Under the pieces are notes generated by a model. That model did not search any database. It worked only from the letters and a program-made list of their open reading frames with translations, and was not told where the DNA came from. A program made the position numbers and the translations under genes. This document shows positions 1-44,845 of a stretch of 44,845 bases of DNA, piece by piece (positions within the stretch are counted from its first letter, which is position 1; each line of letters begins with the position of its first letter). This DNA comes from Anaerocolumna sp. (GTDB lineage Bacteria > Bacillota > Clostridia > Lachnospirales > Lachnospiraceae). The stretch lies in NCBI GenBank assembly GCA_029239975.1, contig JARBTX010000027.1, forward strand, positions 1 to 44,845, written 5' to 3'.

Positions 1-561
1 ATTCAAAAGGGTAAAAAAGTAGCAGTCGTTGGTGGTGGTAATGTAGCAATGGATGCTGCAAGATGTGCAAAACGCCTTGGAGCAGACGTTACAGTTATTT
101 ATCGTAGAACAGAAAAAGAATTGCCTGCTAGACTTGAAGAAGTGGAACATGCTAAGGAAGAAGGAATTGAGTTTTTATTTCTTACTAATCCGTTAGAAAT
201 AAGTGGAAATCAAGACGGTTGGGTTAATAGTATAAAATGTGAGAAAATGATTTTAGGTGAAGCGGATGCTTCTGGAAGACAGAAACCAGTTCCATTAGCA
301 GGTAGCGAGTTTGTGATTGATATGGACTGTGTAATCATGTCAATTGGTACATCACCAAATCCATTGATAAAAGATACAACAGAAGGTCTTGATACAAGAA
401 ATTGGGGTGGTATTATTGCAGACGATACAACTGGATTAACTTCTAGAATCGGAGTTTATGCAGGGGGAGATGCTGTAACTGGTGCAGCTACCGTAATCCT
501 TGCAATGGGTGCGGGTAAAAAATCAGCAATTGCTATTGATGAATATATAAAGAGTTTATAA
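1..561 (+). CDS. gltD: Glutamate synthase small subunit-like NAD(P)H oxidoreductase, C-terminal part
   Basis: The reading frame is open from base 1, so the gene begins outside the window. The first residues read KKVAVVGGGNVAMDAAR, the second Rossmann nucleotide-binding motif (GxGxxA) of the GltD/NADPH-dependent glutamate synthase family, which passes electrons from NAD(P)H to a partner subunit. It is followed by the family's VTVIYRRTEKELPAR stretch. The C-terminal GVYAGGDAVTGAATVILAMGAGKKSA segment is the FAD-contacting end of this fold and closes 559-561 with TAA. About 186 residues are visible. Without the N-terminal Fe-S domain or the neighbouring gene I cannot tell a true GltD from an NfnB-like or standalone GltA-like protein; the family call is firm, the exact role is not. 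Confidence 0.85.
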   Translation: MQKGKKVAVVGGGNVAMDAARCAKRLGADVTVIYRRTEKELPARLEEVEHAKEEGIEFLFLTNPLEISGNQDGWVNSIKCEKMILGEADASGRQKPVPLAGSEFVIDMDCVIMSIGTSPNPLIKDTTEGLDTRNWGGIIADDTTGLTSRIGVYAGGDAVTGAATVILAMGAGKKSAIAIDEYIKSL

Positions 562-612
562 GATTATTCTTAATACTGTATTATAAAAGTTTAGAAGTTT
601 AATAAAATAAAT

Positions 613-695
613 AAGCTTACTTATATAGATGAAATTTGTATCTTAAAAAAACTTTTTACAAGTTTAATTTTTTTTCATTTAATATAAGTAAGCTT
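613..695. terminator. Long inverted repeat between convergent genes, likely two-way terminator
   Basis: A perfect 14-bp inverted repeat (AAGCTTACTTATAT at 613-626, its complement at 682-695) encloses about 55 bases, with T-rich sequence after each arm. It lies exactly between the glutamate-synthase-like gene and the convergent AraC gene, so it probably ends both transcripts. The loop is longer than in a textbook terminator but contains its own smaller pairings. Confidence 0.6.
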
Positions 696-713
696 TTTAA
701 ATTCCTAATTACG

Positions 714-1520
714 TTAAGATTCCTTTCTGTTTTTTGCTCTAATTGCATTAGAAGGTGCAAATCCTCGGTTTTCTTTAAAAAGTCTGCTAAAATAAAAAAC
801 ATCTGAAAATCCACAGGCATCAGCAATTTCATGAATTTTATACTCACCACTGTAAAGCATATCCTCAGCCCGATTCATGCGAATCGACGTTAAGAATTGA
901 CGAAAGGACATGCCAGTTTCTTGTTTAAATAAATTTCCAAAATACATAACACTTAGGTTTACCATATTTGCCATTTTACTTACTGTTAAAGTTTCATTAT
1001 AATGGCTTGACATATACAATAATACTTTTTTAATCCTTTTATCGATAATACTTGTATCCATTTTATATACGATCAATTGAAAGAAACGATGCAATATTAA
1101 AAGATAAATTGCTCTAGATTTTAAGATGTATCCTGGATCTCTAAGTCTCCAAGCAGTATTTAGATCATTGTATAGTGCAATAATATCTGTCTGTAATCCA
1201 ATGTTACATATAAGTGGAAGTGGAAGGTTAATATCTGTGTTGTTTATGTCTTTCACAATGCCATTAATACAATAACATTCCATTAGCGAATCTGGACAAC
1301 TAATAGCAGATCTGCGACTGTCCTTTGGTATGCACAACAGATCACCTGCCGATATAAGATATTTTTTACCGTTAATCGTATATTCTGCTTGGCCACTTAT
1401 AACATATGTAATATCTACAAAATCAATGGTGTCATCAATTATACACCAAGAAGGAGTACAAATTCTGTGATTATAATAATCTACAGTTGCAACGATATTA
1501 TTTAGGATTTCGTTATCCAT
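714..1520 (-). CDS. AraC-family transcriptional regulator
   Basis: 268-residue regulator. The N-terminal part is a cupin-like ligand-binding domain (AEYTINGKKYLISAGDLLCIPK), and the C-terminal ~100 residues hold the two helix-turn-helix motifs of AraC/XylS proteins (LTVSKMANMVNLSVMYFGNL and the IADACGFSDVFYFSRLFKE signature). The start at 1520 (MDNEILNN) is chosen because a TGAGGT ribosome site sits six bases upstream; the longer frame to 1535 overlaps that site. It is divergent from the fucosidase gene at 1922 with about 400 bp between them, so it most likely senses a fucoside or similar sugar and controls the fucosidase and transporter genes. That target is inferred from position only. Confidence 0.85.
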   Translation of the reverse strand: MDNEILNNIVATVDYYNHRICTPSWCIIDDTIDFVDITYVISGQAEYTINGKKYLISAGDLLCIPKDSRRSAISCPDSLMECYCINGIVKDINNTDINLPLPLICNIGLQTDIIALYNDLNTAWRLRDPGYILKSRAIYLLILHRFFQLIVYKMDTSIIDKRIKKVLLYMSSHYNETLTVSKMANMVNLSVMYFGNLFKQETGMSFRQFLTSIRMNRAEDMLYSGEYKIHEIADACGFSDVFYFSRLFKENRGFAPSNAIRAKNRKES

Positions 1521-1921
1521 AATATACCTCATCACATATATTTACATAAACTAAATTAAGATTTTCATTCATCACACGTCTATTGTGGATTTTTATCTGC
1601 TAGATTTTATTTTACAATATTTAACAATTAATGTCAACCAATTACTAAGCTGTATGATATTGATTTTGAAACTTTGATAACTCATGCAATTATCAGTATT
1701 CTGTTAAAGGTTAATTTATTGTTTAAGTTGTATAACACATACGGATAACCTTAAAGTTCATATTATTATATAGTATCATATTATTTGATTGACTGACTTA
1801 TCATAGTTTAAATATAATAAAACGAAAGACATTAATATATTTATATTTTAATAATTTTTAATGAATACATTACAGAATCTAATGAAGAGAATAAGTTATG
1901 TTTATTTAAGAAGGAGAAGAT
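1521..1921. other. Divergent intergenic regulatory region
   Basis: 401 bp of very AT-rich DNA between the divergent AraC gene and the fucosidase. It holds the fucosidase promoter (1789-1818) and an imperfect inverted repeat upstream of it (TTAAAGGTTAA near 1704 against AACCTTAAAG near 1748), a plausible AraC binding site. No gene is visible. Confidence 0.5.
1789..1818 (+). promoter_or_regulatory. Sigma-A-like promoter of the fucosidase gene
   Basis: TTGACT at 1789-1794 and TATAAT at 1813-1818 are separated by 18 bp. This matches the vegetative consensus closely (5/6 and 6/6) and points toward the gene starting at 1922, leaving a leader of about 95 bases. Confidence 0.65.
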
Positions 1922-3337
1922 ATGGGAGAACTTGATAAACGTTTGGTGCAGATTATACCCGATGAAAGACAGCTTAAACATCAACAACTTGAATTTTATA
2001 GTTTTGTACATTTTACACAAAATACATTTACTGATAAAGAATGGGGTGATGGAACTGAAAGTCCAGCTAATTTTAATCCGCAAAAACTAAATCCGCATCA
2101 ATGGGTAGAAGCAATTACTGCTGCAGGTATGAAAGGGTTAATCTTGACTTGTAAGCATCATGACGGTTTTTGTTTATGGCCTAGCCAATATACTAATCAT
2201 ACAGTTGCTTTCAGTCCATATAAGGATGGCAAAGGAGATATTGTGAAAGAAGTCTCAGATGCGTGTAAGGAAGCTGGAATAGAATTTGGAGTATATTTAT
2301 CACCATGGGATCGTAATAGCAAAGTTTATGGGCAAGGCAAAGTTTATGATGACTATATGGTACATCAATTGGAAGAATTGTTAAGTAATTATGGAGATAT
2401 ATTCACTGTTTGGTTTGATGGAGCCTGTGGAGAAGGACCAAACGGTAAGAAACAGATATATGACTGGGAGCGTTATTATGAGATAATACGAAGATTACAG
2501 CCTAATGCGTGTATTGCAGTATGTGGACCTGATGTTCGCTGGTGTGGTAATGAAGCAGGTGATACGAGACCTTCTGAATGGAGCGTAGTCCCTAAAAGAA
2601 CTAGGGATACAGAAAAAATAGCTGAAAGCAGTCAAAACGTGGATGATGAATGTTTTAGACAAAGAAAAATATCAGCACATGATATCGATTTAGGAAGCCG
2701 TGAACTTTTAGAAAAAGAGAATGAGCTAATTTGGTATCCGGCTGAGGTAAATACTTCAATACGTCCAGGTTGGTTTTATCATTCATATGAAGATGATAAA
2801 GTTAGGCCATTGTCCGAATTAATCAAAATTTATAATAACTCAGTTGGCGGAAATGCAACGTTTTTATTAAACATTCCACCTAATAGGGATGGTTTATTCC
2901 ATAAAAATGATGTCAAAAGATTAAATGAATTAGGTAATTATTTAAAAAAGGCCTATGAGAAAAATCTTCTGGAAACTGCAAAATTGGAGACAGATTCCTG
3001 TGTTCCCGGATATGAGATAGAACATGTCAGAACTGACCAATATGATTCTTATTATAGAACAGAAGATGGGATTACTAATTCTATTATTAGAATTCAGTGG
3101 GATGAAGATGTTAAGATAAATCATATTGTATTAAAAGAGAATATAAAGTTGAGTCAACGTATTGAAAGCTTTGTTGTGGAAACAAAAATTGGTGATGAAT
3201 ACATAACAATATATCAAGGAACGATTGTTGGTTACAAAAAAATTATTAAATTACCGGCTATATCAACATCAAACATGCGTATCCGTATCAAAGAATCAAG
3301 ACTAGCACCGACCTTATCGTTTATAGGCGTGTATTAG
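1922..3337 (+). CDS. Alpha-L-fucosidase, glycoside hydrolase family 29
   Basis: 471 residues, starting at ATG after AAGAAGGAGAAGAT. The GH29 catalytic barrel fills roughly residues 20-350: KHHDGF (78-83), then the TVWFDGA strand whose Asp166 is in the position of the family's catalytic nucleophile, and later GGNATFLLNIPPNRDG typical of the barrel end. The last ~120 residues form the beta-rich C-terminal domain seen in bacterial GH29 enzymes (ending RLAPTLSFIGVY). No signal peptide is present, so it should work in the cytoplasm on imported fucosides. The following permease and binding-protein genes fit as its importer. Exact linkage specificity cannot be read from sequence. Confidence 0.93.
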   Translation: MGELDKRLVQIIPDERQLKHQQLEFYSFVHFTQNTFTDKEWGDGTESPANFNPQKLNPHQWVEAITAAGMKGLILTCKHHDGFCLWPSQYTNHTVAFSPYKDGKGDIVKEVSDACKEAGIEFGVYLSPWDRNSKVYGQGKVYDDYMVHQLEELLSNYGDIFTVWFDGACGEGPNGKKQIYDWERYYEIIRRLQPNACIAVCGPDVRWCGNEAGDTRPSEWSVVPKRTRDTEKIAESSQNVDDECFRQRKISAHDIDLGSRELLEKENELIWYPAEVNTSIRPGWFYHSYEDDKVRPLSELIKIYNNSVGGNATFLLNIPPNRDGLFHKNDVKRLNELGNYLKKAYEKNLLETAKLETDSCVPGYEIEHVRTDQYDSYYRTEDGITNSIIRIQWDEDVKINHIVLKENIKLSQRIESFVVETKIGDEYITIYQGTIVGYKKIIKLPAISTSNMRIRIKESRLAPTLSFIGVY

Positions 3338-3422
3338 AGTTGGTTAAAATTAGAAGAATATTTATGTGATTTTATATGGGATGATTTTTTATAAGAGTAA
3401 TATAGCCTGAATAAAATAAGTG

Positions 3423-3457
3423 TAGCGTTTGATTTAAAAGTCAAACGCTATTTTTTT
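3423..3457 (+). terminator. Intrinsic terminator after the fucosidase
   Basis: A 10-bp perfect stem (TAGCGTTTGA 3423-3432, TCAAACGCTA 3441-3450) with an 8-base loop is followed directly by a run of T. It separates the fucosidase transcript from the transporter genes, which therefore need their own promoter. Confidence 0.9.
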
Positions 3458-3669
3458 AGGTTAATATGTTTTCACATATTTATAAGTCACTCACATTATA
3501 TTAATTTTTCGTACAAGTTATCCGTGATTTTTACATCATTTCAATAGTTTAACCATGTTTTTTAATATACTTCATTGTTATAATGATAGGAAATTGATGT
3601 ATATGTATGATATATATATAAAACATGCACAAATTGAATGCGATAATGTAGTGATAAAAGGGGGACTAT
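3458..3669 (+). other. Leader and promoter region of the sugar importer
   Basis: This AT-rich gap between the terminator and the first permease holds a TATAAT box near 3578-3583 but no convincing -35 box, as expected for an activator-dependent promoter. A ribosome site (AAGGGGGA) precedes the ATG at 3670. An open frame from 3555 runs through this region but is only a shadow of the permease frame. Confidence 0.35.
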
Positions 3670-4599
3670 ATGAAACAAAAAAAATCTACATACAAAACTT
3701 TTTTATATATAAAAAAGACCTGGACATTGTATTTAATGATGGCACTGCCCTTGGCATTTGCCTTAGTGTTCCGTTATATGCCTATGACCAACATTACAAT
3801 GGCTTTTAAGGACTATAACATGTTTAAAGGGGTGTGGGCATCGCCATGGTCAGATCCTTTATACAAGTGGTTCGAGAAAGCATTTACATCCAATGACTTT
3901 TGGGATGCATTACGCAATACTCTAATGTTAAATACACTGGATTTACTATTTGGTTTTCCTATACCAATTATGTTAGCTGTTTTACTAAATGAACTTGCCT
4001 ACCGACGCTATAAAAAAGTAACCCAGACAATACTTTATTTACCACACTTTTTATCTTGGATTATTATAAGTGGTATAGCAAAACAACTACTTGCCACTCG
4101 TACTGGTGTTGTAAATGTTATGCTTTCAAATCTAGGAATAGGTCCGGTTGATTTTCTTATGAAAAATGGTCTTTATGTGGGAACCTACATTGTGCTTGGG
4201 GTATGGAAAGAAATGGGATGGAATACGATCATTTATCTTGCAGCTATTACTGGCATTAATTCGGAATTATATGAGGCAGCTGAGGTGGATGGGGCATCTA
4301 GGCTTCGGAAAATATGGCATATAACTCTACCAGGAATACGTTCCACAATTATTGTACTTTTAATTATGAACCTTGGACGTATATTAGGTAGTGAATTTGA
4401 TAGGCCATATGCAATGATGAATAGCTTAGTTATGAGTGTTGCAGATGTGCTAAGCACTTATGTATATCGTGTTGGTATCAGGGGATTCCAGTTTTCACTC
4501 ACTGCAGCAGTGGGATTATTTCAATCCGCCATATGTGTGACATTTTTACTCATAGCCAATTCGATTGCCAAGCGATTTGGTGAACGTGGAATTTGGTAA
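3670..4599 (+). CDS. Sugar ABC transporter permease, LplB/YteP type
   Basis: 309-residue inner-membrane permease with six predicted membrane helices. The first (WTLYLMMALPLAFALVFRYMP) and the PMTNITMAFKDYN segment are hallmarks of the LplB/YteP group of carbohydrate permeases. The EAA loop that docks the ATPase reads LYEAAEVDGASRLRKIWHITLPG. It pairs with the next gene, 12 bp downstream, and with the lipoprotein at 5626. No ATPase is encoded here; related systems share a general MsmK-like ATPase. Position next to the fucosidase suggests a fucose-containing oligosaccharide as substrate, which is inference. Confidence 0.9.
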   Translation: MKQKKSTYKTFLYIKKTWTLYLMMALPLAFALVFRYMPMTNITMAFKDYNMFKGVWASPWSDPLYKWFEKAFTSNDFWDALRNTLMLNTLDLLFGFPIPIMLAVLLNELAYRRYKKVTQTILYLPHFLSWIIISGIAKQLLATRTGVVNVMLSNLGIGPVDFLMKNGLYVGTYIVLGVWKEMGWNTIIYLAAITGINSELYEAAEVDGASRLRKIWHITLPGIRSTIIVLLIMNLGRILGSEFDRPYAMMNSLVMSVADVLSTYVYRVGIRGFQFSLTAAVGLFQSAICVTFLLIANSIAKRFGERGIW

Positions 4600-4611
4600 G
4601 GGGGAAAGAGA

Positions 4612-5481
4612 ATGGTAAAGTCAAATAAGCGAAAAAAAATAGATCTAGTCTTAGCAGCAATATGTTTTATATTTATTTTACTATGTATACTGCCTATAGT
4701 TAACATTTTTGCACGTTCTCTTAGCTCAACACAAGCACTAATTAAGAACAAAGTATCATTTTTTCCTGTGGATTTCACTTTTGAATCATATTACTATGTT
4801 TTGAAAGATGTAGCGTTTGTACGATCTTTATGGTGGACTGCTATTTTAACATTAATTTGTACACTAGTTTCATTGTTTATGACAATCTTGTGCTCATATC
4901 CATTAATATATGATTCTTTAAAAGGAAAAAGGCTTCTTAATGGAATAATGCTTTTAACAATGTATTTTAGTGCTGGTGCAATACCAAATTATCTATTAAT
5001 GAAACAATTAAACCTTATCAATAACCCACTTGTACTTATAATACCAAATTGCTTGTCTATATTTAATATGATTCTATTACGAAGTTTCTTATATGGGATT
5101 CCTGACAGTTTGCGTGAATCAGCACAGCTTGATGGTGGTGGCCCAGTGGCTATACTTTTAAAGATTTATCTTCCATTATCAAAACCAGTTTTGGCTACGT
5201 TGGCTTTATTTTATGCAGTTGGAAGATGGAATGGTTTTTCAGATGCCCTTATGTATATGACGGATGCAAAATTCGCACCCATTCAATTAAAACTATATCA
5301 AGTTATTAATAATTTGTCTGCCATCGAAACGGCGCAAAGTGAAGGATTCACAGCACCTACTGCCAGTGAAGGTTTAAAAGCAGCTTCTGTTATGTTCGCT
5401 ACGGTTCCAATATTAATAATTTATCCCTGTCTTCAGAAGTACTTTATAGCTGGTGTAACTCTAGGTGCCATAAAAGAATGA
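4612..5481 (+). CDS. Sugar ABC transporter permease, YtcP/LplC type
   Basis: 289 residues, six predicted helices, second half of the heterodimeric permease. The EAA loop is LRESAQLDGGGPVAILLKIYLPLSKPVLAT, and the end (YPCLQKYFIAGVTLGAIKE) is the conserved C-terminus of the YtcP/AraQ-like group. Its ATG follows the upstream stop by 12 bp behind GGGGGAAAGAG, so the two permeases are translated from one message. Confidence 0.92.
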   Translation: MVKSNKRKKIDLVLAAICFIFILLCILPIVNIFARSLSSTQALIKNKVSFFPVDFTFESYYYVLKDVAFVRSLWWTAILTLICTLVSLFMTILCSYPLIYDSLKGKRLLNGIMLLTMYFSAGAIPNYLLMKQLNLINNPLVLIIPNCLSIFNMILLRSFLYGIPDSLRESAQLDGGGPVAILLKIYLPLSKPVLATLALFYAVGRWNGFSDALMYMTDAKFAPIQLKLYQVINNLSAIETAQSEGFTAPTASEGLKAASVMFATVPILIIYPCLQKYFIAGVTLGAIKE

Positions 5482-5571
5482 GTTTACATAAAAATTGATT
5501 ATAATTACATAACTTTAAACTATCACTTATTGTAACCTAAGCTAAGTTCTTATTGCTATCTAAGTTAAATT

Positions 5572-5592
5572 CAACGTTTGTCTGAAACGTTG
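5572..5592 (+). other. Small intercistronic hairpin before the binding-protein gene
   Basis: CAACGTTT and its complement AAACGTTG flank a 5-base loop. No T run follows, so this is not an ordinary terminator. It sits in the 144-bp gap before the solute-binding lipoprotein, where such stems can stabilise the downstream message and allow more binding protein than permease; that role is inferred. Confidence 0.4.
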
Positions 5593-5625
5593 CTATTTAT
5601 AAAAATATTATAGGAGGATGTAGAA

Positions 5626-7308
5626 ATGAAAAGAAAATGGTTGTCACTCATATTAATCTGCGTCATGATTGTCAGCATTTTTGGGGGATGTAAATCAAAA
5701 ACCAACGACACGTTATCCGTAAAGGATGAAAGTACAGAAAGTAGCACCCCAGAAAGTACACCGACAACTACGGCAGAAGATAGCGCAACAACAGAAGATA
5801 ATAATGCAGCTACAGATGAAAAACCAGAATATAGCGAAATAACAGTTGAAATTTTTGATCGTGGTACGGATGGTGGTAAGACAGATCCAACCAATAATTA
5901 CTATACAGATTGGATTAAAAAGAAAGCCTTAGAAGATTTAAATATTGGGGTTAATTTTGTAGCAGTGTCAAGATGGGAAGAAATTGATCAGCTTAATAAT
6001 CTTATGGCTGCTGGAACAGCTCCAGATGTATGTATGACATATAGTGGTGATTTAATTGCAAATTACAGGGATTTAGGTGGTCTTGCAAATATAGCATCTT
6101 ATATTGATACATTATTAGTAGACTTAAAAGAATTTTTAGGCCCAGATTTGGCATTACCAGGACGTGATATGATAATGCGTAATGCTAATATGGAAACAGG
6201 TGAAGTATTCTCATTACCTGCTAGACGTATGAACTTAGCAGCATTAAACACATTTATTCGTAAGGATTGGCTTGATAAATTAGGACTTCCTGTGCCAACC
6301 ACTACTCAGGAATTTTATGATGCACTAGTAGCATTTAAAACACAGGATCCAGGTGGAGTTGGCAAAGATAAAGTTGTACCATTTACAATGACTAGTGATG
6401 TTCGTTGGCGTGCAGCGACTTTGTTAGAATCATTTGTTGATCCAAATCTTAGTAGAAAAGATCGCTGGGTAAATACAGTAATTGATCGAAACTTCCTTCT
6501 TCCTGGTTATAAGGAAGGTGTTCGTTACTTAAATAAAATGTATAATGATGGTTTAGTTGATAATCAATTTGCATTATATAATGATGATACAGATAGTGAT
6601 AATTTAATTAAGAGTGGTGTTGTAGGTGCATTTATTCACAATTGGGATCAAGCATATCGTGACACTCCTGGACTTTTACGTGATCTTAAAGCAAATGTAC
6701 CAGATGCTGAAATTATTAGTATAGATCCATTTAAAAACAGTTCTGGAAAAACGGAAAAGATGTTATATGATGCAGCTGGTTTAAATTATTTTATTCCTGC
6801 ATCCAGTAAAAATATAGAAGGTGCACTTCGTTACATAAATTGGTTATCTAAATTTGAAAATCGTTATTATTTACAAATTGGTGACGAAGGTGTTACTCAT
6901 GAACTAGTGGATGGTGTTCCAAAAATGATTGCAGCAACTGGTGAAAAAATTATGAATTCACCACAAAATCTTGATTATACCATGATGATTAATGGACTTG
7001 ATGTAGGTGATCCTAATAAAATGTCACAGGCACTTGCACAATCCTATGCTGTAGATCCACAACTAATCATTGATGCGTATAACAATGCGATACGTGATGG
7101 TCGTCCTGCAATTGTTGTTCCAGTTCAATTAAGTGCAGCTGGTCCTTATACACAAACGTTAACGGATAAAGGTAAAACGTTAATGGCTGAATCCGTTACT
7201 TGTAAACCGGAAGAATTTGATGCGGTGTGGGATTCTGGTATAAAAGATTGGTTAGATTCTGGTGCACAAGCAATTATTGATGAACGGGCTGAAAAATTTA
7301 CTGAGTAA
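5626..7308 (+). CDS. Sugar-binding lipoprotein (extracellular solute-binding family 1)
   Basis: 560 residues with a classic lipoprotein signal: KRK, a hydrophobic core, and the lipobox ending FGGC, with Cys23 the predicted lipid anchor. A long Ser/Thr/Glu-rich linker (about residues 26-68) tethers the domain to the membrane, then the two-lobed binding fold begins at YSEITVEIFDRG. Length and the DVCMTYSGDLIANYRDLGGLA pattern match LplA/YtcQ-type proteins that serve permeases like the two genes upstream. Ribosome site TAGGAGGATG. Ligand unknown; a fucosylated or plant-derived oligosaccharide is plausible from context. Confidence 0.92.
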   Translation: MKRKWLSLILICVMIVSIFGGCKSKTNDTLSVKDESTESSTPESTPTTTAEDSATTEDNNAATDEKPEYSEITVEIFDRGTDGGKTDPTNNYYTDWIKKKALEDLNIGVNFVAVSRWEEIDQLNNLMAAGTAPDVCMTYSGDLIANYRDLGGLANIASYIDTLLVDLKEFLGPDLALPGRDMIMRNANMETGEVFSLPARRMNLAALNTFIRKDWLDKLGLPVPTTTQEFYDALVAFKTQDPGGVGKDKVVPFTMTSDVRWRAATLLESFVDPNLSRKDRWVNTVIDRNFLLPGYKEGVRYLNKMYNDGLVDNQFALYNDDTDSDNLIKSGVVGAFIHNWDQAYRDTPGLLRDLKANVPDAEIISIDPFKNSSGKTEKMLYDAAGLNYFIPASSKNIEGALRYINWLSKFENRYYLQIGDEGVTHELVDGVPKMIAATGEKIMNSPQNLDYTMMINGLDVGDPNKMSQALAQSYAVDPQLIIDAYNNAIRDGRPAIVVPVQLSAAGPYTQTLTDKGKTLMAESVTCKPEEFDAVWDSGIKDWLDSGAQAIIDERAEKFTE

Positions 7309-7329
7309 TATATAAAATTAAATGTAAAA

Positions 7330-7363
7330 GGCAGTGGGAAAGTTTTTGACCACTGTCTTTTTT
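7330..7363 (+). terminator. Intrinsic terminator of the sugar importer operon
   Basis: Stem GGCAGTGG (7330-7337) and CCACTGTC (7350-7357) with one G-U pair, followed by six T. It lies 21 bp after the binding-protein stop codon. Confidence 0.85.
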
Positions 7364-7415
7364 GCAATTTATTGTGATTAATAAAAAATGCTTTTATTTA
7401 TATCAGTAGATTAAA

Positions 7416-7709
7416 TTAGTAATTTTCTAGCACCCACAAATGTTTCTCGATAAAGAAAGTTAAGTTCATCTGACGTTTGCGATAACCATTGCTATATACA
7501 CAGCAGTAAGTTGTACATCCGTGGCCGTCTTTGGTATATTTAATAGACTCAATCTTAGTTTTACATATGTTACCATATAAATCTTCAAGTGAAACATATA
7601 CAGGCATTATTTTACCTTCTGGATTAAAGCAAGCAATTACTGAGACTGGTTGACTGTGGTTATAATCTACTTTACGATTTATATCATCTTTTTGTTCGAA
7701 AAATGGCAT
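7416..7709 (-). CDS. Small hypothetical protein
   Basis: 97-residue soluble protein that I do not recognise by family. The start at 7709 (MPFFEQKD) is set by AGGAGGTG seven bases upstream; the longer frame to 7718 uses a GTG inside that site. The sequence has a beta-rich look (PVSVIACFNPEGKIMPVYVSLED) and a cysteine cluster CTTYCCVYSNG in its middle, followed by a basic patch GYRKRQ. A near-perfect promoter lies just upstream, so it is expressed as its own unit. It could be a small metal- or nucleic-acid-binding protein, but nothing proves that. Confidence 0.7.
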   Translation of the reverse strand: MPFFEQKDDINRKVDYNHSQPVSVIACFNPEGKIMPVYVSLEDLYGNICKTKIESIKYTKDGHGCTTYCCVYSNGYRKRQMNLTFFIEKHLWVLENY

Positions 7710-7731
7710 GAAAAGCACCTCCTAGATTGTG

Positions 7732-7760
7732 ATTATACCAAACAAATGTTCTGTTTTCAA
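7732..7760 (-). promoter_or_regulatory. Sigma-A-like promoter of the small hypothetical gene
   Basis: Read on the minus strand, TTGAAA (7760-7755) and TATAAT (7737-7732) are spaced by exactly 17 bp. The predicted message starts only about 15-20 bases upstream of the start codon. Confidence 0.75.
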
Positions 7761-7872
7761 CAACTAATATATGTAAATAAATGCGTTTTTATACTATATA
7801 GTATTCGTATAGTAGATCTATTTTATATAATTAAAATATAATGTACTTGTATAATCTTTTAAAATTAGAAAT

Positions 7873-7904
7873 AAAAAAGGATGAAGTAATCTTCATCCTT
7901 TTTT
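7873..7904. terminator. Two-way intrinsic terminator
   Basis: A 14-bp perfect stem with A run and T run built in (AAAAAAGGATGAAG 7873-7886, loop TAAT, complement 7891-7904). It can stop transcripts in both directions. On the minus strand it ends the secD-secF message after the tandem repeat. Confidence 0.85.
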
Positions 7905-8013
7905 TGAACTGTAATAAAATTTTGAACTGTAATAAAATTTTGAACTGTAATAAAATTTTGAACTGTAATAAAATTTTGAACTGTAATAAAATTTTGAACT
8001 GTTAAAAAATAAT
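7904..8013. repeat. 18-bp tandem repeat array
   Basis: The unit GAACTGTAATAAAATTTT begins at 7906, 7924, 7942, 7960 and 7978 with no differences. A sixth, diverging copy starts at 7996, and weaker relics (AAACTGTATTATT, TTGAACTGTAAG) follow to about 8050. The array lies outside any gene, in what should be the 3' untranslated part of the secD-secF message, directly before its terminator. Perfect identity suggests recent expansion by slippage. It is not CRISPR: there are no spacers. Confidence 0.95.
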
Positions 8014-8114
8014 TAAACTGTATTATTTTTTGTTACTTAAATTGAACTGTAAGTTTTATATCTTAAAGATTAGGTATAAATAGTTACTGGTTACATAATC
8101 TTATTTTCTACTAA

Positions 8115-9059
8115 TTAGTGAGCAGTTTCTAACTTGCTTTTGCGTTTTTTCCACATAACCCAAAGTGGTCCAGCAATACAAATTGTTGAATAACATCCAC
8201 TAATAGCACCAATTGCCATAGGTAAAGCAAAGCTTTGAATAGAATTGATACCATTTGCAAAAGCAAGGATGTAAATCATACTAATACTGATAAATACTGC
8301 TATATTAGTATTAACCGATCTAGTGATTGACTGTGATATGGAAAGGTTTGTAATTGTATCAACTGCTGTACCAGGATGTAATCTACTGTTTTCACGAATA
8401 CGGTCATAAATAACGATTGTATCATTAACAGAATAACCGATAATACTTAGTGTAACAGCAACAAAGGATTCACCAATAGGTATTTGGAAGATAACGCAGG
8501 TGAAAAATACTACCAATACATCATGGAATAACGCTACAAGAGCCATTACACCAGCTGAAAGACCACCAATTCTGCTAAAACGAATCCATACATAAACCAT
8601 TACAAGAATAGCTGCAAGTATGATAGCGGTAATACCATTTTGAAGGAATTGTTTTCCGAAAAATGGTTCAACCATGGTAGATTCTGATAAATTTAAATTA
8701 TTATCAGGAAATTTTTCTTTTAATGTATCATCAAATTTACCTTGTTCACTAGCTACAAGACCGTAGTTACCAGCAATGTTAATAACCAATCTCTTTTCGC
8801 CAGTTGCCAGGTCAGATGTAACTTGAGTTGTCACTGGTCTGTCTAATAATTCAGTCGCTACATCAGCAGCGGCATCTGCATCAAGTTCACCATCATAACT
8901 ATATTTAAGTAGAGCACCACCTTTAAACTGAATATCTAAATGAACTCCATTAATAAAAATTGCAACAATACCAACTAACATAATAGTTAGTGAGATTCCA
9001 AAGAATATAAATCTTTTCTTATAAAAATCAGTAATTTTATTATTATTTACTTTACTCAT
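8115..9059 (-). CDS. secF: Protein translocase subunit SecF
   Basis: 314-residue membrane protein of the SecDF complex that uses the proton gradient to help pull exported proteins across the membrane. Visible signatures are FKGGALLKYSY near the N-terminus (the FxGG motif) and GYSVNDTIVIYDRIREN in helix 4, the most conserved SecF segment. Six helices are expected. Its ATG overlaps the secD stop as ATGA and has AAGGAGGG seven bases upstream, so the pair is translationally coupled. The C-terminal tail is basic (MWKKRKSKLE). Confidence 0.96.
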   Translation of the reverse strand: MSKVNNNKITDFYKKRFIFFGISLTIMLVGIVAIFINGVHLDIQFKGGALLKYSYDGELDADAAADVATELLDRPVTTQVTSDLATGEKRLVINIAGNYGLVASEQGKFDDTLKEKFPDNNLNLSESTMVEPFFGKQFLQNGITAIILAAILVMVYVWIRFSRIGGLSAGVMALVALFHDVLVVFFTCVIFQIPIGESFVAVTLSIIGYSVNDTIVIYDRIRENSRLHPGTAVDTITNLSISQSITRSVNTNIAVFISISMIYILAFANGINSIQSFALPMAIGAISGCYSTICIAGPLWVMWKKRKSKLETAH

Positions 9060-10324
9060 AATGTTACCCTCCTTGATCTACATGTGAAGAAGGCAGGTTT
9101 TCGGAAGACTTTAAATTCACTTAAGGATTTAATCATTAATCTTGATGCAGTTACACCAGCAACAAAGTTAAAGAAGATACCAGTCAATAGTGTATAAGCA
9201 AAAGATAATAACGTACCTGAACCAAAAATCATTAAGATAATACCAACGATTAATACGGTGATATTACCATCGAATACGGAAGAAAATGCATCTTTAAATC
9301 CAGATGAGATAGCGGAACGAACGCTTTTTCCTGATTTGATTTCTTCACTAATACGCTCTGAAATAATAACGTTTGCATCAACACCCATACCAATGGATAA
9401 GATAATACCAGCGATACCTTGTAAAGTAAGAGTCATTTGTGGTATTGATAATGCAAGCATCTGTCCAGATATTTGAATTAATAATGAGATACATGCAACA
9501 AATCCTGGTAAGCGGTAATAAGCAATCAATAAAACACTAATAATACAAAATGCGATTATACCTGCTAGAACCATTATATCAAGGGATCCAGAACCTAATG
9601 TAGGACTGATTGTGGAATGATTTCTAGTTTCCATTGAGAATGGAAGTGAACCAGAGTTAATTTTATCTGAAATGTCTTTTGCATTATCATAGTTATCCAT
9701 ACCACTAATTTGAGCTTTTCCACTAGGAATGTGTTCATTAACCTTGGCAGATTGAATTAATGTATCATCCATATAGATATTGATTACTTTGCCAATCATT
9801 TTTTTAGTAGCATCACTAAATAATTTAGTACCTTCTGCATCAAATGTTAAACTAACAACATATTGACTTGTATTTCTATCTAATGCAGGTGAACTTTCGC
9901 TAACATGAGAACCATCAAGTATAATGTTACCTTCTGCATCTCTAAAAGTTAACTGAGCAGTTTCTCCAAGTTCTGACATTGCTTCTTCTGGATTAAAGTT
10001 AGTCTCTCCAGTTTTCCATGGGAAACGAACGATAATATATCCATTTTTCTTGTCAATTGTTACATCACGGTCTAATATGTTTTTTTGATCCAAACGGGTT
10101 TCGATGATAGAACGTGCGGATTCTAATTCAGATTCTGTTGGTAAACGATCTAGACCAACTGGTTGGAATGCTGCATCAACACCACCACGTATATCAATAC
10201 CATAACGCATGTCTGGAGCACCAAAGATTACAAAATCTCCAGCAGAAATTCCAAATATTGCGGTATATGACATAAGTAACGCAATAATTAAAATTATAAA
10301 AAATACAGGTTTTTTGCTTTTCAT
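9056..10324 (-). CDS. secD: Protein translocase subunit SecD
   Basis: 422 residues, partner of SecF. After one N-terminal helix the sequence gives RYGIDIRGGVDAAF (the SecD G-G motif), a large periplasm-side region of about 200 residues, then five helices with GMGVDANVIISERISEEI, the counterpart of the family's GMAVDANVLI motif carrying the proton-path Asp. Length is typical of clostridial SecD, shorter than the enterobacterial form. It is followed with a 4-base overlap by secF. Confidence 0.96.
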   Translation of the reverse strand: MKSKKPVFFIILIIALLMSYTAIFGISAGDFVIFGAPDMRYGIDIRGGVDAAFQPVGLDRLPTESELESARSIIETRLDQKNILDRDVTIDKKNGYIIVRFPWKTGETNFNPEEAMSELGETAQLTFRDAEGNIILDGSHVSESSPALDRNTSQYVVSLTFDAEGTKLFSDATKKMIGKVINIYMDDTLIQSAKVNEHIPSGKAQISGMDNYDNAKDISDKINSGSLPFSMETRNHSTISPTLGSGSLDIMVLAGIIAFCIISVLLIAYYRLPGFVACISLLIQISGQMLALSIPQMTLTLQGIAGIILSIGMGVDANVIISERISEEIKSGKSVRSAISSGFKDAFSSVFDGNITVLIVGIILMIFGSGTLLSFAYTLLTGIFFNFVAGVTASRLMIKSLSEFKVFRKPAFFTCRSRRVTL

Positions 10325-10369
10325 TTTTATTTCCTTTCTTATAAGTTAATTTAAAACTAAGAATTATTG

Positions 10370-10774
10370 TTATAAAGGCGGGGCATGTCCACCTAAAGGA
10401 ATTGCATTGGCTAAAGTGCAAAGCCTAGTTTTTTTATTGTATATAATAAATAATAATAAAATCAAATAAACACTACATTTGATCGTAGGGATTATAATAT
10501 CGTTAAAAAGAAGCCGTCCGGGATATTGGAAGTGACGATTTAAGGTTTTAATAAATAATACCGTTATAGTTTCTTCTTCTGGAAGGATTACAGATGTAAA
10601 GTGAATCCATAAATAGCGGAAAGGTTCCGGCATATTTAATAATGAATCAGATACATAAGTAGTAGATGACTTAGAATTTAAGGAATCAAAATAAACGTAA
10701 GTTCGATAAGGCATAAAAGTACATAGAATTATGATTATAATACAAACTATTAATTTTTTACTATTTCTATGCAT
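10370..10774 (-). CDS. Small hypothetical membrane protein upstream of secD
   Basis: 134 residues with a basic N-terminus and a clear first membrane helix (LIVCIIIIILCTFMPY, about residues 8-23), a ~70-residue hydrophilic region, and a second helix near residues 97-112 (CSVYLILLLFIIYN). No recognised domain. The ribosome site is weak (GGGGTGAGAGTAGG before the ATG). It ends 45 bp before secD in the same direction, so it may be cotranscribed, but nothing in it suggests a translocation role. Confidence 0.6.
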   Translation of the reverse strand: MHRNSKKLIVCIIIIILCTFMPYRTYVYFDSLNSKSSTTYVSDSLLNMPEPFRYLWIHFTSVILPEEETITVLFIKTLNRHFQYPGRLLFNDIIIPTIKCSVYLILLLFIIYNKKTRLCTLANAIPLGGHAPPL

Positions 10775-11050
10775 AGCCTACTCTCACCCCAATCTATTTT
10801 TGTACAAATAATAAAGTACCACATTTTTTATGTTTTGCATATATGCATAGTCACGAAAATTAAAATTTTTATTATATAATTGATATATTTTTTATTAAAT
10901 TTAGTGAATATAGCTATTTTTTACGTTACATTTGAAGTTTGGCTTGTATCAATGACAAATATTTTAAATAATGGTATAATCAATTGTATGATATTCAATG
11001 AATACTATAGTTACACAATATATTAGTTTTAAGAAAACAAGGGGAATATT
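10775..11050. other. Divergent intergenic region
   Basis: 276 bp, strongly AT-rich, between the small membrane protein gene and the response regulator. It contains the response-regulator promoter (10952-10980) and a perfect 12-bp palindrome TGCATATATGCA at 10836-10847 that could be an operator. No gene is seen. Confidence 0.4.
10952..10980 (+). promoter_or_regulatory. Sigma-A-like promoter of the two-component/ABC cluster
   Basis: ATGACA at 10952-10957 (5/6 to consensus), 17-bp spacer, TATAAT at 10975-10980, pointing at the response regulator start 70 bases further on. Confidence 0.65.
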
Positions 11051-11740
11051 ATGAAGGAAAAGATATTGGTCGTTGAAGATGATGTCGATATTAATTGCAT
11101 ATTGAAACGTTATTTAGATCTAGAGGGTTATCAAGTGATTAGTGCTTATTCTGGAACAGAAGCGAAGTTACAATTAAGTATAGATACATTTGATTTAATT
11201 TTATTGGATTTAATGTTACCTGGTATGACAGGGGAAGAGTTGATTGACGAGATTAGGAAAAACAGTGAAACCCCTATTTTAATTCTATCGGCTAAGAACT
11301 CACTAGAAGATAAAGTGAATGCTCTAAAAAATGGTGCTGATGACTACATTACAAAACCTTTTGAGCGGGATGAAGTAATTGCAAGAGTAGAAGCTTTACT
11401 AAGGAGAAGTAAATTATACCAAGATAAAAAACTAGAAAGTGATTGCTATTCTTTTAAGAATTTAATATTAAATCCAACATCCCGTAACGTTATAGTAAAT
11501 GGGAATGTAATCTCACTTACTGCATCTGAATTTGATATCTTATTTTTTTTATTAAAACATCCAAATCAAGTATATACAAAAGATCAATTGTTTCATCAAA
11601 TATGGAAAACAGATTATTTAGGAGAAGATAATACCATTAATGTTCATATCAGTAATATTAGAAAAAAAATTAAAGAATATGATGATGCTTCTTATATAAA
11701 GACAGTGTGGGGAATTGGTTTTAAATTAGAAAACGACTAA
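11051..11740 (+). CDS. OmpR-family response regulator
   Basis: 229 residues. The receiver domain (1-120) has the acidic pair DD at 10-11, the phosphate-accepting Asp53 in LILLDLMLPG, and Lys in ITKPFERDE. The C-terminal winged helix (about 130-229) carries LTASEFDILFFLLKHPNQVYTKDQL and the NTINVHISNIRKKI recognition-helix region. Ribosome site AAGGGG. It should pair with the kinase at 13599 and regulate the ABC exporter between them, the usual plan of peptide-antibiotic resistance loci in Firmicutes. Confidence 0.93.
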   Translation: MKEKILVVEDDVDINCILKRYLDLEGYQVISAYSGTEAKLQLSIDTFDLILLDLMLPGMTGEELIDEIRKNSETPILILSAKNSLEDKVNALKNGADDYITKPFERDEVIARVEALLRRSKLYQDKKLESDCYSFKNLILNPTSRNVIVNGNVISLTASEFDILFFLLKHPNQVYTKDQLFHQIWKTDYLGEDNTINVHISNIRKKIKEYDDASYIKTVWGIGFKLEND

Positions 11741-11747
11741 TCTTTAT

Positions 11748-11765
11748 ACTTTCTTTAAACTTTCT
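11748..11765 (+). promoter_or_regulatory. Direct repeats, candidate response-regulator site
   Basis: ACTTTCT occurs at 11748-11754 and again at 11759-11765, an 11-bp period that puts both copies on one helix face as OmpR-family regulators require. It lies just upstream of a weak promoter region (TATCAT near 11791) before the ABC genes. Function is inferred. Confidence 0.4.
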
Positions 11766-11852
11766 AAAGTACTTATTTAAACAATATTGTTATCATAGTA
11801 TCAAAGGGTTATAGCAAATGGTAGCATTTAACCCATATGAAAGGAGAGTAAG

Positions 11853-12776
11853 ATGAAAGATATTATATTAACAACGAAAAATCTTACAAAAAAGTATAAC
11901 AATGTTGTTGCCTTAGATAATATAAACATGCAAATTAAGCAAGGAGAGATTTATGGACTTGTAGGTAAAAATGGAGCTGGTAAAACAACACTTTTAAGAA
12001 TTTTAACGGGACAAACAGAACCGTCACAAGGAGAACTTTCCTTATTTCATTCTACTTCTAAAGAAGCAATTAATAGGAAAAGAAAAAGAATTGGTGCAAT
12101 TATTGAAACTCCAAGTTTTTATCCATATCTATCAGCTTATAATAATCTTGAATATTATAGGATACAACGCGGAATACCAGGTAAAAACTGTGTTAAACAA
12201 GCTTTAGAAGAAGTAGGTTTATCGGATGTAGGCAATAAAAAATATAAAAGTTTTTCTCTTGGTATGAAACAAAGACTTGGGCTTGCTTTGGCGCTTATGA
12301 ATAAACCAGAATTGCTTTTATTAGATGAACCAATCAATGGTCTTGATCCATTTGGAATTGTAGAAATACGTAATTTGTTATTAAAATTAAATCAAGAAAA
12401 GAATATTACAATATTAATATCAAGTCATATTTTATCAGAGTTATCTAATTTAGTTACGAATTATGGATTTATTAATAATGGTAAGTTAATGAAGCAGTTA
12501 TCACATGACGATTTATTAAAAGAATGCAATAAGTATTTAGAACTTAAAGTTGAACAGGTTGAAAAAATGACTGCATTATTAGAAACAGAACTTAATTGCA
12601 CCTCCTATAAAGTAACTCCAGACAAATCAATACAAATTTATGATTACTTAGATAGACCAGCAATCATTAGTGAATTAGCAGTAAAACGCGGTATTGGTTT
12701 AAATTCAATTAATGTAAAAGAATTAAATCTAGAGAATTATTTTATTCAGTTAGTAGGAGGAGAAGGCAATGTATAG
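11853..12776 (+). CDS. ABC transporter ATPase, bacitracin/lantibiotic-export type
   Basis: 307 residues. Walker A is GLVGKNGAGKTTLLR, the signature is the degenerate FSLGMKQRLGLA (typical of BcrA/NatA-like ATPases), and Walker B is LLLLDEPINGLDP. About 85 residues after the ATPase core form the C-terminal extension seen in BcrA-like proteins. AAGGAGAG precedes the ATG. The frame overlaps the permease start by 8 bases. With the permease it probably exports or expels a membrane-active peptide. Confidence 0.9.
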   Translation: MKDIILTTKNLTKKYNNVVALDNINMQIKQGEIYGLVGKNGAGKTTLLRILTGQTEPSQGELSLFHSTSKEAINRKRKRIGAIIETPSFYPYLSAYNNLEYYRIQRGIPGKNCVKQALEEVGLSDVGNKKYKSFSLGMKQRLGLALALMNKPELLLLDEPINGLDPFGIVEIRNLLLKLNQEKNITILISSHILSELSNLVTNYGFINNGKLMKQLSHDDLLKECNKYLELKVEQVEKMTALLETELNCTSYKVTPDKSIQIYDYLDRPAIISELAVKRGIGLNSINVKELNLENYFIQLVGGEGNV

Positions 12777-13548
12777 TTATGTGAAAAGTGAAATTTACCG
12801 TATTATAAGGTACCGAGCAACTTACCTTTTTATCGTTATTTGTTCTTTGTTATTACTTAGTTCTAATATAGTGTTAGCTGCAGTGAAACATGCTGATAAA
12901 TCCTTCCCTTGGGCAACTACTTATTTTTCATTCTCAAATGTATATTCTAATATGGCCATGGTTTATGTCTTATGTATTATGGTTGCTATTATGATTTTTG
13001 GGAATGAACATAGTAATCATACGTTAAAAAATTCAGTTTCCTATGGAATTTCAAGGGGGACATTATTCTTTGGCAAATATATAATTGAGATATTGTATTC
13101 CGTTTTTGCATTTGTAATAATTATAGGTGTTCATGTAATTAGCGGATATTTATTACTTGAAAATTCAGGAATTGATGACTTTAATACGCTTATTCGTACC
13201 TGTATTGCTAGTTTCCCATTATTAATGGTTGGGTTAGCTGTAACTAACTGCTTTGCTTTTATCAATGATGGTTCTAATGGTGCGATTTCAGCTGCTTGTG
13301 GTATTATGATTGTATTACCGTTAATTACTAATTTATTGGGAATGAAATTTGATGTGTTTGCTGAGTTTGGTAAAGTTTTACCATGGAATATATTAAATTC
13401 TATTGAGTTTGATCCTGTAAAAGATACACTTCGAATGTATTGGGATACCAGTGCAGGTTTAAGAAATTGTTATATTATTGGGTTAATACAAATTTTAATT
13501 TTTTCAATAGTAGGATTTGTAATATTTAATAAGAAAGAAATTAAATAA
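12769..13548 (+). CDS. ABC-2 type permease subunit
   Basis: 259 residues with six predicted membrane helices, first at YLFIVICSLLLLSSNIVLAA, then the stretch NEHSNHTLKNSVSYGISRGTLFFGKY, the cytoplasmic loop conserved in BcrB/NatB-like permeases. A strong AGGAGGAGAAGGCA site inside the end of the ATPase gene drives it, so the two subunits are coupled. Substrate unknown. Confidence 0.88.
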   Translation: MYSYVKSEIYRIIRYRATYLFIVICSLLLLSSNIVLAAVKHADKSFPWATTYFSFSNVYSNMAMVYVLCIMVAIMIFGNEHSNHTLKNSVSYGISRGTLFFGKYIIEILYSVFAFVIIIGVHVISGYLLLENSGIDDFNTLIRTCIASFPLLMVGLAVTNCFAFINDGSNGAISAACGIMIVLPLITNLLGMKFDVFAEFGKVLPWNILNSIEFDPVKDTLRMYWDTSAGLRNCYIIGLIQILIFSIVGFVIFNKKEIK

Positions 13549-13598
13549 TAGATATAGTGTGAAATATAGAATGGTTTAAAAGAAGAGGTGCAGTAGGT

Positions 13599-14513
13599 AT
13601 GATTTATATTATAATAGTTCTATTAATTTTAAATATTGTATTTATTACACGTTTCTATCTTTTAAATCGCGTGATTCATGATGCTACAAAGCAAATTGAA
13701 GAAATTGAGCTTCATCCGGAAAGAAATAGGCAAATTAAAGCATTAGCAACCAACAAAAAGATGGAGAAACTTCTAAAGAATATCAATGACATCTATGGAG
13801 CTAGGCAACAAGAACGCATTATCTATCAAAGGCGCGAAACTCAGATTAGAAGAGAAATTGAAAACATTTCTCATGACCTTCGTACACCACTTACGTCTAT
13901 AATTGGTTACGTAGAATTAATTCAAGATCCAAATACACTGGACAAAGAAAAGGAAGAATACACTCAAATCATTAAGAAAAGGGCAAAGATTCTTCAAGGA
14001 TTTATACAGGATTTTTATGAATTATCAAGAATTGAAGGTGAAAGTTATCCAATCCTTTTGGATTCAATCAATGTGCAAAGCACATTAAGTGAAGCTGTTG
14101 TTGCATATTATCACGACTTTGAAAAAAAGCAGATTCAAGTAGAAATTGATTTTGAAGAAAATGATGCTACTATCATAGCTGATAAAATTCATTTCAATCG
14201 TGTAATAAATAATTTAATACAAAATGCTTTAAAATATGCCAATACCAAATTTTCTATAAAGCAGTTCACAAATACCAAAGAATGCAGGATACAATTTATC
14301 AATGATAACAGCAAAATCAAAGAAGAGGAAATCAAATATATCTTTGATCGCTTTTATAGTGGAGATTCATCAAGAAATAATCAAAGCGCAGGTTTAGGAC
14401 TTACAATATCCAAATTATTAGTGGAAAAGATGAAAGGAAAAATTGGAGCTTGCATTGATGGAGATTGCTTTATCATTGAGCTTAATTGGCCGATTATCAC
14501 CCGTTCTTACTAA
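13599..14513 (+). CDS. Sensor histidine kinase with minimal sensor part
   Basis: 304 residues. A single hydrophobic segment (residues 1-22) is followed directly by cytoplasmic coiled-coil-like sequence; there is no extracellular loop. His92 in ENISHDLRTPLTSIIGY is the phosphorylated residue, NNLIQNALKYA is the N box and GLGLTISKLL the G box of the ATPase domain. Kinases without a sensor domain next to ABC exporters commonly rely on the transporter for sensing. It lies 50 bp after the permease. Its last 17 bases overlap the convergent AraC gene. Confidence 0.92.
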   Translation: MIYIIIVLLILNIVFITRFYLLNRVIHDATKQIEEIELHPERNRQIKALATNKKMEKLLKNINDIYGARQQERIIYQRRETQIRREIENISHDLRTPLTSIIGYVELIQDPNTLDKEKEEYTQIIKKRAKILQGFIQDFYELSRIEGESYPILLDSINVQSTLSEAVVAYYHDFEKKQIQVEIDFEENDATIIADKIHFNRVINNLIQNALKYANTKFSIKQFTNTKECRIQFINDNSKIKEEEIKYIFDRFYSGDSSRNNQSAGLGLTISKLLVEKMKGKIGACIDGDCFIIELNWPIITRSY

Positions 14514-15333
14514 AGTTTCTAGGAGATAATCCAGTTATTTTTTTAAAGGTACGTATAAAATTAGAATAGTCATTAAAGCCTGCCATATGGCAGGCTTCTG
14601 TTACGCTTAAGCCATCTAATAAGAGTTGTTTCGCTAGGGCAATCCGTTTCACTAAGATATATTGATATAGCGTACTACCAGTATCTTGTTTAAAAATATG
14701 GCTAAGATAGTATTTATCAATATTTAAATCTTTCGATATGGTATCTAAAGATAAGTCATCCGTTAAATGAGCTTCGATGTAATTAAGGGTTGGACCAATT
14801 TTAGGGGATACGATACTTGTATTTGTCTGCTCATTCTTAGAATAAATCTCATTAATCTTAACCAAGATCTGAATTAAATAAGATAAAGGAAGCAAATCGC
14901 TGCCAAATTCATTGCTTTTTAATGTTTCAATGAGATCTGTTGATGCTGTTAGTAAATAGTTGACATCAGATTTATTTAATAGAGTTATGTTTTTACATCC
15001 TTTTTCCCGATTCTCAAAGCAGGATAGAAGGTTTGTTTTTTCTGTACATAATTTTCGTACCAGTTGTGGTTTAAAATGTATCGTTATTCTTTCGTATAAA
15101 GTATCCGTAAGATTGACTGCTTTATGTATTTCATGACTGTTAAAAATTAGTAGATCTCCCTTTTGTAATTTGTAGCAAGACTGCTCAACAAAATAGTTTA
15201 CATTCCCTTTTAAAAATAGGTAGATTTCATAACTATTGTGTAGATGGAATTCATTATTCATGGCTTTATCTGTATAGGCATGAGTAGCAGATATATTTTC
15301 TGTAAAATGATCATAACGATAATTTGGTTTCAT
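14497..15333 (-). CDS. AraC-family transcriptional regulator
   Basis: 278 residues: an N-terminal cupin (NEFHLHNSYEIYLFLKGNVNYFVEQ and KGDLLIFNSHEIHKAV) and a C-terminal AraC DNA-binding domain (LSLDTISKDLNIDKYYLSHIFK, then TEACHMAGFNDYSNFIRTFKKITGLSPRNF). The start follows TAGGAGATATCC. It diverges from the oxidoreductase gene at 15645, so it likely controls the sugar-modifying genes 15645-20016. It converges on and overlaps the histidine-kinase gene by 17 bases. Confidence 0.9.
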   Translation of the reverse strand: MKPNYRYDHFTENISATHAYTDKAMNNEFHLHNSYEIYLFLKGNVNYFVEQSCYKLQKGDLLIFNSHEIHKAVNLTDTLYERITIHFKPQLVRKLCTEKTNLLSCFENREKGCKNITLLNKSDVNYLLTASTDLIETLKSNEFGSDLLPLSYLIQILVKINEIYSKNEQTNTSIVSPKIGPTLNYIEAHLTDDLSLDTISKDLNIDKYYLSHIFKQDTGSTLYQYILVKRIALAKQLLLDGLSVTEACHMAGFNDYSNFIRTFKKITGLSPRNFSKNG

Positions 15334-15644
15334 GGATATCTCCTAGCAATAACTTATTATAAAGTTCCGTTTATAATTTATCTTACTTAATGTTACTTAT
15401 TTATTTAGAAACGAGTAAAAAAAGCCTGTAAGTTTTTAGAAATTGACCTTTTACCCTTGAATTTGTTATAAATATTATCTTATATCATTTGTATAAAAAG
15501 CTCAACGAGAAAAAAGCAATAAATGCAATAAATTAAACAATATACGCAAAGAATATGCAAAAATATAGTTTTATAATGATGATAGTTAAAAAATAAAAAT
15601 ATGGGTAGTCATAAAAAGTCATCAAAATAGTTTGGAGGTAGGTT
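15334..15644. promoter_or_regulatory. Divergent regulatory region with repeated GCAA boxes
   Basis: 311 bp between the AraC gene and its likely target. Two ATAYGCAAA boxes (15542-15550 and 15553-15561) are 11 bp apart, ending just before a TATAAT at 15572-15577 that lacks a good -35. Further upstream GCAATAAAT is repeated head to tail (15516-15524, 15525-15533). Class-II AraC activation, with the regulator replacing the -35 box, would fit this layout. Confidence 0.5.
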
Positions 15645-16802
15645 ATGGAAAAGGTAAAGTTAGGCATTATCGGATATGGGGTTCAAGGTAGTACTTATGC
15701 AAGATTTTTAATAGAAGACAAAATTCCAAATATGGAGTTAGGTGCAATCTGTGATATTGATGAAGAGAAATTGCTAAACGCACAAACAAATCATCCAGGT
15801 ATTCCAGTATTTTCAGATTACATTTCACTATTAGATAGTACAGTGGTGGATGCGGTTGTAATAACGGTACCACATTATCTTCATCCGGTGATTGGAATAG
15901 ATGCATTAAAGCGAGATGTACATGTTATGTGTGAAAAACCAGCAGGGGTTTATACAAAACAAGTAAAGGAATTAATTGAATATTCTAAGATAAAACCAGA
16001 GATTACATTTGCCATAATGTTTAATCAAAGAAGTAATCCATTATACCAAAAAGTCAAAGAGATTATGGATAGTGGTGTAATGGGAGGTTTAAGGAGAACC
16101 AATTGGATTATTACAAGTTGGTGGAGACCACAAAGTTATTATAATCAAGGTTCTTGGAGAGCAACCTGGGGTGGTGAAGGTGGTGGAGTTTTAGTTAATC
16201 AAGCTCCACATCAGCTAGACTTAATCCAGTGGCTTTGCAAAAAACCAGAAAAGGTTTATGCTAACTTAAAATTCGGTTTCGGTAGAGACATTGTTGTAGA
16301 AAACGAAGTGACTGCGTTACTTGATTATGGAAATGGTGCAACAGGGGTATTTATTACTTGTACTCATGATGTTCTTGGAACCGATCGTTTAGAAATATTA
16401 TGTGATAATGGAAAGATTGTAATTGAAGATAGTAGAAGAGCAGTTGTTAAAATTTTAAAAGAATCTGAGAATGTCATGAACGAAAAATATACAATGGGTC
16501 AAGCTGGAAACGGTTTTAGAGATGTTTTTGAAAATGGTTTCTATGACGAAACTGTATATGAATTCCCATCTGTATGGGGTGAACAACATTGTAATACGTT
16601 CATGAATTTTGCAGCACACATATTAAATGGAACACCACTGATAGCAAATGGAGAAGAAGGAATGAATGGAGTTCGATTAGCCAGTGCAATGTTACTTTCT
16701 GGGTGGCTTAAAAAAGAAGTAGATTATAATTTTGATGATGATTTATACATAGAAGAACTAAATAAACGAATTAAAGAAGAAGGAAAATATCCAACGATAT
16801 AA
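15645..16802 (+). CDS. Gfo/Idh/MocA-family NAD(P)-dependent oxidoreductase
   Basis: 385 residues. Rossmann motif GIIGYGVQGSTYA begins at residue 7; the family's EKPAG hinge motif is CEKPAGVYTK, with its lysine in the expected catalytic position, and GGGVLVNQAPHQLDLIQWL supplies the substrate-side His of the C-terminal domain. Members oxidise or reduce a hydroxyl of a sugar, inositol or glycoside in the cytoplasm. Ribosome site TTTGGAGGTAGG. It leads a group of sugar-acting genes and is divergent from an AraC regulator. The substrate cannot be assigned; the W-rich TSWWRPQSYYNQGSWR loop resembles glycoside-oxidising relatives. Confidence 0.9.
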   Translation: MEKVKLGIIGYGVQGSTYARFLIEDKIPNMELGAICDIDEEKLLNAQTNHPGIPVFSDYISLLDSTVVDAVVITVPHYLHPVIGIDALKRDVHVMCEKPAGVYTKQVKELIEYSKIKPEITFAIMFNQRSNPLYQKVKEIMDSGVMGGLRRTNWIITSWWRPQSYYNQGSWRATWGGEGGGVLVNQAPHQLDLIQWLCKKPEKVYANLKFGFGRDIVVENEVTALLDYGNGATGVFITCTHDVLGTDRLEILCDNGKIVIEDSRRAVVKILKESENVMNEKYTMGQAGNGFRDVFENGFYDETVYEFPSVWGEQHCNTFMNFAAHILNGTPLIANGEEGMNGVRLASAMLLSGWLKKEVDYNFDDDLYIEELNKRIKEEGKYPTI

Positions 16803-17097
16803 TATGGATTAGAGTGCCAAAAGTCAATATCCATTTTACGAAGGAATATCATTTTTTTATCTATTCATTTGGTTGCCTTTCCTTCAAGTGTTTTGTATTT
16901 TGTAATAGTTTATAATAAGGTAATTGCGAAACTATATAGTTTATTGAATTGCTTATACAATATATACGAATTTTCTAGCTTCAGTTGCCGTAAGGGGCAA
17001 GATTCAGCTGTAAAATTGTATATATTGTATAATCAATAAGGACATCTTTGGTGTTTCGCAATTGCCTATAGTTTATAATTTTAAAAAGGAGTTTACC
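16803..17097 (+). other. Intergenic region containing palindromic element copy 1
   Basis: The 295-bp gap begins with about 100 bp of ordinary sequence (a weak GAAGGAA/TTCCTTC pairing at about 16839-16885), then holds the mobile palindromic element at 16917-17067 with its flanking direct repeats. The ribosome site of the next gene (AAAAAGGAG) starts just after it. Confidence 0.7.
16917..17067 (+). mobile_element. Palindromic mobile element, copy 1
   Basis: About 151 bp. The ends GGTAATTGCGAAAC (16919-16932) and GTTTCGCAATTGCC (17053-17066) are inverted repeats. An inner stem pairs 16948-16967 with 17018-17037 (19 of 20). The centre TTCTAGCTTCAGTTGCC...GGCAAGATTCAGCT forms a hairpin with an internal bulge. 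The 12-bp direct repeat ATAGTTTATAAT flanks it (16905-16916 and 17068-17079), like a target duplication. It encodes no protein and lies between two co-directional genes, in their sense. Confidence 0.85.
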
Positions 17098-17952
17098 ATG
17101 AGTCAAGTAAAAATCGGAATTCAAGCTATGATGATAAAGAATTCATTTGTTGAAATTGGACCTTATGAGTCTTTAAAAAAAATTTCAGAATTAGGTTATT
17201 CTGTAGCAGAATTATCACAAGTTCCTATGGATCAAAATTCAGTACTGGAGATGAAACGAGCATGTAAAGATTTCAATATGGAAATTGCAGCTATTTCAGG
17301 TAATTTAGAATTTAAAGACCCTACAAAAGAAGCACTTAATACAACTCTTGATAAGTTTATAGGTGATTGTAAATTGCTTAATTGTAACTACATAAGAATT
17401 GGTATGTTACCGTATTCCTGTTTAGCTACGAAAGATACTTTATTAGAGTTTTGCAGGGAAGCTGAAAAAGTTGCAGTTGAATTAGAAAAGCATGAAATCA
17501 AGTTATATTATCATAATCATCATTTTGAAATGCAAAAACTAGACGGCCAAACCATTTTAGAAATCATAGAACAAACAGCTCCACATTTAGGTTTTGAACT
17601 TGATGTTCACTGGTTACAACGTGGTGGTTTAAATCCAATTGATGCTATTACACATTTTAACAGAAAAGTTGATTTGCTACATCTAAAAGACTATCGTATA
17701 AAAAACATTCCAAGAGAAATCTGCGAGCAGTCGGACTACAGGGTATTTAGTGAATATTTTGATCATTGCATAGAGTTTGCAGAGTTTGGAGAAGGAAACT
17801 TAAATATGCAAGGAATCATTGCAGCAGGTATAGACGCTGGATGTAAGTATTTTCTAATAGAACAAGATAACTCATATGATAAAACTCCATATGAGAGCTT
17901 AGAGATTACTATAACGAATTTAAAGAAGATGGGATATAGTAAATTTCTATAA
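17098..17952 (+). CDS. Xylose-isomerase-like TIM-barrel protein (sugar phosphate isomerase/epimerase family)
   Basis: 284 residues. The start at 17098 (MSQVKIGIQ) follows AAAAAGGAGTTTACC; a longer frame to 17062 would begin inside the mobile element and is rejected. The AP-endonuclease-2/xylose-isomerase-like barrel shows candidate metal ligands Glu144 (NHHFE), Asp169 (FELDVHW), His195 (LHLKDY) and Glu229 or Glu232 (EFGEGNLN). Such enzymes isomerise keto sugars or, in newer cases, eliminate the aglycone from 3-keto-glycosides after a Gfo/Idh oxidation. The neighbouring oxidoreductases make the second role worth considering, but it is inference. Confidence 0.85.
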   Translation: MSQVKIGIQAMMIKNSFVEIGPYESLKKISELGYSVAELSQVPMDQNSVLEMKRACKDFNMEIAAISGNLEFKDPTKEALNTTLDKFIGDCKLLNCNYIRIGMLPYSCLATKDTLLEFCREAEKVAVELEKHEIKLYYHNHHFEMQKLDGQTILEIIEQTAPHLGFELDVHWLQRGGLNPIDAITHFNRKVDLLHLKDYRIKNIPREICEQSDYRVFSEYFDHCIEFAEFGEGNLNMQGIIAAGIDAGCKYFLIEQDNSYDKTPYESLEITITNLKKMGYSKFL

Positions 17953-18156
17953 ATGTTAGATAAACATCTTGAGGCTATAAAAATTAGCAAAGAGAACATT
18001 AATTAGATAATAAAAGAGCTACAACCTGAAATAATATTGGTTAAAATTTGAGATAAACAGAAACAATTGATATAACTGCTTGATTTAAATAAAAATACTG
18101 ATAAATATGATTAAATAAAGCTTATATATAATAAATAAGCGGTTAGGAGTAAAGGT

Positions 18157-20016
18157 ATGAATTGTGCGATAGTTGGATGTGGTGCAATTGCGTATATGCA
18201 TGCGAAAGTGCTTCAATCCATTCATGATTGTAACTTGGTTGCTGTAGCAGATATCAAGTTAGAAAAGGCAATAGAGTTAGCAAAAGAGTTTGGTTCTTCT
18301 GATTGTAAAACCTATTCTTCTTTGGAAGAAATGTTACAAAAGGATCAAATTGACGTATTACATATCTGTACACCACATTATTTGCATGTTCCGATGGCAA
18401 TCTATGGGATGGAACGTGGAATTCGTGTGTTTATGGAGAAGCCACCAGCAATATCCAGAGAGCAATTTAAATTACTAGAAGAGACAGAAAATAATAAATT
18501 ACTTGGTATTTGTTTTCAGAATCGGTATAACGAGAGTGTAAAAGCGGTAAAAGAAATGTTAGCTGATCCTAGTACTGGTAAGATTAAAGGGGCAAGAGCA
18601 TTTGTTACCTGGACCCGTTCTAAAGAATATTATGATGAAAGTGGATGGAGAGGAAGCTTCATTACAGAAGGTGGTGGAGCATTAATCAATCAGTCTATTC
18701 ATACATTGGATTTATTAGTTCAATTTGTAGGTAAACCAATCTGGACAGAAAGCACAATGATGAATCATCATCTTAAGAATACAATCCAAGTAGAAGACAC
18801 CGTAGAAGCGTATATGGAGTTTGAAAAAGGTCCTGTGTTATTTTATGCAACAACTGCTTATAGCAGTAATTCTCCTGTATTTATTGAAATAGAATGTGAG
18901 AATATTACCATTCGTATGGAAGACTCTTTTGTCACAAGGATTTATCCGGATGGGCATAGAGAAAACCTTGAATTTTATAAAGGTTTTACCATAGGAAAAG
19001 ATTACTGGGGAACTGGTCACACTGCTTGTATTACGGATTATTATGAATGTCTTAAGACGAATGGAATTTTTTCTATTGGTTTAGAACAGGTGAAAGATAC
19101 CTTTACGTTGATGATGGATATCTACGAATCAGCAAAAGAAAAAAGGTTAATACAATTTGATAAGTCAGAAAAATTGTCTGGGTTTGCAGATGAAATCGAT
19201 GCGGATTTTGATAAACAAATCGAAGTATTGCATGAATGTAACATTTCCTACATGGAACTTAGAAGCGCTTATGGTAAAAATATTAGTGAGTACACATTAG
19301 AGGAAGCAAAAGAACTAAAAGCAAAACTTGACAGAGAAAAAATAAAGGTTTCTTCTATAGGTTCACCTATAGGTAAGGTTAATATCTTAGATGATTTTGA
19401 AGAACATTTTAAGTTATTCCGTCATGTAGTTGATTTAGCAAAATTATTTGATACAGAGCTTATCCGAATTTTTAGCTTTTATATACCAAAAGGTAACATA
19501 GCAGAAAACTATAAAATGCTAGTGATAGAACGTCTAAGTCGTATGATTTATTATGCAAAAGATCATGGTATCACCCTTCTTCATGAAAATGAAAAGGGAA
19601 TCTATGGTGATACATTCACTCGCTGCAAAGAAATAATGGATGCATTATATTGTGAGAATTTTAAAGCAATTTTTGATTTTGCAAACTTTGTACAATGTAA
19701 TCAAAATACCTTAGAAGCATTTAAGATTCTAAGACCATTTATTGCATATATACACATTAAAGATGCAAAAAAAGATTCACATCTTGTTGTTCCAGCTGGT
19801 CTTGGAGATGGTCATATTGCAGATATTGTGCGAATCTTAAATAATGAACAATACGATGGATTCTATAGTATAGAACCACATTTAATGGAGTTTGTAGGGC
19901 TAAAGGCTTTAGAAAAGGAAGATGAGAAAAGCAATATTAGTGGAGAGATAAGTGACGGAAGAAGTGCATTTATTACAGCGTATAGAGCTTTTGTTGAGTT
20001 ACTTCCGAAGAGATAA
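18157..20016 (+). CDS. Fusion of Gfo/Idh/MocA oxidoreductase and TIM-barrel sugar isomerase
   Basis: 619 residues, two enzymes in one chain with no frameshift visible. Residues 1-~335 are a complete Gfo/Idh oxidoreductase: AIVGCGAIAYMHA for NAD(P), MEKPPAIS as the EKP motif, and GGGALINQSIHTLDLL with the substrate His. Residues ~340-619 start with LSGFADEIDADFDKQIEVL and form a xylose-isomerase-like barrel with likely metal ligands in HENE (476-479), Asp507 (IFDFANF), His533 (YIHIKDAK) and Glu573 (YSIEPHL). Joining the two strongly suggests consecutive steps on one substrate. The message is probably shared with 15645 and 17098. Ribosome site TTAGGAGTAAAGGT. Confidence 0.9.
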   Translation: MNCAIVGCGAIAYMHAKVLQSIHDCNLVAVADIKLEKAIELAKEFGSSDCKTYSSLEEMLQKDQIDVLHICTPHYLHVPMAIYGMERGIRVFMEKPPAISREQFKLLEETENNKLLGICFQNRYNESVKAVKEMLADPSTGKIKGARAFVTWTRSKEYYDESGWRGSFITEGGGALINQSIHTLDLLVQFVGKPIWTESTMMNHHLKNTIQVEDTVEAYMEFEKGPVLFYATTAYSSNSPVFIEIECENITIRMEDSFVTRIYPDGHRENLEFYKGFTIGKDYWGTGHTACITDYYECLKTNGIFSIGLEQVKDTFTLMMDIYESAKEKRLIQFDKSEKLSGFADEIDADFDKQIEVLHECNISYMELRSAYGKNISEYTLEEAKELKAKLDREKIKVSSIGSPIGKVNILDDFEEHFKLFRHVVDLAKLFDTELIRIFSFYIPKGNIAENYKMLVIERLSRMIYYAKDHGITLLHENEKGIYGDTFTRCKEIMDALYCENFKAIFDFANFVQCNQNTLEAFKILRPFIAYIHIKDAKKDSHLVVPAGLGDGHIADIVRILNNEQYDGFYSIEPHLMEFVGLKALEKEDEKSNISGEISDGRSAFITAYRAFVELLPKR

Positions 20017-20034
20017 ATGAAAAGAATGTTATGT

Positions 20035-20076
20035 AACCCTTTATATAGATGAATGTGATTATCTAAATAAAGGGTT
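20035..20076 (+). terminator. Likely terminator of the oxidoreductase/isomerase operon
   Basis: AACCCTTTATATAGAT (20035-20050) pairs with ATCTAAATAAAGGGTT (20061-20076) at all but one position. The T run after it is poor, so efficiency is uncertain. Confidence 0.6.
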
Positions 20077-20189
20077 TAAGTTTGTTCTATTTGTATTTGA
20101 CCATTGCTGTTATTGCCTTACTTACTATCATTATTTGGTTATTACTATTATGGTTAGCAGGAAAGGTTTATGAGAAAATTAAATATTAA
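20067..20189 (+). pseudogene. Remnant of a membrane-protein C-terminus
   Basis: The frame from 20067 to the TAA at 20187-20189 encodes about 40 residues without a usable ATG. It contains a strongly hydrophobic segment (IAVIALLTIIIWLLLLWLAG) followed by the basic tail KVYEKIKY. This looks like the last helix of a permease rather than chance sequence. It may be a leftover of a deleted gene, or a very small membrane peptide started at TTG (20091 or 20097). No ribosome site supports the second idea. Confidence 0.4.
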
Positions 20190-20203
20190 AATTAATATTT
20201 CCC

Positions 20204-20231
20204 TTGCAAATTTTAATTCTATTGTTATAAT
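20204..20231 (+). promoter_or_regulatory. Promoter of the XRE-cupin regulator gene
   Basis: TTGCAA at 20204-20209, 16-bp spacer, TATAAT at 20226-20231. Confidence 0.6.
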
Positions 20232-20245
20232 ATTAAACAACCAAA

Positions 20246-20259
20246 TGCGTTAAAACGCA
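20246..20259. promoter_or_regulatory. Perfect palindrome, candidate operator of the XRE-cupin regulator
   Basis: TGCGTTAAAACGCA is a perfect inverted repeat placed 15 bp after the -10 box and 30 bp before the regulator's start codon, where a bound repressor would block its own transcription. A similar half-site CGCACAA also lies inside the spacer of the promoter at 20859-20887 (bases 20871-20877). Confidence 0.5.
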
Positions 20260-20288
20260 CAAGGTAATTTTACTGGTGGTGAACACTT

Positions 20289-20840
20289 ATGGAATATATA
20301 ACAAAAAATGTGGCGAGAAATCTAAAACGTATCAGAAAATCAAGAAAAATGAGCCTTGATGTTGTTGCAGAACAAACTGGAATTAGTAAAAGTATGCTAG
20401 GCCAAATTGAACGTGAAGAATCTGTTCCAACTATAGAAACTTTAGGTAAAATCGTTAGTGGATTACGGGTTTCTTTTACTTCTTTAGTAAGTGCAGATAA
20501 AGCAGATACTATTTTAATTACCAAAGATGAGTTAATGCCATCAAAGGACATACCAGGTGAATATAAGGTTTATGAGTATTTTCCTTATGAAGAAGATCGA
20601 AATTTTGAAATATATATGATGGAAATAGAACCAGGTGCAAGTTATTCATCTGGTGGACACGGTGAGAATACGTATGAATACCTAACTGTATTTTCTGGAG
20701 TTTTGACCTTGGAGATGGAAGGAAAGACCTATGAAATTAAGGCGGATAATTCCATTAGATTTCCTACCTTGTGTGATCACACTTATTCTAATTTGGGGCA
20801 AGAGATTACCAAATTTAGTATCACTTTTACATGGGATTAA
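20289..20840 (+). CDS. XRE-family regulator with C-terminal cupin
   Basis: 183 residues: a helix-turn-helix of the Cro/C1 type at 8-62 (LKRIRKSRKMSLDVVAEQTGISKSMLGQIE) and a single cupin domain at about 95-183 (IEPGASYSSGGHGENTYEYLTVFSGVLTLEMEGKTYEI). This plan is shared with PuuR and related regulators that sense polyamines or amino acids. Lying just upstream of P-II, potABCD and putrescine-degrading genes, it is the natural candidate regulator of that cluster. Ribosome site GGTGGTGA. Confidence 0.9.
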   Translation: MEYITKNVARNLKRIRKSRKMSLDVVAEQTGISKSMLGQIEREESVPTIETLGKIVSGLRVSFTSLVSADKADTILITKDELMPSKDIPGEYKVYEYFPYEEDRNFEIYMMEIEPGASYSSGGHGENTYEYLTVFSGVLTLEMEGKTYEIKADNSIRFPTLCDHTYSNLGQEITKFSITFTWD

Positions 20841-20858
20841 AAATTTTAAAAATAATTA

Positions 20859-20887
20859 TTGACAATATAGCGCACAAATGATATAGT
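20859..20887 (+). promoter_or_regulatory. Strong promoter of the P-II/polyamine cluster
   Basis: TTGACA at 20859-20864, 17-bp spacer, TATAGT at 20882-20887. The spacer contains CGCACAA, a half-site also present in the palindrome before the XRE-cupin gene. Confidence 0.8.
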
Positions 20888-20973
20888 ATCAACAATAAAA
20901 TGAAATCAAATAAATGAAGCAAGATAGTTTGTTATTTTTATCCGGATTTTATAAATGATTAATTGAAACAAAT

Positions 20974-21026
20974 GCGTTTAAGTAGATGGCAGTGAGAAAC
21001 TGCGAATCTCTTAAGCGCTTTTTTTT
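20974..21026 (+). terminator. Leader hairpin with T run before the P-II gene (possible attenuator)
   Basis: GCGTTTAAG (20974-20982) pairs with CTTAAGCGC (21010-21018), with a nested GCAGT/ACTGC hairpin (20989-20993, 20999-21003), followed by eight T. It lies between the promoter at 20859 and the P-II start at 21050, so it would stop most transcripts before the gene unless something prevents it folding. A ~80-base leader lies upstream and could hold an alternative fold; I recognise no known riboswitch there. Confidence 0.7.
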
Positions 21027-21049
21027 ATCTTAATAAGGAGGATATTATT

Positions 21050-21394
21050 ATGAAAGAATTAACTATGTATATTAAACCAGAGAAATTAGAAGTAGTGAAG
21101 AATATACTTCAAAAGTTAGGTTGTGGTGGTATGTCAGTTATGAGTATTATGGGATGTGGTATTCAGTTGGGCGAAACCAATGCAGTTGATTTTAAAGGCC
21201 TTAGGACTAATATAAATCTAATACCAAAGATAAAAATAGAAGCTGTGGTAAAAGATGAGTTAGTAGAAGATATTCTCTTAGAAATCAGAGATAAAGTAGC
21301 GACTGGAACTGTTGGTGATGGTAAGGTGATTGTAAAGAATGTAGAAGATGTAATGAGAATACGCACTGGTGAACGTGGAACAGATGCAATATAA
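21050..21394 (+). CDS. P-II family nitrogen regulatory protein
   Basis: 114 residues, a full-length P-II trimer-forming signal protein that binds ATP/ADP and 2-oxoglutarate. The B-loop TGTVGDGKV and C-loop RIRTGERG are intact. The T-loop (about 37-58) is two residues longer than in E. coli GlnB and has Thr53 where the uridylylated Tyr51 would be, so control by uridylylation is unlikely. Ribosome site AAGGAGG. P-II genes usually sit beside amtB; here it lies before potABCD, suggesting it links nitrogen status to polyamine uptake or its regulation. That link is inferred. Confidence 0.9.
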   Translation: MKELTMYIKPEKLEVVKNILQKLGCGGMSVMSIMGCGIQLGETNAVDFKGLRTNINLIPKIKIEAVVKDELVEDILLEIRDKVATGTVGDGKVIVKNVEDVMRIRTGERGTDAI

Positions 21395-21401
21395 GCAAAG
21401 G

Positions 21402-21430
21402 GGCTGACGATAATTTCGTCGGTCTTTTTT
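21402..21430 (+). terminator. Terminator after the P-II gene
   Basis: GGCTGACGA pairs with TCGTCGGTC (two G-U pairs) around a short loop and is followed by six T. It should limit read-through from P-II into potA. Confidence 0.75.
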
Positions 21431-21439
21431 ATTGTATAA

Positions 21440-21499
21440 GAAATGAAAAGCTTGCAAACAAACGTAGATCGTTTGCAAAGGGAACTCTTTGATCATTTC
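21440..21499 (+). promoter_or_regulatory. Structured leader upstream of potA
   Basis: An outer stem GAAATGA (21440-21446) with TCATTTC (21493-21499) encloses two hairpins, CTTGCAAAC/GTTTGCAAAG and CAAAG/CTTTG, a three-way-junction-like shape. It directly follows the P-II terminator and precedes the potA ribosome site. No named riboswitch class is recognised; the second hairpin can pair alternatively with the first. Confidence 0.4.
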
Positions 21500-21533
21500 A
21501 TAAAATATTCTAGCAGATTGGAGTGATAACAGG

Positions 21534-22664
21534 ATGGAGAATCGAAAAGCAATTGTTGAGATGAAAAACATCAATAAAGTCTATGGGGAGAATCATGTAG
21601 TACATGATTTAGACTTAACCATATATGAAGGCGAATTTCTAACAATGCTAGGACCGTCAGGTTGTGGTAAAACTACTCTTCTTCGAATGATAGGGGGATT
21701 TGAAGAGCCTACGGATGGGCAGATAGTAATCGAGGGAGAAAGAGTGGAGAATAAAGAACCCTTCGAGCGTAATGTAAATACGGTATTTCAAAGCTATGCT
21801 TTATTTCCACATATGAATATATTTAATAATATTGCTTATGGGTTAAAGATTAAAAAGAAAAGCAAGGCTGAAATCAAAGAAAGAGTAGAAACTATGCTTA
21901 AGTTGGTCCAGCTAAATGGATTTGAAAAACGCTACCCAAGTCAATTGTCCGGTGGACAAAAGCAAAGAGTAGCAATTGCTAGAGCATTAATTAATAATCC
22001 CAAAGTGTTATTGTTAGATGAACCACTAGGTGCCTTAGATTTAAAGCTTCGTAAAGAAATGCAAATGGAGCTTAAAAATCTGCAAAAACAACTAGGAATA
22101 ACCTTTATTTATGTTACTCACGACCAAGAGGAAGCATTAACCATGAGTGATCGAATCGCAATTATGAACAAAGGATATTTAGATCAATTAGGTACACCAG
22201 AAGAAGTTTATGAAAAACCATCTACCAAGTTTGTGGCAGATTTTATTGGCGAATCAAATATATTTGATGCTACGGTTGTTGATGTAATTGATAATGTAGT
22301 GAATCTTGCTTTTGAAGTTGGTAATGCAGAAGCATTACTAAATCCAGCAAATACGTATTACTACAATGAATTTGTTTATGTTAGTGTTAGACCAGAGAAT
22401 ACACTATTTGCTAAGAATCCAGTTGATGGATTTCATATCGTAGGTGTTGTAAAGGAACAAATTTATATAGGAAATATCATAAAGAGTAATGTTGTTATCG
22501 CCAATGGGCAGATTGTAAAGATTAGTAGATTAGATGTTAGTGTTTCACCTAAAGTCGGGGAAACAATCTATCTCTATTGGAAATTAGAAGACGTGGTGAT
22601 TATGAAATCCAGAGCACACCAGATTCATAGTGTAATAGATAATGCATATCTAGGAGGTGCTTAG
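21534..22664 (+). CDS. potA: Spermidine/putrescine ABC transporter ATPase
   Basis: 376 residues. Walker A is [12 protein letters not shown], signature [15 protein letters not shown], Walker [13 protein letters not shown], followed by the C-terminal OB-like (TOBE) domain ([13 protein letters not shown]). Energises import by the PotB-PotC permease. Ribosome site TTGGAGTG. It ends directly against potB with no gap. Assigned to polyamines rather than other PotA-like uses because the four pot genes are complete and are followed by putrescine catabolism. Confidence 0.93.
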
Positions 22665-23543
22665 ATGGGAAATGGTCATTCAAGTTATGTTAGAAGAAAC
22701 AAAGTAGTTCCGTTATTAACAACGGTTTCACCGGTTGCAATATGGCTTTTTTTATTAGTTGCTGCTCCACTTTTTTATGTTTTATTCTTAAGCTTTTTAT
22801 CAACAGACGGTTATAAAGTTGTATTTCATTTTACACTTGATAACTATAAGAACTTGTTAAATCCAACTTACTTAGAAATATACAGGAATTCATTTTTTAT
22901 CGCATTACTAACCACAGTAATATGTATTGTTCTTGGGTATCCATTTGCTTACGAAATGGCAAAAGCTGCAAAGAGAAAAAAGACATTAATGATAATCTTG
23001 CTTATGGTGCCCTTTTGGACCAATTCTCTAATTCGTTTAAATGGATGGAAGACATTACTTGGTAAAACTGGAATGTTGAACTCTTTTTTGTTACAGATTG
23101 GGCTTATTGACCAACCGATAGAGATTCTTTATACAAGGGGAGCAGTGTTACTCGGTATGGTGTATACCTTAATCCCATACATGATTCTTCCACTTTTTGC
23201 TTCCATTGATAAATTAGACAAAAGTTTAATAGAAGCTTCGAAAGACTTGGGAGCAAATAAAACAAAAACGTTCCTGCATGTTACATTGCCACTTACTTTC
23301 TCAGGAATATTTTCCGGAACGATAATGATATTTATCCCTTGTTTAGGTTATTTCTTTGTATCAGATATTATGGGTGGCGGAAAATCTCAATTAATTGGTA
23401 ACTTAATTGAGAATCAATTTAAAGCAGCAAATAATTGGCCATTAGGTGCTTCACTTTCTATGTTACTTATTTTCTTAATACTCATAATTGTAACTGTTTA
23501 TAAGAAAAGTGGTGGGAAGATAGACGATTTGGGGGTGATATAA
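22665..23543 (+). CDS. potB: Spermidine/putrescine ABC transporter permease
   Basis: 292 residues, six predicted membrane helices. The EAA loop is LIEASKDLGANKTKTFLHVTLPLTFSG, and the segment PFWTNSLIRLNGWKTLLG is typical of PotB. Its ATG follows the potA stop immediately, with AGGAGGTGCTTAG as ribosome site inside potA. Confidence 0.93.
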   Translation: MGNGHSSYVRRNKVVPLLTTVSPVAIWLFLLVAAPLFYVLFLSFLSTDGYKVVFHFTLDNYKNLLNPTYLEIYRNSFFIALLTTVICIVLGYPFAYEMAKAAKRKKTLMIILLMVPFWTNSLIRLNGWKTLLGKTGMLNSFLLQIGLIDQPIEILYTRGAVLLGMVYTLIPYMILPLFASIDKLDKSLIEASKDLGANKTKTFLHVTLPLTFSGIFSGTIMIFIPCLGYFFVSDIMGGGKSQLIGNLIENQFKAANNWPLGASLSMLLIFLILIIVTVYKKSGGKIDDLGVI

Positions 23544-24329
23544 ATGAAAATAAGGAAAGTTCGAATAGGGAATGTAATATCAAAGATTTATACTTATATG
23601 ATATACGCATTTTTGTATCTCCCAATATTAGTAGTTGTTCTTTTTTCCTTTAATAGATCCAAACGAAATATAGTATTTGAAGGTTTTACAACAGATTGGT
23701 ACTTAAAATTATTTAAGAATGATTCCTTATTACATGCTTATGGTAATACCCTTTTTGTTGGACTCTTTAGTACTATCATTGCAACGGTAATAGGAACTCT
23801 AGCATCGTATGGTATGCATAAATACAAATTTAGAGGAAAATCAATTATTGATATGCTTTTATATATTCCAGTTGTTATTCCAGAAATCGTACTTGGTATT
23901 TCATTATTAGCAATCTTTAATCTATCAAATATACCAATGGGAATAACCACACTAATCATTGCACATGCAACATTTAGTATACCGTTTGTTGTATTTACTG
24001 TAAATGCTAGATTAGCTGGTTTTGATCCTTCTGTGGAAGAAGCGGCAATGGATTTAGGTGCAGGAAGACGAAAGACATTTTTTACAGTTACCTTACCAAT
24101 TATTTTTCCAGGTGTGTTATCCGGAGCTTTTTTAGCTTTTACCTTATCCATTGATGATATTATTATAAGTTTCTTTACCACTGGACCTGGTAGCAACACA
24201 TTTCCACTAAAGGTTATGGAGCTAACAAAAACGGGGGTAACTCCAGATGTATATGCATTAACAACTTTAGTATTAATCGTAACAATTGTTGTTGTAATTT
24301 TTACACAAAGAGAGAAGAAAACAGTCTAA
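23544..24329 (+). CDS. potC: Spermidine/putrescine ABC transporter permease
   Basis: 261 residues with six helices. The EAA loop is VEEAAMDLGAGRRKTFFTVTLPIIFPG; YIPVVIPEIVLGISLL and SIDDIIISFFTTGPGSNTFP are PotC hallmarks. It begins at the base after the potB stop, with GGGGGTGATATAA as ribosome site. Confidence 0.93.
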   Translation: MKIRKVRIGNVISKIYTYMIYAFLYLPILVVVLFSFNRSKRNIVFEGFTTDWYLKLFKNDSLLHAYGNTLFVGLFSTIIATVIGTLASYGMHKYKFRGKSIIDMLLYIPVVIPEIVLGISLLAIFNLSNIPMGITTLIIAHATFSIPFVVFTVNARLAGFDPSVEEAAMDLGAGRRKTFFTVTLPIIFPGVLSGAFLAFTLSIDDIIISFFTTGPGSNTFPLKVMELTKTGVTPDVYALTTLVLIVTIVVVIFTQREKKTV

Positions 24330-24348
24330 TAAAAAAGGAGCGAGAAGT

Positions 24349-25401
24349 ATGAAGAAAATGAAATCAATCGTGTTTTTAATGGTTTGCACAGTTATTGCGT
24401 TCGGTTTATCAGGGTGTAGTGGGGGAAATAAAAATGGAACCTTAAATTTATTTATGTGGACAGAATATATTCCTGATTCTGTCATCGAAGGCTTTGAGAA
24501 AGAAACTGGAATTAAGGTGGAGATGCAAACCTATTCTAATAATGAAGAAATGCTTGCAAAAGTACAAGGAAGTAATAAAGGTGCATATGACATTGTATGT
24601 CCTAGTGATTATATGGTTGAGAATATGATATCTAGAGACTTGTTATTGGAATTAGATAAATCCAAACTTACGAACTTAGGAAATTTAGATGAAGCTTATT
24701 TAAATCCCAGCTATGATAAAGACAATAAACACTCCATACCTTATATGGGTGGTGCAGGGTTAATTATCTATAATAAAAATATGGTTCCAGAAGGAGCTGA
24801 TTTTACAGATTACAATGAATTGTTTAAACCAGATTATGAGAATTCCATTGTTGTATTAGACGATTTTAGATCCATCATTGGAATCACGGCGTTAAGTATG
24901 GATTATAGTTTTAATGAAACAGATTCTACAAAATTAAATGAGATAAAAGATAAAATGCTTACGTTAAAGCCAAACATTAAAAGTTTTGACAGCGATTCAC
25001 CAAAGACTCTTATGATCACAGAAGAAACTGCAGTTGGTTTAATGTGGAGTGGGGAAGCTGCCCTTGCTTTATCTGAAAATGAAAATCTTGAAATTGCATT
25101 TCCGAAAAAGGGTATGTATCTATTTTTAGATAACTTATGTATCACAAAAGAAGCCAAGAATGCAGAGAACGCATATAAGTTTATTGATTATGTATTAAAG
25201 GCAGAAGTGAATAAAGAAATATCCAGTGAATTTCCATATCTTAACCCAAATAAAGCTGGAGTGGCTTTAATGGATGATGCTTATAAAAATAATAAAGCAA
25301 TCTGTATTCCAGCAGATGAAATCAAAAAAGGGTTTTATGTGCAAAACATAGGTAAAACAGTGGATACTTACAGTGAAATTTGGGCTGAGTTTACGAAATA
25401 A
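24349..25401 (+). CDS. potD: Spermidine/putrescine-binding lipoprotein
   Basis: 350 residues, signal peptide with lipobox LSGC (lipidated Cys23). The mature part starts LNLFMWTEYIPDSVIEGFEKETGIKV, the standard PotD/PotF opening, and includes YDIVCPSDYMVENMI and the long PYMGGAGLIIYNKNMVPEG segment that line the polyamine pocket. Nineteen bases separate it from potC; ribosome site AAAAGGAGCGAGAAGT. Whether it prefers putrescine or spermidine cannot be told, but the catabolic genes favour putrescine. Confidence 0.92.
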   Translation: MKKMKSIVFLMVCTVIAFGLSGCSGGNKNGTLNLFMWTEYIPDSVIEGFEKETGIKVEMQTYSNNEEMLAKVQGSNKGAYDIVCPSDYMVENMISRDLLLELDKSKLTNLGNLDEAYLNPSYDKDNKHSIPYMGGAGLIIYNKNMVPEGADFTDYNELFKPDYENSIVVLDDFRSIIGITALSMDYSFNETDSTKLNEIKDKMLTLKPNIKSFDSDSPKTLMITEETAVGLMWSGEAALALSENENLEIAFPKKGMYLFLDNLCITKEAKNAENAYKFIDYVLKAEVNKEISSEFPYLNPNKAGVALMDDAYKNNKAICIPADEIKKGFYVQNIGKTVDTYSEIWAEFTK

Positions 25402-25450
25402 TAAGTGTGCTGATGCTAAGAAAACAGTATTTCGGCAGTTGGAGGATAAT

Positions 25451-26824
25451 ATGACAAAGAAAGAGAATGTAATCAAAGACTTAGAAAAAGTTATTAAATT
25501 TATTCATAGTGATGAATTAACAGATGCAGAAAAAAAAGAAATAACGGAAGAAACCGTTTCTTATTTTGATACGTATGTAAGCCCAGGTTGGTTAAAATAC
25601 AGAAAATCAGTATCTACTAACGCTGCAGTTGTAGAGTGGAAGGATTATGGGGCGTATTGTACTGGATTATACGGGGAAGAGTTTATTGATTGTTTAGGTG
25701 GCTTTGGAATTTATACTTGTGGACATAGAAATCCTGAAATTATTGATACGGTAAAAGCTCAATTAGAACATCAAGCCTTACACTCTCAAGAATTATTAGA
25801 CCCGCTAAGAGGTTATTTAGCAAAAGCGGTAGCTGATATTACACCTGGTGATTTAGAAAAGTGTTTCTTTACCAATGGTGGAGCAGAAGCAGTTGAAATG
25901 GCTTTAAAACTTGCCAGAATCGCAACTGGTGGAAAGTGGTTTATCTCAACTGTTGGAGCATTTCATGGAAAATCCATGGGTGCAGTATCCATGGGTGGTA
26001 AAGGAACCTACCGAGTTCCTTATGCACCAATGGTACAACAAGTTCAACATGTGGAATATGGGAATGCAACCGATTTAAGAAAAGCAATTAAAAATCTTCA
26101 TACCGTTGGAGAAAGCGTAGCGGCAGTAATTCTTGAGCCTATTCAAGGAGAGGCAGGAATTATTGTTCCCCCAGCTGGTTATTTAAAAGAAGTTAGAGAA
26201 ATTTGTGATGAATACCATGTAGCTTTAATTTTTGATGAAATACAAACTGGAATGGGTAGAACTGGCACTATGTTTCGTTGTGAAGCAGAAGGCGTAACAC
26301 CAGACATTCTAACGTTTGGTAAAGCATTTGGTGGTGGAATACTACCGATTACCGGTATTATCTGTAGACCACATATGTGGACAGAACAATTAATTGAAAA
26401 TCCATGGCTTCTTGGTTCTCCGACCTTTGGTGGTAATCCACTAGCTTGTTCCGCTGCTATTGCTACTATAAAATACATGCTTGAACATGACATTCCAAAA
26501 CAATGTGCAGAAAAAGGTGAATATCTACTAAAAGGACTGAAAGACTTAGCAAAAAAATTCCCTACTGTGATTTCCGATGTTAGGGGTATTGGTTTAATGA
26601 TAGGGTTAGAGTTTGTTACCAGTGATATTGGATATTCCGTTGCAAAGGGAATGTTTGCTCGTAGAGTAATGACAGCAGGAACCTTAGTGAATTCTAAATG
26701 TATTCGATTTGAACCGGCAGCAGTAATAACCTATGACGATATAGATCAAGTGTTAGCTAGATTAGAAGAAGCTTTGGATGATACGAAATTAGAATTTAAT
26801 TTAGGCAATTGCGAAACTCTTTAG
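25451..26824 (+). CDS. patA: Putrescine aminotransferase with element-derived C-terminus
   Basis: 457 residues, class-III PLP aminotransferase close to E. coli PatA/YgjG along its whole length (VSPGWLKYRKSV, FIDCLGGFGIYTCGHRNP, LHSQELLDPLR, GAFHGKSMGAVS, EIQTGMGRTG). Lys291 in FGKAFGGG is the PLP lysine. It moves an amino group from putrescine to 2-oxoglutarate, giving 4-aminobutanal. Start at 25451 follows TTGGAGGATAAT. The last six residues (GNCETL) and the TAG come from the inserted palindromic element; removing the insertion restores a stop right after LEFNL. The catalytic core is untouched, so the enzyme is expected to work. Confidence 0.93.
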   Translation: MTKKENVIKDLEKVIKFIHSDELTDAEKKEITEETVSYFDTYVSPGWLKYRKSVSTNAAVVEWKDYGAYCTGLYGEEFIDCLGGFGIYTCGHRNPEIIDTVKAQLEHQALHSQELLDPLRGYLAKAVADITPGDLEKCFFTNGGAEAVEMALKLARIATGGKWFISTVGAFHGKSMGAVSMGGKGTYRVPYAPMVQQVQHVEYGNATDLRKAIKNLHTVGESVAAVILEPIQGEAGIIVPPAGYLKEVREICDEYHVALIFDEIQTGMGRTGTMFRCEAEGVTPDILTFGKAFGGGILPITGIICRPHMWTEQLIENPWLLGSPTFGGNPLACSAAIATIKYMLEHDIPKQCAEKGEYLLKGLKDLAKKFPTVISDVRGIGLMIGLEFVTSDIGYSVAKGMFARRVMTAGTLVNSKCIRFEPAAVITYDDIDQVLARLEEALDDTKLEFNLGNCETL

Positions 26825-26952
26825 TTTATAGAATTTAGCATACCATTAATACGAATTTTCTAGCTTCAGTTGCCCTACGGGCAAGATTCAGCTAGAAAAC
26901 ACGTATCAATGGCATGCTAAATAAGGAAGTCTTTGAGTTTCGCAATTACCTA
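26812..26952 (+). mobile_element. Palindromic mobile element, copy 2, inserted at the end of patA
   Basis: About 141 bp. The ends GGCAATTGCGAAACTC (26814-26829) and GAGTTTCGCAATTACC (26935-26950) are inverted repeats with one mismatch. Inner stem 26834-26853 pairs with 26902-26921 (18 of 20). The central hairpin TTCTAGCT...AGCTAGAA is the best-paired of the three copies. TAGAATTTAATTTA occurs on both sides (26800-26813, 26953-26966), a target-site duplication that reconstructs an intact patA end and the next gene's ribosome site. Confidence 0.9.
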
Positions 26953-26985
26953 TAGAATTTAATTTATAGTAAGGAGATGGATTCT

Positions 26986-28470
26986 ATGGCGATTTGGAAG
27001 AATTATATAAATGGAGAGTGGGTTCCAGCACTTTCTGGTAAGACAAGAAAAGTAATCAATCCTGCAACAGAAGAAGTGATAGCAGAAACAGCAGAAGGAA
27101 ATGCAGAAGATGCAAAACTTGCAATTAAAGCAGCAAAAGAGGCGTTTTATGGTACTGGTGAGTGGAGAAGAAAAAGTGCTCAGATGCGTTCCGATGTGCT
27201 TCTACAAATAGCAGATGAAATGGATAAAAGAAGGAATGAACTTGCTAGAACGGATACATTAGATAATGGAAAACCATTAAGAGAAGCAGAAGGTGATGTA
27301 GATGATGCCATTCATTGTTTTCGGTATTATGCGGGAATGATAAAAGCACCTTATGGTGGCATTTATGATGTTAACGATGCGTTTGGACCGATGCATTCCT
27401 ATACGATACACGAACCAGTGGGGGTATGTGGACAGATTACTCCCTGGAACTACCCATTGCTTATGGCAGTATGGAAGATTGCACCTGCATTAGCTGCTGG
27501 TAATTCTATCGTTTTTAAACCTAGTTCGATTACGCCATTATCATCTATTCTATTATTTGAAATTTTGGATCACGTAGGGTTACCAAAAGGATGCGTTAAT
27601 CTTGTTATGGGTTCTGGTGGAACAGTTGGTCAAGAAATTGCAGAAAATTTTGATGTGGATATGGTTACCTTTACTGGAAGTACCGAAGTTGGTAGGGAAA
27701 TCGCTAAAGCCGCAATCGGAAATCTGAAAAAAGTAGGGCTAGAATTAGGAGGCAAATCACCAAATGTAATCTTTGCAGATGCAGATTTAGAAGGTGCAGT
27801 GGAATGGGCAATGGTTGGAATCTTCTTTAATCAAGGTGAAGTTTGTTCTGCTGGATCTAGAATTATAATAGAAGAAAGTGTCAAAGATAAATTTATAGAA
27901 AGGCTTTCTAGTAGAGCTAATGCAATGACCTTAGGAAATGGATTAAATAACCCTGATATGGGGCCGTTAGTATCAGAAGAACATATGAATACAGTATTAA
28001 ACTACATAGAGATAGCAAAAGCAGAAGGTGCAACCTGTGTTTGTGGCGGTTATCGTTATACAGAAGGGGAATGCGCTAAAGGTTATTTTGTAAGACCAAC
28101 TATTTTTGATAACTGCACATCAGATATGACGATTGTGAAAGAAGAAGTATTTGGTCCAGTTGTAACCATACAAACCTTTAAGACAGAAGAAGAGGCAGTG
28201 GAACTTGCCAATGATACCATCTATGGTCTTGCAGGTGCAGTATTTACTACCGATGGAGCGAGAGCTTTACGTGTGGTAAAAGAGATAAGAGCAGGAATTA
28301 CTTGGGTTAATTGTTATAATCCAACCTTTAACGAAGCACCTTGGGGTGGTTATAAAATGAGTGGTTACGGTAGAGAATTAGGAATTCATGGATTAGAAGA
28401 ATACCAAGAAATCAAGCAGGTAAATATCAATCTAGCACCCGGAAAATTAGGTTGGTACGAGGAAAGATAA
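26986..28470 (+). CDS. Aldehyde dehydrogenase, likely 4-aminobutyraldehyde dehydrogenase
   Basis: 494 residues, full-length NAD(P)-dependent aldehyde dehydrogenase. General base Glu253 lies in GLELGGKSPN and the nucleophile Cys287 in NQGEVCSAGSR; FTGSTEVGREIAKAA is the coenzyme motif. Start at 26986 (MAIWKNYINGEW) has AAGGAG nine bases upstream; the ATG at 26977 would overlap that site. Following patA and preceding gabT, it most likely oxidises 4-aminobutanal to GABA (PatD/PuuC role). The substrate is deduced from context. Confidence 0.9.
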   Translation: MAIWKNYINGEWVPALSGKTRKVINPATEEVIAETAEGNAEDAKLAIKAAKEAFYGTGEWRRKSAQMRSDVLLQIADEMDKRRNELARTDTLDNGKPLREAEGDVDDAIHCFRYYAGMIKAPYGGIYDVNDAFGPMHSYTIHEPVGVCGQITPWNYPLLMAVWKIAPALAAGNSIVFKPSSITPLSSILLFEILDHVGLPKGCVNLVMGSGGTVGQEIAENFDVDMVTFTGSTEVGREIAKAAIGNLKKVGLELGGKSPNVIFADADLEGAVEWAMVGIFFNQGEVCSAGSRIIIEESVKDKFIERLSSRANAMTLGNGLNNPDMGPLVSEEHMNTVLNYIEIAKAEGATCVCGGYRYTEGECAKGYFVRPTIFDNCTSDMTIVKEEVFGPVVTIQTFKTEEEAVELANDTIYGLAGAVFTTDGARALRVVKEIRAGITWVNCYNPTFNEAPWGGYKMSGYGRELGIHGLEEYQEIKQVNINLAPGKLGWYEER

Positions 28471-28483
28471 TGGGAGGTATCAG

Positions 28484-29821
28484 ATGAAGGAGACACAAGT
28501 AAATATAGTCACAGATATACCAGGACCAAAATCAAAGGCTCTGCTGGATAGAAGATTCGATGTCATCGCAAATGGGGTTAGCTATAGCACACCAATATTT
28601 GTAGAAGAAGCCAAAGGTGCATTCATAAAAGATGTGGATGGCAACACATTTATTGATATGGCTTCAGGAATTGGTGTTATGAATATTGGTCATGGTGACG
28701 AAGGTGTTATAGACGCTGTGAAAGGGCAATTAGATAAATTCACTCATACATCTTTTAATGTAGTTATGTATGAATCTTATGTTAAAGTAGCAGAACAATT
28801 AGTAAAGTTAACACCTGGTGATTTTAATAAAAAAGTAATGTTTGCTAACTCTGGTGCAGAAGCAGTAGAAAATGCAATTAAGATATCAAGAAAATATACA
28901 AAAAAGCCGATGGTAGTATCTCTAGAATGTGCCTTTCATGGAAGAACCTATATGGCTATGACCATAACTAGTAAAGTAAAACCATATAAAGATGGGTTTG
29001 CACCTTATTGTTCTGACACCTATAAGATTCCTTCTCCTTATTATTACCGATATGAAGGCAATTTATCAGAAGGAGAATTTGGTCTAATGTGTGCTAATAA
29101 ATTTGAGACCTTATTAAAAGGTGAACTAAATCCAGATATGGTAGCCTGTCTTATTGTGGAACCTTTACAAGGAGAAGGTGGATTTATCGTTCCACCAAAA
29201 GGATATCTAAAAAGACTTCAAGAAATCTGTAATGAGAATAATATAGTGTTCGTGGTGGATGAAATTCAAGCTGGGTTCTGTCGTACTGGTAAGTTTTTCT
29301 GTTGTGAAAATTCATGTGTTACACCAGACCTAATAACTATGTCAAAATCCCTAGCAGCAGGATTTCCACTTAGCGCAGTCGTAGGCAGGGCTGAAATGAT
29401 GGATGCTGCGATGTCAGGGGGGCTGGGTGGAACATTCTCGGGGAATCCAGTTTCGTTGGCAGCAGCCAGAGTTGTTATAGAGAAGATGGTAAATGATGAT
29501 TATTCAGGTAAAGCACTTCATATTGCAGATATTATGATGCCACGGTTATTTGAATTAAAAGAGAAGTATTCTGTGATAGGGGATGTAAGAGGCCAAGGTG
29601 CTATGATTGCTTTAGAGCTTGTGAAAGATAAAAGAACTAAAGAACCAAATAAGGACGATGTTGGTAAGGTTTTATCCTATTGTCTTAAGAAAGGTGTAAT
29701 ACTAATTAGTGCAGGAATTTTTAGTAACTGTATCAGATTTCTACCACCTTTAGTAATTCGTGATGAACAGTTAGGATATGTTTTAGATGTATTGGATGAA
29801 GCGTTTACTTCACTAAAGTAA
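28484..29821 (+). CDS. gabT: 4-aminobutyrate aminotransferase
   Basis: 445 residues, class-III aminotransferase of the GabT branch: FIDMASGIGVMNIGHGDEGVI, FANSGAEAVENAIKISR, CAFHGRTYMAMTITSK, and Lys288 in MSKSLAAGFPLSAVVG as PLP lysine. It converts GABA plus 2-oxoglutarate to succinic semialdehyde and glutamate. Thirteen bases after the aldehyde dehydrogenase, with GGGAGG as ribosome site, so cotranslated from the same message. Confidence 0.92.
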   Translation: MKETQVNIVTDIPGPKSKALLDRRFDVIANGVSYSTPIFVEEAKGAFIKDVDGNTFIDMASGIGVMNIGHGDEGVIDAVKGQLDKFTHTSFNVVMYESYVKVAEQLVKLTPGDFNKKVMFANSGAEAVENAIKISRKYTKKPMVVSLECAFHGRTYMAMTITSKVKPYKDGFAPYCSDTYKIPSPYYYRYEGNLSEGEFGLMCANKFETLLKGELNPDMVACLIVEPLQGEGGFIVPPKGYLKRLQEICNENNIVFVVDEIQAGFCRTGKFFCCENSCVTPDLITMSKSLAAGFPLSAVVGRAEMMDAAMSGGLGGTFSGNPVSLAAARVVIEKMVNDDYSGKALHIADIMMPRLFELKEKYSVIGDVRGQGAMIALELVKDKRTKEPNKDDVGKVLSYCLKKGVILISAGIFSNCIRFLPPLVIRDEQLGYVLDVLDEAFTSLK

Positions 29822-29962
29822 GAGACTATATTTCATATATATAAAGCTCATCCATTACAATAAGGGTACCTATATTTCTATTTATTTCAATATGATATAT
29901 CAAAAAATAATTTAACATTAATTTAGTTCTTCTTATTATTCTAAAAGAAAAGAGGAGATATA

Positions 29963-31105
29963 GTGAATTTTAATTTTAATCTGCCGGTGAATCTTATGTT
30001 TGGAAGAGGCGTAAGTAAAGAAGTAGGAGTTCAGGCAGCAAAGTACGGTAAGAAAGCACTTATCGTAACTGGAGGCTCAAGTACAAAAAAGTCAGGATTA
30101 CTCGATAGAACAATTAGGTATTTAAATGAATCAGGAATACCAAGTGTTATCTTTGATAAAGTAACTCAGAACCCATTAACTACCACAGTTTATGAAGGTG
30201 CTGAAATTGCAAGGTTACACTCCTGTGATGTTATTATTGGACTTGGTGGGGGTAGTAGCTTAGATGTAGCAAAAGCCATTGCATTTCAGGTAATAAATGG
30301 TGGTGATATCTCAGAATATATATTTGGTTTGAAACAAAGTGATAAAGCACTCCCTATTTTGTTGATACCAACTACCTGTGGCACAGGGAGTGAAGGAAAC
30401 GGTTTTGCAGTACTTACTAATCCTGAGACTGGAGACAAAAAATCTCTTAGATGTAATACTATTATTGCAAAATGTTCACTAATAGACCCAGATTTAATGA
30501 TGACATTACCAAAAGGTATCTTAGCATCCGTGGGTTTTGATGCCTTATGCCATAACATGGAAGCCTACCTTTCAAAGATATCAACTCCATTATCAAAGGC
30601 ACTTGCCTTAGAAGGGATTCGTCTAGTATCGGAATCATTAATTCCGTTATATCAGGATTCGCATAAAGATAAGGGAAATTATAATTTATGGGAAAAGATT
30701 ACATTAGCTAGTACAATAGGTGGGATGGTAATTCATGCAGCAGGAGTTACAGCACCACATGGAATGGAACATCCCATTAGTGGGTTAAGAGATATCATAC
30801 ATGGTAATGGATTAGCTGCATTAACTCCAGTAATAATAGAAGAATCTATGGATTTTGCACCATATGAATATAGAGAAATTTCAAGAATTCTTGGTGGTAT
30901 GGATGAATATGACTTAATTAATAATATCAATAGAATGATTCATAATCTGGAATTAGAAACTTCATTAAGCCAAATGGGAGTAAAAGAGGAAGATATTACT
31001 TGGATGGCGCATAACTGTATTAAAGTTTCAACTCCTAGTATGAAAAATCATCCTAAGGAATTTAGCTTAGAAGATATAAAAAGAATTTATAGAAAAGCAT
31101 TATGA
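29963..31105 (+). CDS. Iron-containing alcohol dehydrogenase, probable 4-hydroxybutyrate dehydrogenase
   Basis: 380 residues, started by GTG behind AGAGGAGATATA. GGGSSLDVAKAIAF binds NAD(P); metal ligands of the Fe-ADH family are visible in GFDALCHNMEAYLS (Asp, His), HGMEHPISG and HGNG. In this setting the likely reaction is reduction of succinic semialdehyde, the gabT product, to 4-hydroxybutyrate, as in clostridial GABA fermentation. A different aldehyde substrate remains possible. It closes the operon; a terminator lies 160 bp on. Confidence 0.85.
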   Translation: MNFNFNLPVNLMFGRGVSKEVGVQAAKYGKKALIVTGGSSTKKSGLLDRTIRYLNESGIPSVIFDKVTQNPLTTTVYEGAEIARLHSCDVIIGLGGGSSLDVAKAIAFQVINGGDISEYIFGLKQSDKALPILLIPTTCGTGSEGNGFAVLTNPETGDKKSLRCNTIIAKCSLIDPDLMMTLPKGILASVGFDALCHNMEAYLSKISTPLSKALALEGIRLVSESLIPLYQDSHKDKGNYNLWEKITLASTIGGMVIHAAGVTAPHGMEHPISGLRDIIHGNGLAALTPVIIEESMDFAPYEYREISRILGGMDEYDLINNINRMIHNLELETSLSQMGVKEEDITWMAHNCIKVSTPSMKNHPKEFSLEDIKRIYRKAL

Positions 31106-31265
31106 TTTTATTACAAATAATAATTGAAACTAAGAAATGACCATTTATATTAATTAACATATTTATCTAATATATTCGTTACTATATAAGATATTATCAT
31201 ATTTGATTAACTATAATTTACTTTATGAATAAGCTTACAACAAAAATTTTGTTAACCTTCCTTTG

Positions 31266-31295
31266 CAGCGTTTGGAAATACCAAACGCTGTAATT
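31266..31295 (+). terminator. Intrinsic terminator of the putrescine operon
   Basis: Perfect 10-bp stem CAGCGTTTGG (31266-31275) / CCAAACGCTG (31281-31290) with loop AAATA, followed by TAATTTTT. Confidence 0.85.
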
Positions 31296-31375
31296 TTTAT
31301 AACTTGATAGGATTGTGCTCTTATGATATATAAATAAAGTATGGATAATTTTAGTTAAGGAGATATTATTATAAA

Positions 31376-32431
31376 TTAACAAATAGCGCGATACTGTTTA
31401 ATCAATTCTTTAAATTCTTCCTTGGAATGAAGAAATTCATACTTAGGATTTTCAACTTCGGATATTAGAGCTGGGAGTATTTGTTTGCCTAGGTTTTCTT
31501 GATTTCCTTTTACTGCGATATGATGATAAAGTGTGGATTTATTCATTTCCCAGGGTGTAATTGCAGCAGATAGAATAGATTTTAATAATGAAATACTAGT
31601 TTCAACATCCTTTCTTGCGAGCGCAACTTGGAGCGGTGCAATAAAAGAATTAATGTCCCAAAGCTGGAATAAAGTAGTGAGTTGTCTAGAAGTGTCAGCA
31701 AGGTAAGTAGCATTTTGAATGTTTCCTTCTTTTAGCTCGATTTCAGTTAAACTCATCAGTATGTTTTGAATCTCGCTTACTCCCATTAATAATTTACGCT
31801 CTAAAAGTTCAGCTGCTTCACTAAATTTACCTTGGTTTATCATTAGATTTGATTGGAGCTGTTTTTTATCTAGGGCAGTTCTATCTGGTAATAAATCTAA
31901 CATTTCCTGTGCTCTATCATATTCCATACGTCCCATGTATTTGGAGACTAACATGTAGATTGCTTTATTTCGAACTTGTTCATCGTTACTTTTAATAACA
32001 CGTTCATACAAGGTTATAATTTCTGTTTCATAAGATTCTTTATTAGTTATATTAGCTCCATATAAAAGGAGAGCGCCATCTAGTAATAATGCAGCTGTAT
32101 GAATCAGCTCATAACAGTTTGGATAATCTTGTATTTTTTTCATAGCCATATGAAACCCATCAGAAAAACAACTATTTCGAATGGTAGTTATAACATCTTT
32201 ACTAAACTGGCTTATCTCTTGTTCTGTTAGCCCTTCATTAAAACAAAGCAGAGTATTCAAATCAACTTTAAGTAAGCGTGCAAGCGGGGGTAATAAAGCA
32301 ATGTCAGGGTAAGTAATGCCCTTTTCCCACTTATTAACTGCAGGTGTTGATACACCAAGATATTCTGCTATTTGTTCTTGAGTCAAACCGATTTCTTTTC
32401 TTTTTTCTCGAATAATCATATTTAATGGCAT
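31376..32431 (-). CDS. XRE-family regulator with TPR-like C-terminal region
   Basis: 351 residues. The start at 32431 (MPLNMIIREKRKEIG) follows GAGGTGTTAATA; an extension to 32440 would use a GTG inside that site. Residues 6-62 are a Cro/C1 helix-turn-helix (GLTQEQIAEYLGVSTPAVNKWEKG). The remaining ~280 residues are helical and repetitive (LLLDGALLLYG, AQEMLDLLPDRT, SEAAELLERKLL), like the TPR part of peptide- or stress-sensing regulators. No pheromone gene is seen nearby. It is downstream of, and in line with, the efflux operon but separated by about 360 bp. Confidence 0.88.
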   Translation of the reverse strand: MPLNMIIREKRKEIGLTQEQIAEYLGVSTPAVNKWEKGITYPDIALLPPLARLLKVDLNTLLCFNEGLTEQEISQFSKDVITTIRNSCFSDGFHMAMKKIQDYPNCYELIHTAALLLDGALLLYGANITNKESYETEIITLYERVIKSNDEQVRNKAIYMLVSKYMGRMEYDRAQEMLDLLPDRTALDKKQLQSNLMINQGKFSEAAELLERKLLMGVSEIQNILMSLTEIELKEGNIQNATYLADTSRQLTTLFQLWDINSFIAPLQVALARKDVETSISLLKSILSAAITPWEMNKSTLYHHIAVKGNQENLGKQILPALISEVENPKYEFLHSKEEFKELIKQYRAIC

Positions 32432-32464
32432 TATTAACACCTCACTTAATATTTGGAATTTATA

Positions 32465-32609
32465 AGTATTAGCGAAACTTCTAATTTTAGAATAGTAACC
32501 ATGAAATTAATACAAGTTTAATTAAATATTACTTGTAATGGCAAATGAAGCGAAATAATTTGTAGAACGTTAGGATTAATTCCATTATCAATTGTATTTC
32601 ACAATTACC
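32465..32609. repeat. Possible decayed fourth copy of the palindromic element
   Basis: The ends resemble the element's terminal repeats (left AGTATTAGCGAAAC, right GTATTTCACAATTACC), the length is right (145 bp), and arms pair inside it: ATGAAATTAAT (32501-32511) with ATTAATTCCAT (32575-32585), and TACAAGT with ACTTGTA. The conserved core hairpin and flanking direct repeats are missing, so homology is uncertain. Confidence 0.35.
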
Positions 32610-32744
32610 AAAGGAGACACGCTAATTCTAACTAATAAATCTCTCTCTAAATACATTCTATCCAATAATATTGATTTGTTCAATTGAACAGTTATTAATT
32701 AATAGAATAAAAAATTAACTATCGGTTAATTAGTTATGAGCAAT

Positions 32745-32783
32745 AAGTAAGGCACCATTTCCATAGGAATCGATGCCTTACTT
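32745..32783 (-). terminator. Hairpin at the end of the efflux operon
   Basis: AAGTAAGGCA (32745-32754) and TGCCTTACTT (32774-32783) pair perfectly, with a smaller TTTCC/GGAA hairpin in the loop. It lies 12 bp after the last ATPase stop. The T run on the minus strand is weak. Confidence 0.55.
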
Positions 32784-32794
32784 ACAAATATGTA

Positions 32795-33691
32795 TTACGG
32801 TTTTTCTATAATAATCTTACCATCCACAAGTTCTAATTTTACTTTATTACCATCCATTTCAAGAGCATTAAGAATATCTCTTGGTATTTGGATGCGGCCT
32901 GATTTGTCCAATACGGCATATTCTTCTTGTGTTTCTTCTTCTAACCAATCAATGTTAATATCCTTTAATCTAGATATGTAATCGGTTTTCATAATTCGTT
33001 CACTACTAGTTTTTCCATCTCGTAATGCAACAACACGATTTACTTTTTTGGATAAGCTATTATCATGAGTAACAATAATAATTGTTAAACCTAGTTCTTC
33101 GTTTAATTTACGAAAGATATTTAATAAATAATCTGCAGTTTTACTGTCTACGGAACCAGTGGGTTCATCTGCTAGCAATAATTTTGGATTATTAGAAAGC
33201 GCGATGGCGATGGCGATTCTTTGTTGTTCACCACCAGACATCTGATTTAATCTGCTATTTTTTTTATGACTCATACCAACAAGGTCTAAAAGTTGTAAAG
33301 CTCTTTCTCTTTTTTCTTTTTCTTTCGTGAATAGCATTGGTGTCATAACATTTTCCAAGGAAGTTAGGTAAGGGAATAAGTTTCTAGCATTATTTTGCCA
33401 TACAAAACCAACGGTGCTTCGTTTGTATTCTACTAATTCTTTTTCATTTAGTTTAAATAAATCCTTACCATCTACATATAATTTACCAGCAGAAGGTCTA
33501 TCCAGCCCACCTATCATATTTAAAAAAGTTGATTTACCGCTGCCGCTGGTACCGATAATTGCTGTTAATTCCCCTGCTTTTATGGTTAATTCCAATCCCT
33601 GTAATGCTAATACTTCAATATCTTTTGTTTTATATATTTTTACTAGATTATCACAAACGACCATGTTGTTATCGGTATTATTCATTTCCAT
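32795..33691 (-). CDS. ABC ATPase with SpoVT/AbrB-like C-terminal domain
   Basis: 298 residues. Residues ~10-235 are a MacB/LolD-type ATPase: Walker A IGTSGSGKSTFLN, signature MSGGEQQRIAIAIAL, Walker B LLLADEPTGSVD. The end (~258-298, LDKSGRIQIPRDILNALEM, then KVKLELVDGKIIIEKP) has the GRIxIP swapped-hairpin pattern of SpoVT/AbrB DNA-binding domains. That module may only dimerise the ATPase, or may bind DNA. The start overlaps the preceding ATPase gene by 14 bases, so the pair is coupled. A second ATG two codons on is also possible. Confidence 0.88.
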   Translation of the reverse strand: MEMNNTDNNMVVCDNLVKIYKTKDIEVLALQGLELTIKAGELTAIIGTSGSGKSTFLNMIGGLDRPSAGKLYVDGKDLFKLNEKELVEYKRSTVGFVWQNNARNLFPYLTSLENVMTPMLFTKEKEKRERALQLLDLVGMSHKKNSRLNQMSGGEQQRIAIAIALSNNPKLLLADEPTGSVDSKTADYLLNIFRKLNEELGLTIIIVTHDNSLSKKVNRVVALRDGKTSSERIMKTDYISRLKDINIDWLEEETQEEYAVLDKSGRIQIPRDILNALEMDGNKVKLELVDGKIIIEKP

Positions 33692-34367
33692 TGATTATCT
33701 CACCATCCCCCAGTTCATATACCACATCACCTGCGCCCATTATACTTACATCATGTGTGGTCATAACAATTGTAACTCCTTCTGCCATGATTAAATCTTT
33801 GAAAATTTTTATTATCTGAAGTCCTGTATTAGAATCCAGCTCAGCAGTAGGTTCATCTGCAAAGATAACCTTTGGTTTATGTGCAATGGCTCTTGCAATA
33901 GCTACCCTTTGTTGTTCACCACCAGATAATTCTTGAGGCATATGATGCATTCTTTGGGTGAGTCCTACCAATTTGAGACATTCTTCCGTTCTCTTTTTTC
34001 TGTTTTCCTTAATTCCAGCTAAGCGGAGTGCGTATTCAACATTTTCATATGCTGTCATCATGGGAATCAATGAAACAGATTGAAATACAAATCCAATGGA
34101 ATTTCTACGAATGATTTCTCTCTGTTTTTCGTTCATGGTTACGATATTTTGATCATCAAAAAATACTTCGCCTTCATTTGGTTTGTCAAGTGCACCAAGT
34201 ATGTTCATAAGTGTTGTTTTACCAGAACCAGAACGACCACGAAGAATAGTCATAGAACCTTCAGGTATTTTAATGGATATGTCTTTTAATGCATAAAAGT
34301 TTTCTCCACCAGCTATAGGGAAGAAGCGTTTTACATGATTTGTTTTTAATATATATTTTGTATTCAT
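33678..34367 (-). CDS. ABC ATPase of MacB/LolD type
   Basis: 229 residues, compact ATPase: Walker A LRGRSGSGKTTLMN, Q-loop FVFQSVSLIPMMTAYENVE, signature [15 protein letters not shown], Walker B VIFADEPTAELDSNTG, switch His in TTHD. It starts one base after the large permease gene. Two ATPases with one permease suggests a heterodimer, the second carrying the extra C-terminal module. Confidence 0.92.
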   Translation of the reverse strand: MNTKYILKTNHVKRFFPIAGGENFYALKDISIKIPEGSMTILRGRSGSGKTTLMNILGALDKPNEGEVFFDDQNIVTMNEKQREIIRRNSIGFVFQSVSLIPMMTAYENVEYALRLAGIKENRKKRTEECLKLVGLTQRMHHMPQELSGGEQQRVAIARAIAHKPKVIFADEPTAELDSNTGLQIIKIFKDLIMAEGVTIVMTTHDVSIMGAGDVVYELGDGEIINGNE

Positions 34368-34368
34368 C

Positions 34369-37170
34369 TTAATCCTCCCCTAATTTTAATGCTTGTGATA
34401 TTTTAATTTTAGAAATAATACTTCTTAAAATTATCATACATAGGATAAATACGCCTGCAATAATAGTAAATAAGCGAATCATATCACTTTGCTCCGTAAT
34501 TAATTCAAGTGGAATGAATTGTGTTGTTGAAGCGTATGCAATTTGTATTAATGGTACAAAGAATTTTGCGGATAAGGTTCCAATAAGAGCACCCATTAAA
34601 ATTGATAGTCCAGTACTAAATATCTGTTCGTTGATTAGCATTTGTATCACTTCTTTTTTACTCATACCCATTGCACGAAATACTCCAAATAACAATTCTC
34701 TTGAACGTATGGATAATATCCAATATATCAAAAAGCCAGCACAACTTAAAATCAATACGATAATAAAGCTCATGGTCAAAATACCATTTGTACCTTGGAA
34801 CATGGTATCGTTTCTTACTTCAATTAACTTATCTGACACATCTTCAAATAAACTAAATGATGTATTATTAACTTTTGCAAAATCATAAATAAAGTCAGTA
34901 GAATCTTTGGCATTTATCCAAACTTGATATGGTCTTAACCCCCAATTTTCCTGTAATAAAGATAAATGTGTAACAATTAAATAATTATCTTTAACTTCAA
35001 CATTACCAGCGTCAGTTACGGTAGTAGTGGTTGGTTCATAGGTAGGCCAAAAATCAACAAATCCATAGATTACACCAGAAATATTTTTTCTTTCTTTATT
35101 TCGATAAGTAATAATATCTCCAATTTTGAACTGGAATTTATCACGAAAGTTACTTGAAACTAATACAGCATCAGAATTACCAGCAATGGAATTTAGATAT
35201 TCATAATAATGCATTGGTAATAAACCATCTTTAAACCAGCTTGTTTTTCCAAAATCTTTTGTTTCAATTCCCATTAACTTTACTTTGACTTTTTCTTTAC
35301 CAGCCGTGGTTTCCACATCATTTGCTACTCTTACTTTAGCCACAGCTTCAACGCCTTTTAGGTTCTCATATTTGCCAAAGTCAGGCTCCTTATACATCAG
35401 TTCTAAGAATGGATCAAATTGTAATAAAGCTTCATTACTTGACCATACTTCTTGTACTACGATATCTGCACCAGTTTCATATTTAATGTTGGCATCTGCA
35501 TTTGATAAAATGGTTCTAGCTACTGTGGAATTAAAAATTCCTAATGCAATGGTAAACATTAAGAATACCATTATAAAACTTTGTTTACTTCCTGTACGTA
35601 TAATTTGAAGAAATGATGCATAAGCAGCAGGTTTCCATCTTTTTTTGCCAATCCAATATATTAGTTTAACCAATATTGGTTGTATTCGTAAAGCCACTAA
35701 ACTTGCACCAACAATGAAAAGGGATGAACTTAAATAGAGAAAAGGATCCAGTGGATTTCCTGTTAAAACTTTTGCTGTTAATAAATCCTTTTGCTCAGTA
35801 AAATTATATAATCCGTATAACGAAATTCCTAAAATAACAAAGTCTAGATAAATTCGTTTCCAAAGGCTTTTGCTTTTTCTGTTTTTCTTTTGCTTATAAT
35901 TAACAATTGTAACATTGGCATGTCTAAATACCGGTAAAACCATTACACTAATAGATACAATAGCAGCAGCAACAGCGTAAAACATAACTTCAGGTGTGAT
36001 AGCAACTTTTAAAGCTCTTCTTTGTATAAATTCAAGAAATGCACTAGTTGAACCTAGAGCTTTACATAAAAAGGCACCCAAGGGTAGTCCTATTATTATA
36101 CTAATGCATGCTACAAATATGGATTGAATCATGTAAATGAATAATATTTGTCCTTTGCCAGAGCCACGGCTTTTTAACATAGCAATTTCATTTTGTTCCA
36201 TATCTAGCATTTGGCTTGATATCATAAAGATAAAGGAACAAAGTAAAACCAATACGGGAACTTGTAAAATCATTAAGGTAGCAATTATTTTCTTTTCATT
36301 TAAATGATAGGATTTTAAGATATCGGTATAATTGGAATCAATAGAAGATGTAAATGTCTTTGATGTTTCAATTATTTTAGTGGTATTATCCAACAGGTTA
36401 TCCACTTGACTAGGTGTGATTGATGTATAATCAAGAAGAACGAACCACTTTACCATCATGTTATATCTTTGGTTTTCTAAGTTAAGAAAATTATCAGTAA
36501 ATACATTTTCTGATATAAAACAATCACCAGTATAGCTATTTGGACTATTTATCCAATAATTATCTGCTCGATTGCTACTATCAAATACACCAGTAATACG
36601 TAGTTTAATAGGATTACCGGATTGATCGGTTAAATGATCAAATTCGAATTCTTCACCAACAATTAAATTTAACTCATGAAAAGCTTCTTTACTAACAATT
36701 GCCTCGATGAATCCATCATTTGTTATTTGATCAGAATACATGCTACCAGAAACGATAGTAATGTGTTTTTCTAAATCAGACATGTACCCAGGTCTAAGAG
36801 ATTGGGAATCTTTCTTGTCCGCCCTACCCATTAGAGACTTCGCTTTTGTATCTTGTATGTAATAATGAGATATTCTAGCTATTTCAGGAACCCCAAGTGT
36901 ATTAGCAATCGATTCTGCTTTCTGTTTCATTATCTTATAATTTTGAACACCGTTTGTTTTATCCATATTAGCTTTTAAAAACAACGTACTAGGATAATCA
37001 TTTTTTTCTTCTAAGTATTTAACAAAATCGTCTGTTAACATTCTTTGTAGTGAAGCATTTTTATACATGGGATTACTGCTTGTAATTGCAATTAATAAAA
37101 TATTACCAATAAGTAAGCTAATAAACATCCACTTTTTATGTAGTAACTTTTGTAACATAAAACGAAACAT
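34369..37170 (-). CDS. Large FtsX-domain ABC permease
   Basis: 933 residues with the start placed at 37170 (MFRFMLQKLLHKKW). A longer frame reaches 37239, but its first residues would be encoded by the mobile element and lack a ribosome site. After the first helix (WMFISLLIGNILLIAIT) comes a ~250-residue extracellular domain, then an FtsX core (VPVLVLLCSFIFMISSQML...LKSRGSGKGQILFIY), further helices, a second extracellular domain of ~230 residues, and a second FtsX core ending LGED (ELLFGVFRAMGMSKKEVIQMLI). One chain thus supplies both permease halves. It is the membrane core of an efflux or lipid/peptide-extrusion machine with the adaptors upstream. Confidence 0.9.
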   Translation of the reverse strand: MFRFMLQKLLHKKWMFISLLIGNILLIAITSSNPMYKNASLQRMLTDDFVKYLEEKNDYPSTLFLKANMDKTNGVQNYKIMKQKAESIANTLGVPEIARISHYYIQDTKAKSLMGRADKKDSQSLRPGYMSDLEKHITIVSGSMYSDQITNDGFIEAIVSKEAFHELNLIVGEEFEFDHLTDQSGNPIKLRITGVFDSSNRADNYWINSPNSYTGDCFISENVFTDNFLNLENQRYNMMVKWFVLLDYTSITPSQVDNLLDNTTKIIETSKTFTSSIDSNYTDILKSYHLNEKKIIATLMILQVPVLVLLCSFIFMISSQMLDMEQNEIAMLKSRGSGKGQILFIYMIQSIFVACISIIIGLPLGAFLCKALGSTSAFLEFIQRRALKVAITPEVMFYAVAAAIVSISVMVLPVFRHANVTIVNYKQKKNRKSKSLWKRIYLDFVILGISLYGLYNFTEQKDLLTAKVLTGNPLDPFLYLSSSLFIVGASLVALRIQPILVKLIYWIGKKRWKPAAYASFLQIIRTGSKQSFIMVFLMFTIALGIFNSTVARTILSNADANIKYETGADIVVQEVWSSNEALLQFDPFLELMYKEPDFGKYENLKGVEAVAKVRVANDVETTAGKEKVKVKLMGIETKDFGKTSWFKDGLLPMHYYEYLNSIAGNSDAVLVSSNFRDKFQFKIGDIITYRNKERKNISGVIYGFVDFWPTYEPTTTTVTDAGNVEVKDNYLIVTHLSLLQENWGLRPYQVWINAKDSTDFIYDFAKVNNTSFSLFEDVSDKLIEVRNDTMFQGTNGILTMSFIIVLILSCAGFLIYWILSIRSRELLFGVFRAMGMSKKEVIQMLINEQIFSTGLSILMGALIGTLSAKFFVPLIQIAYASTTQFIPLELITEQSDMIRLFTIIAGVFILCMIILRSIISKIKISQALKLGED

Positions 37171-37216
37171 GATTCTACCAAACCTTTCTTGCCTTTTTTG
37201 ATGTTTTAAGTATATT

Positions 37217-37368
37217 AGGTAATTGCAAACATCAAACATGTCTTTATTGCTAATACAGTATATACGTGTTTTTAGCTGAATCTTGTCCCTTAGGGCAACT
37301 GAAGCTAGAAATAAATTTGTATATACTGTATTAGCAACTCGATATATTTTATTGGTTCACAATTGCTT
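37217..37368 (-). mobile_element. Palindromic mobile element, copy 3, inside the efflux operon
   Basis: 152 bp, inverted relative to copies 1 and 2 but in the sense of its own minus-strand operon. Inner stem 37247-37265 pairs perfectly with 37319-37337 (19 of 19) using bases different from the other copies. The core (TTCTAGCTTCAGTTGCCC on the minus strand) is conserved. The outer repeats are decayed (AGGTAATTGCAAAC, GGTTCACAATTGCTT). Imperfect direct repeats flank it (37201-37216 and 37369-37384), the latter covering the stop of the adaptor gene. This looks like the oldest insertion. Confidence 0.85.
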
Positions 37369-37374
37369 ATGTTT

Positions 37375-38475
37375 TTAGTATTTGGTTACTATGGTTTGAC
37401 CCTCTAAAAGCCCTTGTACAACCCAGTAGTACTCTGCATTATTACCACCCGGTGTAAAGTTTCGTTTATGTAAGCTTCCATTTTCTAATATATATACAAA
37501 TGGCCCTTTTTCACCAAAGGAAACAGCAGAAGATTTTACTAATAGTACATGTTCCATTTGAACTGGTTTGGCAAATACAGTTATTTTTCCACCCCAAAGT
37601 AAATCTTTTGGTACATCGTTTAGTTCAATGTAAGCTGTTCCTGCCATTGCTCCATTTGTTAAAATATTTGGAGCAGATATTACTTTACCTTCAAGAGATG
37701 TAGAATCACTTAATCCTTTAAATTCAACAATGACATCCATGTTATATTTTAAATAACCAGAGTCATCAAAGGCTTCTATTAAAATATGATCTTTGGTATA
37801 CATGGTTCCTAACACCCAATCTGGGTATATTGTAGTACCTTCTTTTATATTTTCAAGTTCATCAATGACACCATCCACAGGTGCTAATAATTCTGTTTTC
37901 GTTAAGCTTTCTTTGTATTCTTGTAGTTCTTTTTCTTGATTGTCTAATGATGTCCTTGTTGATAATTTATAACTTTCATAATCCATTTTTTGCTTTTTAA
38001 ATTTTAAGGTACTAATGTCTTTATCAAATCCGTCAGGCATTGATTTAAGATTACTTTCTGCATTAAGAATTTCTGTTTCTTTTTGTAAAAGAGTTGCTGA
38101 GAAAGTCTCTTTCGCCCTTGTTAATTTTAATTCTCTTTCTGCCAAGGCAACCTTATCATAAACAATCTGAAAGGATGCAATAGGAGTACCTTTGGTTACT
38201 TCTTGATTCGTCTCTACTAAAAATTTATCAAAAATTACTTCTGCACCTTCTATTTTAAAAGACAGAGTTTTTTTATTTGGATAAAACGGTTTACCACTAC
38301 AAAAAATATCTTTTGTAAAATCACCCATTGTTACAACTCCAGTTTCATAGGGTGATTCATTTGAAGTTAATAAAGTTTCTTTATTTAAATCTTCTGATTT
38401 TTTATTTTCATTACTACATCCAGATAAACCAACTATAAGACAGGAGAGTAAAAAGTAGTATTTAATTTTTAACAT
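37375..38475 (-). CDS. Efflux adaptor lipoprotein (HlyD/MacA-like), third of three
   Basis: 366 residues from the start at 38475 (MLKIKYYFLLSCL), nine bases after AAGGAAGGAG; an ATG two codons earlier is nearly too close to that site. The signal ends GLSGC (lipid-anchored Cys). A biotinyl-lipoyl-like half (EVIFDKFLVETNQEVTKGTPIASF), a coiled-coil hairpin (residues ~110-185) and the return half TELLAPVDGVIDELENIKEGTTI form the usual membrane-fusion-protein plan. It should bridge the permease to the cell surface. Its stop lies in the direct repeat left by the mobile element. Confidence 0.9.
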   Translation of the reverse strand: MLKIKYYFLLSCLIVGLSGCSNENKKSEDLNKETLLTSNESPYETGVVTMGDFTKDIFCSGKPFYPNKKTLSFKIEGAEVIFDKFLVETNQEVTKGTPIASFQIVYDKVALAERELKLTRAKETFSATLLQKETEILNAESNLKSMPDGFDKDISTLKFKKQKMDYESYKLSTRTSLDNQEKELQEYKESLTKTELLAPVDGVIDELENIKEGTTIYPDWVLGTMYTKDHILIEAFDDSGYLKYNMDVIVEFKGLSDSTSLEGKVISAPNILTNGAMAGTAYIELNDVPKDLLWGGKITVFAKPVQMEHVLLVKSSAVSFGEKGPFVYILENGSLHKRNFTPGGNNAEYYWVVQGLLEGQTIVTKY

Positions 38476-39574
38476 ACACATTATCTCCTTCCTTAAGTCC
38501 ATTGGTTATTTCGGCTAAAGAACTTGTCGAAACTCCGACTGTTACATCCGTACGCACTCTAGAATTTCCGTTCATAATATAGACGTATTTCGAAACATTA
38601 TCAGAATAAATGGAATCAATAGGAATTACTAATGTATCCTTAATAAAATTACTTATGACACAAATAGATGCAAAATCTCCAAATTGAACAGCTTCATCTG
38701 AGTTAGTTATATTGAATTTAGTTTTAGGGGTTCCACCAGCAAGTACGATTTTATAATATTCTTCTAAATCAGTTGGTATGTTTTCTAGTGAATATTCTTT
38801 ACCATGAATCAAGGCATAATATTTATTTGAAAGATGTAACTCACTATTGCTAATATAATCACTTTTTACCATTGTTTTTGAAGGATCTGTTATGGTAATA
38901 AAGGTACTTTCAGCAGGAACAAATTTATTTTCATCCCCTATGTAAGCTATGGAGCCATCAAAAGGTGCTATTATCTTATTTTGGCCAGTTTTTTCTTTTC
39001 GCTCTTTAAGTGATTGGTTAATATTATTTAATTCATATTCTTGTAATTCTTTTGCTTGTTTTAATTTTAATTCTGCTATATTAATATCCGCTGATTTTAT
39101 ATCAATTGATAACTTTAAATTCTTTTTTTCTAATTCATCTGTAGTAAGATCTAATGTTTCTTTTAATTGTTTTAGTTCTATTTTTAAAATTTCAAGGTCA
39201 TATTCCAGGATTGTATTATTATACTGATTCGTTTTTAACATATTATCCTTTGTTTCTTCTAGTGATTTAACTTCATCTAATAAATCACTTTCGTCCAAGG
39301 TAGCAAGTACCTGCCCTTTTTTCACACTATCACCTAATGCTATAAGAACTTCGCTTATATTACCAGATATCTGAAAACTTAAATCATTAGTATAAGGAAT
39401 CACTTCTGCATTATATACTGTAGTTTCATAGATATCACCTTTTTTAACAGTAGCTGTGTCTATATTTACACTTACAGGTTCCAGTAGTTCTGGAGTAGTT
39501 GTAGTAGTAGGTGTAGTTTTGCATCCTGTTAGGATAACACTAATTAGTATTATCGTAATGTATAATTTCTTCAT
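38462..39574 (-). CDS. Efflux adaptor lipoprotein (HlyD/MacA-like), second of three
   Basis: 370 residues, start at 39574 (MKKLYITIILISV) with GGAG five bases upstream. Lipobox ILTGC, then a Thr/Pro linker, lipoyl half (GNISEVLIALGDSVKKGQVLATLDESDL), long coiled coil (~95-180, KSLEETKDNML... to ...QSLKERKEKTG), return half KIIAPFDGSIAYIGDENKFVP, and a beta-barrel end. It overlaps the third adaptor gene by 14 bases. Its leader shares a nearly identical 23-base block with that of the first adaptor. Confidence 0.9.
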   Translation of the reverse strand: MKKLYITIILISVILTGCKTTPTTTTTPELLEPVSVNIDTATVKKGDIYETTVYNAEVIPYTNDLSFQISGNISEVLIALGDSVKKGQVLATLDESDLLDEVKSLEETKDNMLKTNQYNNTILEYDLEILKIELKQLKETLDLTTDELEKKNLKLSIDIKSADINIAELKLKQAKELQEYELNNINQSLKERKEKTGQNKIIAPFDGSIAYIGDENKFVPAESTFITITDPSKTMVKSDYISNSELHLSNKYYALIHGKEYSLENIPTDLEEYYKIVLAGGTPKTKFNITNSDEAVQFGDFASICVISNFIKDTLVIPIDSIYSDNVSKYVYIMNGNSRVRTDVTVGVSTSSLAEITNGLKEGDNVYVKN

Positions 39575-39708
39575 AAAAACTCCATTCTGCCAAAATGCCG
39601 AATAATACAGCTTCAGCATAAATATTTGCAATTGATATTAAATATCCATTGTGATTATTTTTTGCATTAACTTAAATCTATTAAGATAGAATGATTTTAA
39701 CACTTAGT

Positions 39709-40809
39709 TTATTTTTTCTTGATAACAGTATCGTTATAGTTTAACCCACTAAGAATTTCAACTTTACCATCACTTTCGATACCTATTTCAACTGTTTTTA
39801 TATTTTGTACTCCAGTTTCATCTATATAATATACATAATAAGAATCATTCATTTTATATATTACAGAACTTGGAAGATAAAGTGTATCCAATCTTTCATC
39901 TAGAATTAAATCAACATATCCATTATTACCGATATCTAATTGTAAATCAGGAGTTATTAATTCAAAATAAATTACATTCGTCTCATTTTTAGAATGTACG
40001 ACTTTAACAGGATATTTCATATTACTTTTCGTTACGATAGTTTCTTCACCTTCGATAAATTTATCTGCAAATTCTGTTTCAGCTTTAAATGCACCTGTGG
40101 AATTATCTATAATTGTAAATAAAACGTCATCTTTCGTTGTTTGACTGCCTTCAAGATTTTTTTTAACGTAAGAAAGGGTTCCATCCATGTTTGCATACAA
40201 GCGATAAGATTTGCACTTTTCTTTCAATGCTTCTAGTTTCATATTATTAATATATAAAGAATCTTCAAAGGAGTTAATTGTTTGTTGATATTGATTTTTT
40301 ACTGCCTGCACGGCTTTCGTTGTTTCAGCAACTGATAGAAGTGTATCTTTTGCTATAATTTGTTGCTTTTTGATATCTAATGACATCAGTTCTTTTGTCT
40401 GTGATAATAAGAGATTTGTTTTACCTATGGAATATTCTAGATTTTTAATATCACTTTCGGTAGAACCTAAGTCTAATTCAGCCAAAAGATCTCCTTTTTT
40501 TACAGTGTCCCCAGTACTATAATAAACGTTTTTAATAGTTTTACCTGTGAAAGGAAAACTAAGGCTTTCCTCATTTAACTGTGAATAGGTACAATAAATT
40601 GTTTCTTTTAATACAATGTCACCTTGTTCTACATAAACAAAATTATAATCTTGTGATTCTACTTCATTCAAAATCGGAGATAACTTAAGCTCTTCTTTCT
40701 CTGGAAGTATACCACAGCCAGTAAGTATTTGACTTATGGTTATCAAGGTACAAGTAAGAGTCAAAGCTTTCTTACAAGGCCAACCCCTATTAAACTTATG
40801 ATGTAACAT
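39709..40809 (-). CDS. Efflux adaptor lipoprotein (HlyD/MacA-like), first of three
   Basis: 366 residues, ATG after GGAGGATATAA. Signal peptide with lipobox ILTGC (Cys32), lipoyl half (GKTIKNVYYSTGDTVKKGDLLAELDLGS), coiled coil (~115-190), return half SYRLYANMDGTLSYVKKNLEGS. First gene of the efflux operon, directly behind a strong promoter. Three non-identical adaptors for one permease is unusual and might mean a mixed ring or alternative partners. Confidence 0.9.
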   Translation of the reverse strand: MLHHKFNRGWPCKKALTLTCTLITISQILTGCGILPEKEELKLSPILNEVESQDYNFVYVEQGDIVLKETIYCTYSQLNEESLSFPFTGKTIKNVYYSTGDTVKKGDLLAELDLGSTESDIKNLEYSIGKTNLLLSQTKELMSLDIKKQQIIAKDTLLSVAETTKAVQAVKNQYQQTINSFEDSLYINNMKLEALKEKCKSYRLYANMDGTLSYVKKNLEGSQTTKDDVLFTIIDNSTGAFKAETEFADKFIEGEETIVTKSNMKYPVKVVHSKNETNVIYFELITPDLQLDIGNNGYVDLILDERLDTLYLPSSVIYKMNDSYYVYYIDETGVQNIKTVEIGIESDGKVEILSGLNYNDTVIKKK

Positions 40810-41196
40810 TTATATCCTCCATTCTGCAAAAATGCTGAACGAAACGTCAGCAAAATAATTGCATAGCAAAAATAAAATCTAACTACCATCATAGGGAAGA
40901 ATTGTAAGATTGTCAATTTTCTATATAATCTATTTTGATGTAGAATATTATATATAATTAATTTATTTTGTATTATCTTATAAAAATAGCTATCTCTCTG
41001 TTTTTCATAAAAACTTCTTTTGGTTTTTTAAAAAGTTATATAAATTCAATAAATGATTAAAATGATATATTTATATCAATCATAAGAAAAATATAAAAAA
41101 TGGATGTTAAAAAGTGGAATTTAATAAAGTTAAGTTATATAATGGGTATATAACAGATAGAAAGCTTGAATTTTTAGTTAGGAAGGAAGATTTAAA
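40810..41196. other. Divergent intergenic region
   Basis: 387 bp of AT-rich DNA between the efflux operon and a small membrane-protein gene. It holds the efflux promoter (40888-40916), a nested palindrome near 41053-41083 (ATGATT...AATCAT enclosing GATATA/TATATC), and a TATAAT near 41136 that may serve the gene at 41197. No open frame of note. Confidence 0.45.
40888..40916 (-). promoter_or_regulatory. Strong promoter of the three-adaptor efflux operon
   Basis: On the minus strand TTGACA (40916-40911), 17-bp spacer, TATGAT (40893-40888): 6/6 and 5/6 to consensus. Confidence 0.75.
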
Positions 41197-41634
41197 ATGA
41201 AGAAAGTGTATCGTTTATTATTTATATTACATTTATTTGTTGGGATAGGTGCTTTATTTGGTGGAGCTGCAGCAATTCTTAATCCAAACAGTCCAATGGG
41301 AATTCCAACAGATACATTAAAAAATTCACCATTTGATAATTTTCTAATTCCAGGAGTTTTGTTGTTTTCCGTAATTGGAATAGGAAATATTATAAGTGCT
41401 ATAACTTTAAAACTTAAATTCAAGTTTCAAGGTTATATAAGTGGTGTATTTAGTGCTGCTTTGGTATTTTGGATTATTATCCAATGTATCATGCTAAATG
41501 ATATAGTTGCATTACATATCATATATTTAGTTATTGGTCTATTTGAAGGTGTCTTATCCCTTTTTATTTGCTTTGATCAACGATTATTTCCAACGAATAT
41601 TATGTTAAATATTTTTAATAACAAGGTCAAATAG
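41197..41634 (+). CDS. Small hypothetical membrane protein
   Basis: 145 residues with four predicted helices (LLFILHLFVGIGALFGGAAAIL, FLIPGVLLFSVIGIGNIISAI, YISGVFSAALVFWIIIQCIM, LHIIYLVIGLFEGVLSLFIC). No catalytic motif is visible and I do not recognise the family. Ribosome site AGGAAGGAAG. Monocistronic by its context: divergent promoter region before it, terminator after it. Confidence 0.75.
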   Translation: MKKVYRLLFILHLFVGIGALFGGAAAILNPNSPMGIPTDTLKNSPFDNFLIPGVLLFSVIGIGNIISAITLKLKFKFQGYISGVFSAALVFWIIIQCIMLNDIVALHIIYLVIGLFEGVLSLFICFDQRLFPTNIMLNIFNNKVK

Positions 41635-41660
41635 GGACTATCAAAATTTAATATATAAGT

Positions 41661-41707
41661 AAAGCTATAGAAGATAAGAATCTAAGATTTTTATTTTCTA
41701 TAGCTTT
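41661..41707. terminator. Two-way terminator between convergent small genes
   Basis: A 17-bp stem (AAAGCTATAGAAGATAA 41661-41677 with its complement 41691-41707, one G-U pair) with a small inner AATCT/AGATT hairpin and A/T-rich ends on both sides. Confidence 0.7.
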
Positions 41708-41712
41708 ATTTA

Positions 41713-42039
41713 TTATGATTGTTGTTTATTCTCTTGTATCATATTATATATTCCGTTAAATACATACATCATTGAGTCAAATACTTCTGCATTTACAAGG
41801 TTTCTCTTTGCGGAATACTCACACATAAAGCTAGAAAAAGCAACAAATCTAATATATTGCATCAATAGGTTAAACTTTTCAGTTTCAAAATATTTTTTAA
41901 TTATTTCAAAATTAAATTCTGTAATTTCAAGTACAATTGCTTCGTCTGTTTGATCCAAACGATCAGTTAGTTCATCAAGTTTATTCTCTACAAATAATTC
42001 TTTGAAGTCTGTATTTAGATTATTAATTTCTTCTGTCAT
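41713..42039 (-). CDS. Small hypothetical helical protein
   Basis: 108 residues from the ATG at 42039 (MTEEINNLNTDF), six bases after AGAGGATTCAC begins. The frame is open further upstream, but no other start has a ribosome site. The protein is acidic and predicted mostly helical, with no membrane segment and no motif I recognise. Likely a single-gene unit converging on the membrane-protein gene. Confidence 0.65.
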   Translation of the reverse strand: MTEEINNLNTDFKELFVENKLDELTDRLDQTDEAIVLEITEFNFEIIKKYFETEKFNLLMQYIRFVAFSSFMCEYSAKRNLVNAEVFDSMMYVFNGIYNMIQENKQQS

Positions 42040-42150
42040 GTGAATCCTCTTTTCTCTATATATAGATATATAATGATTAATATTATTTATTATATCCATA
42101 AAATACAAGAAGTCAATTTGAAACTCCATTACTTCCCATGTAAAAAACAA

Positions 42151-42179
42151 TTGACAAAGATAAAAAAGCAGTGTAGACT
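42151..42179 (+). promoter_or_regulatory. Promoter of the PF04392-type ABC importer
   Basis: TTGACA at 42151-42156, 17-bp spacer, TAGACT at 42174-42179. Confidence 0.65.
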
Positions 42180-42189
42180 TTAACCATTA

Positions 42190-42253
42190 AAAGCGTTACG
42201 CTTTAAAGCTATAAAGCAATTGCGTATTAATGTATTTATGCATTAATGCAATT
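42190..42253 (+). promoter_or_regulatory. Two palindromes in the importer leader
   Basis: AAAGCG-TTA-CGCTTT (42190-42204) lies at the predicted transcription start, where an operator would act. A longer hairpin (AATTGC-ATTAATG against CATTAATGCAATT, 42218-42253, with a GT bulge) follows. Neither carries a T run, and no T-box sequence is present. Confidence 0.45.
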
Positions 42254-42296
42254 AGATAAAAAGGTGATTAGTTTTATTAGTATAAGGAGGGTTTTT

Positions 42297-43265
42297 ATGA
42301 GAAAGATGAAAAAAGTTTTATCTGTATTATTAATAACTGCATTAACTAGTGCATCATTGGCCGGTTGCAGTAAAAAAGATGATGTATTTCGAATTGGTGT
42401 TAACCAATTAGTAGAACATGCGGCATTAGATGCATCTTACAAGGGATTTGTTGATGCACTTGCAGAAGCAGGATATGTAGATGGTGAAAAAATTAAGATC
42501 GATTTCCAAAATGCGCAAGGAGATCAATCCAATGCAAATACAATCGCAACTAAGTTGGTAAATGATAACAATGATTTAATTCTTGCAATCGCAACACCTT
42601 CAGGGCAAGCAGTTGCCAATGCTACAAAGGATATACCAATTTTAGTTACAGCAGTAACAGATCCAGCTGGTGCAGGATTAGTAGCATCCAATGAAGCACC
42701 TGGTGGTAATGTATCTGGTACATCGGACTTAACACCAGTAAAAGAACAAATGGAATTATTACATAAATTACTACCAGATGCTAAAAAAGTTGCAATTCTT
42801 TACTGTTCCAGTGAAGTAAATTCTAAAATACAAGCTGATATGGCAATTGAAGCAGCTGCTACTTACGGAATTGAAACACAGGAGACTACAGTATCAAATA
42901 CCAATGAAATTCAACAAGTGGTAGAATCTTTAATTGGTAAAGTGGATGCAATCTATGCTCCAACCGATAACGTAATCGCAAAAGCAATGCCTACAGTTTC
43001 TGCTGTAGCCAATGCCAATGGCATACCTGTTATCTGTGGTGAAAAAGGTATGGTTGATGCAGGTGGTTTAGCAACCTACGGAATTGATTACTATGAACTT
43101 GGTAAATTAACAGGAAAGCAAGCAGTTAAGATTATTGAAGGTACTGCTAAGACAGCTGATATGCCAATTGAATACTTAAAAGCAGAAGATTGTGAATTAA
43201 CAATAAATAAAGATGTTGCTGCTCAACTTGGAATTACAATACCGGATGATTTAGTAACTGAATAA
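42297..43265 (+). CDS. ABC transporter substrate-binding lipoprotein, PF04392/TrpX type
   Basis: 322 residues from the ATG behind ATAAGGAGGG; the frame's upstream ATG at 42246 lacks a site. Lipobox SLAGC, then FRIGVNQLVEHAALDASYKGFVDAL, the usual opening of this binding-protein family, PILVTAVTDPAGAGLV, and a C-terminal YGIDYYELGKLTGKQAVKI. Members near tryptophan genes are called TrpX, but ligands vary across the family and no T-box or trp gene is seen here, so the ligand is left open. Confidence 0.88.
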   Translation: MRKMKKVLSVLLITALTSASLAGCSKKDDVFRIGVNQLVEHAALDASYKGFVDALAEAGYVDGEKIKIDFQNAQGDQSNANTIATKLVNDNNDLILAIATPSGQAVANATKDIPILVTAVTDPAGAGLVASNEAPGGNVSGTSDLTPVKEQMELLHKLLPDAKKVAILYCSSEVNSKIQADMAIEAAATYGIETQETTVSNTNEIQQVVESLIGKVDAIYAPTDNVIAKAMPTVSAVANANGIPVICGEKGMVDAGGLATYGIDYYELGKLTGKQAVKIIEGTAKTADMPIEYLKAEDCELTINKDVAAQLGITIPDDLVTE

Positions 43266-43286
43266 GAAAAAACATAATTTAGAATG

Positions 43287-43317
43287 AAAAAAGATTTTGT
43301 GTTGCAAAGTCTTTTTT
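43287..43317 (+). terminator. Intrinsic terminator between binding protein and permease genes
   Basis: A 13-bp stem (AAAAAAGATTTTG 43287-43299, loop TGTTG, CAAAGTCTTTTTT 43305-43317, one G-U pair) with a built-in T run. Partial read-through would give more binding protein than permease, a common need in ABC importers. Confidence 0.75.
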
Positions 43318-43352
43318 CATTTAAGGGTAAAGTGGGAAGGATTGGTATTTTT

Positions 43353-44339
43353 ATGAGTTTATTATTAGCATCATTAGGTGCTTTGTCACAAGGCCTTTTT
43401 TGGGCTATATTAGCAGTAGGTGTATATATTGCATTCCGTATTTTAAATTTTGCAGATATGACAAGTGAAGGTAGCTTTGCATTAGGCGGAAGTGTAAGTG
43501 CTATATTAATTGTTGGGGTTGGTCTAAATCCTTTTCTTAGCTTAATTATAGCAATTTTCGCAGGTATGATAGCAGGCGCAATTACTGGATGGTTACATAC
43601 GAAATTACAGATTCCAGCTATTCTATCTGGTATTCTTACTATGATTGCCTTATATTCCATGAATTTAAGAATTATGGGCCAAGCAAATACATCCTTACTT
43701 GGACAAAATACAATTATTTCAGTTATCAAAGGTTGGCTACCAACGGCTAAAGCCATGGGGATTAAGGATTCATCTCTTAATCTGATTGTGTCGATTACAG
43801 TGGGAATTATCTTTTGTGCTTTAGTAGTAGCCTTTTTATACTGGTTTTTTGGAACTGAAATAGGTTGTGCCATTCGTGCAACCGGTAATAATGAAGCTAT
43901 GGTTAGAGCACAAGGTGCTAACACTGATAAAATGAAAATTCTTGGTTTAGTTTTAGGTAATGGTCTAATTGCATTATCCGGTGCACTAGTCGCCCAAACC
44001 CAAGGGTATGCAGATGTTAGTATGGGTGTAGGTGCCATAGTTATTGGCCTTGCATCCATTGTTATTGGTGAAGTAATTTTTCATAGGAGAAGAAGTTTTG
44101 CTCATAAATTAATAGCTATCATAGTTGGTTCTGTAATTTATAGAGTTATCATAGCTGTAGTTTTACAAATGGGGCTAAATACAAATGATTTAAAACTACT
44201 TACAGCATTCCTAGTAGCATTTGCACTTTCGTTCCCTATCCTAAAGCATAAATATGAACCTTTTTTCAATAAAATAGCTCCATTATTCAAAATCTTTAAA
44301 AGTTTAAAAAGGAGGAATCCTAATGTTAACAATCACTAA
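43353..44339 (+). CDS. ABC transporter permease, branched-chain/TrpY type
   Basis: 328 residues with the start at 43353 (MSLLLASLGALSQGLFWAILAVGVYIAFRIL), which matches where this family normally begins. The earlier ATG at 43284 would overlap the terminator hairpin and add 23 atypical residues; its ribosome site is poor, while GGAAGG precedes 43353 at a long spacing. About eight to nine helices are expected; ADMTSEGSFALGGSVSAILI and GCAIRATGNNEAMVRAQGANTDKMKILGL are conserved in the BPD_transp_2 family. The end overlaps the ATPase gene by 17 bases. Confidence 0.85.
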   Translation: MSLLLASLGALSQGLFWAILAVGVYIAFRILNFADMTSEGSFALGGSVSAILIVGVGLNPFLSLIIAIFAGMIAGAITGWLHTKLQIPAILSGILTMIALYSMNLRIMGQANTSLLGQNTIISVIKGWLPTAKAMGIKDSSLNLIVSITVGIIFCALVVAFLYWFFGTEIGCAIRATGNNEAMVRAQGANTDKMKILGLVLGNGLIALSGALVAQTQGYADVSMGVGAIVIGLASIVIGEVIFHRRRSFAHKLIAIIVGSVIYRVIIAVVLQMGLNTNDLKLLTAFLVAFALSFPILKHKYEPFFNKIAPLFKIFKSLKRRNPNVNNH

Positions 44340-44845
44340 TGTATATAAAACCTTTAATGCAAATACTATCAATGAGAAACGAGTGTTAAATGGTTTGAAT
44401 TTAGAACTTCATCCTGGTGATTTTGTATCTATCATCGGGGGTAATGGTGCAGGCAAATCCACTATGTTAAATATGATAGCAGGAGTACATTTTGCAGATA
44501 CCGGTTCCATCGTTTTAGATGGTGTTGATATAACCAAAATGCCTGAATATATGAGAGCAAAATACCTTGGCCGAGTATTCCAAGATCCAATGATGGGCAC
44601 AGCGGCTGATATGGAGATTGAAGAAAATCTTGCTTTGGCTTATAGAAGGGGAAAAAGAAGAACCTTAAGCTGGGGAATTACAAAAGCGGAAAAAGAAAAA
44701 TATGTTGAAACTCTTAAAATGTTAGATTTAGGCCTAGAAAGTAGATTGACTGCCAAAGTCGGTTTATTATCTGGTGGTCAAAGACAGGCACTTACACTTT
44801 TAATGGCTACCTTGCATAATCCTAAGTTATTACTTTTAGACGAAC
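44323..44845 (+). CDS. ABC transporter ATPase of the same importer (truncated by window end)
   Basis: Starts with ATG after AAAAGGAGGAATCC inside the end of the permease gene; 174 codons are visible before the window ends. Walker A is IIGGNGAGKSTMLN, signature LLSGGQRQALTLLMA, and the Walker B begins LLLLDE at the last bases. The N-terminal segment MLTITNVYKTFNANTINEKRVLNGL is typical of the TrpZ-like ATPases that accompany PF04392 binding proteins. Confidence 0.9.
   Translation, partial: MLTITNVYKTFNANTINEKRVLNGLNLELHPGDFVSIIGGNGAGKSTMLNMIAGVHFADTGSIVLDGVDITKMPEYMRAKYLGRVFQDPMMGTAADMEIEENLALAYRRGKRRTLSWGITKAEKEKYVETLKMLDLGLESRLTAKVGLLSGGQRQALTLLMATLHNPKLLLLDE

Follow-up and report, generated by a model that had tools for sequence, protein, structure and literature searches.

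Short, gene-less repeats with inverted ends, target duplications, hairpins and high copy numbers are well known among bacterial MITEs and related repeats, including RUP, BOX, Correia, bcr1 and MIC231. Other mobile elements, such as Tn7 at attTn7 and Ty3 and Ty1 at Pol III genes, use a safe spot beside genes, at a set distance from them. IS1272, which is covered by the IS1182 family model (NF033551), is reported to target inverted repeats and to make no target duplications (PMC5678879). The window analyzed in this work, 44,845 bp of an Anaerocolumna genome, contains a repeated palindrome that is a MITE family, and copies of this family in Lachnospiraceae-type bacteria lie just upstream of Shine-Dalgarno (SD) motifs.

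The first-pass annotation had described three palindromic copies without coding capacity in the window, and all three are present as short, gene-less elements. They belong to the same core type (core A), are about 150 bp long and share inverted ends, a long paired stem and a conserved apical part (folding z-scores against dinucleotide shuffles: -9.0, -11.2 and -7.4 for copies 1, 2 and 3, respectively). Copy 1 (16917-17068, plus strand; 171.4 bits with covariance model R1; limits here and below include the terminal T/A) has an oxidoreductase gene (15645-16802) on its left and a TIM-barrel isomerase-like gene (17098-17952) on its right. It is flanked by a perfect 11-bp target duplication, TAGTTTATAAT, at 16906-16916 and 17069-17079, followed by AAAGGAG (17085-17091, plus strand), which is the SD of the gene on its 3' side (ATG at 17098) and the presumed target motif. 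Copy 2 (26802-26952, plus strand; 177.9 bits) separates a class-III aminotransferase gene (25373-26824) from an aldehyde dehydrogenase gene (26986-28470). Its 12-bp duplication, TAGAATTTAATT, is likewise perfect (26790-26801 and 26953-26964), and the presumed target motif is TAAGGAG (26970-26976, plus strand), which serves the aldehyde dehydrogenase gene (ATG at 26986) as SD. Insertion of copy 2 moved the end of the aminotransferase frame into the element, which now supplies the final residues of the protein (26802-26824). Copy 3 (37217-37368, minus strand; 139.3 bits) is more diverged and lies between an FtsX-like permease gene (34369-37170) and an ORF at 37375-38502 with a weak HlyD-like match (21.5 bits, cut-off 22.2). 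Its duplication is imperfect (37369-37381 versus 37201-37213, 12/13 identical), the start codon is 46 bp away and the motif there is poor. Thus, the earlier placement of all three copies holds, except that the start given for copy 2 (26812) was about 10 bp late, and the target duplications proposed are perfect for two copies only. A decayed fourth copy (32464-32610, minus strand; 48.3 bits, E 3.4e-7) has six mismatches across both ends in the two-ended detector and no longer forms a stable hairpin; 32 bp separate its end from the start codon of an HTH gene (31376-32431). The window has no Rfam match at gathering score.

Copies of the element are abundant in the window's genome. With copy 2 as query, blastn gives 63 matches there (both strands counted), and the genome-wide covariance-model search proposed in the first-pass annotation, run with a model of 32 own-genome copies and scoring 150 candidates, gives at least 146 matches, corresponding to at least 106 distinct places. 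The sequence GYAATTGCGAAAC, with at most one mismatch, occurs 84 + 95 times compared with 6 + 4 times for its reversed control. A two-ended detector found 163 distinct elements in 1.54 Mb of collected loci and none in the same DNA reversed. Across the bacterial family, 77 of the 397 genomes and 70 of the 334 genera carry the exact end motif GGYAATTGCGAAAC (four matches counted in the reversed control). Model R1, whose filters lose weak matches, is positive in 7 of 61 genomes, all of them Anaerocolumna and including the window's own; the R1-negative genome G008 nevertheless contains elements with the same ends and a different core. Genome contigs scanned for a pair of ends 105-135 bp apart yielded at least 101 stretches; those listed are labeled mainly Anaerocolumna, Mobilisporobacter, Lachnospiraceae and Clostridiales MAGs, Clostridium, Roseburia, Lachnospira and Acetatifactor, with one labeled Bacteroides and some labeled bacterium only. 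Carriage by phages or plasmids was considered and rejected: copy 2 with its flanks has no blastn match among phages or plasmids, and the two-ended pattern has no hit in viral contigs.

Several marks of mobility accompany this abundance. When the duplication frame is fixed at T/AGG...CCT/A (slashes mark the boundaries), a duplication of 9-15 bp flanks 84 of the 163 copies, with a mode of 11-12 bp (exactly 11 or 12 bp in 57 of the 84), against 0.8 expected from shuffled partners; 73 of the 163 have none in this frame. Neither detector found an element at the locus in six genus relatives of the aminotransferase gene upstream of copy 2, and the aldehyde dehydrogenase gene follows in four of six relatives where its start was located (G006, G001, G004 and G009). 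Insertion sites are mostly non-orthologous: among 106 downstream proteins, only five pairs reach 35% identity, of which one, from two sister MAGs (92% alike), seems to reflect a shared insertion, and the other four are 37 to 52% alike. Tandem double or triple insertions at one site, with a short target copy between them, are seen at L254 (1135-4634), L108 (1393-1685) and G000:C178:32830-33302. Inverted ends, duplications, copy number, scattered sites and the occurrence in other members of the bacterial family of an IS that has these ends all bear out the suggestion of a MITE-like family. Neither circumstance that the first-pass annotation named as contrary to it, a lack of further copies in the genome or their restriction to orthologous positions, applies.

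The ends common to all elements are TAGGYAATTGCGAAAC and its complement, about 16 bp long. Element size is 136-164 bp in the two-ended screen, and other members reach 344 bp. Grouping the 163 elements by shared 8-mers of the core gives 25 clusters, with clear relatedness among some of them; the largest two, for instance, both represent core A. Cores differ in sequence between species and usually still form a hairpin: 22 of the 25 cluster representatives fold with z of -3.0 or lower and 14 with z below -5, compared with a mean of -1.4 and 9.0% below -5 for intergenic controls (n = 178). The representatives folding more weakly are L008 (-1.6), L103 (-2.9) and the decayed window copy (-0.3). Six larger members (205-344 bp) have z-scores of -4.7 to -14.0, and a 181-bp candidate (L105) has no hairpin. 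In the stem of the own-genome copies, 95.7% of cells are paired, and 64 cells, which count sequences and not events, are changed on both sides, compared with 24.1 in shuffles and 4-14 when the stem is slid.

The larger members (L258 and L262-L266, from other genera) show further hairpins nested within hairpins. At the other extreme are short forms of 34-70 bp. Very short ones of 34-60 bp keep both ends and have lost the hairpin (L082, L084, L085, L088, L089, L092, L110 and L112), and some resemble deletions inside the palindrome. By eye, a small GC-rich inner hairpin seems common to the cores of L131, L203, L215, L258 and L263, which come from different genomes, and its loop often resembles a GNRA tetraloop on one strand.

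A likely partner of the MITEs, judged from sequence, is an IS of about 1.75 kb with an IS1182-like transposase. The IS was traced from end motifs at contig edges and in the single-contig genome G356, where four copies of 1744-1745 bp are present (L252, L253 and two in L254); relatives of 1745-1811 bp occur in G219, G125, G339, G380, G307, G394 and others. Its one ORF encodes a 485-aa transposase, to which eight other transposases align with 65-89% identity. DUF772 (PF05598) is matched at 54.1 and 43.2 bits in two members (cut-off 23.1). The NF033551 scores (82.8 and 76.4 bits) are below the curated equivalog cut-off of 270 bits, and the IS is therefore named IS1182-like only. A sequence search of the PDB with the transposase gave no match. 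The 3' end of the IS equals the MITE end and the 5' end is TAGGCGTTTGCGAAACGCC in G356; beyond the ends of about 16 bp, no sequence common to MITE and IS was seen. Of 19 IS rows, 15 were analyzed, leaving aside L262 (a MITE plus a chance end), a second pairing at L284, L290 (one end with four mismatches) and L297 (at a contig edge, its ends diverged); a duplication of 10-12 bp is present in eight of the 15 and none is clear in seven. The link between MITE and IS stands on their ends, the duplication length and a common target rule.

The search for a full-length IS with the same ends, proposed in the first-pass annotation, succeeded in other genera of the bacterial family; none was found in the window's genome. 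Relatives of the transposase (E <= 1e-30) are encoded in 37 of the 397 family genomes. None is present at this threshold in the window's genome (a draft, 92% complete), and the single-contig genomes G007, G008 and G010 yielded no such transposase either. Within the genus, the finds were limited to fragments in G005 and G001 and one weak match (27%) in G013. No DUF772 gene was found in the window's genome or in G010; G007 and G008 carry other DUF772 genes, for which action in trans is conceivable. To look for a partner IS within the genus as well, regions around end motifs were inspected, 20 in the window's genome and another 20 in G004, G005 and G008. They hold MITEs, short deletion forms or isolated ends, and those examined for genes contain no IS with these ends. 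By eye, neither G008 nor G005 (100 of its 114 sites) has a pair of ends 0.7-3.5 kb apart that is unexplained by a MITE. A. sedimenticola has a truncated remnant of the partner IS (L272, 1301-1740) whose end is near an SD-like CTCCTTT on the opposite strand. Another multicopy IS, of 1245 bp with a 389-aa transposase frame, is present in G008 (L231, L236, L240, L242, L244 and L246); its flanks look mutually inverted, as if stem-loops were targeted.

The position of the elements relative to genes is nearly fixed. These target statistics rest on the elements of the collected loci and on a simple, home-made gene caller. After removal of 18 elements without 500-bp flanks and three inside called genes, 142 of the 163 remained, of which 136 have a gene start facing away from them. 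The start codon is 25-37 bp from the element end in 107 of the 136 (29/36 in the window's genome and 78/100 elsewhere) and 25-34 bp in 100, whereas only 6.3% of 85,050 intergenic positions in the same loci fall into the latter bin. The flank reads, in order, element, 11- or 12-bp duplication, about 5 bp, AAAGGAG and start codon. AAAGGAG is thus about 16-17 nt from the element end, and its GGAG core peaks 20-21 nt from the element's CCT, with a jitter of about +-2 nt. A strict SD motif is found 8-28 nt from the end in 112 of 161 MITEs (two of the 163 lack 50-bp flanks) compared with 305 of 4040 random intergenic points, and a loose one, at 8-32 nt, in 139 of 161 compared with 775 of 4040. Among the 142 copies, 129 have the motif at their target, and in 106 of these it leads into a start codon with an ORF of 30 codons or more. 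In the other 23 no such ORF follows, and at 13 of the 142 the motif is not in place, some of these cases being wrong-side or weak motif calls.

The partner IS obeys the same rule with one end only. The strict motif lies on its 5' side in 12 of 15 copies and the loose motif in 14 of 15, compared with 0 of 15 on the 3' side for either (L284 has no 3' flank), so the IS presents its transposase-5' end to the gene. The sole exception, the second copy of a tandem pair, has its 5' end turned toward the first. In the control, five other ISs of the genus with ends inferred from column agreement, the strict motif is found in 0 of 29 cases and the loose one in 4 of 29 (L329, L332, L228 and L237). The ends of the IS differ from each other and its orientation is fixed; those of the MITE are alike and its orientation is random, with sense/antisense counts of 40/36 for core A, 6/6 for another core and 3/5 and 1/2 for two small ones. 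Targeting of promoters is disfavored because 31 of the 89 co-directional copies start no more than 20 bp from the end of the preceding gene and no fixed -10/-35 motif is found upstream.

Taken together, it is quite probable that the MITEs are moved by an IS1182-like transposase that reads AAAGGAG as DNA, and that they therefore land beside SDs. They would be non-autonomous elements, moved by a transposase that acts on their ends of about 16 bp, and the likeliest supplier would be the 1.75-kb IS living in other genera of the bacterial family, since lost, or unassembled, in the window's genome. The transposase may pick its target by DNA sequence (AAAGGAG in a preferred context of approximately RAAAGGAGA) and make two staggered cuts on one side of the motif, the near cut about 5 bp away; this geometry would create the 11-12 bp duplication and place the element end 16-17 nt from the motif. 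With AAAGGAG being the SD consensus in these genomes, insertions would be biased to SDs and would land in the 5' leader or, within an operon, between the end of one gene and the SD of the next. The insertion would leave the SD intact, and the SD probably stays free because the element folds on itself in either orientation. The conserved self-complementarity may serve to render the insertion tolerable in mRNA, or may benefit the element itself. A hairpin required for transposition is not favored because weak folding is seen at all ten ends of the five IS copies analyzed (z between 0.0 and -5.0, a range that overlaps the weaker MITE cores). The broader statement, that the IS and many MITE families of one bacterial family use the SD as a landing mark, read either as DNA or via the translation machinery, and have thereby probably seeded hundreds of Anaerocolumna genes with covarying 5'-leader hairpins, appears moderately probable.

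Steering of the transposition complex by the initiating ribosome or nascent mRNA at the SD is possible but unlikely. True SDs do prevail among the motif-bearing targets, the distance is fuzzy and the near cut falls about 20 nt before the start codon, which is close to the 5' edge of an initiating ribosome. However, the preference is for one sequence and not for SDs in general: AAAGGAG precedes 41 of 106 targeted starts compared with 53 of 542 other genes (odds ratio 5.8, p 4.5e-12) and AGGAG 76 of 106 compared with 190 of 542, whereas GGAGG is rarer at targets (25/106 versus 192/542). By eye, two non-SD targets, L050 (AAAGGAG) and L026 (AAAGGA), have the motif opening a terminator-like inverted repeat, and DDE enzymes act on DNA. 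This enrichment and the use of terminator-like repeats make DNA recognition more likely than translation coupling, as far as sequence can tell. The long loci contain 251 AAAGGAG sites; 128 of them lack a start and ORF behind them, and 110 of the 128 are inside genes, where insertions would be purged. Purging of coding insertions would also agree with untargeted insertion in which only survivors, or beneficial copies, remain just upstream of SDs, and only three of 145 flanked copies are inside called genes. This reading is nevertheless very improbable: positions 45-200 bp upstream should be equally harmless, yet they hold 11% of copies compared with 52% of the background, the five other ISs of the genus rarely or never show the bias, and the partner IS faces the SD with one end only.

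The first-pass annotation had also offered a mobile structured RNA, and a hairpin that controls the downstream gene and spread for that reason would be in keeping with the strong stem covariation, the location in 5' leaders and the excess of stable folds over intergenic controls. This reading is nonetheless doubtful, since the random orientation to the downstream gene, in core A as in the other cores, argues against a cis-acting RNA. Cores also differ among species, the window lacks Rfam matches, and the covariation, besides counting sequences and not events, could be mimicked by template-switch correction of palindromes. Of the two descriptions offered, the MITE-like one is supported. Least probable of all, and barely credible, is an IS4/IS231-type MITE, the affiliation guessed earlier. 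The duplication length of 11-12 bp fits IS231, but neither the window's genome nor G007 has a PF01609 match, and the IS that shares these ends is DUF772/IS1182-like (of two members searched with PF01609, one scores 22.3 bits, cut-off 23, and the other has no match).

A search of one open-access library, in which subscription papers are mostly not included, found no account of a transposon inserting at a constant distance from ribosome-binding sites. If such targeting is real, it would represent a new way for a bacterial parasite to spare its host, by aiming beside a common translation signal, and would account for the high copy numbers. One prediction is that the transposase recognizes a short purine motif lying a fixed distance away; the elements would also provide a natural set of 5'-leader hairpin insertions for studies of mRNA stability and operon tuning.

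Compared with known systems, the partner IS resembles the IS1182 family, including IS1272, in its transposase match, DUF772 domain, single ORF and inverted ends, although it scores far below the curated cut-off. It differs from IS1272, as reported, in having 10-12 bp duplications in about half of its copies and in adjoining AAAGGAG. The MITE is short, gene-less, duplicating, hairpinned and multicopy like RUP, BOX, Correia, bcr1 and MIC231; unlike them, it has a fixed position beside SD motifs, has species-specific cores and occurs in many genera of one bacterial family. Like Tn7, Ty3 and Ty1, it picks a spot beside genes and not in them. However, its mark is not one gene or one class of genes but a short SD consensus that is present at many genes.
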